Assembly (NCBI GenBank): GCA_934277495.1
Contig: CAKQUI010000002.1
Span: 1 to 46,428 of the forward strand
Direction of reading: 5' to 3'
Source of the DNA: an uncultured Clostridia bacterium
GTDB taxonomy: Bacteria > Bacillota > Clostridia > Peptostreptococcales > Anaerovoracaceae
DNA: 46,428 nt
The stretch's first letter is position 1, and each line of letters begins with the position of its first letter. The position numbers were made by a program, and so were the translations under genes. Below the pieces are notes generated by a model, which made no database searches, had not been told where the DNA came from, and saw nothing but the letters and a program-made list of their open reading frames with translations. This document shows, piece by piece, positions 1 through 46,428 of this stretch.

Positions 1-88
1 TTGCAAAACTGCTTCACAAGTCCAATATAACAAAATCCTGTGGTGTTTCTGCTTATGAAGTATTTCAATTTTTATTACTGTTGATTTT
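1..88. other. Left-edge non-coding stretch
   Basis: This AT-rich stretch follows the stop of the minus-strand gene at 89. I looked for an intrinsic terminator for that gene and found no convincing GC-rich stem followed by a T-run. I see no gene start here. Confidence 0.5.
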
Positions 89-2278
89 TCAGGGTAAAAA
101 CCTGTTCCGGTTTCTGAATTCGATCTGCTTCATAAACTCCATCACGCTTTTTTCATCCCACTGTTGTGGTCTTTGGGGCTCCGTGAGATCTCCAAGCAGT
201 TCCGGACGATATTGCAACAGAAACGATGCGCGCATATTGGAATATTCTGTCTGGTATGATTCATCCGATGGACTTACTTCGGTATACCCCAGTTCCCTGA
301 CCACATAATCTGCCACCTCATCCACAGAGTGCGAATCTGCCCTCAGAAATTTGATTACACGCTTTCGCCGGAAGTCATACATGCTCTTTTCTATCTTCTG
401 TCTTAACGTTTTCTTTTTGTCTTTTCCGCTGCCGCTGTTCTTGTCTTTTTCTTTTTTGAGAGCGGCCAGTTTTTTCTCAGCTGCTGTAAGCACATCATAA
501 TTCGATACAAGCTTCCTGCCGCAGTCTGTCAACGCATCGTATGCTGTCCGGGCTGCCCTGATGTCATCTGCGGAATCCAGGGTTATCCTGCCTAAAGCTG
601 CGATCATATCTGTGACTTCTGCAGCAGCTTTTTTATCGCTGACCGTTGGGATATCGACCATATCGTATAATGGCGATTCTCCTTTTGCAAATAGCTCATA
701 TGCTGTCAGTGCATTGTAGGCCTGCTCTGTAGCTGACGCATCCGCTCCTCCCCCTGCCGCTGCACTGAATCCGCTGCCGGGTATATACCTGCTCATGAGG
801 CCGTCTACAGCACTCATGCCGTCCTTTATGAACCTGCTGTCTGATGCCGGATCTATCCCAATAGATGTCAGAGCTATTATGACCTGAGCACTCGAGCCTG
901 TATCCTTATCCGGACCGAATGTCCCGTCGCTGCACTGGACTTTCGAGAGATATTCCAGCGCCTTGTCTGCTGTCTTTTTCACTGAGGCGTCTTTTTTGTG
1001 ATATGGCGCCAGTGCCTGCAGCGCTACGGCTGTGATCCCGGCGTCAGGACTGCCGTCCGCTGTCCATCCGCCACTGTTTTCTGCTGCGCCTGTGAGGTAT
1101 TTTACGAGTGCATCTCTGGAAGTCTGTTTTCTGCCCTGTTCTGCATCCGGTATACTGTACTGTTTTGAATCAAGTGCAATAAGCACCATCGCAGCACTTC
1201 TGACGCCGCCTTCAAGGACCGCATCAAGATCTGACACATCTTTAAGAAGATCTCTGCCGCCTGCATCTGACACATCACGTCCTGCAGCTGTTAGTCCCAG
1301 TATCAGCCGTGCTGTTTCACATATGTCTGAAGATCCTTCGCTCATCATTATATAGTTGACGGCGTTGAGATAATAGCCGTCTGTCTCTATATCTCTGATT
1401 TGTCCTGATCTGATACGGCCTATCACAGACCATTCGCCGCCGACATCACCCACTGAAGGTATCCCGGCTTCAGATATCACCTTTCCTGCATCATCGTGAG
1501 CCTGCTTCACATCATTTGACACGCCTGACGCCGCCTTCATCTGCTCCGCTGATAAAGTTTCTGGCAGTGACACATCTTCATTTTCTTCTGGTGAGCTTTC
1601 ATCATCTTCCGGTTCCGGGATCACTGCTGTATCCTCACCGTCTGCCTGAACATCGCTGTCTGTCACGGTGCTGTCATCATTTGTATCTGCATTTTCGTAC
1701 TTCTGTACTGTCTCGCTGGTGCCTGCTGCATCGTCTTTTTCATCGCTGTTTTTTCCTGTGCTGATGCCTCCTGCTGCATTTTCGGTTCCATTATCTTCAC
1801 GGTCTGATGTATCATCAGAAGATGTATCTGCAACACCTGAATAATACAGCCTTATCCGGTCTCCGTCTGACAGATATCCTGCTGACTGGACATCGCCGGG
1901 GCTGATTTCTGTATCAGTACCGTTCATGCTCAGTTTCCACCGGCATCCGCTGCCTGCATCCCCGTCTGATATACCTGCCGCCGCTGTGACTCTGCTGCTT
2001 TTGAAAGAAATATCTTTATGTTCATCACTGAAAGCTTTTTTCAGTATATCTTCGATGGTCTCATCATGGGTCGCTGCGATATCACGCTCCATCAGTCTGC
2101 CCTGCCATGGTGCGCCGCTGCCGCTGTCCCATATATCGTTTTCTACAGTCAGATGTATGTGTATCGTCTCGTCTTCGTCCGCATGGACTGGGGATACTGC
2201 ACCGCACATAATCATCATCACGCACGATATATATATGATATATTTTTTTATCCTCCTGCTGTATATGCCTGTTTTCAA
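89..2278 (-). CDS. Secreted two-domain protein: DUF4430-like beta domain plus alpha/alpha-barrel (intrinsic-factor-like)
   Basis: I chose a TTG start at 2278. It follows GGAGG by 9 nt and gives a textbook signal peptide (two Arg and two Lys, a hydrophobic core, cleavage after VHA). The frame stays open to a GTG at 2377, but that start has no ribosome site and would read through a perfect hairpin. The mature 729-aa precursor has a DUF4430-like beta domain (about residues 43-146, ending LSDGDRIRLYYS), an acidic Ser/Asp/Glu linker (150-250), and an alpha/alpha-barrel of prenyltransferase/squalene-cyclase type repeats (280-545, with GGWTADG and DGTFGPD turns). A helical motif (AYDALTD), a Lys-rich stretch and an unrecognised conserved-looking tail of about 95 residues follow. 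Barrel plus DUF4430 is the fold pair of animal intrinsic factor and transcobalamin. The barrel is paralogous to the lipoprotein at 18756-19706: both share GIDP, RFI, DG and ATEQA blocks. It is the second gene behind the riboswitch near 3.8 kb. B12 binding is inference. Confidence 0.85.
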   Translation of the reverse strand: MKTGIYSRRIKKYIIYISCVMMIMCGAVSPVHADEDETIHIHLTVENDIWDSGSGAPWQGRLMERDIAATHDETIEDILKKAFSDEHKDISFKSSRVTAAAGISDGDAGSGCRWKLSMNGTDTEISPGDVQSAGYLSDGDRIRLYYSGVADTSSDDTSDREDNGTENAAGGISTGKNSDEKDDAAGTSETVQKYENADTNDDSTVTDSDVQADGEDTAVIPEPEDDESSPEENEDVSLPETLSAEQMKAASGVSNDVKQAHDDAGKVISEAGIPSVGDVGGEWSVIGRIRSGQIRDIETDGYYLNAVNYIMMSEGSSDICETARLILGLTAAGRDVSDAGGRDLLKDVSDLDAVLEGGVRSAAMVLIALDSKQYSIPDAEQGRKQTSRDALVKYLTGAAENSGGWTADGSPDAGITAVALQALAPYHKKDASVKKTADKALEYLSKVQCSDGTFGPDKDTGSSAQVIIALTSIGIDPASDSRFIKDGMSAVDGLMSRYIPGSGFSAAAGGGADASATEQAYNALTAYELFAKGESPLYDMVDIPTVSDKKAAAEVTDMIAALGRITLDSADDIRAARTAYDALTDCGRKLVSNYDVLTAAEKKLAALKKEKDKNSGSGKDKKKTLRQKIEKSMYDFRRKRVIKFLRADSHSVDEVADYVVRELGYTEVSPSDESYQTEYSNMRASFLLQYRPELLGDLTEPQRPQQWDEKSVMEFMKQIEFRNRNRFLP

Positions 2279-2336
2279 AACCGGAAAACCTCCCTGATGG
2301 CCTGACGCCCCTTGTTTTTCTGCTGTACGCATGTCA

Positions 2337-2361
2337 CGATATCCGCAGCCTGCGGATATCG
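2337..2361 (-). repeat. Perfect 11-bp inverted repeat in the intergenic leader
   Basis: The arms at 2337-2347 and 2351-2361 are perfectly complementary around a 3-nt loop (core ATCCGCA/TGCGGAT). The hairpin sits between the FecR-DUF4430 gene and the TTG start at 2278. No T-run follows on either strand, so it is not a typical intrinsic terminator. It may be an mRNA processing or stabilising hairpin. A related core occurs in the hairpin at 19814-19845. Confidence 0.6.
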
Positions 2362-2413
2362 CCTGCACTGACTTCACGATGCCGTCGGTCTGTGCCGTAT
2401 CTGCATCTTGTCT

Positions 2414-3652
2414 TTATGTATCGCTGCCGTATCCTTTGCATGTATATTCCCATACGATTGATTCGCCGCCCTTGAGCTTATAACTGCTGCATCCGTAATT
2501 AGGAGCCCAGCCGTTCACCTTGTATATCCATCCTGACTGGCTGCCGCAGTCGAACTCGTAGAGATTGTTTATGCCTTCGATATAATTCGTGCCGTAACCC
2601 GGTGAATACGCATATTCCAGCTGTATGCCTGTAGCATCGCAGGCCCTTTTCAGCACATCGAACACGCTCTCGCCGTCCTTGAACTCGACGGTGGATGCTG
2701 CCAGTATCACTCCGTTGTCAGGCACATATCTTTCTTTTCCTTTGGTCAGGTCTTTCTTGTTTTTAAGTATAGTGCCGCATTTTATCGAGATCGTGCAGGT
2801 CTTCACACTGCTTCCGCCTGATGAAGAGGAACCTGAGTCTCCACTCTTGCCGGATGACCCTGACGAGGCTGAGGAAGAAGAGCTTCCTTCAGAAGATGAC
2901 TCGCCTGCCGCTATCACCTTTTCTTCGTGGATCTTGCGTTCTTTTTCTGCTGTCTTTATCTCTTTCTCACGGTCGGCAACGACTTTGTCAAGATCCTTGC
3001 TGCTGAAACACAGATCGAAATCCTTTCCTGCAGCCTTTGCCTGCTTTATGTTGAAATCATTCAGCGATGATGCTTCAAGACGGTTTGAAGATATCTTGCC
3101 GCCGGTTACCGTTAGCTCCCTGCCTGCGCCGGCAGTGCTGCTTTTTTTGCCATTGGTCAGTTTCACCTCGCCGCTGAAGACTCTGACGCTTACCGAACCC
3201 TTGCGGACGTCTGCTGCAAATACGCTGCCGTCAGTCTCCACGATGCATCCGCCGCCTTCGAGACTGGTGAATCCGCTGCTGTTTTTCAGAGCTATGAAAG
3301 ATTCGCCTTCGGACAGTGTCACGGAAAGTTTCCCATCATCCGACTGTGAATATCCCATCTCGGAGTTCTCTGAAAGTGCATATGAGTCGTGTCCTTTAAG
3401 GATAATGACTGATGAGCCTGATTTTGTTTCAATTATATCTCCGGATTTCAGTGATGTATCTTCATCCAGTGTATACGCTACTCCGCTGCGTTCCACATTC
3501 ACGATACCTGTGACTTCTCCGGCTCTGACGTCGCTGCTGTCTGTGAACCAGCCTTTCAGATAGCCTGCTGTCACCACTCCGCACGCTGCTATGACAACTA
3601 CCAGAGCTACCATCACCATATTGAGTATTTTACATTTTGACTTTTTCTGCAT
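2414..3652 (-). CDS. Membrane-anchored FecR-like/DUF4430 protein
   Basis: This 412-aa protein starts with one transmembrane segment (about residues 11-31, no clear cleavage site), so it probably sits outside the membrane, anchored at its N terminus. Residues 40-165 resemble a FecR beta-helix domain (SGDIIETKSGSS followed by repeating short strands ending VFSGEVKL). A charged helical stretch (205-245) and a Ser/Gly linker (250-285) lead to a C-terminal DUF4430 domain (about 310-405) with the hallmarks SVFDVLKRA, GWIYKVNGWAPN and KGGESIVWEYTC. DUF4430 is the family related to the transcobalamin beta domain. The ribosome site AGGAG lies 7 nt before the ATG and just past the riboswitch terminator, so this is the first gene under that switch. 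The FecR assignment is by pattern and less certain than DUF4430. Confidence 0.85.
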   Translation of the reverse strand: MQKKSKCKILNMVMVALVVVIAACGVVTAGYLKGWFTDSSDVRAGEVTGIVNVERSGVAYTLDEDTSLKSGDIIETKSGSSVIILKGHDSYALSENSEMGYSQSDDGKLSVTLSEGESFIALKNSSGFTSLEGGGCIVETDGSVFAADVRKGSVSVRVFSGEVKLTNGKKSSTAGAGRELTVTGGKISSNRLEASSLNDFNIKQAKAAGKDFDLCFSSKDLDKVVADREKEIKTAEKERKIHEEKVIAAGESSSEGSSSSSASSGSSGKSGDSGSSSSGGSSVKTCTISIKCGTILKNKKDLTKGKERYVPDNGVILAASTVEFKDGESVFDVLKRACDATGIQLEYAYSPGYGTNYIEGINNLYEFDCGSQSGWIYKVNGWAPNYGCSSYKLKGGESIVWEYTCKGYGSDT

Positions 3653-3675
3653 TTACTTTCTCCTGTTTCCTGCAC

Positions 3676-3705
3676 AAAAAAACACCTGCAGCTTCCGAAG
3701 GTGTT
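3676..3705 (-). terminator. Intrinsic terminator of the second cobalamin riboswitch
   Basis: Read on the minus strand, AACACCT pairs with AGGTGTT across an 11-nt loop and runs straight into seven T residues. It ends about 24 nt before the ATG of the FecR-DUF4430 gene and about 80 nt after the L13 hairpin of the aptamer. This is the position expected of a transcription-terminating expression platform. Confidence 0.8.
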
Positions 3706-3785
3706 CTGTGTGACCATATACACCGGGCTCAGTTTCGATCATCATGATCATGCAGCCTGCCTCGGTGATATTTCCTGCATAATAA

Positions 3786-3905
3786 AACACTGCCTGACCT
3801 CAGAAGACAAATCTGCTTCAGATCCCGGATATGTATACCTGCTTTATCATAATGATAGCACAGCTGCTGAGACACAGTGCCGGCCTTCCACCGTCTTCCA
3901 CAAGA
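3786..3905 (-). ncRNA. Cobalamin riboswitch-like aptamer (compact form)
   Basis: On the minus strand the leader carries the cobalamin core pattern: GGAAG, then GGTGGAA, CCGGCACTG, and GCAGCTGTG (3899 down to 3859). The L5 loop TCTCAG (about 3866-3872) is complementary to the loop of a hairpin at 3791-3809 containing CTGAGG, which is the L5-L13 kissing interaction known in this riboswitch class. A GGTATAC block near 3832-3840 could be the B12-box or J6/3 region. I do not find the GCCACTG...GGGAAGGC block of full-length class I switches, so this may be a compact variant. It shares a near-identical 17-nt stretch with the leader at 24701-24905. An intrinsic terminator follows. A covariance search (RF00174 and the variant families) would settle the class. 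Confidence 0.8.
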
Positions 3906-3938
3906 TCCTTTCTGAATGTATTTTATTCCGATGTTTTA

Positions 3939-3968
3939 ATATTACTATCCTGCACAAGTATGTGTCAA
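3939..3968 (-). promoter_or_regulatory. Sigma-A promoter of the second B12-regulated unit
   Basis: On the minus strand TTGACA (3968-3963) is followed after 18 nt by TAATAT (3944-3939). The riboswitch core begins about 40 nt downstream. It lies between the terminator at 4032-4081 and the aptamer, so it gives the FecR-DUF4430 unit independent transcription. The promoter near 24950 has the same -35 box and spacer length. Confidence 0.7.
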
Positions 3969-4031
3969 GATTTTATGACTTTATGTGTCATATTCGGCAC
4001 GTACAGTAAATACAGCTATCAGCTCTGCCGT

Positions 4032-4081
4032 AAAACAGAAATCCCCGTGCACTGATCCGGGATCTGTGCCGGGGATTTCTG
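4032..4081 (-). terminator. Intrinsic terminator ending the long B12-regulated operon
   Basis: On the minus strand CAGAAATCCCCG (4081-4070) and CGGGGATTTCTG (4047-4036) form a perfect 12-bp stem followed by TTTTA. It lies 36 nt past the stop of the 1137-aa propeller protein. Confidence 0.9.
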
Positions 4082-4116
4082 ACTTTTCATTTCATGCCGG
4101 TCTTTTACCTGCTGTA

Positions 4117-7100
4117 TCAGTAATTGTACGTTGTGTACACCCTTACTTTTTTCACAGAGCTGTATGCGCCGTATACTTTCTTGCCGTCTACAGTCCTGTA
4201 AGCTCTTACCTTGTAGTAGTAGTTCTTTCCTTTTTTGAGGTTCTTGTTCACGAATTTCACTGTGCTGCCGCTCTTTATAGTCTTGACGCACTTGAATCCG
4301 CCTGACTTCTTAGTGGAACGGTATATCTGATATCCGCTTGCACCTTTCACCTTGCCGTATGTCACAGTTACTTTCGCTTTGCCTGTCCTCAGGCTGAGTT
4401 TTCCTGTTTTGCCCAGGGAAGTCTTCACTGATCTTACAGCTGAGTATTTGCTGTATACATCGTTTCCGTTTATCTTAGCGTATGCTCTTACCTTGTAGTA
4501 GTAAGTTTTTCCTGTCTTCAGGCTGCTGTCGGCTGCCGATGTCTTCGTCACTGACGCTGTCTTCTTGAATCCGCTGTTCTTTGAAGTAGATCTGTATACT
4601 TCATAGCCGTCTGCGTTCGCTACAGCCTTCCATGTGATCTTTGCTGTCTTGTAGTCTGATGCTTTCACTGTCGCTGCAGTCGCTGCTGCTGCAAACTCTT
4701 CTGCCTTGAGCTCTTCATCTGTCTTCACTGCTGCCAGTTCTTTCTTCGCAGCTTCCAGGACCTTCGCAACGCTGTCTGCATCTTCAGCTGCTATTATATC
4801 AGACTGTCCGTTCACTATGATTGACATGATCTTCAGCTGTTCTGCAAGTCTGTATGCAGATGTGTCTGCTATCGTGCCCTTCAGTTCTTTAAGAGCGCTG
4901 TTCTTTGCAGTTTCCAGAGCTTTTGCAGCTTCTTTTTCTGCCTTGTCTTTTTCCTGCTGTTCCTTCAGCTTGTCCAGTTCAGCCTGTCTGTCGGCATCTG
5001 CCTTGTCCTTGTCGGCCTTTTCCTGTGCAGCTTTTTCTTTGTCAGCCTTTGTTTCGATCTTGCTGATATCCTGCTTTGCTTTTGCGATTATAGTGTCGAT
5101 GTCATCCGCATCCTCTGCCGATTTCATCTGACGCTTAGCGTCCTTGATGATGAGGTTCACCTGATCAAGCTCATCCTGATCGTAATCTGAATCCGATATC
5201 ATACTTCCCAGCTGGTCTGCAGCTACTGCTTTTCTCACTTCGAAGAGGCCAGTATCATCGCTCTGCTTAGTGTATGTAACGTAGTAGTTTTTCTTAGTCT
5301 TGCCGTCTTCTGCAGTCACTTCCACTCTTACGGCTGTAGTATCTTTGCCTGAACCGAAGTAGATAGCGTATCTGTTATGCCCTGAACTGCTGGCTGTGAC
5401 TTTGATCTCTTTTGTATTCTTGTCGCTGACACGGTTGTCGTCTATGCCGTATAATGCATAGACCTTTACGCTGGCACTCTTGTGTCTGGCATCAGGCCAG
5501 AGGTTTTCGAAAGTCCTTGAAGAACCTGCGTTGTACATAGTATACACATCCTTGTCAGGCGTGAATGTCGGGCTCAGCGTCAGGAAGCTGCTGTAACCGT
5601 TGTATTCATTGACCTGAAGTGAACTGAGAGCAGCATCGTCGGATTTTGATCTGATGCTTATAGTGTATGTCCTGCTGTACTCGCCATTGGTTACTTTGAT
5701 CACAGCCTCTGCCGTTCCGTCAGCTTTGAGATCTACCTTTGCTGTGTCTGATGTCAGCTTTTCATCGTTCACAGTTACGCTCGCACCTTCTGCCGCTGCA
5801 AGTCTGATGTCTACTGACTTTGTTCCGGAATCGACCACAGCCTCATATGATGTCGTCCCTGATTTGAATTCCTTGTTAAGCTCAGGTTCTCCGCCTGTGA
5901 GCTCCATGCTTTCAAGGTATGCATTGTTGTTTTCAAGAGCGAATATGTTGCATGAATCGTTCTTGTAGTATATAGTGCCGTCCTCGCCGCAGATAAGACT
6001 TGTGATGCAGTACTGTGAATATCCGTCTGCGTCATATATCTCTGTCAGCTCTGCACCTTCTGCCTTGGTGTTGTCAGGCTTTGTCTTCACCATGGAAACA
6101 CCGCCCGGAGTCATGTTGTATGTGGAATAAAGGTAGATATATCCGGTGGATTCTTCGTATGCTGTTGACAGCAGTACCGATGACTGCGGATAACCCTTGA
6201 GACCTACAGCGTAGTCCATTTTCAGTGTGTCGGCTTCCGCAACCACCAGGTTGCCCTTGGAGCCTGTCGCTGATATTCCTGAACCTGTTGCAAAGTATAC
6301 CTTGCCTTTGTAAACTACAGGGGTACTTGTTGACTGTGCATTGTAGTTCTCATCCTTGAGATCTGACAGCTTTCCTGTCTTTTCATCTATTGCAGCTGAG
6401 AACAGGTGACCAGCTTTTGTAGTACCGTATACTCTGCCTGATTCCTTGTCGTATGCGATAGTTGATCTCTGGTCTCCTGTGAGATCGCAGTCGCTTATGA
6501 CTTCACCTGTGTATTTGTTTACTGAATAGAGTTTTGATGCCTGGTTGTAGCTCGAAGTACCATCATCTGTTCCGAATACCAGTGTATCACCGATTGCCAC
6601 CGAGCCTGCCCAGTAAAATCCACCTGTGTGAGTGAATCTCCATGTAGCAAGCTTCGACTCATCAGTCTTCTCTGTATCTTCATCTGTGACTGACAGGCAC
6701 ACATAGTTGGCGTCTTTTGTTTCAGAATTCCAGAAACCTGTGTAGATGTACCCGTCGCTGTAAGTGATCGGCGAAAGCGACTGTCCGCCGAGAGGATCTT
6801 TGTATACCCATACTGATTCAAGAGTGTCAGCGTTCACTGCCTGGATAGTGCCGCCTGCCAGCGGGCAGAAGATCATGCCGTCTGCATATGTCATAGGTGT
6901 GTATCCCCAGTTAGTGGAACCTACGAGCTGTCCTTCCTTTTCTACTTCACCTGTTTTAGGATCCAGCTGGTATATCTTGCTTCCTACTATCGTCATGACT
7001 TTGCCTTTTACGATTATCTGGATACAAGGTGCTGCCGACCAGCCTGTGCCGTACTTCTTCGCCCATCTGAGGTTAGTGGACTTTGCTGTTATCGGCGTCT

Positions 7101-7530
7101 TTGCATTTGTGATAGCCATGTTCACATCGCTGTTACGGAAATTCTTCCATTCAGCCTTGATGTTCTTGTCTATCTTGCTGTTTTCAGCAGCCTTTTCAAG
7201 CTTCACTTCCTTGACTGTATCCTTGTCAAGGCTGAGCTCGCCGCTCTGCCCTATATAGCCTGTCTTTGTAACAGTGTATGTATAAGTCTCTCCCGATGAA
7301 AGTGGATATGTTCCATCAGCATCTGCTTCGACTTTTTCGCCGGAAGCATTTTCTACCCTTACGATGGAATCTGAAGGATCCGCCTTCAGGGTCAGTTTGA
7401 CTGTATCTGCCTGTGTGACAGCACTGCCGCTGTCATCTCCTGCTGCAAACACCGCTGATGTGCTGCCGCCGAAGATGGAGACTGCCATCATCAGCGTCAG
7501 CATCAGCGCAACGAGTTTTCTTTTTTTCAT
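4117..7530 (-). CDS. Secreted PQQ-like beta-propeller protein with FN3 tail
   Basis: The 1137-aa product has a clear signal peptide (MKKRK, hydrophobic core, cleavage near FAAG). The order of domains is: a small PEGA-like beta domain (45-95); a PQQ-type beta-propeller (about 125-540) with repeated [19 protein letters not shown] and GYIYTGFWN segments; one or two cadherin-like beta-sandwich modules (about 545-760); a Lys/Glu/Ala-rich coiled coil (about 770-940); and two FN3-like modules ending YYYKVRAY. There is no LPXTG, SLH or transmembrane anchor, so how it stays on the cell is unclear. The propeller is closely paralogous to that of the neighbour 16 nt upstream. The ribosome site AAAGGAG precedes the ATG. 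It is the last gene of the long operon. BtuG, the high-affinity B12 binder of Bacteroides, is also a beta-propeller. That parallel is suggestive only, and I cannot see the ligand. Confidence 0.85.
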
Positions 7531-7546
7531 TCTTCTCTCCTTTCGC

Positions 7547-10500
7547 CTACTTAGCTTTGGCTTTCAGTACTTTCGTATCGGAACTGTAGACTTTTTTACT
7601 GCCGACTTTCCTGTACGCCCGCACTTTATAATAATAAGTTTTACCTTTTTTAAGCGACTTGTTCGTATATTTCACTGTGGAGCCCTTCGTTATGGTCTTC
7701 ACAGCCTTGAATCCACTTTTTGACTTCATGGAGCGGTATATCACATATCCGTTTGCCCCGGATACCTTCTTCCATGATACGTCAGCTGACTTCTTTTTCG
7801 CCTTCACCTTGAAGGACGACGGAGTGGAAAGTTTCGGTACTGCATTAGCTCCGGCTGACTGGCTGCTTTCTGCACTTCCTCTGACAGCCGACACTTTGTA
7901 GTAATACTTCGTGCCTGTAGTAAGTCCGCTGTTTGTATATGTCACGGTGTCGCCCCTTGTGATGGTCTTTATCAGACCATATTTCTTTGTCGATGACGAA
8001 TACCTGTATATTTTATATCCCTGGGCCCCTGCAACCTTGCTCCATGTCAGCTTCAGACTGCTGTATGACGCTGATGCTGCTTTCAGAGTCGGTGCCTGCA
8101 GCATAGTCTTTCCTGAAACCTGCTCCGAGTAAAGCTCTCCGGCAGGAACTCCTCCCGCAAGGATATACGGCCGCACTGTATAGTAATATGTAGTGCCCGG
8201 CGTGGTCCCCGCTGTCATGGAAAGAGTGTTCCTGTCTTTCACTGTCTTTATCACACTGCCTCGTTCGCCGGCTGTCTGCGAGCGGTATATCTCATAACCG
8301 TCTGCCTTGCTGTTGATGTTCCAGCTGAGCTTATGCTCATTGTAGGCTGACTGGGATACCTTTATGACAGGTTCCTGTGTTCCTGTCCGAAGCTCAGTAT
8401 CGGCGATCTCATTCTCCGCCTTTGTCAGCTTGTCAGTATTCTGTACATAATCCTGCAGTTTGCTGCCCAGCGCTTCATAGGAAGCTCTTGCCTTTTCTGC
8501 TGCTGCTTTCTTCTCATCGAAGCTTTCTGCATATGCTATATCGTCTATCAGCTTCGAAGTTTCCCTGACAGCTTCACGCTCTGCCTGGCTTGCGCTGCTT
8601 ATGGTGATGTAGTCGGCAGGCGGATCTGATCTCTTTTCCTTGTCGCTGTACATCACATGGTCGAAGGATACTTCTATCTCAAGAGTCGTATCAGTTACAG
8701 GTTCCTTCGAATACGAGACATACTTCGTGACGTCTCTTGTCATGTCGTTTGCAAGATATGCAGTGACTTCCATGCCTGCCGGATCGAAAGTCTCGCCGGA
8801 ATCGTATTTCGTCTTGTCCGGCTGCTTCGTTATCTTTATCTTTTCGACTTTGCTGCCGAGAGCCATCATATATGATGAATCGTTCTTGAAATATATCGTG
8901 CCGTATTCATCTATGATCGGACTGCATATAGCATATTCTGCCTGCTCGCCTCTCGGAGTAAAAAGCGTATCTGCGTAGTTCACATCTTCCTTGTCTTCAC
9001 CGATGATACCGCCGTTGTTCACAGGGTCGGTCTCGGCTTTCGTCTGCCCCGGCTTGTCCTTTATGACACGGAGGATACCCGGCGTATAGTTTTCTATGAA
9101 ATATACATAGCTGTATCCGTCATCGCTCTCGTATGCCGAAGTCAGAAGACCGCTGGTCTGAGGATAACCTCTGGTCGGCACGCAGTATGCCACCTTGTTT
9201 GCTGCGATATCTATGACAGTTATATTGTGACCGGCATATGCAGTGAGGTTCTTTCCTCCTGTTACGCCTACATAAGCTCTGCCGTTTTTTATCACCGGCG
9301 TGGAACTGCTCTGACCTGCTGCCGAGTTGTCTATACTGCCGCTGCTGTCTACAGGATGCAGCTGAAGCTTTGTCAGGCTGGACTTGTCGAAAGTCCCGTC
9401 AGACTTCATCTTCACAGTGTAGAATACGCCGCCTTTGCTGGTGAAGCAGTATCTCTGCGTACTGCTGTCATATATCACAGTGGATCTTATATCACCGCTG
9501 ATATAGTCTATTTTGTCTTTGACGCTGCCGGTCTGAGGATCGAAAGCAAAGAGCGTTCCTGATGCTGATGTATCCGATCCGTCATCGGAGCCGACTACTA
9601 CAGCATTATCTGTGGCGCAGGCTCCTGCCCAGTAGAATCCTCCCTTGTGGGAATATGTCCATGCAGCAGTCTTCGCTTCATCAGTTTTGCCCGGATCTTC
9701 ATCCGTCACAGACAGGCACACATAATTGGCGTTCCTTATGTCTGAATTCCAGAAGCCTGTATATATGTATCCGTCCTTGTATGTTATCGGCGAGTTCGGC
9801 TGTCCCTTGTAAGGATCTCTGTATACCCACAGAGACTCAAGAGTGTCAGCATTGAAAGCCTGTACCATGCCGTCTGCCAGTGCTATGAATATCATGCCGT
9901 CTGCATATGTCGGCGGAGTAAGGCTGAATGTTGACTTGTACGCCATCTTTCCACGTTTTTTCACTTCGCCTGTGACACGGTCCACTCTGACGATCTCGTT
10001 GCTTGTGGAAAATACTATGTCATCGTCTACGATGATCGGTGAGCTTGGTGCTCCCGACCAGCCTTCGCCATTCTTCACAGCCCACAGTAGCTGTGCATCT
10101 GATGCCTTGACCGGCGACTTCGCTGTCGTGATCCCGTTGTTGGCAGCATTTCCTCTGAAATCAGGCCATGATGAGCTTATGGACTTGTTTATGTCTTTAT
10201 TTTCTTCGGCTGCTGTGAGCTTTCCGTCTATAGTTATATCTTTGCCGCCTGCTGTTATTGTGCCGCTTTTGCTGACATAACCTTTTTTCGTTATGCTGTA
10301 TCTGTATTCACTGCCTTCGAGCAGACCTTCTGCTTTCAATGATGCTCCGTCTGCCGATGCTTTTTCTTTCAGTACATCGCCGCCTTCATCATCTGTCACA
10401 CACACTACAGTGTCTTTGAGAAGACCGCTGAAGATGCATCCCGGCTTCGCCTTTTTCACGATGTCCAGCACATAGGCTGTCTTTTCACCGTTCTGTCCGG

Positions 10501-12229
10501 TGACAGTGAAAGTCACTTTCTGGCTGCCTTCCTCCACAGGTATACTGAACCTGCCGCCGGATAAATCTGAGGCTCCGTCTGCTGTTATGTCATATTTGTC
10601 GGAGGATGCTGCAGCTGATGCCGTAAGCGACTTCGTGTCCGCCGATATGCTGACGCTGTAATCCGTGACGCTGCTGCTGAAAGACGGCGTCAGTTTGAAA
10701 ACATTGCCGTTATCATCTTTTACGCTCAGCGATGAAAGAGTCGGTACTCTTTTGATACTGATATCATACTCCTGGGACGATTTGCCGCATATGGCTGTCA
10801 CTTTGCATGATGCATCGCTGTCTCCCGACGATATCAGTCCACGTATCGCCTGTCCTGATGATTCCGATATCACTTTCGTGGACTGCTGCTGTTTCCCGTT
10901 CCTGTCTGTATATTCCAGCTTCAGTCTGCTCTTTGCATTTACAGCTCCTGCCTCGCTGGTCATCTTTGCCCATACGGATATGCTGTCGCCGCTGTCAGGT
11001 ACATAGACAGTATATGCTTTCGTATCCGCCTTGAAATCAGGCGACATCCTGTATTTCACAGCTGATGAAGATGCACTGTCTCTGAAGGAGAGCTCCGACA
11101 GTACTGTCAGGTTTTCGGTGCCTGTATCGTCTTCTGTACTGTCGCCTGTGACTTCGATCACCGCCACAGGAGGCGCCACGCAAGGATCCTCGCTCTGACT
11201 CTTGAATGTCTCATACAGCGGCGTCGATGACACGTAATATGTACCGGGATCATCGAAGGACAGTGTCACATTTCCTGAGCTGTCGGTCTTCCCGTCCCAG
11301 TTGTCCCAGTTGTCGTTGCTGTTGCCTCCGTATGTGTCGTCTTTCTGGGCATATACGATATCTTCGTTTTTCATCACGAGAGGCTCACCGGCAGAATCCA
11401 TATTGGTACTGGAGCCAGTCATCTTCAGCGTGAAGTTTTCTCCTGTTTTCACCGTTTTCATGGTCGGTGAAAAGCTTGCGAAAGCTCCCGATGTATAGAA
11501 AGACCAGTCGGTGAACATCGCCACGTCGATCTCCATGTTGTCTTCCAGCAAGATGTAGTCGGCAGTTGCACCCCAGCCTTCCGCCTGCAGCGGGTAGCTG
11601 TGGTTCACGTAGTACATCAGGTTCTCGTCATGTCCCCAGAACTTCTTCATGTACATGGAAGTGGCGCTGCCTGTTATTGTCAGCGCATCTCCGCCGTCGT
11701 AATATCCATCGGATTTTTTGCTGAGATCCAGCTTCTCTCCGCCCAGATAATATGTTTCTATCATCTTTATGTAAAAATGCAGCAGTGTAGGCTGCTTTAT
11801 GACTTCTGTACCGTCATATCCGCCGCCTTCCTCTGCAGGTTTGCTTTTGTATCTGTAGAAGTCTTCAAGACCGTAATCCTTGAGGTCGAAATAGTCCACA
11901 GTCACAGGTACATGACACATCAGTGTCTCATTGTCATCCTTGCCGGTGACGAACTTGCCGTCATCGCTGAGGGTGAAATAAACTGTGACGCTGGAGCTGC
12001 CTGATCCTGTGGTGTCTGCTGCTTTTGAGCTGCCTGAGTTCTCCATGGTCTTTATGGCAGCCTGCTTTTCCTTTGCCGTCACTTCAGTGCCGTTCTGCAC
12101 TTTCTGACGGCTTACCGAAGTGCTGCTGTCAGGCTGGGCACTGACTTTCAGGGGCATGCTGCCGATGAGCGTCATACACATCATCACTGCAGTTATCCAC
12201 GCCAGTATACGTCTGCGTCCTTCTGTCAT
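7547..12229 (-). CDS. Giant secreted protein: DUF4430-like domain, beta-propeller, three FN3 modules
   Basis: I start it at 12229 (1560 aa), where AAGGAGG lies 8 nt before the ATG and opens a good signal peptide (RRR, hydrophobic core, cleavage after VSA). The frame extends to 12280, but that would overlap the transglutaminase gene without a ribosome site. Domains in order: a DUF4430-like domain (about 85-240, with [30 protein letters not shown]), a beta-rich module (240-360), two cadherin-like modules (375-600), a PEGA-like module (605-675), a PQQ-type propeller (680-1123), a bacterial Ig-like module (1125-1205), a helical segment with an AxxSYEAL motif (1210-1275), and three FN3 modules (1293-1560). 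It has no sortase motif. The propeller is paralogous to that of the 1137-aa neighbour. Its DUF4430-like domain links it to the other proteins of the locus. Confidence 0.85.
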
Positions 12230-12258
12230 TCCGGTGTCCTCCTTTTTCTTCTTTCTTC

Positions 12259-14673
12259 TCAGTAAAGTCCTTTTATCCATTTGAGTCTGAACCGTTTCAG
12301 CGGGCTGCTCTGTTTTTTAAGCAGCTCCAGCATATCATCCTTGTGATCTCTGACATGATCCCGTTCCTTTTCTGATATGTCTCTGGTGCTGTATACAGCT
12401 TTCTGGTATATACCTGCCGCTTTCCTGTAGTCCTGACTGTATTCTTTTCCTGCTGTATCCTCTATATCGCTGCAGTAGTCATACAGCGAACAGTTCCTCC
12501 GGACTACGCCAAGTGCCTGCAGAAGATCCAGTATATATGCAAACAGCTCTGTGACTGCATTTTTCAGATCATCGTCTTCAAAAGACGCTCTGAGTCTTTT
12601 AAGCCTGCGGTACCTCGCTGACAGATGCCATATCAGCAGTGCTGCCAGCAGCAGTATCAGTATACCTGCCGCAGGTATCAGGATCTTTTTCAGCGGCATT
12701 CTGCTGTCGTCTTTTTTCTTTTCAGGTTCTTTCGGCTCATAGTTGTCCTTCTCCATTTCCAGAGACTGACCTGCGCTGCCGCTGCTCCCGCTGCTGCCGC
12801 TTCCTCCTGATGCAGAAAGCTGCTGAGGCTGCTCCATCACATCCAGGTACGGAGGCGTGACTTCGAAAGGTATCCAGCCTATACCGTCCTGATAATATTC
12901 CACCCATGCGTGGGAATCGTTGTCCGTTATGGTCAGCTTCCCTTCTTTATTGGCTTTCTTCGCTGCATCCGGAGTTATCAGATACCCTTCCACATACCTT
13001 GCCGGTATGCCGTAGTATCTGAACATCAGCGTGGCTGCTGTGGCGTAATGCACGGAATATCCCGACCTGCTTATCTCGAAAAGATCCTGCATGAAATCCG
13101 TATCCTCGCTGCGTGCTGCAATGTCTGTATCATATTTCAGCTCCTTGCCGAGAAAGTTCAGTATCTTTTCTTTCGCTGTCCTGTAGCTGACGTGTTCAGC
13201 CCCTTCAGGCTTTGCCGGTATACTGCCGGCATGGTTCTCAAGCAGCCTCCGTGTCTTTGCCGGTATGCTGGTGTATGTATCATATACCCATTTGTTGTAT
13301 CTGCTCTCCTTTGCTGCATATGAAGCAAGCTGCCCTTTGTCCAGTTTCCTGGAAAGCATGGCTGCAATCACCGGATACCGCTTCACCTGATTTTTCAGTG
13401 TGGTGATGGTATATGAATGTTCCCCGCTGTATCCGGAAGCTGTGAAACTGCCATCGTCCAGCACAGAATCGTTCATCACCGATACGCTTTTACTGTCTTT
13501 GTTCCCTGTTTCAAGTTCTGTCAGTTCATACGGCGTGTAATAATAACGTCTGTCTGCACCGACATTCTTTATTTTCATCGTCAGTGTATCTTCCGATACC
13601 TTTTTATCTATATTCACAGCTGCATATGACAGCTGGTTCTGTCCGAATGATCCTGCATCATGCAGCCAGTAGAAATCATCTGCGTTGCTGTAAAGCTTCT
13701 TTCCGTCTGTCTCTTTCCAGCCGCTGCTGCTGTAGTCGCATCCTGTAAAGCCCCTGAGATAAAGCGACTCGTACTTTTCAGCTTTTATTTCCAGCATCGG
13801 CTCTCCTGTGAACTGGAGATTGCCCAGATCCGAGAAATCTCCTTCCGGCATGGACCTCATCGTATCATCACCGTATCTTGCTTTATAGATACGCTGTGAA
13901 ACAGCATCTGCCACATCACTGGCAAGACCCGCCCTGCTGTAGTTTTCATCGAAGCCTGTCCTGCTGAATGCCGCCGTGCCTGCTGCAGACAGAAGTGCGA
14001 TAAGAAGGACTGCATAGATCAGTGTACTGCCGGCTGTCCTCCTGCCATTCATGAAAGCTCCGGCAAAAACTGCAATGGTGCAGGCTCCCATAACGGTCAG
14101 CCATACTCCTGAAGAGGTGCTGCCGCATATGATGTTCGCTGCTGCTGTTATGATAAACAGAGCTGCTGCAGCTATCCTGTTTCCTTCTCTTACGATGAAC
14201 ACTGTCATGAATACTGCTGCTGCCGTTATCACCGCTGCCGCCCATGCTATGCATATGCCGTTCTGGCTGCCTGTGCATGATACAGCGATATCCATGAAGA
14301 TCTTCCGTCTCAGGATACCTGTCTGATGGATAGCTCCGTTTGCTATCAGCGCAGCCCCATTCCTGACATAAGCTCCTCTTACTGCCGCCAGCAGGATCAC
14401 CGCTGCCGCATATCCGCATCTTGCGATCACGCCTTTCCTGCCGATGAGACACCAGACTATGTTCAGCACCACAGCAGCTGCTGCAGCCGTCGCTGTTATC
14501 ATCAGCCATCCGGCGTCTGTTTCTGTCAGCGTGCATATACTTCCTGTAAAAGAAGCCGCATATGCTGCTGATATCAGCATATATGCAAATATCTCTGCTG
14601 CCTTTTGTCTGCTGCCTGTATTTTCTATTTTTTCCAATGAAAAAGCGATGGTGCTTTTCCCTTTATCTATCAT
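12259..14673 (-). CDS. Transglutaminase-like (TgpA-type) membrane protein with Ser in place of catalytic Cys
   Basis: The 804-aa protein has an N-terminal block of about seven transmembrane helices, an extracytoplasmic transglutaminase-core domain, a Gly/Ser linker, one further transmembrane helix (LLLAALLIW) and a cytoplasmic DUF4129-like tail. The core shows the family pattern GYSVHYATAATLMFRYYGIP, where the usual motif reads GYC. The codon for residue 540 is TCC, so the nucleophile is Ser. His588 in SHAWVEYY is kept. The third residue appears as Glu in FEVTP, which is common in Clostridia homologues. It may therefore be non-catalytic or have altered chemistry. It lies in the usual MoxR-DUF58-transglutaminase cluster, 13 nt after the DUF58 gene, with GAGG 8 nt before the ATG. 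Homologues of this trio are thought to act in assembly or processing of envelope proteins. Confidence 0.88.
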   Translation of the reverse strand: MIDKGKSTIAFSLEKIENTGSRQKAAEIFAYMLISAAYAASFTGSICTLTETDAGWLMITATAAAAAVVLNIVWCLIGRKGVIARCGYAAAVILLAAVRGAYVRNGAALIANGAIHQTGILRRKIFMDIAVSCTGSQNGICIAWAAAVITAAAVFMTVFIVREGNRIAAAALFIITAAANIICGSTSSGVWLTVMGACTIAVFAGAFMNGRRTAGSTLIYAVLLIALLSAAGTAAFSRTGFDENYSRAGLASDVADAVSQRIYKARYGDDTMRSMPEGDFSDLGNLQFTGEPMLEIKAEKYESLYLRGFTGCDYSSSGWKETDGKKLYSNADDFYWLHDAGSFGQNQLSYAAVNIDKKVSEDTLTMKIKNVGADRRYYYTPYELTELETGNKDSKSVSVMNDSVLDDGSFTASGYSGEHSYTITTLKNQVKRYPVIAAMLSRKLDKGQLASYAAKESRYNKWVYDTYTSIPAKTRRLLENHAGSIPAKPEGAEHVSYRTAKEKILNFLGKELKYDTDIAARSEDTDFMQDLFEISRSGYSVHYATAATLMFRYYGIPARYVEGYLITPDAAKKANKEGKLTITDNDSHAWVEYYQDGIGWIPFEVTPPYLDVMEQPQQLSASGGSGSSGSSGSAGQSLEMEKDNYEPKEPEKKKDDSRMPLKKILIPAAGILILLLAALLIWHLSARYRRLKRLRASFEDDDLKNAVTELFAYILDLLQALGVVRRNCSLYDYCSDIEDTAGKEYSQDYRKAAGIYQKAVYSTRDISEKERDHVRDHKDDMLELLKKQSSPLKRFRLKWIKGLY

Positions 14674-14686
14674 AAATGCTACCTCA

Positions 14687-15859
14687 TCATATACTTATGT
14701 CATGAAGCGTGCGTCTGCAGTCATCCGGAGTGCATGCTGTTATACGCATGCCGTCGCCGGTAATGCCTGAAGCTGCGTTCCTTTCATCGCTGCATACGAT
14801 AGCCGTCGCATATATACCTGCCAGCCCCCCGGCCGGTATCCTCGGCTGGTGAGGCGTCACATATACAAGATGTGCCTTGTCTATCATTCCCTTTTCGATG
14901 ATATAATGTTCCACTGCCGATATATCATCATAGCTGCATCCTGCTGACAGTATCCTGTCCATGACGCTGTTTATGTCGTCTTCTGATGATATGTCGAAGC
15001 TGAAAATACGCTCCTCCTGCCTGTCGTACCATGCGATACAGTGGGATATGCCGCTGTCTGCAAGGTTCTCGCTGAGAGTGATATATATTTCAGCTATGGC
15101 ACTGTAAACTTCAGGAGAGTGTTCTTCATCCTCGCCGATACCGGTCTCCAGCATCAGCATCACCGAATTTTCCACAGGCAGCGACGGGAGTCTGACCATT
15201 ATGTCATCGCACTTGCCTGTCAGCTTCCAGTGTATGTTCCTGATACTGTCTCCTTCACGATATTCACGTATACCGAAGACTTCGCTTATGTCGTTTCCGG
15301 GCCTGTACGCCGAATACTCGATGCTTTCGCTGTCTGATCTCAGCCCCGGCATTATCCGCAGAGAGACCGGAAAAACATCAGGCAGTATCCTGAGCCTGTA
15401 TTCCATGTCAGTCTTTATGTCTTGCCTGAATATGCCGAACATATCGTATATCCTGACATTCCGGAAAGTCATCCTTACCGATCCGCACAACGTGTCGGTC
15501 AGCGAAAAGTGTATCTGCCTTCCGGCTCTGCCTGTCAGGGAAGCAGTGAAAGTCATATCCTGCTCCTGACCCGTCAGGACGTTTCTGACAGTCATACAGA
15601 TATCTGCACGGAAAACCGGAAGCCTTCCTCTGCCCTGCACTGTAAGCACGCCCTCTGCGGCTTCTCCCTTGCGGCATGTGTGCGGCATCGTTATCTTCGC
15701 ATCTATGCTCCTGCAGGATACCGCCGTATATATCACTGATATAAACGGTATCATTAAAGCTGCTCCAAGGAGCCACAGACCGCTGTATATATCCGAAAAT
15801 ATGTAGTTCGCAAGGAGCAGTATCAGGCTCACAACCCATACTATCCTGCTGCTTCTCAT
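14687..15859 (-). CDS. DUF58 domain protein
   Basis: The 390-aa protein has two N-terminal transmembrane helices (VVSLILLLANYIF and LGAALMIPFISVIY) and the DUF58 signature around residues 190-215 (PGNDISEVFGIREYREGD followed by NIHWKLTGKCDDIMVR). DUF58 proteins carry a vWA-like fold and regularly partner with MoxR ATPases and transglutaminase-like membrane proteins. The start overlaps the stop of the MoxR gene by 4 bp, indicating translational coupling. I infer a membrane-side adaptor role for the surface proteins of this operon. The exact function of the family is not established. Confidence 0.9.
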   Translation of the reverse strand: MRSSRIVWVVSLILLLANYIFSDIYSGLWLLGAALMIPFISVIYTAVSCRSIDAKITMPHTCRKGEAAEGVLTVQGRGRLPVFRADICMTVRNVLTGQEQDMTFTASLTGRAGRQIHFSLTDTLCGSVRMTFRNVRIYDMFGIFRQDIKTDMEYRLRILPDVFPVSLRIMPGLRSDSESIEYSAYRPGNDISEVFGIREYREGDSIRNIHWKLTGKCDDIMVRLPSLPVENSVMLMLETGIGEDEEHSPEVYSAIAEIYITLSENLADSGISHCIAWYDRQEERIFSFDISSEDDINSVMDRILSAGCSYDDISAVEHYIIEKGMIDKAHLVYVTPHQPRIPAGGLAGIYATAIVCSDERNAASGITGDGMRITACTPDDCRRTLHDISI

Positions 15860-16824
15860 CGTTTCTTACCTGTATCTGCAGCTGTATGTCCCTGTCTTAT
15901 CTGCGGCACCGGCTCCATTTTCAGGATCTCAGCCAGTATGTCTTCAGCTCTGCGCTCTGCTATCCTCGCCTTCGGGCTCACTATTATCCTGTGACCGCAG
16001 ACATCACTGAACACAGCGCTGACGTCTTCCGGTATCACGAAATCCCTGCCTGTGACGAAAGCGTAGGCCTTCGCCATCCTGCACAGGGCCAGTGTTCCTC
16101 TGGGACTCACGCCCAGCTGTATCATTTCATTCCTTCTCGTGGCGTCTGCCAGCCTTGCTATATATTCATAGACAGGATCTGCGATATATACCGCATCTGT
16201 CTCTTCCTGCATCTTTATAAGTCGTTCCTTGTCAGTCACCTGATTTATCTCGCTGAGAGGATCCCTGCGATGTCTGTCCTTGAGAATGTTTATCTGACTT
16301 TTGAGATCAGGGTAGCCCATAGCCAGCTTTACCATGAATCTGTCCAGCTGCGAATCCGGTAGCATCTGCGTGCCTGCAGAGCCTGTCGGGTTCTGGGTCG
16401 CCAGCACGATGAAAGGCTCCGGAAGCTTTCTCGTCACGCCGTCCACTGTGGTCTGACGCTCCTCCATCACCTCCAGCAGCGCTGACTGTGTCTTGCTGGA
16501 AGTCCTGTTTATCTCGTCTGCCAGAAGCAGGTTCGTCATTGCTGCTCCAGGCTTGTATACGAACTGTCCTGTATGTTTCTCATATACTGAAAAGCCGGTG
16601 ATATCCGACGGCACGCTGTCTGCTGTGAACTGCACTCTCCTGTGATCCAGTCCCAGGGTCTTGCTGAACGCCAGCACCAGTGTGGTCTTGCCCACCCCCG
16701 GTACGTCTTCCAGCAGCACATGACCTTTTGACAGCACTGCCATGAACACCTTGGCTATGATGAGATCCTTGCCTATGATGACTTTCCTGACCTCGTTCAG
16801 TACCTGCATTACTTCTTTATGCAT
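15856..16824 (-). CDS. MoxR-family AAA+ ATPase
   Basis: I start it at the ATG at 16824 (322 aa, MHKEVMQ), which has AGGAG 10 nt upstream. A GTG start at 16851 is possible but lacks a site. The protein shows Walker A PGVGKTT, Walker B LLLADEINR, the sensor region VLATQNPTGSAGT and the arginine-finger context PDSQLDRFMVK. These are typical of MoxR ATPases, cytoplasmic chaperone-like enzymes that act with vWA/DUF58 partners. It sits 28 nt after the DUF4430 gene and overlaps DUF58 by 4 bp. In context it probably powers maturation or assembly of the secreted or membrane proteins encoded around it, which is an inference from the conserved trio. Confidence 0.93.
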   Translation of the reverse strand: MHKEVMQVLNEVRKVIIGKDLIIAKVFMAVLSKGHVLLEDVPGVGKTTLVLAFSKTLGLDHRRVQFTADSVPSDITGFSVYEKHTGQFVYKPGAAMTNLLLADEINRTSSKTQSALLEVMEERQTTVDGVTRKLPEPFIVLATQNPTGSAGTQMLPDSQLDRFMVKLAMGYPDLKSQINILKDRHRRDPLSEINQVTDKERLIKMQEETDAVYIADPVYEYIARLADATRRNEMIQLGVSPRGTLALCRMAKAYAFVTGRDFVIPEDVSAVFSDVCGHRIIVSPKARIAERRAEDILAEILKMEPVPQIRQGHTAADTGKKR

Positions 16825-16852
16825 CAGTATATATCTCCTTTTCATCCTCACA

Positions 16853-18775
16853 TCAGTATGTCTTTTTGAAAGTGCTGCCCTGATATGAGCCTCCTATATC
16901 CATCCCGTATGCCAGAGTGTATCTCACCTTTACTATGGATCCGTCGTGCAGATCCACAGCTGACGCACTCTCCGATATGAACTTGCCGTCCACGAGGATT
17001 ATCCATCCTGAGCCCTGGGTGTAGTCCTTTTCACCCAGACTGTTCATGGATCGCTGCGGATCGTCACGGCTGCCCTGCCAGGTTATGCCGTGGTCGTCTA
17101 TCTCATCCTTGAGGGCCTCCGGTATGTTTGCTTTCTTTCCTATACCGCTCCTGCTTATGCCGCTGAGATAGAATCCCTGGTCGGTGCTGCCTGAGCTGAT
17201 ACATCCGAATCCTCTGGATTCCAGGACTCTCACGATGACTTTCGCAGCATTGTCACCTGCCAGAAGATCTGTCGTGGCTCCTGATACCAGGCTGCCCAGT
17301 CCGATGACATTGGCGTCCATGTTCACTGTGACCGTACCGATCTTTTCGCTGTCATCTGGTCTGACGTAATTCACAGTATATGTGAACTCCTTCACCCTGC
17401 CGTCGTCGTCTGTTATGATGATACGGATCGTATTTTTCCCTTCGCTGAAATTCAGCTTGTACGTCACATACGGGTTCGTGTCTCTGACGATCTGGTGGCT
17501 GCCGTTGAGGTATACCTCCACACCGTCATAGTATATCTTCTTTCCTTTGTAGTCCTTCGCTGCAAGCTCCAGTGTGTAAGGGTTCTTCTTTTTCACAGTC
17601 TGACCGTCGCTGATATTGATATGCGTCAGTGACGGCTCTGTCTCCGGCGTGGCGACAGGTACATATTTTATCTTGTATGTGGCAGAATCCTCTTCTTTGC
17701 CGTCGGTGGCTTTCAGCCTGATGGTATTGTACGCCTTCTCTCCCTGAGGGACGAGCTGTACATCGTATACGCCGTTTTCGCCTTTTACCTGCTTGTTATT
17801 GAGTGTCACAGTGAACTCTGTCTTCGCACTGCCGCCCACTGCTTCGGCCCTGAAGGTGAAGTCCGGCTTCACTGCCTTTACGGTCTGGTCCTTCAGGTCG
17901 GTCTCGATGTGCAGTCCCTTAGGAGGCTGGTAATATACTTTGCAGGTTTCCTTCAGCTTGTGTTTCGAGTCATACTCTGCCGATATCGTGAAGACATTCT
18001 CGCCTTTTTCCAGTTCAGTCTCATATGAGCCGTCTGTCCTGGAAAGTTCCCTGCCGTCATGTTCCACGATCACATCAACGTCATCTTCTCCGAAGGCTGC
18101 CGATGCGGTGAAGCCGAGATATGCCGAATCGACTTTCATGCCGTCTTTCAGCGACGTCCTTATGACGAGATGGCGTGTATCTACATTTATCGTATAGTTC
18201 TTGTAAGGGGATATCTCCTGGCCGCTGCTGCTCTCGTAAAGCACCTGGACTCTGACAGCATTTTCGCCTTCGCTGAGATGTATCGTGAAATCGGTCCTGG
18301 CGTCGTTTATACTGTCGGTCATCCTGCCGTCCACGAATATCATGGTCTTTTTCGGAGTCAGCGATGGGATCTTGTGCTTTATGGAAAAATCATAATCCCT
18401 GGTCGTCACTGTTTCACCGTCTTTTATCGTGGTAGTGAAATATACGGTGTCAGTCTTTCCTTTGTTTTTCTTTCCTTTGCCCTTCGACTTGCTGCTGTCG
18501 TTTTTCCCCTGTTTTTTGCTGCTTTTATTTTTTTTATCTTCTTTTTTGTCGTCTTTTCTGGTCTTGTTTTCCTTCTTCGTGCTGTCTTTGACTTTGTCGG
18601 AAACCTTTAGACTGTTTCCTTCGGCGGTCAGCATCAGAGAACTGTCTGTTTTCTGAGCTGTCCTGTTTTCAGGCTCCGTGCGCTGCTGTGAAAAAGCCGC
18701 CCAGCTTATACCTGACAGTACCAGCAGGATAACAAGTGTGAAAACAAGATGACGCTTAGTTCCCCGCAGCTTCAT
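16853..18775 (-). CDS. Membrane-anchored protein with beta-sandwich repeats and C-terminal DUF4430-like domain
   Basis: I start it at the ATG at 18775 (640 aa), preceded by AAGGA. This leaves a 20-bp overlap with the end of the lipoprotein gene and places a single transmembrane segment at residues 9-27. An upstream in-frame start at 18820 would bury that segment. A strongly basic Lys-rich stretch (about 55-105) follows, which may cross or bind the anionic cell wall. Next come four beta-sandwich repeats of 80-95 residues (110-475), each opening near a DG turn and closing with a GEN(x)I/V strand. The C-terminal 160 residues form a DUF4430-like domain with GSGWIILVDG and LHDGSIVKVRYTLAYG. It follows the barrel lipoprotein directly, so barrel and beta domain here are on separate, coupled genes, whereas they are fused in the gene at 89-2278. 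Confidence 0.85.
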   Translation of the reverse strand: MKLRGTKRHLVFTLVILLVLSGISWAAFSQQRTEPENRTAQKTDSSLMLTAEGNSLKVSDKVKDSTKKENKTRKDDKKEDKKNKSSKKQGKNDSSKSKGKGKKNKGKTDTVYFTTTIKDGETVTTRDYDFSIKHKIPSLTPKKTMIFVDGRMTDSINDARTDFTIHLSEGENAVRVQVLYESSSGQEISPYKNYTINVDTRHLVIRTSLKDGMKVDSAYLGFTASAAFGEDDVDVIVEHDGRELSRTDGSYETELEKGENVFTISAEYDSKHKLKETCKVYYQPPKGLHIETDLKDQTVKAVKPDFTFRAEAVGGSAKTEFTVTLNNKQVKGENGVYDVQLVPQGEKAYNTIRLKATDGKEEDSATYKIKYVPVATPETEPSLTHINISDGQTVKKKNPYTLELAAKDYKGKKIYYDGVEVYLNGSHQIVRDTNPYVTYKLNFSEGKNTIRIIITDDDGRVKEFTYTVNYVRPDDSEKIGTVTVNMDANVIGLGSLVSGATTDLLAGDNAAKVIVRVLESRGFGCISSGSTDQGFYLSGISRSGIGKKANIPEALKDEIDDHGITWQGSRDDPQRSMNSLGEKDYTQGSGWIILVDGKFISESASAVDLHDGSIVKVRYTLAYGMDIGGSYQGSTFKKTY

Positions 18776-19706
18776 AAAGCATACGTCCTTCATCTGCCAG
18801 AGCGACAGCATCCAGCGCACAAAGCGCCTGCTCTGTTGCCATCATATCGCTGTCTGAACCTTCCTCATGAGCGAACATATCATCATCCGTCATATATCCG
18901 GCAAGAGCATCCACCAGTGTCCTGCCGTCTGTGATGAAGCGCTGGTCTGTCAGCGGGTCGATACCGGCAGCTGTCAGCGCTATTATAGTCTGTGATATGC
19001 TTTCCGAGCTGTCATAGCCTCCACCTTCCTGCTGCAGATCCGCCATTACGTCCACAGCTCTGTCGATGACTTTTTTCACCTTTGCATCATCTTTGTAATA
19101 TGACAGTGCCTGCACAGTCATCGCCGTTATATCTATATACGGGCTGCCCTCCGGACCTTCAAGAGCGAATCCGCCGCCCTTTATCTCCTGGCTCAGTATA
19201 TAGTCGATATACTTGTCTGAACTGTCCAGCACTGGCTCATACCCTGCCATGTTCGCCGCTATGAGTGCGAACGCAGGTCCGTTTATACCCTGTTTTTTTA
19301 CGAAGTCAAGATCCTTCGCAGGCTTCATCAGATCATACCCTGCTACATCTGTCGGATCCTTTCCTATGCAGCTCGCTGCTATGCTGAGCCTTGCATATTC
19401 TGTATATTTTGTTGAAGACAGATCGCCTTTCATTTTTTTCACGTATTCGCATACGCGGTCATAGTATCTGTCGTAATAGTCTTTTTCAGTTTCGATGCCG
19501 CTCTTCGACAGGGCGATCACCGTCCAGTCGCCTCCGACGGCTCCTGTCTTTGCTTCCTTTGACTGGCTGTAAAGTGCCTTTGCGACCTGATCCCGCATAG
19601 ATACAGGATCATCTTTGCTGCTGCCGCATGAACTCATTATCATCAGCAGTATCAGCACCACCGCAAGAACAGCCGGAAAGCCTCTTTTTCGAAATTCCTG
19701 TTTCAT
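18756..19706 (-). CDS. Alpha/alpha-barrel (prenyltransferase-like repeat) lipoprotein
   Basis: I favour the ATG at 19706 (316 aa). It gives a 27-residue lipoprotein-type signal (MKQEFRKRGF, hydrophobic core, MSSC). ATGs at 19724, 19736 and 19811 are in frame, and the one at 19736 also has an AAGGA close by. After the presumed lipidated Cys come helical repeats of prenyltransferase/squalene-cyclase type with glycine-rich turns (GGGFALEGPEG, GGGYDSSES). It ends with GIDPLTDQRFITDG and ATEQALCALDA. The same blocks occur in the fused barrel protein at 89-2278, so the two are paralogues. The fold is that of the alpha domain of intrinsic factor and transcobalamin. The last 20 bp overlap the next gene, which supplies a DUF4430-like beta domain. 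Binding of a corrinoid at the cell surface is inferred from context. Confidence 0.85.
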   Translation of the reverse strand: MKQEFRKRGFPAVLAVVLILLMIMSSCGSSKDDPVSMRDQVAKALYSQSKEAKTGAVGGDWTVIALSKSGIETEKDYYDRYYDRVCEYVKKMKGDLSSTKYTEYARLSIAASCIGKDPTDVAGYDLMKPAKDLDFVKKQGINGPAFALIAANMAGYEPVLDSSDKYIDYILSQEIKGGGFALEGPEGSPYIDITAMTVQALSYYKDDAKVKKVIDRAVDVMADLQQEGGGYDSSESISQTIIALTAAGIDPLTDQRFITDGRTLVDALAGYMTDDDMFAHEEGSDSDMMATEQALCALDAVALADEGRMLYEAAGN

Positions 19707-19813
19707 TGCTTTATTCCCTTTCATCCTTTTTTTCATCCTTTTCCTTTTTGTATGATGATCCCCGTGCCGCCTCAAATGCTTCCCCAGGCTTCCCCTTTGC
19801 CTTTCATTCATTT

Positions 19814-19845
19814 CATCCGCAGGAACATTTCTGCTCCTGCGGATG
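19814..19845 (-). repeat. 11-bp inverted repeat between operon genes
   Basis: The arms CATCCGCAGGA (19814-19824) and TCCTGCGGATG (19835-19845) are perfectly complementary with a 10-nt loop. The hairpin is 26 nt past the stop of the 1474-aa gene, with no T-run on the minus strand. It shares the core ATCCGCAG/CTGCGGAT with the hairpin at 2337-2361. It may be a processing or stability element setting the ratio of the first gene to the rest, or a weak terminator. Confidence 0.6.
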
Positions 19846-19871
19846 TATATATTGTATAACTTGATTTTTTA

Positions 19872-22800
19872 CTATCTGGTCTTTACTGACTTTGCTTTTG
19901 ACCAGTCTGAATAGTATGTACCATTTCCGGCTTTTGCATATGTCCTCACCTGAACATAGTATTTTTTGTTTGCCTTTAGCTTCTTCACGGCTTTGGACGT
20001 TACAGTGTTCTTTTTGACTGTCACTGTCTTTGCCTTGCTCATCTTGCTGCTTGTCGCATACCTGATCTGATATCCGGATGTTTTAGTGCTCTGTTTCTTC
20101 CACTTTACTGTGAACTGTTTTTTGCCCTTTGTGACTTTGGATATCGTCGTGCCCTCAGGTACGATCCTGAAAGTCTTCACTTTCGTTCCTGCATATTCGC
20201 CTTTTCCTGTCACAGCCACCTTTGCAGTGCCTATGTTCTTGTTTGCTGAATATGCTACAGTGTAGTCTGTACCCTTTTTGAGAGTCTTTCCGTAGTATGC
20301 AGCTTTCACTTCAGGCTTCTTTGCTTTGCCGCTGTATGATGTGCTGCTGTATGAAAGTGTTATCTTCACTGCATCGAACTTAGTCTTTGCCAGCTCATCT
20401 TTGATGTTCAGGTTTTCATACTTCATTTCAGCGTTCACCAGCTTCTGGTAATTGCTCACCTGTTCCTTTTCGCTGTCGGAAAGCTTGTCGTATGCCTTTC
20501 TTGCAGCATCCAGCTTGTCTTTACTTGATGCATCCACAGTACCGATGGCATCTATGGCTTCGATGGCAGCCTTCACATCCAGCTTGCTGATCTCGCTGTT
20601 CAGCTTGTCTGCATTGAAGACATTTTCCTTGTCGGCATCTGACAGTGCATCGTATGCTTTCTTTGCTGCCAGCAGATCGCTTTCGCTTTCAGCTGATTCG
20701 ATCATAGCTGCTACATCTGCGGCTGCGTTGTCTCCTGCTTTTGAAGTATGGATGTAGTAGATCACAGGGTTGGATTTTCCTTCCTGTACTATCACACGGA
20801 TGATGCCTTTGTCAGGAAGACCTTCGAAAGATCTCTCTGATGTTCTCTCATTGTTGATGTAGATGTTGGTATCATCATCTGCTGCCTTGACGCTGACTTT
20901 GTATCCATCCTTTTCAGGGACCTGTACATAGTATACGTCCTTGTCTTTCGAAAGTTTTATGTCTGTGCCTGCAACAGTCAGTTTCTCAGGAGCTGCTGTA
21001 GTTCCGATGGATTCCTTTTCAGGAGTAGTCCTTACCATGGAGCTTATCTCAGCTGATTTTTCTCCGATAGCGCCTGCATTGATGAAGGAAGCTGTCTGCA
21101 CCTTCACATAGTGGAACTTCTTGTCCTTCACATCTACAGGATCGCCATTTTCATCTACTGCCCACTTCAGGTCGAAACCGTCTCCGTAACCGTCATAATC
21201 TTTCATGTACGGATTTCCTACAGGAGTAGTGAGAAGGTTGACGTCTTCACCTGTGCCTGCAACTGTCGATGAGTTCTTCTGTACGTCGAAGTATCCGAAG
21301 GCCGGCATTGCTGCGCTTCCTGCCTCTATACCGTCGCCTTTCCTGCCGCCTGCTCCGTACAGACGTGTACCTTTCACTGTTATCTGATCCTCAGTAGTCC
21401 AGTTGTAGAGAGGATAGAGGTTCTTCTTCGGCAGCTGGTAAGGAGCCCATCCTGTACCAAGGCTTCCGCCGTTGCCGTCGTTGTCCGAGTAGTCAGCTAT
21501 ATCGCTGTCTGATTTCTTGTATGTTACTTCGTAGTCCCATCTGCTTGTAGCATCGTAGTGTTCCGATCCTGCCAGGGAATACCATGTCTTGCCGTCCTCT
21601 GATACCAGTACGTTGCCCGGCTCTGAGAAGCTCTGTCCTCCGTTGGAGTTGCCGAATACGGTGAAATCAACGCCGTAAACATTGTTCGGATCATCTGTTA
21701 TCGGCTCGTCATAATAAAGTGTCATGTATCCGCCGAAGTTGCCCAGTGATACGCATGTATACCAGTTTCCTGCGTCCATGAATATCTTTTCAGGGAAGAG
21801 ACCGTAGATGCCCCAGCCTGTGTTGCCGCCGTTAGTGTACTGGCTGCCTATGCAAAGGTAATCTGTGATCTTGTCCGGCGTTCCTTTCAGCGTACCGTTC
21901 TTTGTACCTTTCTTGAACAGGTATAAAGTGTAGCTGTCTTCTACAGCGTTGCCGTCCTTGTCCGCATATGTCGCAAGGATGTACTGTGTTATCTGGTTGC
22001 CCTGATCCTTGAGCGGAGTATCTATAGTCAGTTCGTATACAGCATCGCCGTTTTCATCATCCTTTACTTTGGTCATCTTGTATGCGTCACTGGCAGTCCT
22101 GTTATTGTAAAGGGTGACATCCTTATCTGCTGTGATAGTCACAGTTGCTGTACCTGCTTCATGTGCCACCAGCGCTGCCATTGCTTTGGCGCCTTTTCTG
22201 TAGTTAGGTGTGCACTCCTTGCAGTTCTTGTCGAAAGCTGCCGATTTGATCACTGTCTTGTCGGAAACATCCGATGGAAGTTTTTCTACATCTATGGTGT
22301 ATACTTTTACGGCTTCGTTTGCGAACGGATCTTTGCCGTCTGCCTTGTCTGCTTTGTAGGCCTTGTCCGATACGCTCTTGAGCTGTATCTTAGTACCCTT
22401 GTCTGCACTGATCTTGAGTGCATCGGTAGTCACCGACTTGCTGCCTTCAGTCCATGTCTTTCCTTCGTCTGTGGAGTATGCGATATGGCCTGATACTGTG
22501 TCAGAAGTCTTTGCAGTGACTATGACGTCTTTCGCATCATCATAAAGATATGCTTTGTAGTCGTACCATGCTGAATTGAATCCCGGTCTTGTCTTTGTAT
22601 CTACAGTACCGTCAGAGTTCACTCTGTATAAAGCTCCCTCTGCATTTGAGCTTGTTGCTCCTGCAGGCTTGTATTTTTTCAGGGAATCCATCGCTCTTTC
22701 AGATGTCTTCAGCACAATTGAAGATATCTTCTCGTTGCTGGAATAGCCTGCTCTTACTTTGTATACATAATCTGTATAGTTCTTTTCATCTTCCAGAGAT

Positions 22801-24296
22801 GTCACTCTCAGTGTGAATGTGCTGTCTCCCGGCTCCAGTGCTACATTCGTCGTTTTTTCAGACTCCATAGCCTGAGCTTTTTCACCGTCTTTCAGTATCT
22901 CAGCCTTGACTTTTTCCTTGTCATATACGATACCAACGCCAATTTTCTGAGCACTTGTGCTTTCTTTGAGATAGAACTGGCGGTCAGCAGTGTCTGTCAC
23001 TCCCATGTAATGTGCAGTAGTGCTGCTCGTCGTTGTGCTGTTGAGATAATTTGATTCTGTTTTTACAACAGTCTTGCAGTCCTCGTCTGTATATACAGCA
23101 GGGCTTGTCGCAAGATACATCTTTTCAGGATATACTTTGCCTTTTTCTGCTACATTCACTTTGTATGTCGCCTTGCCCTCTGCAGTTTCTGCTGTGATCT
23201 TTGCCAGACCTGCCTTGACTGCAGTCACAAGACCCTTGTCGTCGATCTTTGCAACTTTGTCGTCTGAGCTTGTCCATGAAGTCACTTCTGCGTCTGTGTC
23301 AGCCTTGAGCTGTACTGTGGAACCTTCATTCACATATGTCTCCTCCGGAGTGCCTTCTGCATCCCTGATGAAGAAACCCTTTACAGTGATATCAGCAGAA
23401 GCCTTGTTCCATGAGTTGTACTTGTCCTGTACAGTCACCTTGCCGGTACCTGCCTTCACAGGATACATATATGAATTTTCGACTATTTTCAGTACGGACT
23501 CATCTTCTGATGAAACTTTGGTCATATTGTAGTCCCTGTACTGTGACGGATCCGGTATGACATAGTTGCCTGTCCTGTTTATAACACCGTTTTCAGGTAT
23601 CTGGATGTATGTCTTGCCGTACTCTGCATAACGTACATTAGTACCCAGAGCAGGAAGTATGTATACTCCAAATTCATCTTTAACTGAGCTGTTTACAGCA
23701 GATGCAGCTGTAAATTTGACATATTTTGTGCTCGTGATACCTGCAGGCACTGTAACTTTACCGTTGCTGCTTATAGTAACGCTGCTGTCGCTGCTGCTCC
23801 ATTTTACTTTCTTGCTTGCAGTTTCCGGCGTCACGCTGCCGACTTCAAGATAAAATGAAGTCTTGCTGCCGTCTGTGGCAAATACAGGCATATCTGATGA
23901 ATACCCATTTGCCATCACGACTTTGCTGTCATCTGCAGCCTTCACTGTGATCTTTTCAGGTGCAGTGCCTTCATATACAGTGACTACGCAAGTCGCCTCG
24001 GCGTCTCCGCATGTTGCTGTAACTGCAGCCATGCCCTTGCCGACAGCTGTCACTTTGCCGCTTTCTACTTTAGCTACTTTTTCATTTGAAGAGTCCCATG
24101 AAACACTGGCGTTGCTACCTGCCGGACTCACTGCTGCAGTGATCGTCTCAGTCTCGCCCTTTTCCAGTTCCAGGATCTTCGGGTTCACTTTGATGGATAC
24201 CTGAGTCGTATCGGCAAATACCGATGCACTGCTTCCAAGTACCATCACCGTGGTCACGACCAGCGTCGTTACCCATGTCAATAACTTGTTTTTCAA
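19872..24296 (-). CDS. Large secreted multidomain surface protein (Ig-like domains, central beta domain, FN3)
   Basis: The 1474-aa product begins with TTG at 24296, with AGGAG 9 nt before. It has a signal peptide cleaved near residue 28 (SVFA). Domains in order: bacterial Ig-like (Big_2) modules at about 31-110 and further Ig-like modules to about 385; beta-rich segments to about 800; a central domain (about 810-1090) with GVDFTVFGNSNGGQSFSEPG, WYSLAGSEHYD and VKVQTASFINAG; a helical pair with the AYDALSDADKE motif (1190-1300); an MBG-like beta module (1305-1380); and an FN3 module (1385-1474). From memory the central domain resembles one in Bacteroidota proteins annotated as cell surface protein, some of which lie near B12 receptor genes. 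That needs a search. It has no sortase motif. It is the first gene behind the riboswitch at 24.8 kb and probably a ligand-binding or scaffold protein. Confidence 0.85.
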   Translation of the reverse strand: MKNKLLTWVTTLVVTTVMVLGSSASVFADTTQVSIKVNPKILELEKGETETITAAVSPAGSNASVSWDSSNEKVAKVESGKVTAVGKGMAAVTATCGDAEATCVVTVYEGTAPEKITVKAADDSKVVMANGYSSDMPVFATDGSKTSFYLEVGSVTPETASKKVKWSSSDSSVTISSNGKVTVPAGITSTKYVKFTAASAVNSSVKDEFGVYILPALGTNVRYAEYGKTYIQIPENGVINRTGNYVIPDPSQYRDYNMTKVSSEDESVLKIVENSYMYPVKAGTGKVTVQDKYNSWNKASADITVKGFFIRDAEGTPEETYVNEGSTVQLKADTDAEVTSWTSSDDKVAKIDDKGLVTAVKAGLAKITAETAEGKATYKVNVAEKGKVYPEKMYLATSPAVYTDEDCKTVVKTESNYLNSTTTSSTTAHYMGVTDTADRQFYLKESTSAQKIGVGIVYDKEKVKAEILKDGEKAQAMESEKTTNVALEPGDSTFTLRVTSLEDEKNYTDYVYKVRAGYSSNEKISSIVLKTSERAMDSLKKYKPAGATSSNAEGALYRVNSDGTVDTKTRPGFNSAWYDYKAYLYDDAKDVIVTAKTSDTVSGHIAYSTDEGKTWTEGSKSVTTDALKISADKGTKIQLKSVSDKAYKADKADGKDPFANEAVKVYTIDVEKLPSDVSDKTVIKSAAFDKNCKECTPNYRKGAKAMAALVAHEAGTATVTITADKDVTLYNNRTASDAYKMTKVKDDENGDAVYELTIDTPLKDQGNQITQYILATYADKDGNAVEDSYTLYLFKKGTKNGTLKGTPDKITDYLCIGSQYTNGGNTGWGIYGLFPEKIFMDAGNWYTCVSLGNFGGYMTLYYDEPITDDPNNVYGVDFTVFGNSNGGQSFSEPGNVLVSEDGKTWYSLAGSEHYDATSRWDYEVTYKKSDSDIADYSDNDGNGGSLGTGWAPYQLPKKNLYPLYNWTTEDQITVKGTRLYGAGGRKGDGIEAGSAAMPAFGYFDVQKNSSTVAGTGEDVNLLTTPVGNPYMKDYDGYGDGFDLKWAVDENGDPVDVKDKKFHYVKVQTASFINAGAIGEKSAEISSMVRTTPEKESIGTTAAPEKLTVAGTDIKLSKDKDVYYVQVPEKDGYKVSVKAADDDTNIYINNERTSERSFEGLPDKGIIRVIVQEGKSNPVIYYIHTSKAGDNAAADVAAMIESAESESDLLAAKKAYDALSDADKENVFNADKLNSEISKLDVKAAIEAIDAIGTVDASSKDKLDAARKAYDKLSDSEKEQVSNYQKLVNAEMKYENLNIKDELAKTKFDAVKITLSYSSTSYSGKAKKPEVKAAYYGKTLKKGTDYTVAYSANKNIGTAKVAVTGKGEYAGTKVKTFRIVPEGTTISKVTKGKKQFTVKWKKQSTKTSGYQIRYATSSKMSKAKTVTVKKNTVTSKAVKKLKANKKYYVQVRTYAKAGNGTYYSDWSKAKSVKTR

Positions 24297-24301
24297 AATC
24301 T

Positions 24302-24502
24302 CTCACTCCTTCCTCATTTGAATCGAGAATAATGATGTGCTGACATATCCGGATGGTCTGCCATGCAAAAAACATTTATACACCTATTATTCTGCCTGCT
24401 TCACAGCAGCGCAGATAATATACATATTCCGTTTTCTGAATAATACCGTTTCCACTGTGTATGTACCGGTCCCACTGAATCATGAAACCCCCATACATAA
24501 GG
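24302..24502 (-). other. Leader between riboswitch terminators and first gene
   Basis: This stretch lies between the second terminator-like hairpin and the TTG start at 24296. Apart from the ribosome site AGGAG near 24305-24309 I see only a small hairpin (CTGCT/AGCAG near 24395-24410) and no coding frame or second promoter I would defend. Confidence 0.4.
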
Positions 24503-24547
24503 AAAACAGGGCAGATATCATGTATCTGATACTTTCTATCCGCCCTG
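24503..24547 (-). terminator. Second terminator-like hairpin in the riboswitch leader
   Basis: On the minus strand CAGGGCGGATA pairs with TATCTGCCCTG (11 bp, one G-U pair) across a 19-nt loop and is followed by TTTTCC. It lies about 20 nt past the strong terminator at 24566-24599. The T-run is short, so it may be a backup terminator or just a structured leader. Confidence 0.5.
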
Positions 24548-24565
24548 CGGATGAAAAGGCTGCTT

Positions 24566-24599
24566 AAAAAAAATAAGACACCCCGTTTCCGAGATGTCT
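24566..24599 (-). terminator. Intrinsic terminator of the first cobalamin riboswitch
   Basis: On the minus strand AGACATCTCG and CGGGGTGTCT form a 10-bp stem (two G-U pairs) capped by a GAAA loop and followed by TATTTTTTTT. It lies about 100 nt after the L13 hairpin and 270 nt before the first gene, as expected for the expression platform. Confidence 0.9.
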
Positions 24600-24700
24600 G
24601 TCATTACGATACATATATGTATTCCACACCTTTTGTATATATTCTTTCTATTTCAAAAACACATAGTTTTCATTAAATTGAAAAAATGTAAACAAAAAAC

Positions 24701-24905
24701 GTCTGCTTCACCTCAGAAAGCTAACTTCACGCCAGAAAACGCCGTATACCGACTCGACCATCATGCCCTCAGGAACGCCTTCCCAAAGCTTCTAAAGCTT
24801 CAGTGGCTGCACAGCTGCGTTATCATGCTGCAGCTTCATGCATGTCCTTCAGTAGATCACACGGTTGCTGAGACACAGTGCCGGACTCCGACCGGCTTCC
24901 AAATC
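24701..24905 (-). ncRNA. Cobalamin riboswitch (full-length class I-like)
   Basis: On the minus strand the leader contains the ordered cobalamin riboswitch signatures: GGAAGCCGGT and CCGGCACTG (24900-24875), L5 loop with TCTCAGCA (about 24866-24873), the GCCACTG...GGGAAGGC block at 24807-24777, a B12-box-like GAGTCGGTATACGGC at 24755-24741, and a hairpin at 24721-24705 (stem GCTT/AAGC) whose loop CTGAGG can pair with the L5 loop CTCAG. This loop pairing is the known ligand-dependent kissing interaction. A strong intrinsic terminator follows at 24566-24599, so B12 should shut off the downstream operon. The core is nearly identical to that of the leader at 3786-3905. Confidence 0.88.
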
Positions 24906-24936
24906 GTCTCTGACCAATTATTCAGATTTCGTGAAT

Positions 24937-24966
24937 ATAATACTCCCTTGTACTGTTGTTTGTCAA
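24937..24966 (-). promoter_or_regulatory. Sigma-A promoter of the long B12-regulated operon
   Basis: On the minus strand TTGACA (24966-24961) and TATTAT (24942-24937) are separated by 18 nt. The riboswitch core starts about 37 nt downstream of the -10 box. The layout matches the promoter at 3939-3968. Confidence 0.72.
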
Positions 24967-25035
24967 CACTAAAATCACACATTTTTTCATAAAACGCACA
25001 TACTTTCGCATCTGCACCATAATAGCTCTACGCCC

Positions 25036-25064
25036 TTGATTATTCTTTTCAAAAAGATTACAAT
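25036..25064 (+). promoter_or_regulatory. Sigma-A promoter of the wecE operon
   Basis: TTGATT (25036-25041) and TACAAT (25059-25064) are separated by exactly 17 nt, 40 nt before the wecE start. It is divergent from the riboswitch promoter, with about 70 nt between the two -35 boxes. Confidence 0.65.
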
Positions 25065-25103
25065 GAAATAATAATGGATTCTAATAAACGAGGAAGTTTT
25101 CTT

Positions 25104-26234
25104 ATGATAAAATTCAATATACCGCCTTCAACAGGCAATGAACTGGAATATATCAGACAGGCAATAGACGATCAGAAACTCAGCGGCGACGGCAGGTTCA
25201 CGAAGCTTTGCAGCAGCTGGATCGAAGAAAAAACCGGCACAGCAAAAGCAATGCTCACCACATCATGCACCCACGCCACTGAAATGGCTGCACTGCTTTC
25301 CGGGATAGGACCTGGAGACGAAGTGATAATGCCTTCCTATACATTCGTGTCAACTGCAGACGCATTCGTTCTGAGAGGTGCCACTGCTGTTTTTGTGGAT
25401 ATACGCCCCGACACCATGAATATAGACGAAACACTCATCGAAGACGCCATAACAGACAGGACAAAAGCCATAGTCCCTGTTCACTACGCCGGTGTGGCCT
25501 GCGAGATGGACAGGATAATGGATATCGCTGCAAAGCACGATCTTACAGTCATCGAAGACGCCGCCCAGGGGATGATGTGCGAATACAGGGGACAGGCCCT
25601 TGGCACCATCGGAGACATGGGCTGCTACAGTTTCCATGACACCAAGAACTATACCATGGGAGAAGGCGGATGTCTGCTGCTGAAGCATGACAAAGACATA
25701 GAGCCTGCGGAGATAATCCGTGAAAAAGGCACCAACCGCAGCAAATTCTTCAGAGGACAGATAGACAAATATACATGGGTGGAGGCAGGCTCCTCCTACC
25801 TTCCCAGCGAGCTGAACGCTGCATATCTTTGCGCACAGCTCGAAGAGGCAGACAGGATATACGATGACAGGATGAGATCCTGGAAAGTCTACCGCAGATG
25901 CCTCAAAGATCTTGAAAAGTCAGGATATATACAGCTTCCTGTGATACCGGAAGGCTGCAGGCACAACGCTCATATGTTCTATATCAAATGCAGCGACATC
26001 GAGGAGCGCTCTTCGCTGATAAACTGTCTCAAAGAACAGGAAATCGCGTCTGCATTCCACTATATACCGCTGCACGGCTCGCCTGCCGGAAAGAAATACG
26101 GCAGATTCAGCGGCGAGGACAGATATACCACCTCCGAGAGCCAGCGTCTTCTGAGACTGCCTATGTACTACGGTCTCAGCGAAGACGACATCATACGGAC
26201 CTGTGAAGTCATCTCAGGATTCTACAAAAGATAA
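25104..26234 (+). CDS. wecE: dTDP-4-amino-4,6-dideoxygalactose transaminase
   Basis: I start it at 25104, where GAGGAAG lies 7 nt before the ATG. This gives 376 aa, the usual length of WecE/RffA. It is a PLP-dependent DegT/DnrJ/EryC1/StrS aminotransferase. The segment SFHDTKNYTMGEGG holds the PLP-binding Lys, followed by IIREKGTNRS, FFRGQ, DKYTW, HYIPLHG and GEDRYTT, all close to what I recall of E. coli WecE. It should convert dTDP-4-keto-6-deoxyglucose to dTDP-Fuc4N with glutamate as amino donor. The substrate can come from RmlA and RmlB encoded at 34713-36613. No rmlC or rmlD is present, which fits an amino sugar rather than rhamnose as the end product. It heads a four-gene operon. Confidence 0.93.
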   Translation: MIKFNIPPSTGNELEYIRQAIDDQKLSGDGRFTKLCSSWIEEKTGTAKAMLTTSCTHATEMAALLSGIGPGDEVIMPSYTFVSTADAFVLRGATAVFVDIRPDTMNIDETLIEDAITDRTKAIVPVHYAGVACEMDRIMDIAAKHDLTVIEDAAQGMMCEYRGQALGTIGDMGCYSFHDTKNYTMGEGGCLLLKHDKDIEPAEIIREKGTNRSKFFRGQIDKYTWVEAGSSYLPSELNAAYLCAQLEEADRIYDDRMRSWKVYRRCLKDLEKSGYIQLPVIPEGCRHNAHMFYIKCSDIEERSSLINCLKEQEIASAFHYIPLHGSPAGKKYGRFSGEDRYTTSESQRLLRLPMYYGLSEDDIIRTCEVISGFYKR

Positions 26235-26255
26235 CAAAGGAGACATGCATACGAA

Positions 26256-27281
26256 ATGCTTTATTCCATTATAATACCATGCTACAAATCTTCCGCCACG
26301 ATACGAAAAGTCGTCGAACTCACCATGTATCAGATGGAAAGAATGGAGCGAACTCCCTGCGAGTTCATCCTGGTGGACGATTCAAGCCCCGACGACGGAG
26401 CAACGGCAAGGGAGCTGGAGGCGCTGGCAGATGACTACGCCTGTGTCACAGCTGTAGAGCTTGCCAAAAACGCCGGACAGCACAATGCTGTGATGGCAGG
26501 TCTGAACCACGCCTCAGGGGATGTTCTTATCGCCATGGACGATGATATGCAGACGCATCCCTCCCAGCTGCCGGTGATGTTCGATGAATTCGACAAAGGA
26601 TACGATATAGTCTACGGCTACTATCCTGAAAAGAAACACAGTCTTTTCAGGAACTTCGGCAGCTACATCAACTACCTGTCCGTCAGGATACTGATCGGAA
26701 AGCCCAAGGACATGAAAACCTCCAGCTTCTGGATCATAAGGAAATTCGTCAGAGATTATGCTGTGCAGTACAAGAGCCGCTACACTCACCTGCAGGGGCT
26801 TTTCCTCAGGACCACCAGGAATATCAGCAGCGTGCCTGTGAAACATTTCAAACGTGAAGTAGGCACATCCAACTACACTTTCAAAAAACTGGTGAGCCTC
26901 TGGTCAAACATCATAGGATTTTCTGTAGTGCCGCTGCGGCTTGCATCACTTGCAGGAGGGATATTCTCTGTGATAGCGATACTCAGCGCCATAATAATAT
27001 TCATACGAAAGCTCGTGGACCCTGCCATGGCCATAGGCTGGCCGTCCATGATGGTCACCATCTGTTTCTTCTCCGGTATCAACCTGCTGTTCATGGGACT
27101 TATCGGAGAATACATCGGCAGGATGTTCCTGGGCATGAGCAACAATCCGCAGTATGTGGTGCGCCGGACATACACCGGGCAGACAGACCTTCATCAGATA
27201 TCTGATCTTGCCGGGCTGGATGACACAGACACTGAAAATACCGGTACAGCAGAAACAGTGCCGGCGGCAGAAGAAAACTAA
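26256..27281 (+). CDS. Membrane GT2 glycosyltransferase (polyisoprenyl-phosphate type)
   Basis: The 341-aa protein has an N-terminal GT-A fold (LYSIIIPCYKS, LVDDSSPDD, and the metal-binding MDDDMQTHP) and two C-terminal transmembrane helices (about 228-255 and 265-290), the layout of DPM1, ArnC, GtrB and CsbB. These enzymes move a sugar from a nucleotide donor to undecaprenyl phosphate on the cytoplasmic face. Following wecE, the likely donor is dTDP-Fuc4N or a modified form. The ribosome site AAGGAG is 13 nt before the ATG, a rather long spacing. Together with the YfhO-like protein at 31820-34711 it fits the known three-component extracytoplasmic glycosylation scheme. The small GtcA-type flippase is not in the window. 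Confidence 0.88.
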   Translation: MLYSIIIPCYKSSATIRKVVELTMYQMERMERTPCEFILVDDSSPDDGATARELEALADDYACVTAVELAKNAGQHNAVMAGLNHASGDVLIAMDDDMQTHPSQLPVMFDEFDKGYDIVYGYYPEKKHSLFRNFGSYINYLSVRILIGKPKDMKTSSFWIIRKFVRDYAVQYKSRYTHLQGLFLRTTRNISSVPVKHFKREVGTSNYTFKKLVSLWSNIIGFSVVPLRLASLAGGIFSVIAILSAIIIFIRKLVDPAMAIGWPSMMVTICFFSGINLLFMGLIGEYIGRMFLGMSNNPQYVVRRTYTGQTDLHQISDLAGLDDTDTENTGTAETVPAAEEN

Positions 27282-27310
27282 CAGATATTTATTCATCAGG
27301 GAGGATGTAT

Positions 27311-28492
27311 ATGAAAAAGATACTTATACTGGGGGCCGGGATATATCAGGTCCCTCTGATAAAGACAGCAAAGAGACTGGGACTTTATACGATAGTCGCC
27401 AGCATCCCCGGAAACTACCCGGGATTCCAGTACGCTGACAAAGTGTACTATGAAAACACCACGGATCATGAGGCTATACTCAGGATATCCCGCGAAGAAA
27501 AGATCGACGGCATAGTCACTGCAGGTACAGACGTGGCAGTCATCACCATAGGCAGAGTATGCGACGAGCTGGGGCTCAGCGGTCTTTCATACGAGGCAGC
27601 CCAGATAGCTGCAAACAAGCTGCTGATGAAAGAAAAATACGAAGAAAACGGTGTCCGCACTGCCAGGTTCCGCAAAGTGCCTCTCGATGCAAATGATATC
27701 GAAGGCTATATCACAGGACTTTCCTTCCCGCTCATTTTTAAATCAGTGGATTCCTCAGGAAGCCGTGGTATCGTGCGTGTGGATTCAGCTGACGCCTTTG
27801 ACGACGCTGCTGCAGAAGTCCGTGCCAACACAAGATCGGATTACTTCATCGTGGAGGAATTCATCGAAGGCGAAGAATTCGGAGCCCAGAGCTTCGTTGC
27901 CGGCGGCAAGGTACAGTTCATACTTCCTCACGGAGACTATGTGTTCAAAGGCGATACCGGCGTGCCGATAGGTCACTTCGCACCTTACGAGCTGCCGGAG
28001 GAGACGCTGGCTGACGCAGAAAAGCAGCTCACCGCTGCCATCAGAGCTATGGGGCTCGACAACTGTGCTATCAACGCAGATTTCATAATGAAGGATGGCA
28101 AAACCTACGTCCTTGAGATCGGCGGACGTTCCGGCGCCACGTGTCTGGCGGAACTGGTATCCATTTACTACGGCTATGACTATTATGAAAAGATACTGCG
28201 TGTGGCTCTCGGTGAAGATATGGATTTCAGCTGCAGCGGAGATATCACGCCAAACGCCAGCATGCTGCTGCGCAGTGACAAAGATGGAAAGATAATCTCC
28301 CAGACCGACAGCAACCCTGCAGACCCTGATATCGCAGAAGTTCAGTTCGACTATGAGCCGGGAGATGAAGTGTCTGCCTTCAGAGTAGGACCTCACCGCA
28401 TAGGACATGTGATAACAAAGGGCCGTACACTTGATGAAGCTGTGGACAAGCTCCACAAAGCGCTGGACAATATAGATATCGAAGTCAGATGA
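27311..28492 (+). CDS. ATP-grasp ligase (carbamoyl-phosphate-synthase-like)
   Basis: The ATG at 27311 is preceded by GGAGG with 6-nt spacing. The ATG at 27305 abuts the Shine-Dalgarno sequence and is unlikely. The 393-aa product has an N-terminal Rossmann-like pre-ATP-grasp domain (ILILGAGIYQVPLI), an ATP-grasp core with the adenine-loop region FPLIFKSVDSSGSRGI and VEEFIEGEEFG, and the metal-binding NADFIMKDGKTYVLEIGGRSG, plus a C-terminal lid domain. Such enzymes couple ATP to join a carboxylate to an amine. Next to an amino-sugar aminotransferase, the simplest inference is amide linkage of an amino acid or other acid to the 4-amino group. The true substrates cannot be read from sequence. 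Confidence 0.85.
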   Translation: MKKILILGAGIYQVPLIKTAKRLGLYTIVASIPGNYPGFQYADKVYYENTTDHEAILRISREEKIDGIVTAGTDVAVITIGRVCDELGLSGLSYEAAQIAANKLLMKEKYEENGVRTARFRKVPLDANDIEGYITGLSFPLIFKSVDSSGSRGIVRVDSADAFDDAAAEVRANTRSDYFIVEEFIEGEEFGAQSFVAGGKVQFILPHGDYVFKGDTGVPIGHFAPYELPEETLADAEKQLTAAIRAMGLDNCAINADFIMKDGKTYVLEIGGRSGATCLAELVSIYYGYDYYEKILRVALGEDMDFSCSGDITPNASMLLRSDKDGKIISQTDSNPADPDIAEVQFDYEPGDEVSAFRVGPHRIGHVITKGRTLDEAVDKLHKALDNIDIEVR

Positions 28493-28525
28493 TCATCACT
28501 ATGCAGAAGGAGCGTTCCATATAAA

Positions 28526-29647
28526 ATGACACTCAACAGAAAAAAACGAAACGGCAGAATCGAGCTTTATCGCTTTATCTTTGCGATATACGTGCTGCTG
28601 TTCCATTTCGAAAAATATTTTATGGGTGAACCGTCTCTGAAGGACGGTTTTCACCTTGCTCTTTTCCCTCATGGCTCCATAGGAGTCGAATTCTTCTTCC
28701 TGCTGTCAGGATTTTTCATGGCAAAGTCAATAAAGAAAAAAAGAAATTCCATGATGGAGGAAAAGGGACGCATCGTATCGAAACCTGCCCACTGGATCAG
28801 ATTCATCGCAGGCAAATATTCCTCAATATTCCCCTACCATGTCATCGCATTCGTGTTCAGCTTTGCGACTTATGTGATGTTCAAGGGATTCGACTGGAAA
28901 CATGCTGTAGTATGTCTCATCGACAGCATACCTAATTTCCTGCTGGTGCAGATGAGCGGTATCAGCCTCACCAACCCGAATCATGTGGAATGGTATATCT
29001 CATGTATGCTGCTGGCTATGTGCGTCATATATCCTTTCGCACTCAGATACTATGAAGCTGTATATACATACATCGCACCGGTATTTGCTGTTTTTGCCAT
29101 CGGCTATCTTATGTATACGACAAATGCACTGACAGGCGTATCTGTATGGATGGGTTTCTGCTTCAAGGCTACGCTCCGTGCAGTCATAGAGCTCCTGCTT
29201 GGAGGCACTGCATATGAGCTGTCAGAAAAACTCAGCCGGCTCGACTCACGCAGCAGTATCAGAAAATGGCTGCCTGCAGCTGAAGCGGCTGCTTTCTTCT
29301 TTACATTCATATTTGCAGTGATAACAGTGCCTTCGCAGTATGAAGTCTATGCTCTGGCGCTGCTGTTCGTACTCGTGACTGTATCGGGTGCAGGCATATC
29401 GCATGCTGGCAGTATATTCGACAGCCGCATATGCTTTTTCCTCGGCAGGCTCTCGCTGCCGGTATACCTCTCACAGATCTCTGTCGTATGGATGGGACAG
29501 AAATACGGCTGGGAAGGTGCCGCATATCTGCCGCTGTTCCTCATATTCGTACTGGTACTGTCAGTAGCTGTTATGACAGGAGGAAATCTGCTCAAAAGCA
29601 TATCCTCCGATATGCACAGGATATCAGCAAAAGACAAAAGACGATAG
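28526..29647 (+). CDS. Membrane acyltransferase, family 3 (OafA/WecH-like)
   Basis: The 373-aa protein has about ten hydrophobic segments and the acyltransferase-3 start RIELYRFIFAIYVLLFHFE, with the family His in the first helix, and then GVEFFFLLSGFFMA. Members O- or N-acylate cell-surface sugars using acyl-CoA from the cytoplasm. It lies 33 nt after the ATP-grasp gene (AAGGAG 13 nt before the ATG) and is followed by a terminator, so it closes the amino-sugar operon. It may acylate the amino sugar or the polymer that carries it. Confidence 0.88.
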   Translation: MTLNRKKRNGRIELYRFIFAIYVLLFHFEKYFMGEPSLKDGFHLALFPHGSIGVEFFFLLSGFFMAKSIKKKRNSMMEEKGRIVSKPAHWIRFIAGKYSSIFPYHVIAFVFSFATYVMFKGFDWKHAVVCLIDSIPNFLLVQMSGISLTNPNHVEWYISCMLLAMCVIYPFALRYYEAVYTYIAPVFAVFAIGYLMYTTNALTGVSVWMGFCFKATLRAVIELLLGGTAYELSEKLSRLDSRSSIRKWLPAAEAAAFFFTFIFAVITVPSQYEVYALALLFVLVTVSGAGISHAGSIFDSRICFFLGRLSLPVYLSQISVVWMGQKYGWEGAAYLPLFLIFVLVLSVAVMTGGNLLKSISSDMHRISAKDKRR

Positions 29648-29708
29648 GCTTTATCAACGTAAAGTCCGGAGAAAACATTACACTGTACCTTGCCACACAT
29701 GCAAAAAC

Positions 29709-29747
29709 TGCAGACCGGAACATGATATTCCGTATCTGCATTTTTTT
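29709..29747. terminator. Bidirectional intrinsic terminator
   Basis: GCAGACCGGAA pairs with TTCCGTATCTGC (one bulged base) and is followed on the plus strand by a run of seven T. On the minus strand the same stem is followed by AGTTTTT. It lies between the converging acyltransferase gene and the GT80-like gene and can serve both. Confidence 0.85.
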
Positions 29748-29787
29748 CTTTCAGGATCCTGTGTCATATAGTCATGGTCATATGAAT

Positions 29788-31677
29788 TTATTCTGCTGCC
29801 TGCTCGCTGTTTACAGCATCTGCTGCACTGTCTGTTACAGTTTCATCTGAATCAGATTTCACATCATTCCGCTGTGCTTTTTCCTGTATCACAGCAGCTT
29901 TATTTTCGATTGCTTTTTCTGAGCCTGACTTGATCTCATGATACGTGATCTTGTCATCATTATAATCATAGATGGCATAATCGTATTTATCGCTGCCGTT
30001 GAATTCTACAAGATAACATTTGTGATCCTTGTTGTACTCAAGCTCACCGTCATATGTAGCATCTATCTTTGTGAAGAACATCTGGAACTTCTCTGCAGCG
30101 ATGACTACTGTTGCACCTTCATCATTCTTCTTGAGAGCTGCTGCTTTCCTTGCTCCGAAGTATGCGCATGTCCTGCCGTCCTTGTAACTGTAGTTCAGCG
30201 TGCTGTTTGACATACCTGAACAGTATACGTCAGGATAGAAGTACAGTATCAGCTCTGCCGGTATCGATGAATCAACATCGTGGACTCCTGCGTTCTTCAG
30301 CTGCTGCTGTTTTTCAGGATACAGTTTCGTAGGAGTTCCCGGATGACCCTTGTAGTAGTACTCGTAGCCGTCGCCGTAATAGTTCTTGACGAATTTCGTG
30401 AACTCTTCGAAGTCCGTTTCTCTTGTAACACGGCTTCCCATCAGCACCATTACTTTCTTGTGATTTTTGCTGGCTTCTGCGAACATGCTGTCGTCAAAGT
30501 GGCACCATTTCTTGAATCCCTTCTCATTGCCGTTTGCCTTGAGGGCTTCAAGCATGTTGTTCATGTTCTTTACTTCCATCTTTGATTTTGCAGCATTCAG
30601 GAAATCAGTATCCTCACTGGCAAATGCTGCTGTGGAGCCTACCCACCACTTCACATTGCTGGATTCGTTCACTGCCACATATGCGTATCTCGCAAGACCG
30701 TAGTTATGATATTTCAGCGAATTTGTGGATATCCTGTGGCCTTCGCTGTATGCCTTTTTGATCACGTTCCACTCTGCACTCATGGTGTCATATATATGAG
30801 CTGCATTGGATTTACCATATACTCCGTTGAAGTATGCTGCTGTACCGCTGCCGTCTGACAACAGTGTAACGTCATAATTTTTTTCTTTTATGCCGTTGCC
30901 GCATGCCAGTTCAAGTATGCCTGACACATAGTTGTCTGCAAAATAGAAATGGAACTTTGAATTCTTGTTAAGTGAACGAAGATCCGCTACATAATCACTC
31001 ATCCTGTCGACTTTGTATGCAAGATTCCCTGTTTTAGGGCTCTTTGCCTTAGGATTCGAGTATACATTCGGAGGCATGCTGTTCCAGTCGTATGAACCCG
31101 ATCTCGAATATGCCAGCGCTGTAGGAATGGCTTCACCCTTGTTGTTCTTTGTGACATCCCACAGTGACAGTGACAGCAGGAGCGGACCGTAGCTGCCGTT
31201 GACAACAGCGATATTGTATTCCTTTGCGATAAGTCCTGTGTTCTTCATCGTGACTGTCTTGATCTTCTTGCCTTTTTTGTTGTAGAACCTGGCTTCAACA
31301 GTGTACTTGCCTAAAGCCGGAAGACTCATAGTAACAAGTTTCTTCTTCGACGAGATCTTCGAGATCTTCACTGTCCTGCTCTTTGAAGCAGTCACGCTTT
31401 TACCGCTGTACATCTTCGCTGCGATCTTTACCTTGCTGACTTTCGCCTTTTTAAGGCTCTTTACCTTCGGCAGGTATACATTCATCGTGCGTCCGCCAAG
31501 CTTTGCCTGCTTTGCTTTGATGCTGTACTTGCCTGCACTCTTGCTGTACGTCTTTGTCTTTACGACGTTATCAGACGCAGCCGACACCTGGTTTCCGGCA
31601 AAATTCACCGGGATCACGGTGAACGCCATCATAAACACGATGCCGGTCACCATAAACATCTTTAAAAACTTCTGCAT
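29788..31677 (-). CDS. Secreted GT80-like (sialyltransferase-fold) protein
   Basis: The 629-aa protein has a signal peptide (cleavage near QVSA, residue 33), a basic beta domain rich in Lys and Ser (about 40-145), then a large domain (about 148-560) with the landmarks of GT-B sialyltransferases of family GT80: LLSDGS (Asp275), YYYKGHPGTP (His445) and SSIPAELILYFYPDVYCSGMSNS (Ser490, Ser492). In Pasteurella PmST1 the matching elements, as I recall them, are YDDGS, YFKGHPRGG and GVASS. The tail is acidic. It has its own promoter and a bidirectional terminator, so it is transcribed separately from the wall-polymer operon. An exported protein of this fold would lack obvious access to CMP-sialic acid, and no sialic acid genes are present, so the donor may differ. 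The assignment is by motif order only. Confidence 0.72.
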   Translation of the reverse strand: MQKFLKMFMVTGIVFMMAFTVIPVNFAGNQVSAASDNVVKTKTYSKSAGKYSIKAKQAKLGGRTMNVYLPKVKSLKKAKVSKVKIAAKMYSGKSVTASKSRTVKISKISSKKKLVTMSLPALGKYTVEARFYNKKGKKIKTVTMKNTGLIAKEYNIAVVNGSYGPLLLSLSLWDVTKNNKGEAIPTALAYSRSGSYDWNSMPPNVYSNPKAKSPKTGNLAYKVDRMSDYVADLRSLNKNSKFHFYFADNYVSGILELACGNGIKEKNYDVTLLSDGSGTAAYFNGVYGKSNAAHIYDTMSAEWNVIKKAYSEGHRISTNSLKYHNYGLARYAYVAVNESSNVKWWVGSTAAFASEDTDFLNAAKSKMEVKNMNNMLEALKANGNEKGFKKWCHFDDSMFAEASKNHKKVMVLMGSRVTRETDFEEFTKFVKNYYGDGYEYYYKGHPGTPTKLYPEKQQQLKNAGVHDVDSSIPAELILYFYPDVYCSGMSNSTLNYSYKDGRTCAYFGARKAAALKKNDEGATVVIAAEKFQMFFTKIDATYDGELEYNKDHKCYLVEFNGSDKYDYAIYDYNDDKITYHEIKSGSEKAIENKAAVIQEKAQRNDVKSDSDETVTDSAADAVNSEQAAE

Positions 31678-31737
31678 AAACTTCCCCTCTCTTTTCTGAC
31701 TAAAATTATTACAGGATCTATTGAAACTTATACACTG

Positions 31738-31766
31738 ATTATATTACAACTATACATCAAAATCAA
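31738..31766 (-). promoter_or_regulatory. Sigma-A promoter of the GT80-like gene
   Basis: On the minus strand TTGATT (31766-31761) and TATAAT (31743-31738) are separated by exactly 17 nt, about 60 nt before the ATG at 31677. The -35 box follows directly after the terminator-like hairpin of the upstream operon. Confidence 0.72.
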
Positions 31767-31769
31767 TAT

Positions 31770-31800
31770 CCCCGGTCAGACAGATGTACCGCTGCCGGGG
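31770..31800 (-). terminator. Terminator-like hairpin after the yfhO-like gene
   Basis: On the minus strand CCCCGG and CCGGGG pair across a long, partly structured loop and are followed by ATATTGATTTTG, a weak T-rich tract. It lies 20 nt after the stop of the YfhO-like gene and probably ends the wall-polymer operon, though the tract is poorer than in the other terminators of this window. Confidence 0.55.
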
Positions 31801-31819
31801 AGCTTTATTTTCTGTACGA

Positions 31820-34711
31820 TCAGCACGAACGCCGTTTCTTTCTGATGATGCATATCACTGCTGCTGCGACGATACCTGCTGCTGTCATGGCAAGACCCAG
31901 ATAAAGCCTTCCGGAACGGTATCTCAGCTCGATGTCATGGGTGCCTTTCTTTATTTCAGCACCTGTGAATGCGATATTGACATCGTTTGTCTTTTCGGCT
32001 TTCTCGCCGTCTACATATATGCTCCAGCCCGGATCGTCCAGTATGGAAAGATACATGACCGAATCCTGCTTCGCTTCTGCAGTCGCTACGATCTTATCGT
32101 TTTCGAAGGAAGTCACATCGAGACTGTTTTCCTGCAGCTCTGATGCACTCTCATCGTATATATCCATCGGTACAGCGTATATCTTCAGAGAGTCGAAAGT
32201 ATAGTCTCCGGATCTGTTGATGTCTATCCTTATCTTGCCGCTTATACTGTCGTAATATCCGAAGTTGATATTGAAATCAGTCACATCTCCGAAGCCCTGG
32301 TATTTGCCTTTCCTGTTCCTGGCGTTCTTCCTGTACTGCGCTTTCCGCTCAGCCTTGTCATCGTACTGTATGTATCCACCTTTGTAAACAGTTATGTCAA
32401 ACTTTTCGTCCTCTTCATATGAAACTTCCTTCAGTAACTTTCTGAGTCTGCCTCCACTTAATTCTCCGCTGTTCAGCTGAAGGTTGCGCCTGTAGCCTGA
32501 CTTTTCCCTTACGAGGTTGTCGAATGATACCACTATCTGTGAATTCTTCGTCTCAGGCAGATCTATGATGATACTGCCGTCGTTGTTATGCACAGTCATA
32601 CTGCCTTCTTTATCCATATCGATATTCCTGACATCTGATATGCTGTAATCGATCTCCCTGACATCGGTTTTCAGATCGTCTTTACCGGCGTGTTTCGCAC
32701 CTTTGATTTTGTCTGCCTGATCGTCAGGCACTACTGCCGCCTGCAGCATCACCTGCTCTCTTTCAAGATATGGATATTTTTCAAGTTCCGACTCTGTGAT
32801 GTACTGACTGTAAAGCGTCCCAAGACCTATGCTGTACTTGTTCTTCAGTATATCGATGCCATCTATGCTGCCGGCCTTCGAGAATCCGTACGGAGCATAT
32901 TCTGAGGCTCCCGGCACCTTTGCAGCATCATCACCCAGGAAATATTTCACACCTGTCAGCAGATCGAGTCCTGCTCTGTTGTCATTGGAATAACTTGTTG
33001 TCCTGTCGAAATATCCGGCGTTGTTGCCCATGGTCCTGTTGAACTTGTGCCACATACTGCTCATGGTGGATATATATGTCTGTATCGACCTGTTCCCGAA
33101 GTACATACCTTCGTTGGTCTTGACACGGACGCCCCTTGTGTCGCTCATGCCGTCCACCTGGTCTGTCCTGAAAAAGCTGCCATCTTCATCCTGCAGCTGC
33201 TGCACCACTCGCTGTGTCGATTTCTGCAGCTTCCCATATACTTCACCAGGCTTTGACTCTTCAAACAGATAGTCGCTTGTTCCTGGATAAAATTTCATGT
33301 TGGCTGTGCCGATGATGCTGCCGATAAGTATTATGACTATCACCATGTCCATGATACGTCTATATGATATGCCGTGCAGTTTCCTGTCCGGCAGCCTGTA
33401 TCCACGGATATAGTAAAGTGCTATGACAAGCAGCCCGAATCCAAGGCCGACTATGCAGGCGCCTGCTGCGTCCTTTGTCAGTATGTCCAGCACAAAATGA
33501 CAGACGCCGATATTCCACACCCCCAGAGCCAGTATCCATACAGCCAGCATCTTCAGTGTTTTGCGTGATCTGAAAGTCTCCGGCTTCAGAAGCTCCATGG
33601 CAGCCCATACGACGAAAAAGATCTCGCCGTAATACCATCTTGGAGTACTGTAGCTGAATCCATTGAAGATCCTTCCTGTGACCGGCAGCAGTGCAGCTGC
33701 GAACAGTATGATACTCAGCAGCGCCGGCGTGCTTTTCCTGATGTTTTTCACTATCAGCGGCAGCAGTATTATACATATCACCGGTATATACATCTGGCTG
33801 TAATATGTGTCTACTGTCTGCTGCAGCGAGAAAAATCCCGATGGTATCCTGAAATATCCCTCCAGCGTGTAAAGCAGCGGCGTGTCTACTGTAGAACTCG
33901 TATTTGCACCTGACATCTTGAACACATTGAACACAAGACCTATCCCGCCGATGAGCATACCTGTGATACCGTATCCTGTGAAAGCTGCTGCCATTTTTAT
34001 GAAATCCATTGTGCTTCGCCCGCTGCATATACTGAAATACCTCACTGCAAAGAAAAGTATAACCAGTATCGCCGCTATATACGACAGCAGGAAATTGCAC
34101 AGCAGCATATACGCTACAGACAGTATGAACAGCAGCGGCGATTTTCCCTTCAGGATCTTTTCTGTACCAAGCATCAGAAGTGGCAGTACTGCAGGACCTA
34201 CGTCCAGCATCCCCTGCTGAGTGGAAACGAATATCAGCCATCCGCAGAAAGCATATGAAAGCCCTCCGACGATCTGCTGATAACGGCCCAGCCTGACTTC
34301 TCTGCCAAAAAGCAGGAAGCTCAGCCCTGCCATATACTGTGTGGCCACCACCATCAGGCTGTATCCCACATCTATGTACTTTTCCGGGAATGCGATGGTG
34401 ATATATGTCAGCGGATTCATCAGCTTGCCTACGAATGTCACGAATCCGTCTGCACCCAGGCCGATCTCCCATCTCCAGAACTGGAATCCGTCACCGTCTA
34501 TCAGCCCTGCTATCATGCGTTTTACCATGACGTAGAACGGATACTGCTGTGTCTTGCCGTCACCTTCTGTTATAAAAGTCCTTCCGCATACCAAAAAAGC
34601 AAGATATACACCTGCTGCTGTCACTATGAACAGAAAGGTGTATATCATTATCTGCCTTCTCAGGTCCTTTTTATTATCAAGGGCTGCCGGAGCAGCTGCT
34701 GATAAAAACAT
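31820..34711 (-). CDS. yfhO: YfhO-like GT-C membrane glycosyltransferase
   Basis: I start it at the ATG at 34711 (963 aa), with GGGGGA 7 nt before and one base between it and the rmlB stop. An ATG at 34726 is in frame but lacks a site. The protein has an N-terminal transmembrane helix, then the YfhO-like loop EGDGKTQQYPFYVMVKRM, about eleven more helices to residue 480, a large extracytoplasmic domain (about 490-930) and a final helix with a Lys/Arg tail. YfhO family proteins are GT-C enzymes that take a sugar from undecaprenyl phosphate and add it to teichoic acids or lipids outside the membrane. Here the donor is probably made by the GT2 at 26256-27281. It is the last gene of the operon. 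Confidence 0.88.
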   Translation of the reverse strand: MFLSAAAPAALDNKKDLRRQIMIYTFLFIVTAAGVYLAFLVCGRTFITEGDGKTQQYPFYVMVKRMIAGLIDGDGFQFWRWEIGLGADGFVTFVGKLMNPLTYITIAFPEKYIDVGYSLMVVATQYMAGLSFLLFGREVRLGRYQQIVGGLSYAFCGWLIFVSTQQGMLDVGPAVLPLLMLGTEKILKGKSPLLFILSVAYMLLCNFLLSYIAAILVILFFAVRYFSICSGRSTMDFIKMAAAFTGYGITGMLIGGIGLVFNVFKMSGANTSSTVDTPLLYTLEGYFRIPSGFFSLQQTVDTYYSQMYIPVICIILLPLIVKNIRKSTPALLSIILFAAALLPVTGRIFNGFSYSTPRWYYGEIFFVVWAAMELLKPETFRSRKTLKMLAVWILALGVWNIGVCHFVLDILTKDAAGACIVGLGFGLLVIALYYIRGYRLPDRKLHGISYRRIMDMVIVIILIGSIIGTANMKFYPGTSDYLFEESKPGEVYGKLQKSTQRVVQQLQDEDGSFFRTDQVDGMSDTRGVRVKTNEGMYFGNRSIQTYISTMSSMWHKFNRTMGNNAGYFDRTTSYSNDNRAGLDLLTGVKYFLGDDAAKVPGASEYAPYGFSKAGSIDGIDILKNKYSIGLGTLYSQYITESELEKYPYLEREQVMLQAAVVPDDQADKIKGAKHAGKDDLKTDVREIDYSISDVRNIDMDKEGSMTVHNNDGSIIIDLPETKNSQIVVSFDNLVREKSGYRRNLQLNSGELSGGRLRKLLKEVSYEEDEKFDITVYKGGYIQYDDKAERKAQYRKNARNRKGKYQGFGDVTDFNINFGYYDSISGKIRIDINRSGDYTFDSLKIYAVPMDIYDESASELQENSLDVTSFENDKIVATAEAKQDSVMYLSILDDPGWSIYVDGEKAEKTNDVNIAFTGAEIKKGTHDIELRYRSGRLYLGLAMTAAGIVAAAVICIIRKKRRSC

Positions 34712-34712
34712 A

Positions 34713-35732
34713 TCATCTTCCCCCATACATCTTTTTATAGTAATCCTGGTATTCTCCGGAAACTATGCGTTCCCACCACTGGCGGTTTTCGAGATACCAG
34801 TCTATAGTCATCTTTATGCCGTCATCGAATCCCACTGACGGCAGCCATCCCAGCTCATTATGGATCTTTGCCGGTTCGATGGCGTATCTCAGATCGTGGC
34901 CTTTCCTGTCACCTACGAAGGTTATGAGGCTCTCAGGCTTGCCAAGGTGCTTCAGTATCGTCCTTACCACGTCGAGATTGCTGCGTTCATTGTGACCGCC
35001 TATATTGTAGACTTCCCCTGTCCTGCCGTTTTCCAGGATCATGTCTATAGCTCTGCAGTGATCCTCCACATAGAGCCAGTCTCTGACATTCTCGCCGGTA
35101 CCGTACACAGGCAGTGTCTCATCCTTCAGCGCCCTCGATATCATCAGCGGTATCAGCTTTTCCGGGAACTGATAAGGTCCGTAGTTGTTGGAGCACCTTG
35201 ATATCGTCACCGGAAGACCGTATGTCCTGTGGTATGCCATTGCCAGAAGGTCTGCCGATGCCTTGGATGCTGAATAAGGACTTGAGGCTGTCACAGGCGT
35301 TTCTTCTGTAAAGAACAGATCCGGCCTGTCCAGCGGCAGGTCTCCATATACTTCATCGGTACCTACCTGATGAAACCGCTTAACTGCGTATTCTCTCGAT
35401 GCATCCATCAGCACCTGTGTGCCTATGATATTCGTATTCAGGAACACACCCGGATCTTCGATGGATCTGTCAACATGGGATTCAGCTGCAAAGTTCACCA
35501 CTGTGTCGAAATTCTCCTGCTCAAACAGTGAGAATATCGTTTTCCTGTCTGCTATATCAGCCTTCACGAATGTGAATCTTTCATTTTCCATCACAGGTTC
35601 CAGTGTTTCCAGGTTTCCTGCATATGTCAGCGCATCCAGCGCCACGATCTCATGCTCCGGATGCCTGTCCAGCATATAAAAGACAAAATTGCTGCCTATG
35701 AATCCGGCTGCTCCTGTCACTAATATTTTCAT
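34713..35732 (-). CDS. rfbB: dTDP-glucose 4,6-dehydratase
   Basis: The 339-aa extended SDR has the NAD-binding TGAAGFIGS at residue 6, the catalytic TDEVYG segment, and YSASKA with the catalytic Tyr and Lys, followed by SNNYGPYQFPEKLIPL. All are diagnostic of RmlB/RfbB. It converts dTDP-glucose to dTDP-4-keto-6-deoxyglucose. It is 5 nt from rfbA. With rmlC and rmlD absent and wecE nearby, its product most likely feeds dTDP-Fuc4N synthesis. Confidence 0.96.
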   Translation of the reverse strand: MKILVTGAAGFIGSNFVFYMLDRHPEHEIVALDALTYAGNLETLEPVMENERFTFVKADIADRKTIFSLFEQENFDTVVNFAAESHVDRSIEDPGVFLNTNIIGTQVLMDASREYAVKRFHQVGTDEVYGDLPLDRPDLFFTEETPVTASSPYSASKASADLLAMAYHRTYGLPVTISRCSNNYGPYQFPEKLIPLMISRALKDETLPVYGTGENVRDWLYVEDHCRAIDMILENGRTGEVYNIGGHNERSNLDVVRTILKHLGKPESLITFVGDRKGHDLRYAIEPAKIHNELGWLPSVGFDDGIKMTIDWYLENRQWWERIVSGEYQDYYKKMYGGR

Positions 35733-35737
35733 TACTG

Positions 35738-36613
35738 TTACCTCTTGTTTCCAAGCAGTGATAATATATATCTTCCGTAGTCTGTCATTTTAAGCTCACT
35801 GCCTACCTTCTCGAGCTGCTTATCATCTATGAATCCACGGCGCCATGCGATCTCTTCCAGACATGCGATATAAAAACCCTGTCTCGACTGCACTGCTTCG
35901 ACGAATTCTGAAGCTTTCAGCATGCCTTCGGGAGTGCCTGTGTCGAGCCATGCCATGCCTCTGCCCATCAGCACTACCTTCAGATCTCCACGTCTGAGAT
36001 ATTCATTGTTGACCGAAGTTATCTCAAGTTCGCCTCTCGCTGACGGTTTCACGTTCTTTGCGATCTCTATGACGTCGTTGTCGTAGAAGTAAAGTCCCGG
36101 AACAGCGTAGTTGGATTTCGGATGCTCCGGTTTTTCCTCGATGGATACCACATTCTTGTTTTCATCGAACTCCACGACTCCGAACGCTGATGCGTCTTTC
36201 ACCGGATATCCGAAGACCGTAGCTCCCTTTTCCTGCTGCTTCGCTGCCATCAGCGTGTCTGTCAGATACTGACCGTAGAACACATTGTCGCCCAGTACAA
36301 GACATACTTTGTCATCTCCTATGAAATCCTCGCCAAGTATGAATGCGTCGGCAAGTCCTCTCGGAGTGTCCTGCACCTTGTAGCTGAAGCTGACGCCTAT
36401 GCTGCTGCCGTCTCCCAGCAGTCTCCTGTAAACGTCGATGTCCTCCGGCGTCGAGATTATCAGTATTTCCCTGATCCCTGCAAGGAGCAGCACCGATACA
36501 GGATAATATATCAGCGGCTTGTCATATATCGGCAGCAGCTGCTTCGATACTGCCTTCGTCATAGGGTACAGACGTGTACCCTTGCCGCCTGCCAGAACTA
36601 TTCCTTTCATCAT
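35738..36613 (-). CDS. rfbA: Glucose-1-phosphate thymidylyltransferase
   Basis: The 291-aa protein opens with [18 protein letters not shown], the nucleotide-binding signature, and continues with [26 protein letters not shown] and WLDTGTPE, all standard for RmlA/RfbA of normal length. It makes dTDP-glucose from dTTP and glucose 1-phosphate. The start overlaps the stop of the upstream transferase gene by 4 bp, so it is translationally coupled within the wall-polymer operon. Confidence 0.96.
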
Positions 36614-38418
36614 TTCTCCTTTATTATCTTTATGATACGCTCGGTGGCATGACCGTCGCAGTCACGTATGAACCGCTCCTTGAACTTTTTCATGTCTCCA
36701 GCATCGAATCTGTTATCTATGTCTGCGATGTAGTCCACCACTTCACGGTTGGTCCTGCATACAGGGCCTGCTCCCAGCTCTCCTACAGTATAGTAGAATC
36801 CACGTTCGTCGCAGTATTCGTCCTCGTCATATGCGAAGAACACTACCGGCCTCTCGTATATGGCAAAATCGAACACAAGTGAAGAATAGTCCGTTATGCA
36901 TATATCTGAAACTGTCATCAGCTCGTTGATATCCATACCGCTGCCCTTTGTCATATCATATGCAAAGCTGTCTCTGTACTGCTGCGGTATCTCCGGCCAT
37001 GTGCTGAGTGTCTGATGATGTTTTATTATCAGGATATAGTCATCGCTGAGCTTTTCAGCAAACATCCCTATATCTATTTCATCAGGAGCCACACGGTTCG
37101 GTTCAAGTCCTCTGTATGTAGGAGCATACAGTATCACTTTCTTTTCTGTCGACGCAGGTATCCTGCTGTGGAGTTTTTCATAGCATCTGTCTATATACTC
37201 CTTGTCGTAGAACTGGTCGGTCCTTGGTATACCGAGAGACTGTATCACCGGCGTATCCTTTTCGAGCCCCATGAATTCCTCGAATACAGGTCTCCACTCC
37301 GGAGCTGCGATAGTCACGATATCGTAGTTGCTTTCAGGATATTCTTCAAAACCTTTAAGGGATTTGTATCCTGGCATACCTGCAATGCTCAGCCTCAGTT
37401 TTTTGAGCGGCAGTCCGTGCCACAGCTGTATGAACAGGCTTTCAGGTCTTATGTCGATGGATCCCAGTATCTCGCTCTGCTCATGTGTTATCACAGCTCG
37501 GGCAGTGGCAAAATCAGCCACGAAAAGGGCTGCATTCTGATAATATCTGACTGCAGATACTTTTTTGCTCCTGAGTTCATGGAAAATCACATTGAAGTAC
37601 GGATCGTCTTTCAGTGAATGGTATATCGACTTGCAGCTGGAATTGAGGCTCGACCTCTGCTGCAGTATTATCACTTTGTTTTCTTCTACAGGATCCTTCC
37701 TGAAATGCTCGTACACAGCCGGAAGGAATCTCTTGATATAGTATTTTTTGAGTGGTCCGTTCAGTTCCTTCGGGAAAAGCTTCATATGTTCAGCTTCTAT
37801 GAAATCTTTCTTTTTCATGCCGTCAGGAAAAACGACCGAAGGTCTTTCACCTGATGATGCATCTGTCACCGGAACAGCCAGTCCGGCGATCAGTTCCGCA
37901 TCGCTGCCGCTGTGTCCGGCTCTGTACATGTCGTCTATAACAGTCGTCTCTTTCCTGTACACGATATCATCTGCAAAAGCAATATCCCCGCATATCACTA
38001 TGGTACCTGCTCCTGCTGCTGATATTACAGCGTTGCTGACTCTGCTGCCGTAAGGTTCGCTGAGGTACACGTCGCTGTCCAGCTGGAAGTATTCTGCTTT
38101 TATGCCTTTTTGATTTTTTATATGGCTGTATGTTTCCGAAGCTTTGTTTTCATGACCTTTTCCTGCCAGGAACACTACTTTGCTGCGGTCAGCATCGATA
38201 TATGACATATCCTTATACAAAGCCGGGATATATATTTTCTCATAGTATTCTTTGATCCCGAGAAACAGCTCATCATCTCTCGTCTCTATGAGTATCCTGT
38301 CCAGTGCCTCACGCAGTACGGCTTTGTTTTCTCTTTCGTTTTTCCTGCGTTTCCTGAGCTCCAGTGTGCCTCGTATGCCTTTTTTTCGTATATTATTCAG
38401 TACGGCTTTTATATCCAT
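36610..38418 (-). CDS. CDP-glycerol glycerophosphotransferase family protein (TagB/TagF-like)
   Basis: The 602-aa protein has a 200-residue N-terminal region that I do not recognise (with [15 protein letters not shown]) and a C-terminal GT-B type teichoic acid transferase domain (about 235-595). Its landmarks are [29 protein letters not shown] and [19 protein letters not shown]. Enzymes of this family move glycerol phosphate, ribitol phosphate or related units from a CDP donor to a growing wall polymer on the cytoplasmic face. It is one of four members in this locus. Which one primes and which one polymerises cannot be told from sequence alone. Confidence 0.9.
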
Positions 38419-38421
38419 CGC

Positions 38422-39453
38422 CTATTTTCCCTCCAGATACATCACTGTCCTCTTGAGTCCTTCATCCAGCCTGTAGTCAGGTTTCCATCCCAGCGCCTTT
38501 ATCTTGTCGCTGCCAAGTATACCAAGTGTGAACGGTGCGCAGCCTGAATTTTTGTCTGCTTCAGGTATGTCGAACACAAGCTTGAGTTTCCTCTCCGGGA
38601 AAGCGTCTACCAGTGTCTGTGCAAGGTCTCTTATGGACACTGTGTCTGCCTCTGATGAAATGTTGTACACGATATCATCTGAATCCAGCAGTATATAGAA
38701 CAGCGCCTTTACTGCATCGCTGACATATGTGTATGTCCTGATGGCAGTGCCTTCGCTTTTCAGTACGATATCCTCATGGTTCACCACATTCCTGAGGAAG
38801 TCTGCCTGTACACGTCCGTCGTCTATACTCATGCCGGGACCGAATGTATGCGCCAGTCTCGCTATCTTCGTATTCAGTCCGTACTGCTGTCTGAAGCATG
38901 CGCACATAGTCTCTGCGGCTTTCTTGCCTTCAGGATAGCAGGATCTCGGTTCAAGCGGATCTACGAATCCGTATGTGTTTTCGCTGAACACTTTCTGTCC
39001 TTCGTATGGCTGTCCGTAGATCTCTCTTGATGAGATATAGAGATATCCTTTCGCATTGCTTCTCTGTGCGGCCTGCAGTGTGTAGAATGTGCCCAGAGTA
39101 TTTGCTGCAATAGTGCCTACAGGGTCGTTTTTCATTATCAGCGGGCTCGCAGGACTTGCTGTGTGTATCACGTAGTCGAACTTCGCATCTGATCCCACTG
39201 GTTCTGCAACGCTCTGACAGATGACAGTCACCTCGTCTCTGAGGCTTTCGTCAAGCTTCTCCGGATGACGTATCAGGATATACAGTGTCATGCCGTAGTC
39301 TCTGCTCCTGTTGAGTTCCACCAGCGTCCTCAGCACATATCCGCCCAGCATGCCTGTAGCTCCTGTTATGAGCACTGATGCTCCTTTGAATTTCTCCCAC
39401 TGCAGATCTGCAGCCAGTATATTGTTTATGTCTTCTTTGAGTATTATGCTCAT
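38422..39453 (-). CDS. NAD-dependent epimerase/dehydratase family protein (extended SDR)
   Basis: The 343-aa protein binds a dinucleotide through TGATGMLGGYV (about residue 32). It has YISSREIYGQ and the catalytic pair in YPEGKK, then AHTFGPGM and TYTYVSDAVKALFYIL. It resembles sugar-nucleotide decarboxylases and epimerases of the extended SDR family. It sits 7 nt after the IspD/TarI-like gene and 3 nt before a transferase gene. The canonical partner of TarI is the alcohol dehydrogenase TarJ, and Haemophilus Bcs1 fuses an IspD-like domain to an SDR, so this pair may make a CDP-activated polyol or sugar. The product is unknown. Confidence 0.85.
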   Translation of the reverse strand: MSIILKEDINNILAADLQWEKFKGASVLITGATGMLGGYVLRTLVELNRSRDYGMTLYILIRHPEKLDESLRDEVTVICQSVAEPVGSDAKFDYVIHTASPASPLIMKNDPVGTIAANTLGTFYTLQAAQRSNAKGYLYISSREIYGQPYEGQKVFSENTYGFVDPLEPRSCYPEGKKAAETMCACFRQQYGLNTKIARLAHTFGPGMSIDDGRVQADFLRNVVNHEDIVLKSEGTAIRTYTYVSDAVKALFYILLDSDDIVYNISSEADTVSIRDLAQTLVDAFPERKLKLVFDIPEADKNSGCAPFTLGILGSDKIKALGWKPDYRLDEGLKRTVMYLEGK

Positions 39454-39460
39454 TTTGTAC

Positions 39461-40231
39461 CTACCTTTCTGTCTTTTTCAGTCTGCCGACTACTTCTCTG
39501 TCGGCAAATCCGAATACCTGCTCTGTCTCTTTATACTCTATCATCGCTCTGAATGTGTAGAGATCTTCCGGCGTAGTGACTTTGATGTTGCCTCTGTTAC
39601 CTTCAACTATGGAAACGGTTTTGCCGAGACTCCGCATCAATGTGCATGTATCCACGATATCCTTGTACTCAGGGTTGGTTTCACGCATTTTGCCGTGGGC
39701 TTCCATCACATCACCAAGGTGGAAGCACTGAGGTGCCTGAGCTGTATAGCACTGGCTCCTGCGGGGCACATCATCTATCGTGATGCCGTCACTGCTCATT
39801 ATCGGCGTTTCGAACAACGGAGTACATGTTATGGCTGAACCGTTCTTCTCCACACACTCAAGTGCGCTTGTGATGACTTCGCTCTGCACGCACGGTCTGA
39901 CGCCGTCATGTATCAGCACGATTGAGTCCTCCGGATTTTCTTTTGCAGCAGCGCTCAGTGCCTGATATATGGAATCCTGACCTGTAGTCCCTCCCGGAAC
40001 GATATCCGCCACTTTCGTTATGAAAAATCTCTGTACATACTTTTTCAGTTTGTTTATATAGTCCGGCTTGCAGGCTATATATATGCTGTCTATCTGAGGA
40101 TGTTCCTCGAATATCTCCAGTGTATGGATTATGATAGGCTTGCCGTTCACTTCAATGAACTGCTTCGGCAGTCCTGCACCCATCCTGGCGCCACTGCCGC
40201 CTGCGAATATTATCGCTATATTCTTGCTCAT
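39461..40231 (-). CDS. IspD/TarI family cytidylyltransferase
   Basis: I start it at 40231, where AGGAGG precedes the ATG by 7 nt and 2 nt separate it from the upstream stop. The 256-aa product has FAGGSGARMGAGLPKQF, PGGTTGQDSIYQAL, IHDGVRPC and the substrate-site segment VPRRSQCYTAQAPQCF, typical of IspD/TarI cytidylyltransferases. Within a wall-polymer operon it more likely activates ribitol 5-phosphate or a related polyol phosphate with CTP than acts in the isoprenoid pathway. The C terminus carries an extra segment of about 20 residues. Confidence 0.88.
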   Translation of the reverse strand: MSKNIAIIFAGGSGARMGAGLPKQFIEVNGKPIIIHTLEIFEEHPQIDSIYIACKPDYINKLKKYVQRFFITKVADIVPGGTTGQDSIYQALSAAAKENPEDSIVLIHDGVRPCVQSEVITSALECVEKNGSAITCTPLFETPIMSSDGITIDDVPRRSQCYTAQAPQCFHLGDVMEAHGKMRETNPEYKDIVDTCTLMRSLGKTVSIVEGNRGNIKVTTPEDLYTFRAMIEYKETEQVFGFADREVVGRLKKTER

Positions 40232-40233
40232 TA

Positions 40234-41931
40234 TCAAACCTCCTTGTCTGCGAGCAGTATCCTGTCTATGACTCTGTCGCATGCATGTCCGTCATACTCT
40301 CCGAAATTCTCCTCGACGAACCTGTCCAGTTTATCTGTCTCAAAATCGCTGTTTTCCAGTGCAGACATAAGCTCATCGAAAGTATCGCAGACTTTTCCCG
40401 GTGCATTGTCTCTGACGCTCCTGTGGACGCCTCTTGTCACCTCATATATCTGCCTGTCATATGTGAAAAACAGCACCGGCTTTTTCATCAGTGCATACTC
40501 GTAATAGTTCGAGGAATAGTCTGTTATCAGCACATCAGTGATATAGTACAGCTCGTTGATATCGGGATACTCCGAAAAATCCATCAGCGAGTCCTGATAG
40601 TCCTTTGGTATCGCTATACGCTCGTCGATGAACGGATGCATCTTGAAAAGCACAGCGTAGTCGCTGCCGCAGAAGTCATGCATACGCTGAAGATCCAGCT
40701 GATCATAGTCGTAATATGCATCCTTCTGACCTGTACCTCTGAATGTCGGTGCGAAGAGTATGATCTTCCTGCCTGCCAGTTTCGGGTATCTGTCATAAAA
40801 CTCCTTGCGGAAACTGTTTATCCTGTCGCTGTCGAGGAAATCATCCAGCCTCGGCATACCCGTCGGCAGGAATGCGCTCTTCTCGATACCGAAAACTTCT
40901 TCGTATACTTCCACCAGTTTCTCTGCTCCTGTCAGCGCATAGTCGTACGCCTTGTGACATGACATCGACGGGAACGGTGATCCGTCTCTGCCGAATCTGC
41001 TGTATCCTACAGACTTGAAACCTTCACCGGCATGCCATACCTGTATCAGCTTTGTTTTCGGACTGAGCCTGAAGAAACCAAAAAGCGGGGCATAGTCGTC
41101 CACGAATATATAGTCCTGTCTTGCAATACGAAAAACTGTCTTTACCCAGCTCAGTGCAGAATTGTGCTCGCCCGCCGCTTTCCTGCAGGAGTATGTCAGT
41201 CTGAAGTCTTTATCAAGACCTCTTTCTTTGATACGGTTGTCGATATATTTGAGATTGCCCCAGATATAGTCCTTTGTCTCCGACATGAACAGTATCCTGC
41301 TGCCGTCCTTAGGCGTCAGAGCCGCCATAACATGGTAGAAAGCTCTTATCATCCATATCACCATGTACTTGTAGGTACGGTTGAGCTTGCCTTTGAATGT
41401 AAATGCTTCCTGGATGTATCTGCGCCTTTTCCATGTTTTATTTTCGATCATGAATCTGCTGTTGATGTTGAGTTCAAGATTCTTTTCGTTGAAATAGGTA
41501 ACAGAAAAAGAAACATTGTATGCGTATCTGTCCCGTCCGTACCTGAATATCCTTGCCCGATCCTCCAGCTGGTACGCCAGATCAACAGATGTGCCTGCTA
41601 TGGAAAAGCCTCTGTCGGTGACGATGCCGATCTTCCAGATGGCGTTGTCGAGAAATTCCCTGCCGTCTGCTGCCGACATATTCACTTTGAACCTGTATAT
41701 GCCGTTTTCTGTCTGATACGGCTCTATGGGGATAAGCCTCCTTACCTCGGTGCTCTTTACGACCTTCTCACCGTACTTTTTCACTTCTTTCTTATTGACA
41801 GTTTCTCTGTCGATGAGAAGGATGCCGAACTGCATTGCTCCCTGGTATTCTGTCTTTATATCGAACCTGAGGAAAATACGTTCCCACTGCAGGTCAACTA
41901 CTTCGAAATCATTTGTTTCGTAAAAATCCAT
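40234..41931 (-). CDS. CDP-glycerol glycerophosphotransferase family protein (TagF/TarL-like)
   Basis: The 565-aa protein has a beta-rich N-terminal domain (about 1-180, WERIFLRFDIK) of the kind found in some TarL/TarF and Cps transferases, and a C-terminal transferase domain (about 195-560) with IQVWHAGEGFKSVGY, LFAPTFRGTGQ, FKMHPFI and VLITDYSSNYYEYALMKKP. It is the first gene of the minus-strand operon; the start has GAGG 8 nt upstream and a good sigma-A promoter. Size and layout suggest a polymerase-type member, but primer and polymerase roles cannot be assigned. Confidence 0.9.
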   Translation of the reverse strand: MDFYETNDFEVVDLQWERIFLRFDIKTEYQGAMQFGILLIDRETVNKKEVKKYGEKVVKSTEVRRLIPIEPYQTENGIYRFKVNMSAADGREFLDNAIWKIGIVTDRGFSIAGTSVDLAYQLEDRARIFRYGRDRYAYNVSFSVTYFNEKNLELNINSRFMIENKTWKRRRYIQEAFTFKGKLNRTYKYMVIWMIRAFYHVMAALTPKDGSRILFMSETKDYIWGNLKYIDNRIKERGLDKDFRLTYSCRKAAGEHNSALSWVKTVFRIARQDYIFVDDYAPLFGFFRLSPKTKLIQVWHAGEGFKSVGYSRFGRDGSPFPSMSCHKAYDYALTGAEKLVEVYEEVFGIEKSAFLPTGMPRLDDFLDSDRINSFRKEFYDRYPKLAGRKIILFAPTFRGTGQKDAYYDYDQLDLQRMHDFCGSDYAVLFKMHPFIDERIAIPKDYQDSLMDFSEYPDINELYYITDVLITDYSSNYYEYALMKKPVLFFTYDRQIYEVTRGVHRSVRDNAPGKVCDTFDELMSALENSDFETDKLDRFVEENFGEYDGHACDRVIDRILLADKEV

Positions 41932-41962
41932 ACTATGTCCTCTCTGTAGATATTATCGTTAT

Positions 41963-41991
41963 ATTATATCAAGAATTCGTTGAAATTACAA
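41963..41991 (-). promoter_or_regulatory. Sigma-A promoter of the minus-strand wall-polymer operon
   Basis: On the minus strand TTGTAA (41991-41986) and TATAAT (41968-41963) are separated by 17 nt. Its -35 box directly abuts the -35 box of the plus-strand promoter (41980-41985). Confidence 0.72.
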
Positions 41992-42008
41992 CATATTCTT
42001 GGTATAAT
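41980..42008 (+). promoter_or_regulatory. Sigma-A promoter of the divergent transferase gene
   Basis: TTGAAA (41980-41985) and TATAAT (42003-42008) are separated by exactly 17 nt, 24 nt before the start at 42033. It overlaps the divergent promoter, so polymerase binding at one should affect the other. Confidence 0.78.
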
Positions 42009-42032
42009 CCAAGTTATCACAGGAGGTCATAT

Positions 42033-43160
42033 ATGTACGTTTTACTGAATGCAGCCGTTAAGATCTTGTCATTTATATACTGGTTCTTCAAACTTCTGCC
42101 AGCTTCAAAAAAAGTGACGTTCATCAGCCGTCAGAGCAACGAACCGTCTCTTGATATCAGTATGCTTGCAGAAAAGATAACCGAACTCCATCCGGATTAT
42201 GAATGTGTCATACTTTGCCGGAAGATCGAAGGGGGTATCATGTCTAAACTTGGATACTGCTTTCATATGCTCCGTCAGATGTACCATCTGGCGACTTCCG
42301 AAGTCATCGTGCTGGATTCATACTCCATCCTTGTCAGTATCCTGGACCACAAAAAAAATCTGCTGGTGATACAGATGTGGCATTCTGTAGGGACCATGAA
42401 GAAATTCGGATACAGCATTCTGGACATGCCTGAGGGTTCATCATCGAAGCTTGCTCATATCATGAAGATGCACAGAGGATACGACTACATCCTGGCTGCA
42501 TCGGAGGCATACAAGCCTCATCTTGCAGACGGATTCAACTATCCTCTTGAAAAGATAGTCACTCTGCCTCTGCCAAGAGTGGAAGCACTTAAAGACGAAG
42601 CGAGAGCAGAAAAGACAAGGCAGAAGATACTTGAAAAATACCCTCAGCTCAGCGAGAAGAAAAACATACTGTATGTACCTACATTCAGAAAAGACGAGCC
42701 TGAAAGCTTCAGAGCCGCTGCTGCAGCTCTTGCCGATGCAGTGGACTACGATAGCTATGACCTGATAATAAAGGCTCATCCACTGGCTGAGCTGGATCTT
42801 ACCCATGAACACGCCATCGTCGACCATGATTTTTCATCCTTCGATATGCTGTTCATCGCAGACTATATTATCAGCGACTACTCATGCATCATATACGAAG
42901 CAGCTATCAGAAAGCTCCCTCTTTATCTCTACACATACGATTACGATCACTATATGGGCACCAGAGATATATACATGGACTACAGAAAAGAAATGCCCGG
43001 TCCTGTCTGCAGCACAGCTGCAGAAACATTCCAGGCAATAAAAAACGATATCTGCCGTCCCGAAGATGTGGAGAAGTTCCTGAACAAATATGTGTATTCA
43101 GGAAGCCATCACGAAACGCAGGATATCGTTGATTTCATATTCAGCAGGAAAAAAATCTAA
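42033..43160 (+). CDS. CDP-glycerol glycerophosphotransferase family protein (short form)
   Basis: The ATG at 42033 follows AGGAGG by 6 nt and lies after the plus-strand promoter. In-frame codons back to 41913 precede that promoter and are not coding. The 375-aa protein has a hydrophobic N terminus (VKILSFIYWFFKLL) and the family landmarks IQMWHSVGTMKKFGY, LYVPTFRKDE, IIKAHPL and YIISDYSCIIYEAAIRKLP. The size is near that of TagB-type primases and TarK-type enzymes. It is the only wall-polymer gene on the plus strand and overlaps the end of tagD by 4 bp tail to tail. Confidence 0.88.
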   Translation: MYVLLNAAVKILSFIYWFFKLLPASKKVTFISRQSNEPSLDISMLAEKITELHPDYECVILCRKIEGGIMSKLGYCFHMLRQMYHLATSEVIVLDSYSILVSILDHKKNLLVIQMWHSVGTMKKFGYSILDMPEGSSSKLAHIMKMHRGYDYILAASEAYKPHLADGFNYPLEKIVTLPLPRVEALKDEARAEKTRQKILEKYPQLSEKKNILYVPTFRKDEPESFRAAAAALADAVDYDSYDLIIKAHPLAELDLTHEHAIVDHDFSSFDMLFIADYIISDYSCIIYEAAIRKLPLYLYTYDYDHYMGTRDIYMDYRKEMPGPVCSTAAETFQAIKNDICRPEDVEKFLNKYVYSGSHHETQDIVDFIFSRKKI

Positions 43161-43597
43161 TCATGTTTTTCTTCAGGTATCTGATTGACATTGTCCTCAG
43201 GTGCCTGAAGATTGAGTTCTTTTTTTATTTTTGATGTGGAAACACCTTCTGTCCTGTCAAGATAGATCACTTCGCAGTAATCCCTGAGCTGTTCGAACTT
43301 CTCGTTTCCAGCCCAGTCGCTGCCCATTACGACAACATCCACATGATATTCCTTCACATCGTCTATCTTCTGTTCCCATGTCTTCTCTGGTATCACAAGA
43401 TCCACATAACGCACGGCTTCCAGCATTTCTTTTCTGGTCTCGTAGTCGTGATATGCTTTCTTGCCTTTTATCGCATTGAACTCGTCTGTAGATATCGCTA
43501 CAATAAGATAATCACCCAGTTCCTTTGCTCTTTTCAGAAGTCTTATGTGACCGTAATGCAGCAGATCGTATGTCCCGTAGGTAAGTACTCTCTTCAT
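43157..43597 (-). CDS. tagD: Glycerol-3-phosphate cytidylyltransferase
   Basis: The 146-aa protein has TYGTYDLLHYGHIRLLKRAK with the HxGH-type nucleotidyltransferase motif, SDWAGNEKF, and RTEGVSTSKIKK with the second signature (RTxGxSTT in the family; here SK replaces the second Thr region). It makes CDP-glycerol from CTP and glycerol 3-phosphate, the donor for the transferases of this locus. The usual length is about 130; the extra C-terminal residues are acidic. GAGGTG precedes the ATG by 5 nt. It is 19 nt after the tagH-like gene. Confidence 0.94.
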   Translation of the reverse strand: MKRVLTYGTYDLLHYGHIRLLKRAKELGDYLIVAISTDEFNAIKGKKAYHDYETRKEMLEAVRYVDLVIPEKTWEQKIDDVKEYHVDVVVMGSDWAGNEKFEQLRDYCEVIYLDRTEGVSTSKIKKELNLQAPEDNVNQIPEEKHD

Positions 43598-43616
43598 AAT
43601 TCACCTCACTGAATCA

Positions 43617-44342
43617 TTATTTCTCATAAAGCTCGATGGCGCCTTCTATATCGCCGTCGTATATTTTCCTGCCTTTTTTAAGGACGATACCTCTCTGACA
43701 GAAGTCCCTTGCCATGGATGTGGAATGTGTGACGAACAGGAATGTGACATTGCCGTCTGCCATGATCTCCTGGACCTTGTTTGTGCATTTCTTTCTGAAA
43801 GCCTTGTCGCCTACGCTCAGCGCTTCGTCCACGATAAGTATCTCAGGATCCACATTGACATTTATGGAAAATCCCAGTCTTGCCTTCATACCGCTGGAAT
43901 ATGTCCTTACAGGCTGGTCTATATAGTCGCCAAGTTCTGCAAAATCGACTATAATGTCTTCCACTTCTCTGACCTGCCTGTCGCTCATACCCATCAGATT
44001 GCATTTGAGGTAGATATTCTCACGGCCTGTACATTCGCCGTCGAATCCTGCAGTGAGCTCCAGCAGCGCACTGACACGGCCATTTACTTCGATGCTACCT
44101 TCGCTGGGGAACGTGACCTCTGTTATCATCTTCATGATTGTGGATTTGCCTGCACCGTTCCTGCCAAACAGCGCCACGCCCTCGCCTTTTTTGATGTCGA
44201 AGGAAACATGATCCACAGCCTTGTTTTCTTTATATGGGACTTTCTTTGTAAAAAGCCCTAAAAACCTTGCCTTGTCGCTTCTGTATAATTTGTATGTCTT
44301 GGTAACATCCTTAAAGGATATGACTGTTTCTTTCTCTTTCAT
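43617..44342 (-). CDS. tagH: Wall polymer ABC exporter, ATP-binding subunit (TagH-like)
   Basis: I start it at the ATG at 44342 (241 aa, MKEKETVISF), with AAAGGG upstream and an 11-nt gap to the permease stop. A longer frame to 44441 overlaps the permease. It shows Walker A FGRNGAGKST, signature YSSGMKARLGF, and Walker B ILIVDEALSVGD. It belongs to the TagH/Wzt/RfbE group. It lacks the long C-terminal extracellular extension of Bacillus TagH, and lacks a Wzt carbohydrate-binding domain. Confidence 0.92.
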   Translation of the reverse strand: MKEKETVISFKDVTKTYKLYRSDKARFLGLFTKKVPYKENKAVDHVSFDIKKGEGVALFGRNGAGKSTIMKMITEVTFPSEGSIEVNGRVSALLELTAGFDGECTGRENIYLKCNLMGMSDRQVREVEDIIVDFAELGDYIDQPVRTYSSGMKARLGFSINVNVDPEILIVDEALSVGDKAFRKKCTNKVQEIMADGNVTFLFVTHSTSMARDFCQRGIVLKKGRKIYDGDIEGAIELYEK

Positions 44343-44353
44343 GATATCCCTTT

Positions 44354-45160
44354 CTAAAGCACATCTGCAATATCCCTGTAGAGTTTCCTGTACGCCCATA
44401 CTGCCAGTATTATCATCACAGCCAGCACGATGAGATAGCATCTGATCTCATGGAGCGAATCGAAAAACCATGTCTTGTCTATGAACACATGTCTGTACCC
44501 GTTTGCAATTATAGTCACAGGATTGTATTCCAGGATCTTTCTTATCCACGGGACTTTTATGCCGCTGACATTATATACTATGCCTGACATCCAGAACAGA
44601 GCCTGGGTGAAGGATTTTACAAGATTCAGGAAGTCCTTGCTTATTGCAGAAAGCATACCTGAAAACAGCGCCCAGAATGTGAAAAACACGAACATCATCA
44701 GCATATATACAGGTATCTGCAGATAATATATATCAGGTCTGTATCCAAACAGCGTGAAAATTATTATCGTTGTTATCAGCAGGATGATATGCACTGTCAG
44801 CTTTGACAGGCTCGTATAAGTAGGTATGACAGATACCGGGAACTTCATCTTTGTCACAAGATGCTTGTTTTTCCTGATGCAGCCTGCACCGCCGGTTATC
44901 ATTTCGCTCATATAGAACCATGGCAGGAATCCTGCCACCAGCCACAGAAAAAACGGATATCCGTCCACATCCTTGCCATGCCTCAGACCAACGCTGAATG
45001 CGAACCAGAATACGAACAGAGTCACTATCGGCTTGATGAACGCCCATGCCCACCCCAGAGCGGAGCCTCTGTACGTCTTCATAAGATCTGATTTTGCAAG
45101 TTTGAAGATCTGTCTTCTGTATGTCAGATGTTCAGTAAAAATCGTTTTTATCGTACTCAC
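44354..45160 (-). CDS. tagG: Wall polymer ABC exporter, permease subunit (TagG-like)
   Basis: The 268-aa ABC-2 type permease has an N-terminal amphipathic part (YRGSALGWAWAFIKPI, the usual family segment), then six hydrophobic helices, and a short basic tail. The start is GTG with AGAGG 8 nt upstream. With the ATPase encoded 11 nt downstream it would export the finished lipid-linked polymer across the membrane. Paired with tagD and glycerophosphotransferases, a teichoic-acid-like cargo is more likely than an O-antigen. Confidence 0.92.
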   Translation of the reverse strand: MSTIKTIFTEHLTYRRQIFKLAKSDLMKTYRGSALGWAWAFIKPIVTLFVFWFAFSVGLRHGKDVDGYPFFLWLVAGFLPWFYMSEMITGGAGCIRKNKHLVTKMKFPVSVIPTYTSLSKLTVHIILLITTIIIFTLFGYRPDIYYLQIPVYMLMMFVFFTFWALFSGMLSAISKDFLNLVKSFTQALFWMSGIVYNVSGIKVPWIRKILEYNPVTIIANGYRHVFIDKTWFFDSLHEIRCYLIVLAVMIILAVWAYRKLYRDIADVL

Positions 45161-45245
45161 GTTAAATACCTCTTAAAATCATTGAAAAAACAGCTGCATC
45201 CATGATATACCGGCCTTTCGTCCGGGTGATATCTCACCACGAAGA

Positions 45246-46428
45246 TCATTTCATATATTCCATCATGAAATCAACGATACGACCGGCAGCATGCCCGTCT
45301 TCCATGCAGCCTTTCTCTTTCAGAAAATCCTTCAGTCTGCTGCTGTACACGCCGTCGTCGAAGTTCTTTATGTTGCTGCACAGCTCTTTTGTATTTTCTG
45401 CTATCATGAACGGCGTGGTTTCCAGCTTGTAGTAGAAGCCACGGTCCTCATTGTACTCCTTGAGATCCGATGCATATATGAAACATGGTCTTCCTGTCAG
45501 CATGAAATCATATATCCAGCTGGAATAATCTGTGATACCTATATCCGCTGCAGCCATCAGCTCCTGTATGTCAGGATATTCAGTAGCGTTTATGATGTAG
45601 TCCGCTTCATCGAAATCATTTTTCTTCCTGTTGTGGAAATGATATCTCAGCATCAGTTTCCACTTGCCGGGATATTTCTCTTTCAGTGCCTCATAAAGTC
45701 TGCCGTAGTCTATATCAAAAGGCTGTGTGTCCTTGTCGCTCCTGAAAGTAGGTGCATACAGCATTATGCGTGTATCCTCATCTATCCCGTAATATTGACA
45801 GACTTTTTTCTTGAGTTCCTGCATACATCCTTCATCGAAGAACATATCATTTCTGGCATGTCCCAGCATGATCTTTGGCGTACCCTGCCAGTAGGACTCT
45901 TCGAACACATTATTTTCGAAATCACTGTTGGTGATCATGTAGTTTATCCGCTTCCGGCTTAGCCTTGCTATGAATCTCCAGTACGGAGGATTATAAGTAT
46001 CCAGTCTCTTTATACCCAGAGAGCCATGCCATGTGTTGAAATATGTCTGGTCCTTCTTTTTAGGGATGATCTTCCACAGACAGTTGAGTGCATTGTCCAC
46101 CCATACTCCTGCCGTCATAAGCTCATACACCCCGTCTGCAGAACCTTTTCTTACAAGTCTCACCTCATCAGGTATATCCGTATCTTCCCTGTTTTCGATG
46201 ATCTTCTTGTTTACCAGCCATACGATATCAAGTTCCGGATTTTCTTTTTTACGTTTCACCAGCTCCTCTGTTATGTACTTGGCATTGCAGGTATACTGTC
46301 CCTGGTAAACGAAGAATACCGCCTTGTTCTTTTCGGTCTTCAGAAACAGCGAATATATCTTCCTGTAGCAGACTCCGAAGAATATGTCTATCCATTTCAG
46401 TATGTTTTTACTTATGAATTTATAGATC
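45246..46428 (-). CDS. CDP-glycerol glycerophosphotransferase family protein, 5' end cut by the window
   Basis: A GTG at 46259 gives 337 aa, but the frame stays open to the right edge and the extra residues (ending VFFVYQGQYTCNAKYITEELV) read as the normal N-terminal GT-B segment of the family. The gene therefore continues beyond the window. The visible part has YFNTWHGSLGIKRLD, LYAPTFRSDKD, LRYHFHNRK and IGITDYSSWIYDFMLTGRP, the landmarks of teichoic acid glycerophosphotransferases. It lies 85 nt before tagG. I see no clear promoter in that gap, so exporter genes may be co-transcribed with it. Confidence 0.9.
   Translation of the reverse strand, partial: IYKFISKNILKWIDIFFGVCYRKIYSLFLKTEKNKAVFFVYQGQYTCNAKYITEELVKRKKENPELDIVWLVNKKIIENREDTDIPDEVRLVRKGSADGVYELMTAGVWVDNALNCLWKIIPKKKDQTYFNTWHGSLGIKRLDTYNPPYWRFIARLSRKRINYMITNSDFENNVFEESYWQGTPKIMLGHARNDMFFDEGCMQELKKKVCQYYGIDEDTRIMLYAPTFRSDKDTQPFDIDYGRLYEALKEKYPGKWKLMLRYHFHNRKKNDFDEADYIINATEYPDIQELMAAADIGITDYSSWIYDFMLTGRPCFIYASDLKEYNEDRGFYYKLETTPFMIAENTKELCSNIKNFDDGVYSSRLKDFLKEKGCMEDGHAAGRIVDFMMEYMK

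Follow-up and report, generated by a model that had tools for sequence, protein, structure and literature searches.

The DNA analysed here, a stretch of 46,428 nucleotides (the window) from a probable Clostridia-class Gram-positive bacterium, carries a locus that likely captures and imports cobamides, in a scheme where surface binders would hand corrinoids over to an ECF transporter and a MoxR-DUF58-transglutaminase trio would act as helper. The locus is a variant of a kind of B12-scavenging locus that was already predicted in 2007, with corrinoid binding itself predicted. The module of MoxR, DUF58 protein and a transglutaminase without its catalytic Cys recurs in the B12-uptake loci of other genomes, an observation that is new here. 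Ten minus-strand open reading frames (ORFs) fill positions 89-24296, neighbours overlapping or lying apart by no more than 60 bp except at one place, a gap of 464 bp that contains the second of two leaders. The initial annotation also had ten genes here; its observation was largely real and is confirmed in part, with most of its domain assignments upheld. The features are as follows.

24722..24940, minus strand: leader 1, cobalamin riboswitch aptamer 5' of g1 (RF00174, 38.2 bits, gathering score 31.5)
19872..24296, minus strand: g1, 1474 aa, with Big_2 repeats, a BtuH-family domain and C-terminal fn3 (Pfam; phmmer match to the BtuG1 H-domain)
21027..21899, minus strand: BtuH-family domain of g1, residues about 800-1090 (profile A1 against the PDB)
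18756..19811, minus strand: g2, 351 aa, alpha/alpha toroid and possible lipoprotein, signal judged by eye (Prenyltrans, 22.1 bits, below cut-off)
16853..18820, minus strand: g3, 655 aa, with an N-terminal membrane anchor (by eye), Ig-like domains and a C-terminal DUF4430-like domain
15856..16851, minus strand: g4, MoxR AAA+ ATPase (AAA_3, 182 bits)
14687..15859, minus strand: g5, DUF58 protein (DUF58, 22.7 bits, just below the cut-off of 23.4)
12259..14673, minus strand: g6, 804 aa, membrane transglutaminase-like protein, membrane segments by eye (Transglut_core, 65.4 bits)
7547..12280, minus strand: g7, 1577 aa, cadherin-like, with a PQQ_2/BamB-type propeller and fn3 (Pfam; profile A7)
4117..7530, minus strand: g8, 1137 aa, PQQ_2 propeller, cadherin-like and fn3-like (Pfam; profile A7)
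3782..3921, minus strand: leader 2, degenerate and cobalamin-riboswitch-like, 5' of g9 (RF01482, 20.0 bits, gathering score 50)
2414..3652, minus strand: g9, 412 aa, membrane-anchored (by eye), with a C-terminal DUF4430 domain (Pfam; AF2 with Foldseek/VIA)
428..2377, minus strand: native part of g10, about 650 aa, truncated, with a DUF4430-like domain, a linker and an alpha/alpha toroid (905-aa homologs; AF2 model)
108..428, no strand assigned: foreign block, 98% identical to Roseburia faecis, the chimeric end of ORF 89-2377

Leader 1 exceeds the curated gathering score of its family (Rfam clan CL00101) with an E value of 2.9e-6 in a scan of the whole window against all 4227 families, whereas leader 2 stays under that of its best match, with E values of 0.32 over 601 bases and 0.14 over 271 bases, and so fails as a stand-alone riboswitch call. 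Of the two cobalamin-riboswitch-like leaders first reported, only leader 1 is thus firm by score, though leader 2 is, by alignment, its homolog: a core of about 55 nt aligns with a local score of 56 against a maximum of 32 in 2000 dinucleotide shuffles, and an exact 17-mer is common to both (0.02 matches expected), the window holding no third copy even when 2 mismatches are allowed. When both leaders were compared pairwise with 20 riboswitches of relatives, only that of locus L038 exceeded all 300 shuffles for both; the other scores lay inside or near the shuffle range and did not help the case for leader 2. RF01482 has matches in 10 of 33 genomes, above cut-off in one. These 33 are the best barrel matches in a class sample of 391 genomes, 103 of which had a match, and the 20 loci were selected for a riboswitch and a barrel on the same contig. 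Among the first 30 short loci, with flanks of at most 1.5 kb, a riboswitch was seen in only one, and the link became visible once whole genomes were searched.

The signal peptide of g1 was judged by eye. Profile A1 retrieves only two PDB entries at E<=0.1, 8blw_B (8.3e-46) and 7biz_A (9.7e-35), and homology to BtuH extends across the B12-binding domain. The two nucleotide-loop contacts of BtuH2, Gln333 and Asn399, are kept as Q819 and N883, but the corrin-contacting His476, Tyr510, Trp511 and Trp577 are not. Set beside BtuH of Bacteroides (BtuH2 and the BtuG1 H-domain) as described in the available text of PMC8941943 and PMC10404256, the g1 domain belongs to the same family and also lies in a riboswitch-controlled locus; it differs in its Gram-positive host and in being embedded in a Big_2/fn3 protein, besides the lost corrin-ring contacts. 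The same portion of PMC8941943 already records btuH homologs in three Firmicutes species, one near an ECF-like transporter. The initial annotation had drawn its Bacteroides parallel through BtuG; the parallel survives through this domain, which it had not noticed, and the propellers show no indication of being BtuG. Both beta-propellers that it named are present, with PQQ_2 above the Pfam cut-off in g7 and g8, and resemble BtuG in being propellers within a B12 locus, but the matches of profile A7, made from 3 sequences, at E<=1 are to BamB, PQQ enzymes and designed propellers, with BtuG not among them.

A second relation, to animal intrinsic factor (IF), transcobalamin (TC) and haptocorrin (HC), is one of fold. 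We equate DUF4430 with the SLBB domain that forms the C-terminal domain of transcobalamin. Only g9 in the window exceeds the Pfam cut-off of 23.8 bits for DUF4430 (69.5 bits); g3 (21.1 bits) and g10 (18.8 bits) fall below it and Pfam finds no fourth domain at E<=0.1, which leaves one clear and two weak cases of the four initially proposed. In the AF2 model of g9, helix 53-64 is followed directly by a beta-hairpin (strands 68-73 and 78-84), as a beta-grasp, and the top structural matches of the domain by Foldseek and VIA are all TC, IF or HC; the next PDB entry, 3u7z, is labelled a putative metal-binding protein. The g9 domain is accordingly modelled, and here predicted, to have the IF/TC beta-domain fold. 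This link is by fold only; DUF4430 sequence profiles from full-length or trimmed alignments matched no relevant animal protein in the PDB. The two alpha/alpha barrels reported, g2 and g10, are matched weakly by Pfam, below cut-off, but both are upheld: a search with g2 finds 284 homologs at E<=0.001, and the AF2 model of g10 places a toroid at about 282-576 after a beta domain at about 70-180, so that a toroid and a predicted SLBB-type domain share a single protein. Of the 120 homologs listed for each of g2 and g10, alignments A2 and A5 use 37 and 47, respectively. Against the PDB, the toroid sequence profile matches squalene-hopene cyclases and their relatives, IF and TC being absent, while the toroid model finds IF/TC near the top by Foldseek but under terpene cyclases by VIA. 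The term intrinsic-factor-like barrel was dropped, since by VIA the toroid resembles terpene cyclases at least as much as it does intrinsic factor; the likeness initially claimed is retained for the DUF4430 domain. The fusion in g10 recalls the animal proteins, but its order is reversed (beta before alpha), g2, g3 and g9 split the parts among proteins, and corrinoid binding is putative here.

No EcfT, EcfA or CbrT-like EcfS occurs among the 29 window proteins scanned, and the partner of the only ABC ATPase in the window (43617-44441) is an ABC-2 membrane protein. The lack of a transporter, noted initially, holds for the window but may be an effect of the contig end, broken 3' of g10, because EcfT directly follows the g9 orthologue in 12 of 20 relatives' loci, with CobA (corrinoid adenosyltransferase) between them in one more. 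The ORFs of relatives come from a simple longest-ORF script, which may overlook genes; alignments A3 and A4 cover 19 of the 20 loci, L035 being left out since no g9-type ORF was picked. The contig end is unreliable, since the last ORF (89-2377) is, by sequence comparison, chimeric: window positions 108-428 are identical to Roseburia faecis M72 at 315 of 322 positions, the genome of that strain has no DUF4430 match at E<=0.001, and the best full-length g10 homologs, of 905 aa, have a C-terminus unlike that of this ORF. Native g10 therefore ends near base 428. The foreign block had escaped the initial annotation.

In the relatives, the ECF S-component (6 sequences in alignment A6) best matches the ECF-CbrT entry 6FNP, chain A of which we take, from length and match, to be the S-component. 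The relatives' operons thus share a CbrT-like S-component with the ECF-CbrT B12 transporter, as far as the available text of PMC5997447 describes it, but the sequenced window has no such transporter. The initial proposal, that corrinoids are captured outside the cell by a system which a cobalamin riboswitch controls, is made probable by co-location across genomes, this CbrT-like ECF and the predicted IF/TC fold, with further support from CobA in 2 of the 20 loci. The CbrT match, CobA in two loci and the B12-binding nature of both the BtuH and the IF/TC family make it unlikely that the binders of a B12-regulated surface system serve another target, such as a metal-tetrapyrrole, cobalt or a B12-carrying host glycoprotein (intrinsic factor or haptocorrin), even if the Ig, fn3 and cadherin-like repeats would suit protein or glycan binding, the label of 3u7z and the missing corrin contacts of g1 point that way, and the ligands of SLBB domains may be varied, as a reviewer remarks in the available part of PMC1796856.

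Genes g4, g5 and g6 are adjacent on one strand and encode MoxR, DUF58 and transglutaminase domains. Their order is identical to that in the family of MoxR-DUF58-transglutaminase cassettes (e.g. L082-L086, L088, L113-L116), but here the catalytic Cys is replaced and the setting is a cobalamin-riboswitch locus. The g4 protein groups with 4 toroid-linked MoxR proteins (support 97/95), and in relatives the DUF58 gene holds the same place after MoxR. Residue alignments put Ser540 at the catalytic Cys site of g6; in the nearest 120 g6 homologs listed the site is Ser, Asp or Ala, and among the aligned Cys-less copies it is Ser or Asp, with Asn or Ala in single cases. The trio had been suggested to assemble the apparatus; it does recur in such loci, but with Ser in place of the Cys it is unlikely to do so through transglutaminase cross-linking. 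An enzyme still active with Ser as nucleophile, covalently installing fn3-rich surface proteins, is very unlikely: the His is kept in every row of two residue alignments and the third site is acidic in every row of one of them, that of the 120 nearest listed g6 homologs, but a first site that varies in this way argues for relaxed catalysis. Asp cannot serve as nucleophile in the transglutaminase manner.

In the first 20 loci the trio appeared specific to the window, a view overturned by further loci. It adjoins a toroid and a g3-type gene in independent genomes (L076-L080, L142, L146, L158), the toroid being the MoxR neighbour there and g3 intervening in the window, and a g7-type propeller also follows it in L078. 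This recurrence makes it extremely unlikely that the locus as a whole was wrongly joined in assembly and its gene order unreal, foreign as bases 108-428 are. Capture genes lie beside 24 of 30 Cys-less trios, related by descent and not independent samples (a propeller alone in L152, a g3-type match alone in L155 and L156, weak in the latter at 3e-8), against 0 of 11 Cys-bearing trios with context fetched, 4 of the 15 Cys-type copies (G295, G013, G181, G243) being without 20-kb context. A g3-type partner is found in many of the Cys-less loci. Cobalamin riboswitches lie upstream of 15 of the 30, a count based on searches of entire genomes in some cases (L163 and L164 included) and of the fetched region alone for nine (G596, G880, G799, G975, G809, G794, G782, G847, G865), against 0 of 15 Cys-bearing copies, among them G295, one of 11 weaker matches, which has no readable ORF yet was counted as Cys-type. 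The Cys-less set comprises 7 loci from an earlier search and 23 of 24 new ones, the 24th, G789, bearing Cys and being counted with that group. Distant riboswitch-transglutaminase pairs (G296, G281, G892, G980, G814) were counted by position, their co-transcription being putative; in the fetched stretches one opposite-strand gene intervenes, in L159.

An ordinary envelope cassette, co-transcribed by chance and with no part in corrinoid uptake, would account for the numerous Cys-bearing trios that have no capture genes beside them (all 11 whose context was fetched) and for the 5 of 30 Cys-less trios with neither capture genes nor upstream riboswitch. It is nevertheless rather unlikely, given the capture genes beside most Cys-less trios, the cobalamin-clan riboswitches directly before MoxR in L153, L154, L155 and L157, and the succession on one strand of riboswitch, ECF transporter, DUF4430, trio, toroid, g3 type and propeller in L141 and L149. 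No link between MoxR or transglutaminase and B12 was found in open-licence PMC papers. PMC12452182, considered as a precedent for a transglutaminase-like gene with riboswitches, was set aside since those riboswitches, in its available part, are c-di-GMP ones.

In the capture-and-import reading, B12 scarcity would let the riboswitches allow expression, and secreted and membrane-tethered binders would gather corrinoids in the wall: the BtuH domain of g1, the IF-like pairs of toroid g2 with DUF4430 proteins g3 or g9, and the fused g10. Membrane-anchored g9 would pass corrinoids to a CbrT-type ECF transporter, which follows g9 in most relatives read and was here probably lost at the broken contig end. 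The trio would be an ATP-driven envelope helper that places, holds or unloads binders, and no cross-linking enzyme. A bolder version, improbable in our estimate, makes it the Gram-positive counterpart of TonB-type energised unloading: MoxR, via membrane DUF58 and the dead transglutaminase-like protein, would act on ultra-tight B12 binders at the surface (BtuH, IF-like) to set the corrinoid free or move it on to the CbrT-type ECF transporter, the Cys-less transglutaminase being a protein-binding arm whose chemistry is lost.

The available text of PMC1796856 (Burroughs et al. 2007) predicts, in low-GC Gram-positives, B12-scavenging loci that combine SLBB of a transcobalamin-like clade with alpha/alpha toroids. 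Shared with the present locus are SLBB and toroid, whichever comes first, fusions to Ig domains and propellers, SLBB proteins in pairs, neighbours resembling CbiO/CbiQ and the proposed B12 scavenging; the riboswitch, the BtuH domain, the CbrT-type S-component and the MoxR-DUF58-Cys-less transglutaminase module are unmentioned in that text. Extracellular B12 capture by Gram-positive bacteria is, as far as searches show, little tested, and an intrinsic-factor-like system in them was predicted from sequence in 2007. By tying together a cobalamin riboswitch, a predicted IF/TC-type beta domain, a BtuH domain and the relatives' CbrT-like transporter, the locus opens that prediction to direct testing. 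A transglutaminase-like family that has lost its Cys, and the adjoining MoxR-DUF58 pair, are also placed by it in a specific physiological context. Should the module drive the transfer from very tight binders, this would explain how a cell without TonB retrieves B12 from its own traps.

Ten ORFs (g1 to g10) are packed closely along the minus strand between 24296 and 89: neighbours overlap, or stand apart, by no more than 60 bp, the sole exception being a 464-bp gap before g9.

Features of the window
24296 to 89, minus strand: in operon order, g1 (1474 aa), g2 (alpha/alpha toroid, or barrel, 351 aa), g3 (Ig-like and DUF4430-like, 655 aa), g4 (MoxR, 331 aa), g5 (DUF58, 390 aa), g6 (transglutaminase-like, 804 aa), g7 (propeller, 1577 aa), g8 (propeller, 1137 aa), leader 2, g9 (anchored DUF4430 protein, 412 aa) and g10 (DUF4430-like and toroid)
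25074-29647 and 29788-46427, right of the operon and unrelated to it: a divergent run of aminotransferase, glycosyltransferase, ATP-grasp ligase and acyltransferase genes; then YfhO, NDP-sugar, several CDP-glycerol transferases, IspD-like and ABC-2 exporter genes, read as wall glycan or teichoic genes

The initial annotation had described two cobalamin-riboswitch-like leaders. Leader 1, before g1, is a cobalamin riboswitch; leader 2 falls under the covariance threshold but, judged by its alignment to leader 1 (score 56, against a maximum of 32 in 2000 shuffles), is homologous to it. Sub-threshold matches to RF00174, the Rfam cobalamin riboswitch family, at the start of the operon's last large gene in two relatives (26-28 bits; G391:C1:346390-346444 and G233:C2:578563-578617) resemble leader 2. 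The MoxR, DUF58 and transglutaminase-like genes (the trio) are tightly embedded: 1 bp separates g3 from MoxR, MoxR overlaps DUF58, and the transglutaminase gene overlaps g7. The MoxR (15856-16851) also matches bpMoxR (PF20030; 41.1 vs 27 bits), the MoxR of MoxR-vWA-beta-propeller systems.

In a sample of 391 genomes of one class, 103 had a g2 match at E<=1e-10. Among the best 33 of these, every one encodes DUF4430, and all but one carry one or more RF00174 riboswitches (32 of 33); a same-strand riboswitch lies within 20 kb upstream of the best barrel in 23 (0.32 expected), and in 14 of the 18 genomes that have a single cobalamin riboswitch. The ten genomes with no riboswitch in that position include several whose barrel is close to a contig end, and one is riboswitch-free. 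Twenty loci with riboswitch and barrel on one contig were read; they encode EcfA (18), EcfS (17), EcfT (14), CobA/BtuR (2, by Pfam), the BtuH domain, known from a B12-binding family of Bacteroides, in five, and a g7/g8-type propeller in one. EcfT directly follows the g9 orthologue in 12 of the 20, and CobA intervenes in one more; across 19 loci the last 135 residues of g9 are 46-58% identical to its orthologues. The best match of the S-component profile is 6fnp_A (8.3e-21; next 1.4e-4), deposited as ECF-CbrT, a cobalamin transporter (PMC5997447).

The two corrinoid adenosyltransferase (CobA/BtuR) genes, at L036:6073-6585 and L042:13095-13610, lie inside riboswitch-ECF-DUF4430 loci. One large protein at each of two loci (L033:13435-17421, which also carries SLH, and L112:5054-12000) fuses a g7/g8-type propeller to DUF4430-type domains; these fusions are physical links between propeller and intrinsic-factor-like parts. 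The next-best fold match of g9, behind intrinsic factor, transcobalamin and haptocorrin, is PDB 3u7z (Ruminococcus gnavus RUMGNA_00854), labelled putative metal-binding, which may be an unrecognised corrinoid binder.

The trio accompanies these genes in relatives. Ranked by E-value over the 391 genomes, the MoxR proteins most like g4 adjoin a barrel at ranks 1, 2, 4, 6 and 7 (G391, G233, G369, G296 and G281), at rank 14 (G251) and, more distantly, in G319; at ranks 3, 5 and 8-13 no listed barrel match adjoins. The window MoxR groups with four barrel-linked MoxR (support 97/95), and the barrel-linked set as a whole is not a single clade. One locus (L076) reads EcfT-EcfA-EcfS-DUF4430-g3 type-toroid-MoxR-DUF58-transglutaminase-large protein, and another (L078) g3 type-toroid-MoxR-DUF58-transglutaminase-propeller, with a sub-threshold upstream riboswitch match (28.5 bits); the window differs from both in its order, toroid-g3-MoxR. 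At L110 (G319:C43:21178-23228), three consecutive cobalamin riboswitches lie upstream of a run of DUF58, ECF, DUF4430 and toroid genes with a more distant MoxR; the 441-aa ORF at the transglutaminase position shows no transglutaminase motif.

Transglutaminases act through a catalytic triad that includes a Cys. In g6, Ser540 occupies this position, and none of the 120 nearest homologs listed (P0241-P0360) has the Cys (Ser in 111, Asp in 8, Ala in 1). Of the g6 matches in the class sample, the seven strongest (E<=5.4e-49) are all Cys-less, whereas the weaker readable ones keep the Cys (10/10). From a further search with g6 alone in three orders, 24 new loci were read, 23 of them Cys-less; the only Cys-keeping one (G789) is free of capture genes. 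Such genes, counted as one or more of toroid, DUF4430, g3 type and propeller, are nearby in 24 of 30 Cys-less loci and 0 of 11 Cys-bearing ones, and an above-threshold cobalamin-clan riboswitch lies on the same strand, no more than 20 kb upstream, in 15/30 and 0/15, respectively. It stands directly before MoxR in four loci (L153, L154, L155, L157); two further loci, L141 and L149, have the riboswitch (105.6 and 97.2 bits), then EcfT-A-S, DUF4430, trio, toroid, g3 type and propeller one after another on a single strand. Four Cys-less loci with neither capture genes nor upstream riboswitch (L150, L160, L161, L163) count against a link between trio and B12, as does the contig-cut, Cys-less G077, whose genome lacks RF00174.

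The initial annotation's statement that no transporter is present depends on sequence past g10, so the state of the contig end matters. This end is evidently chimeric or carries an insertion, because positions 108-428 are Roseburia faecis-like (315/322 identical to strain M72, whose genome has no DUF4430 match at E<=0.001) and the 905-aa g10 homologs differ there: of the closest full-length ones (P0122-P0125, 44-45% identical), the two that were read continue with different sequence and end in a membrane anchor. Given that block, the ORF at 89-2377 is a fusion, by assembly chimera or insertion.

A role in B12 scavenging had been predicted for the SLBB-toroid proteins of low-GC Gram-positives by Burroughs et al. 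(2007), who also described propeller fusions and CbiO/CbiQ neighbours (PMC1796856), and btuH homologs were reported in 2022 in three Firmicutes species, one near an ECF-like transporter (PMC8941943). The system is therefore a variant of a kind already predicted in 2007. In the open-licence PMC literature no link of MoxR or transglutaminase to B12 was found; what lacked a published precedent there was the trio, Cys-less enzyme included.

Cobalamin riboswitches of this class let transcription proceed when B12 is short. Shortage would thus permit transcription of the locus, and binders would be placed at the wall, g1 through its BtuH domain and the toroid and DUF4430 domains in intrinsic-factor-like combinations. 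EcfT so often comes directly after the g9 orthologue that anchored g9 would be the likely last station ahead of the ECF transporter. In the trio we take the transglutaminase fold, by eye and from knowledge of the families, to be outside, DUF58 in the membrane and the ATPase in the cytosol; with its transglutaminase fold dead, we think that it would either place or unload the binders.
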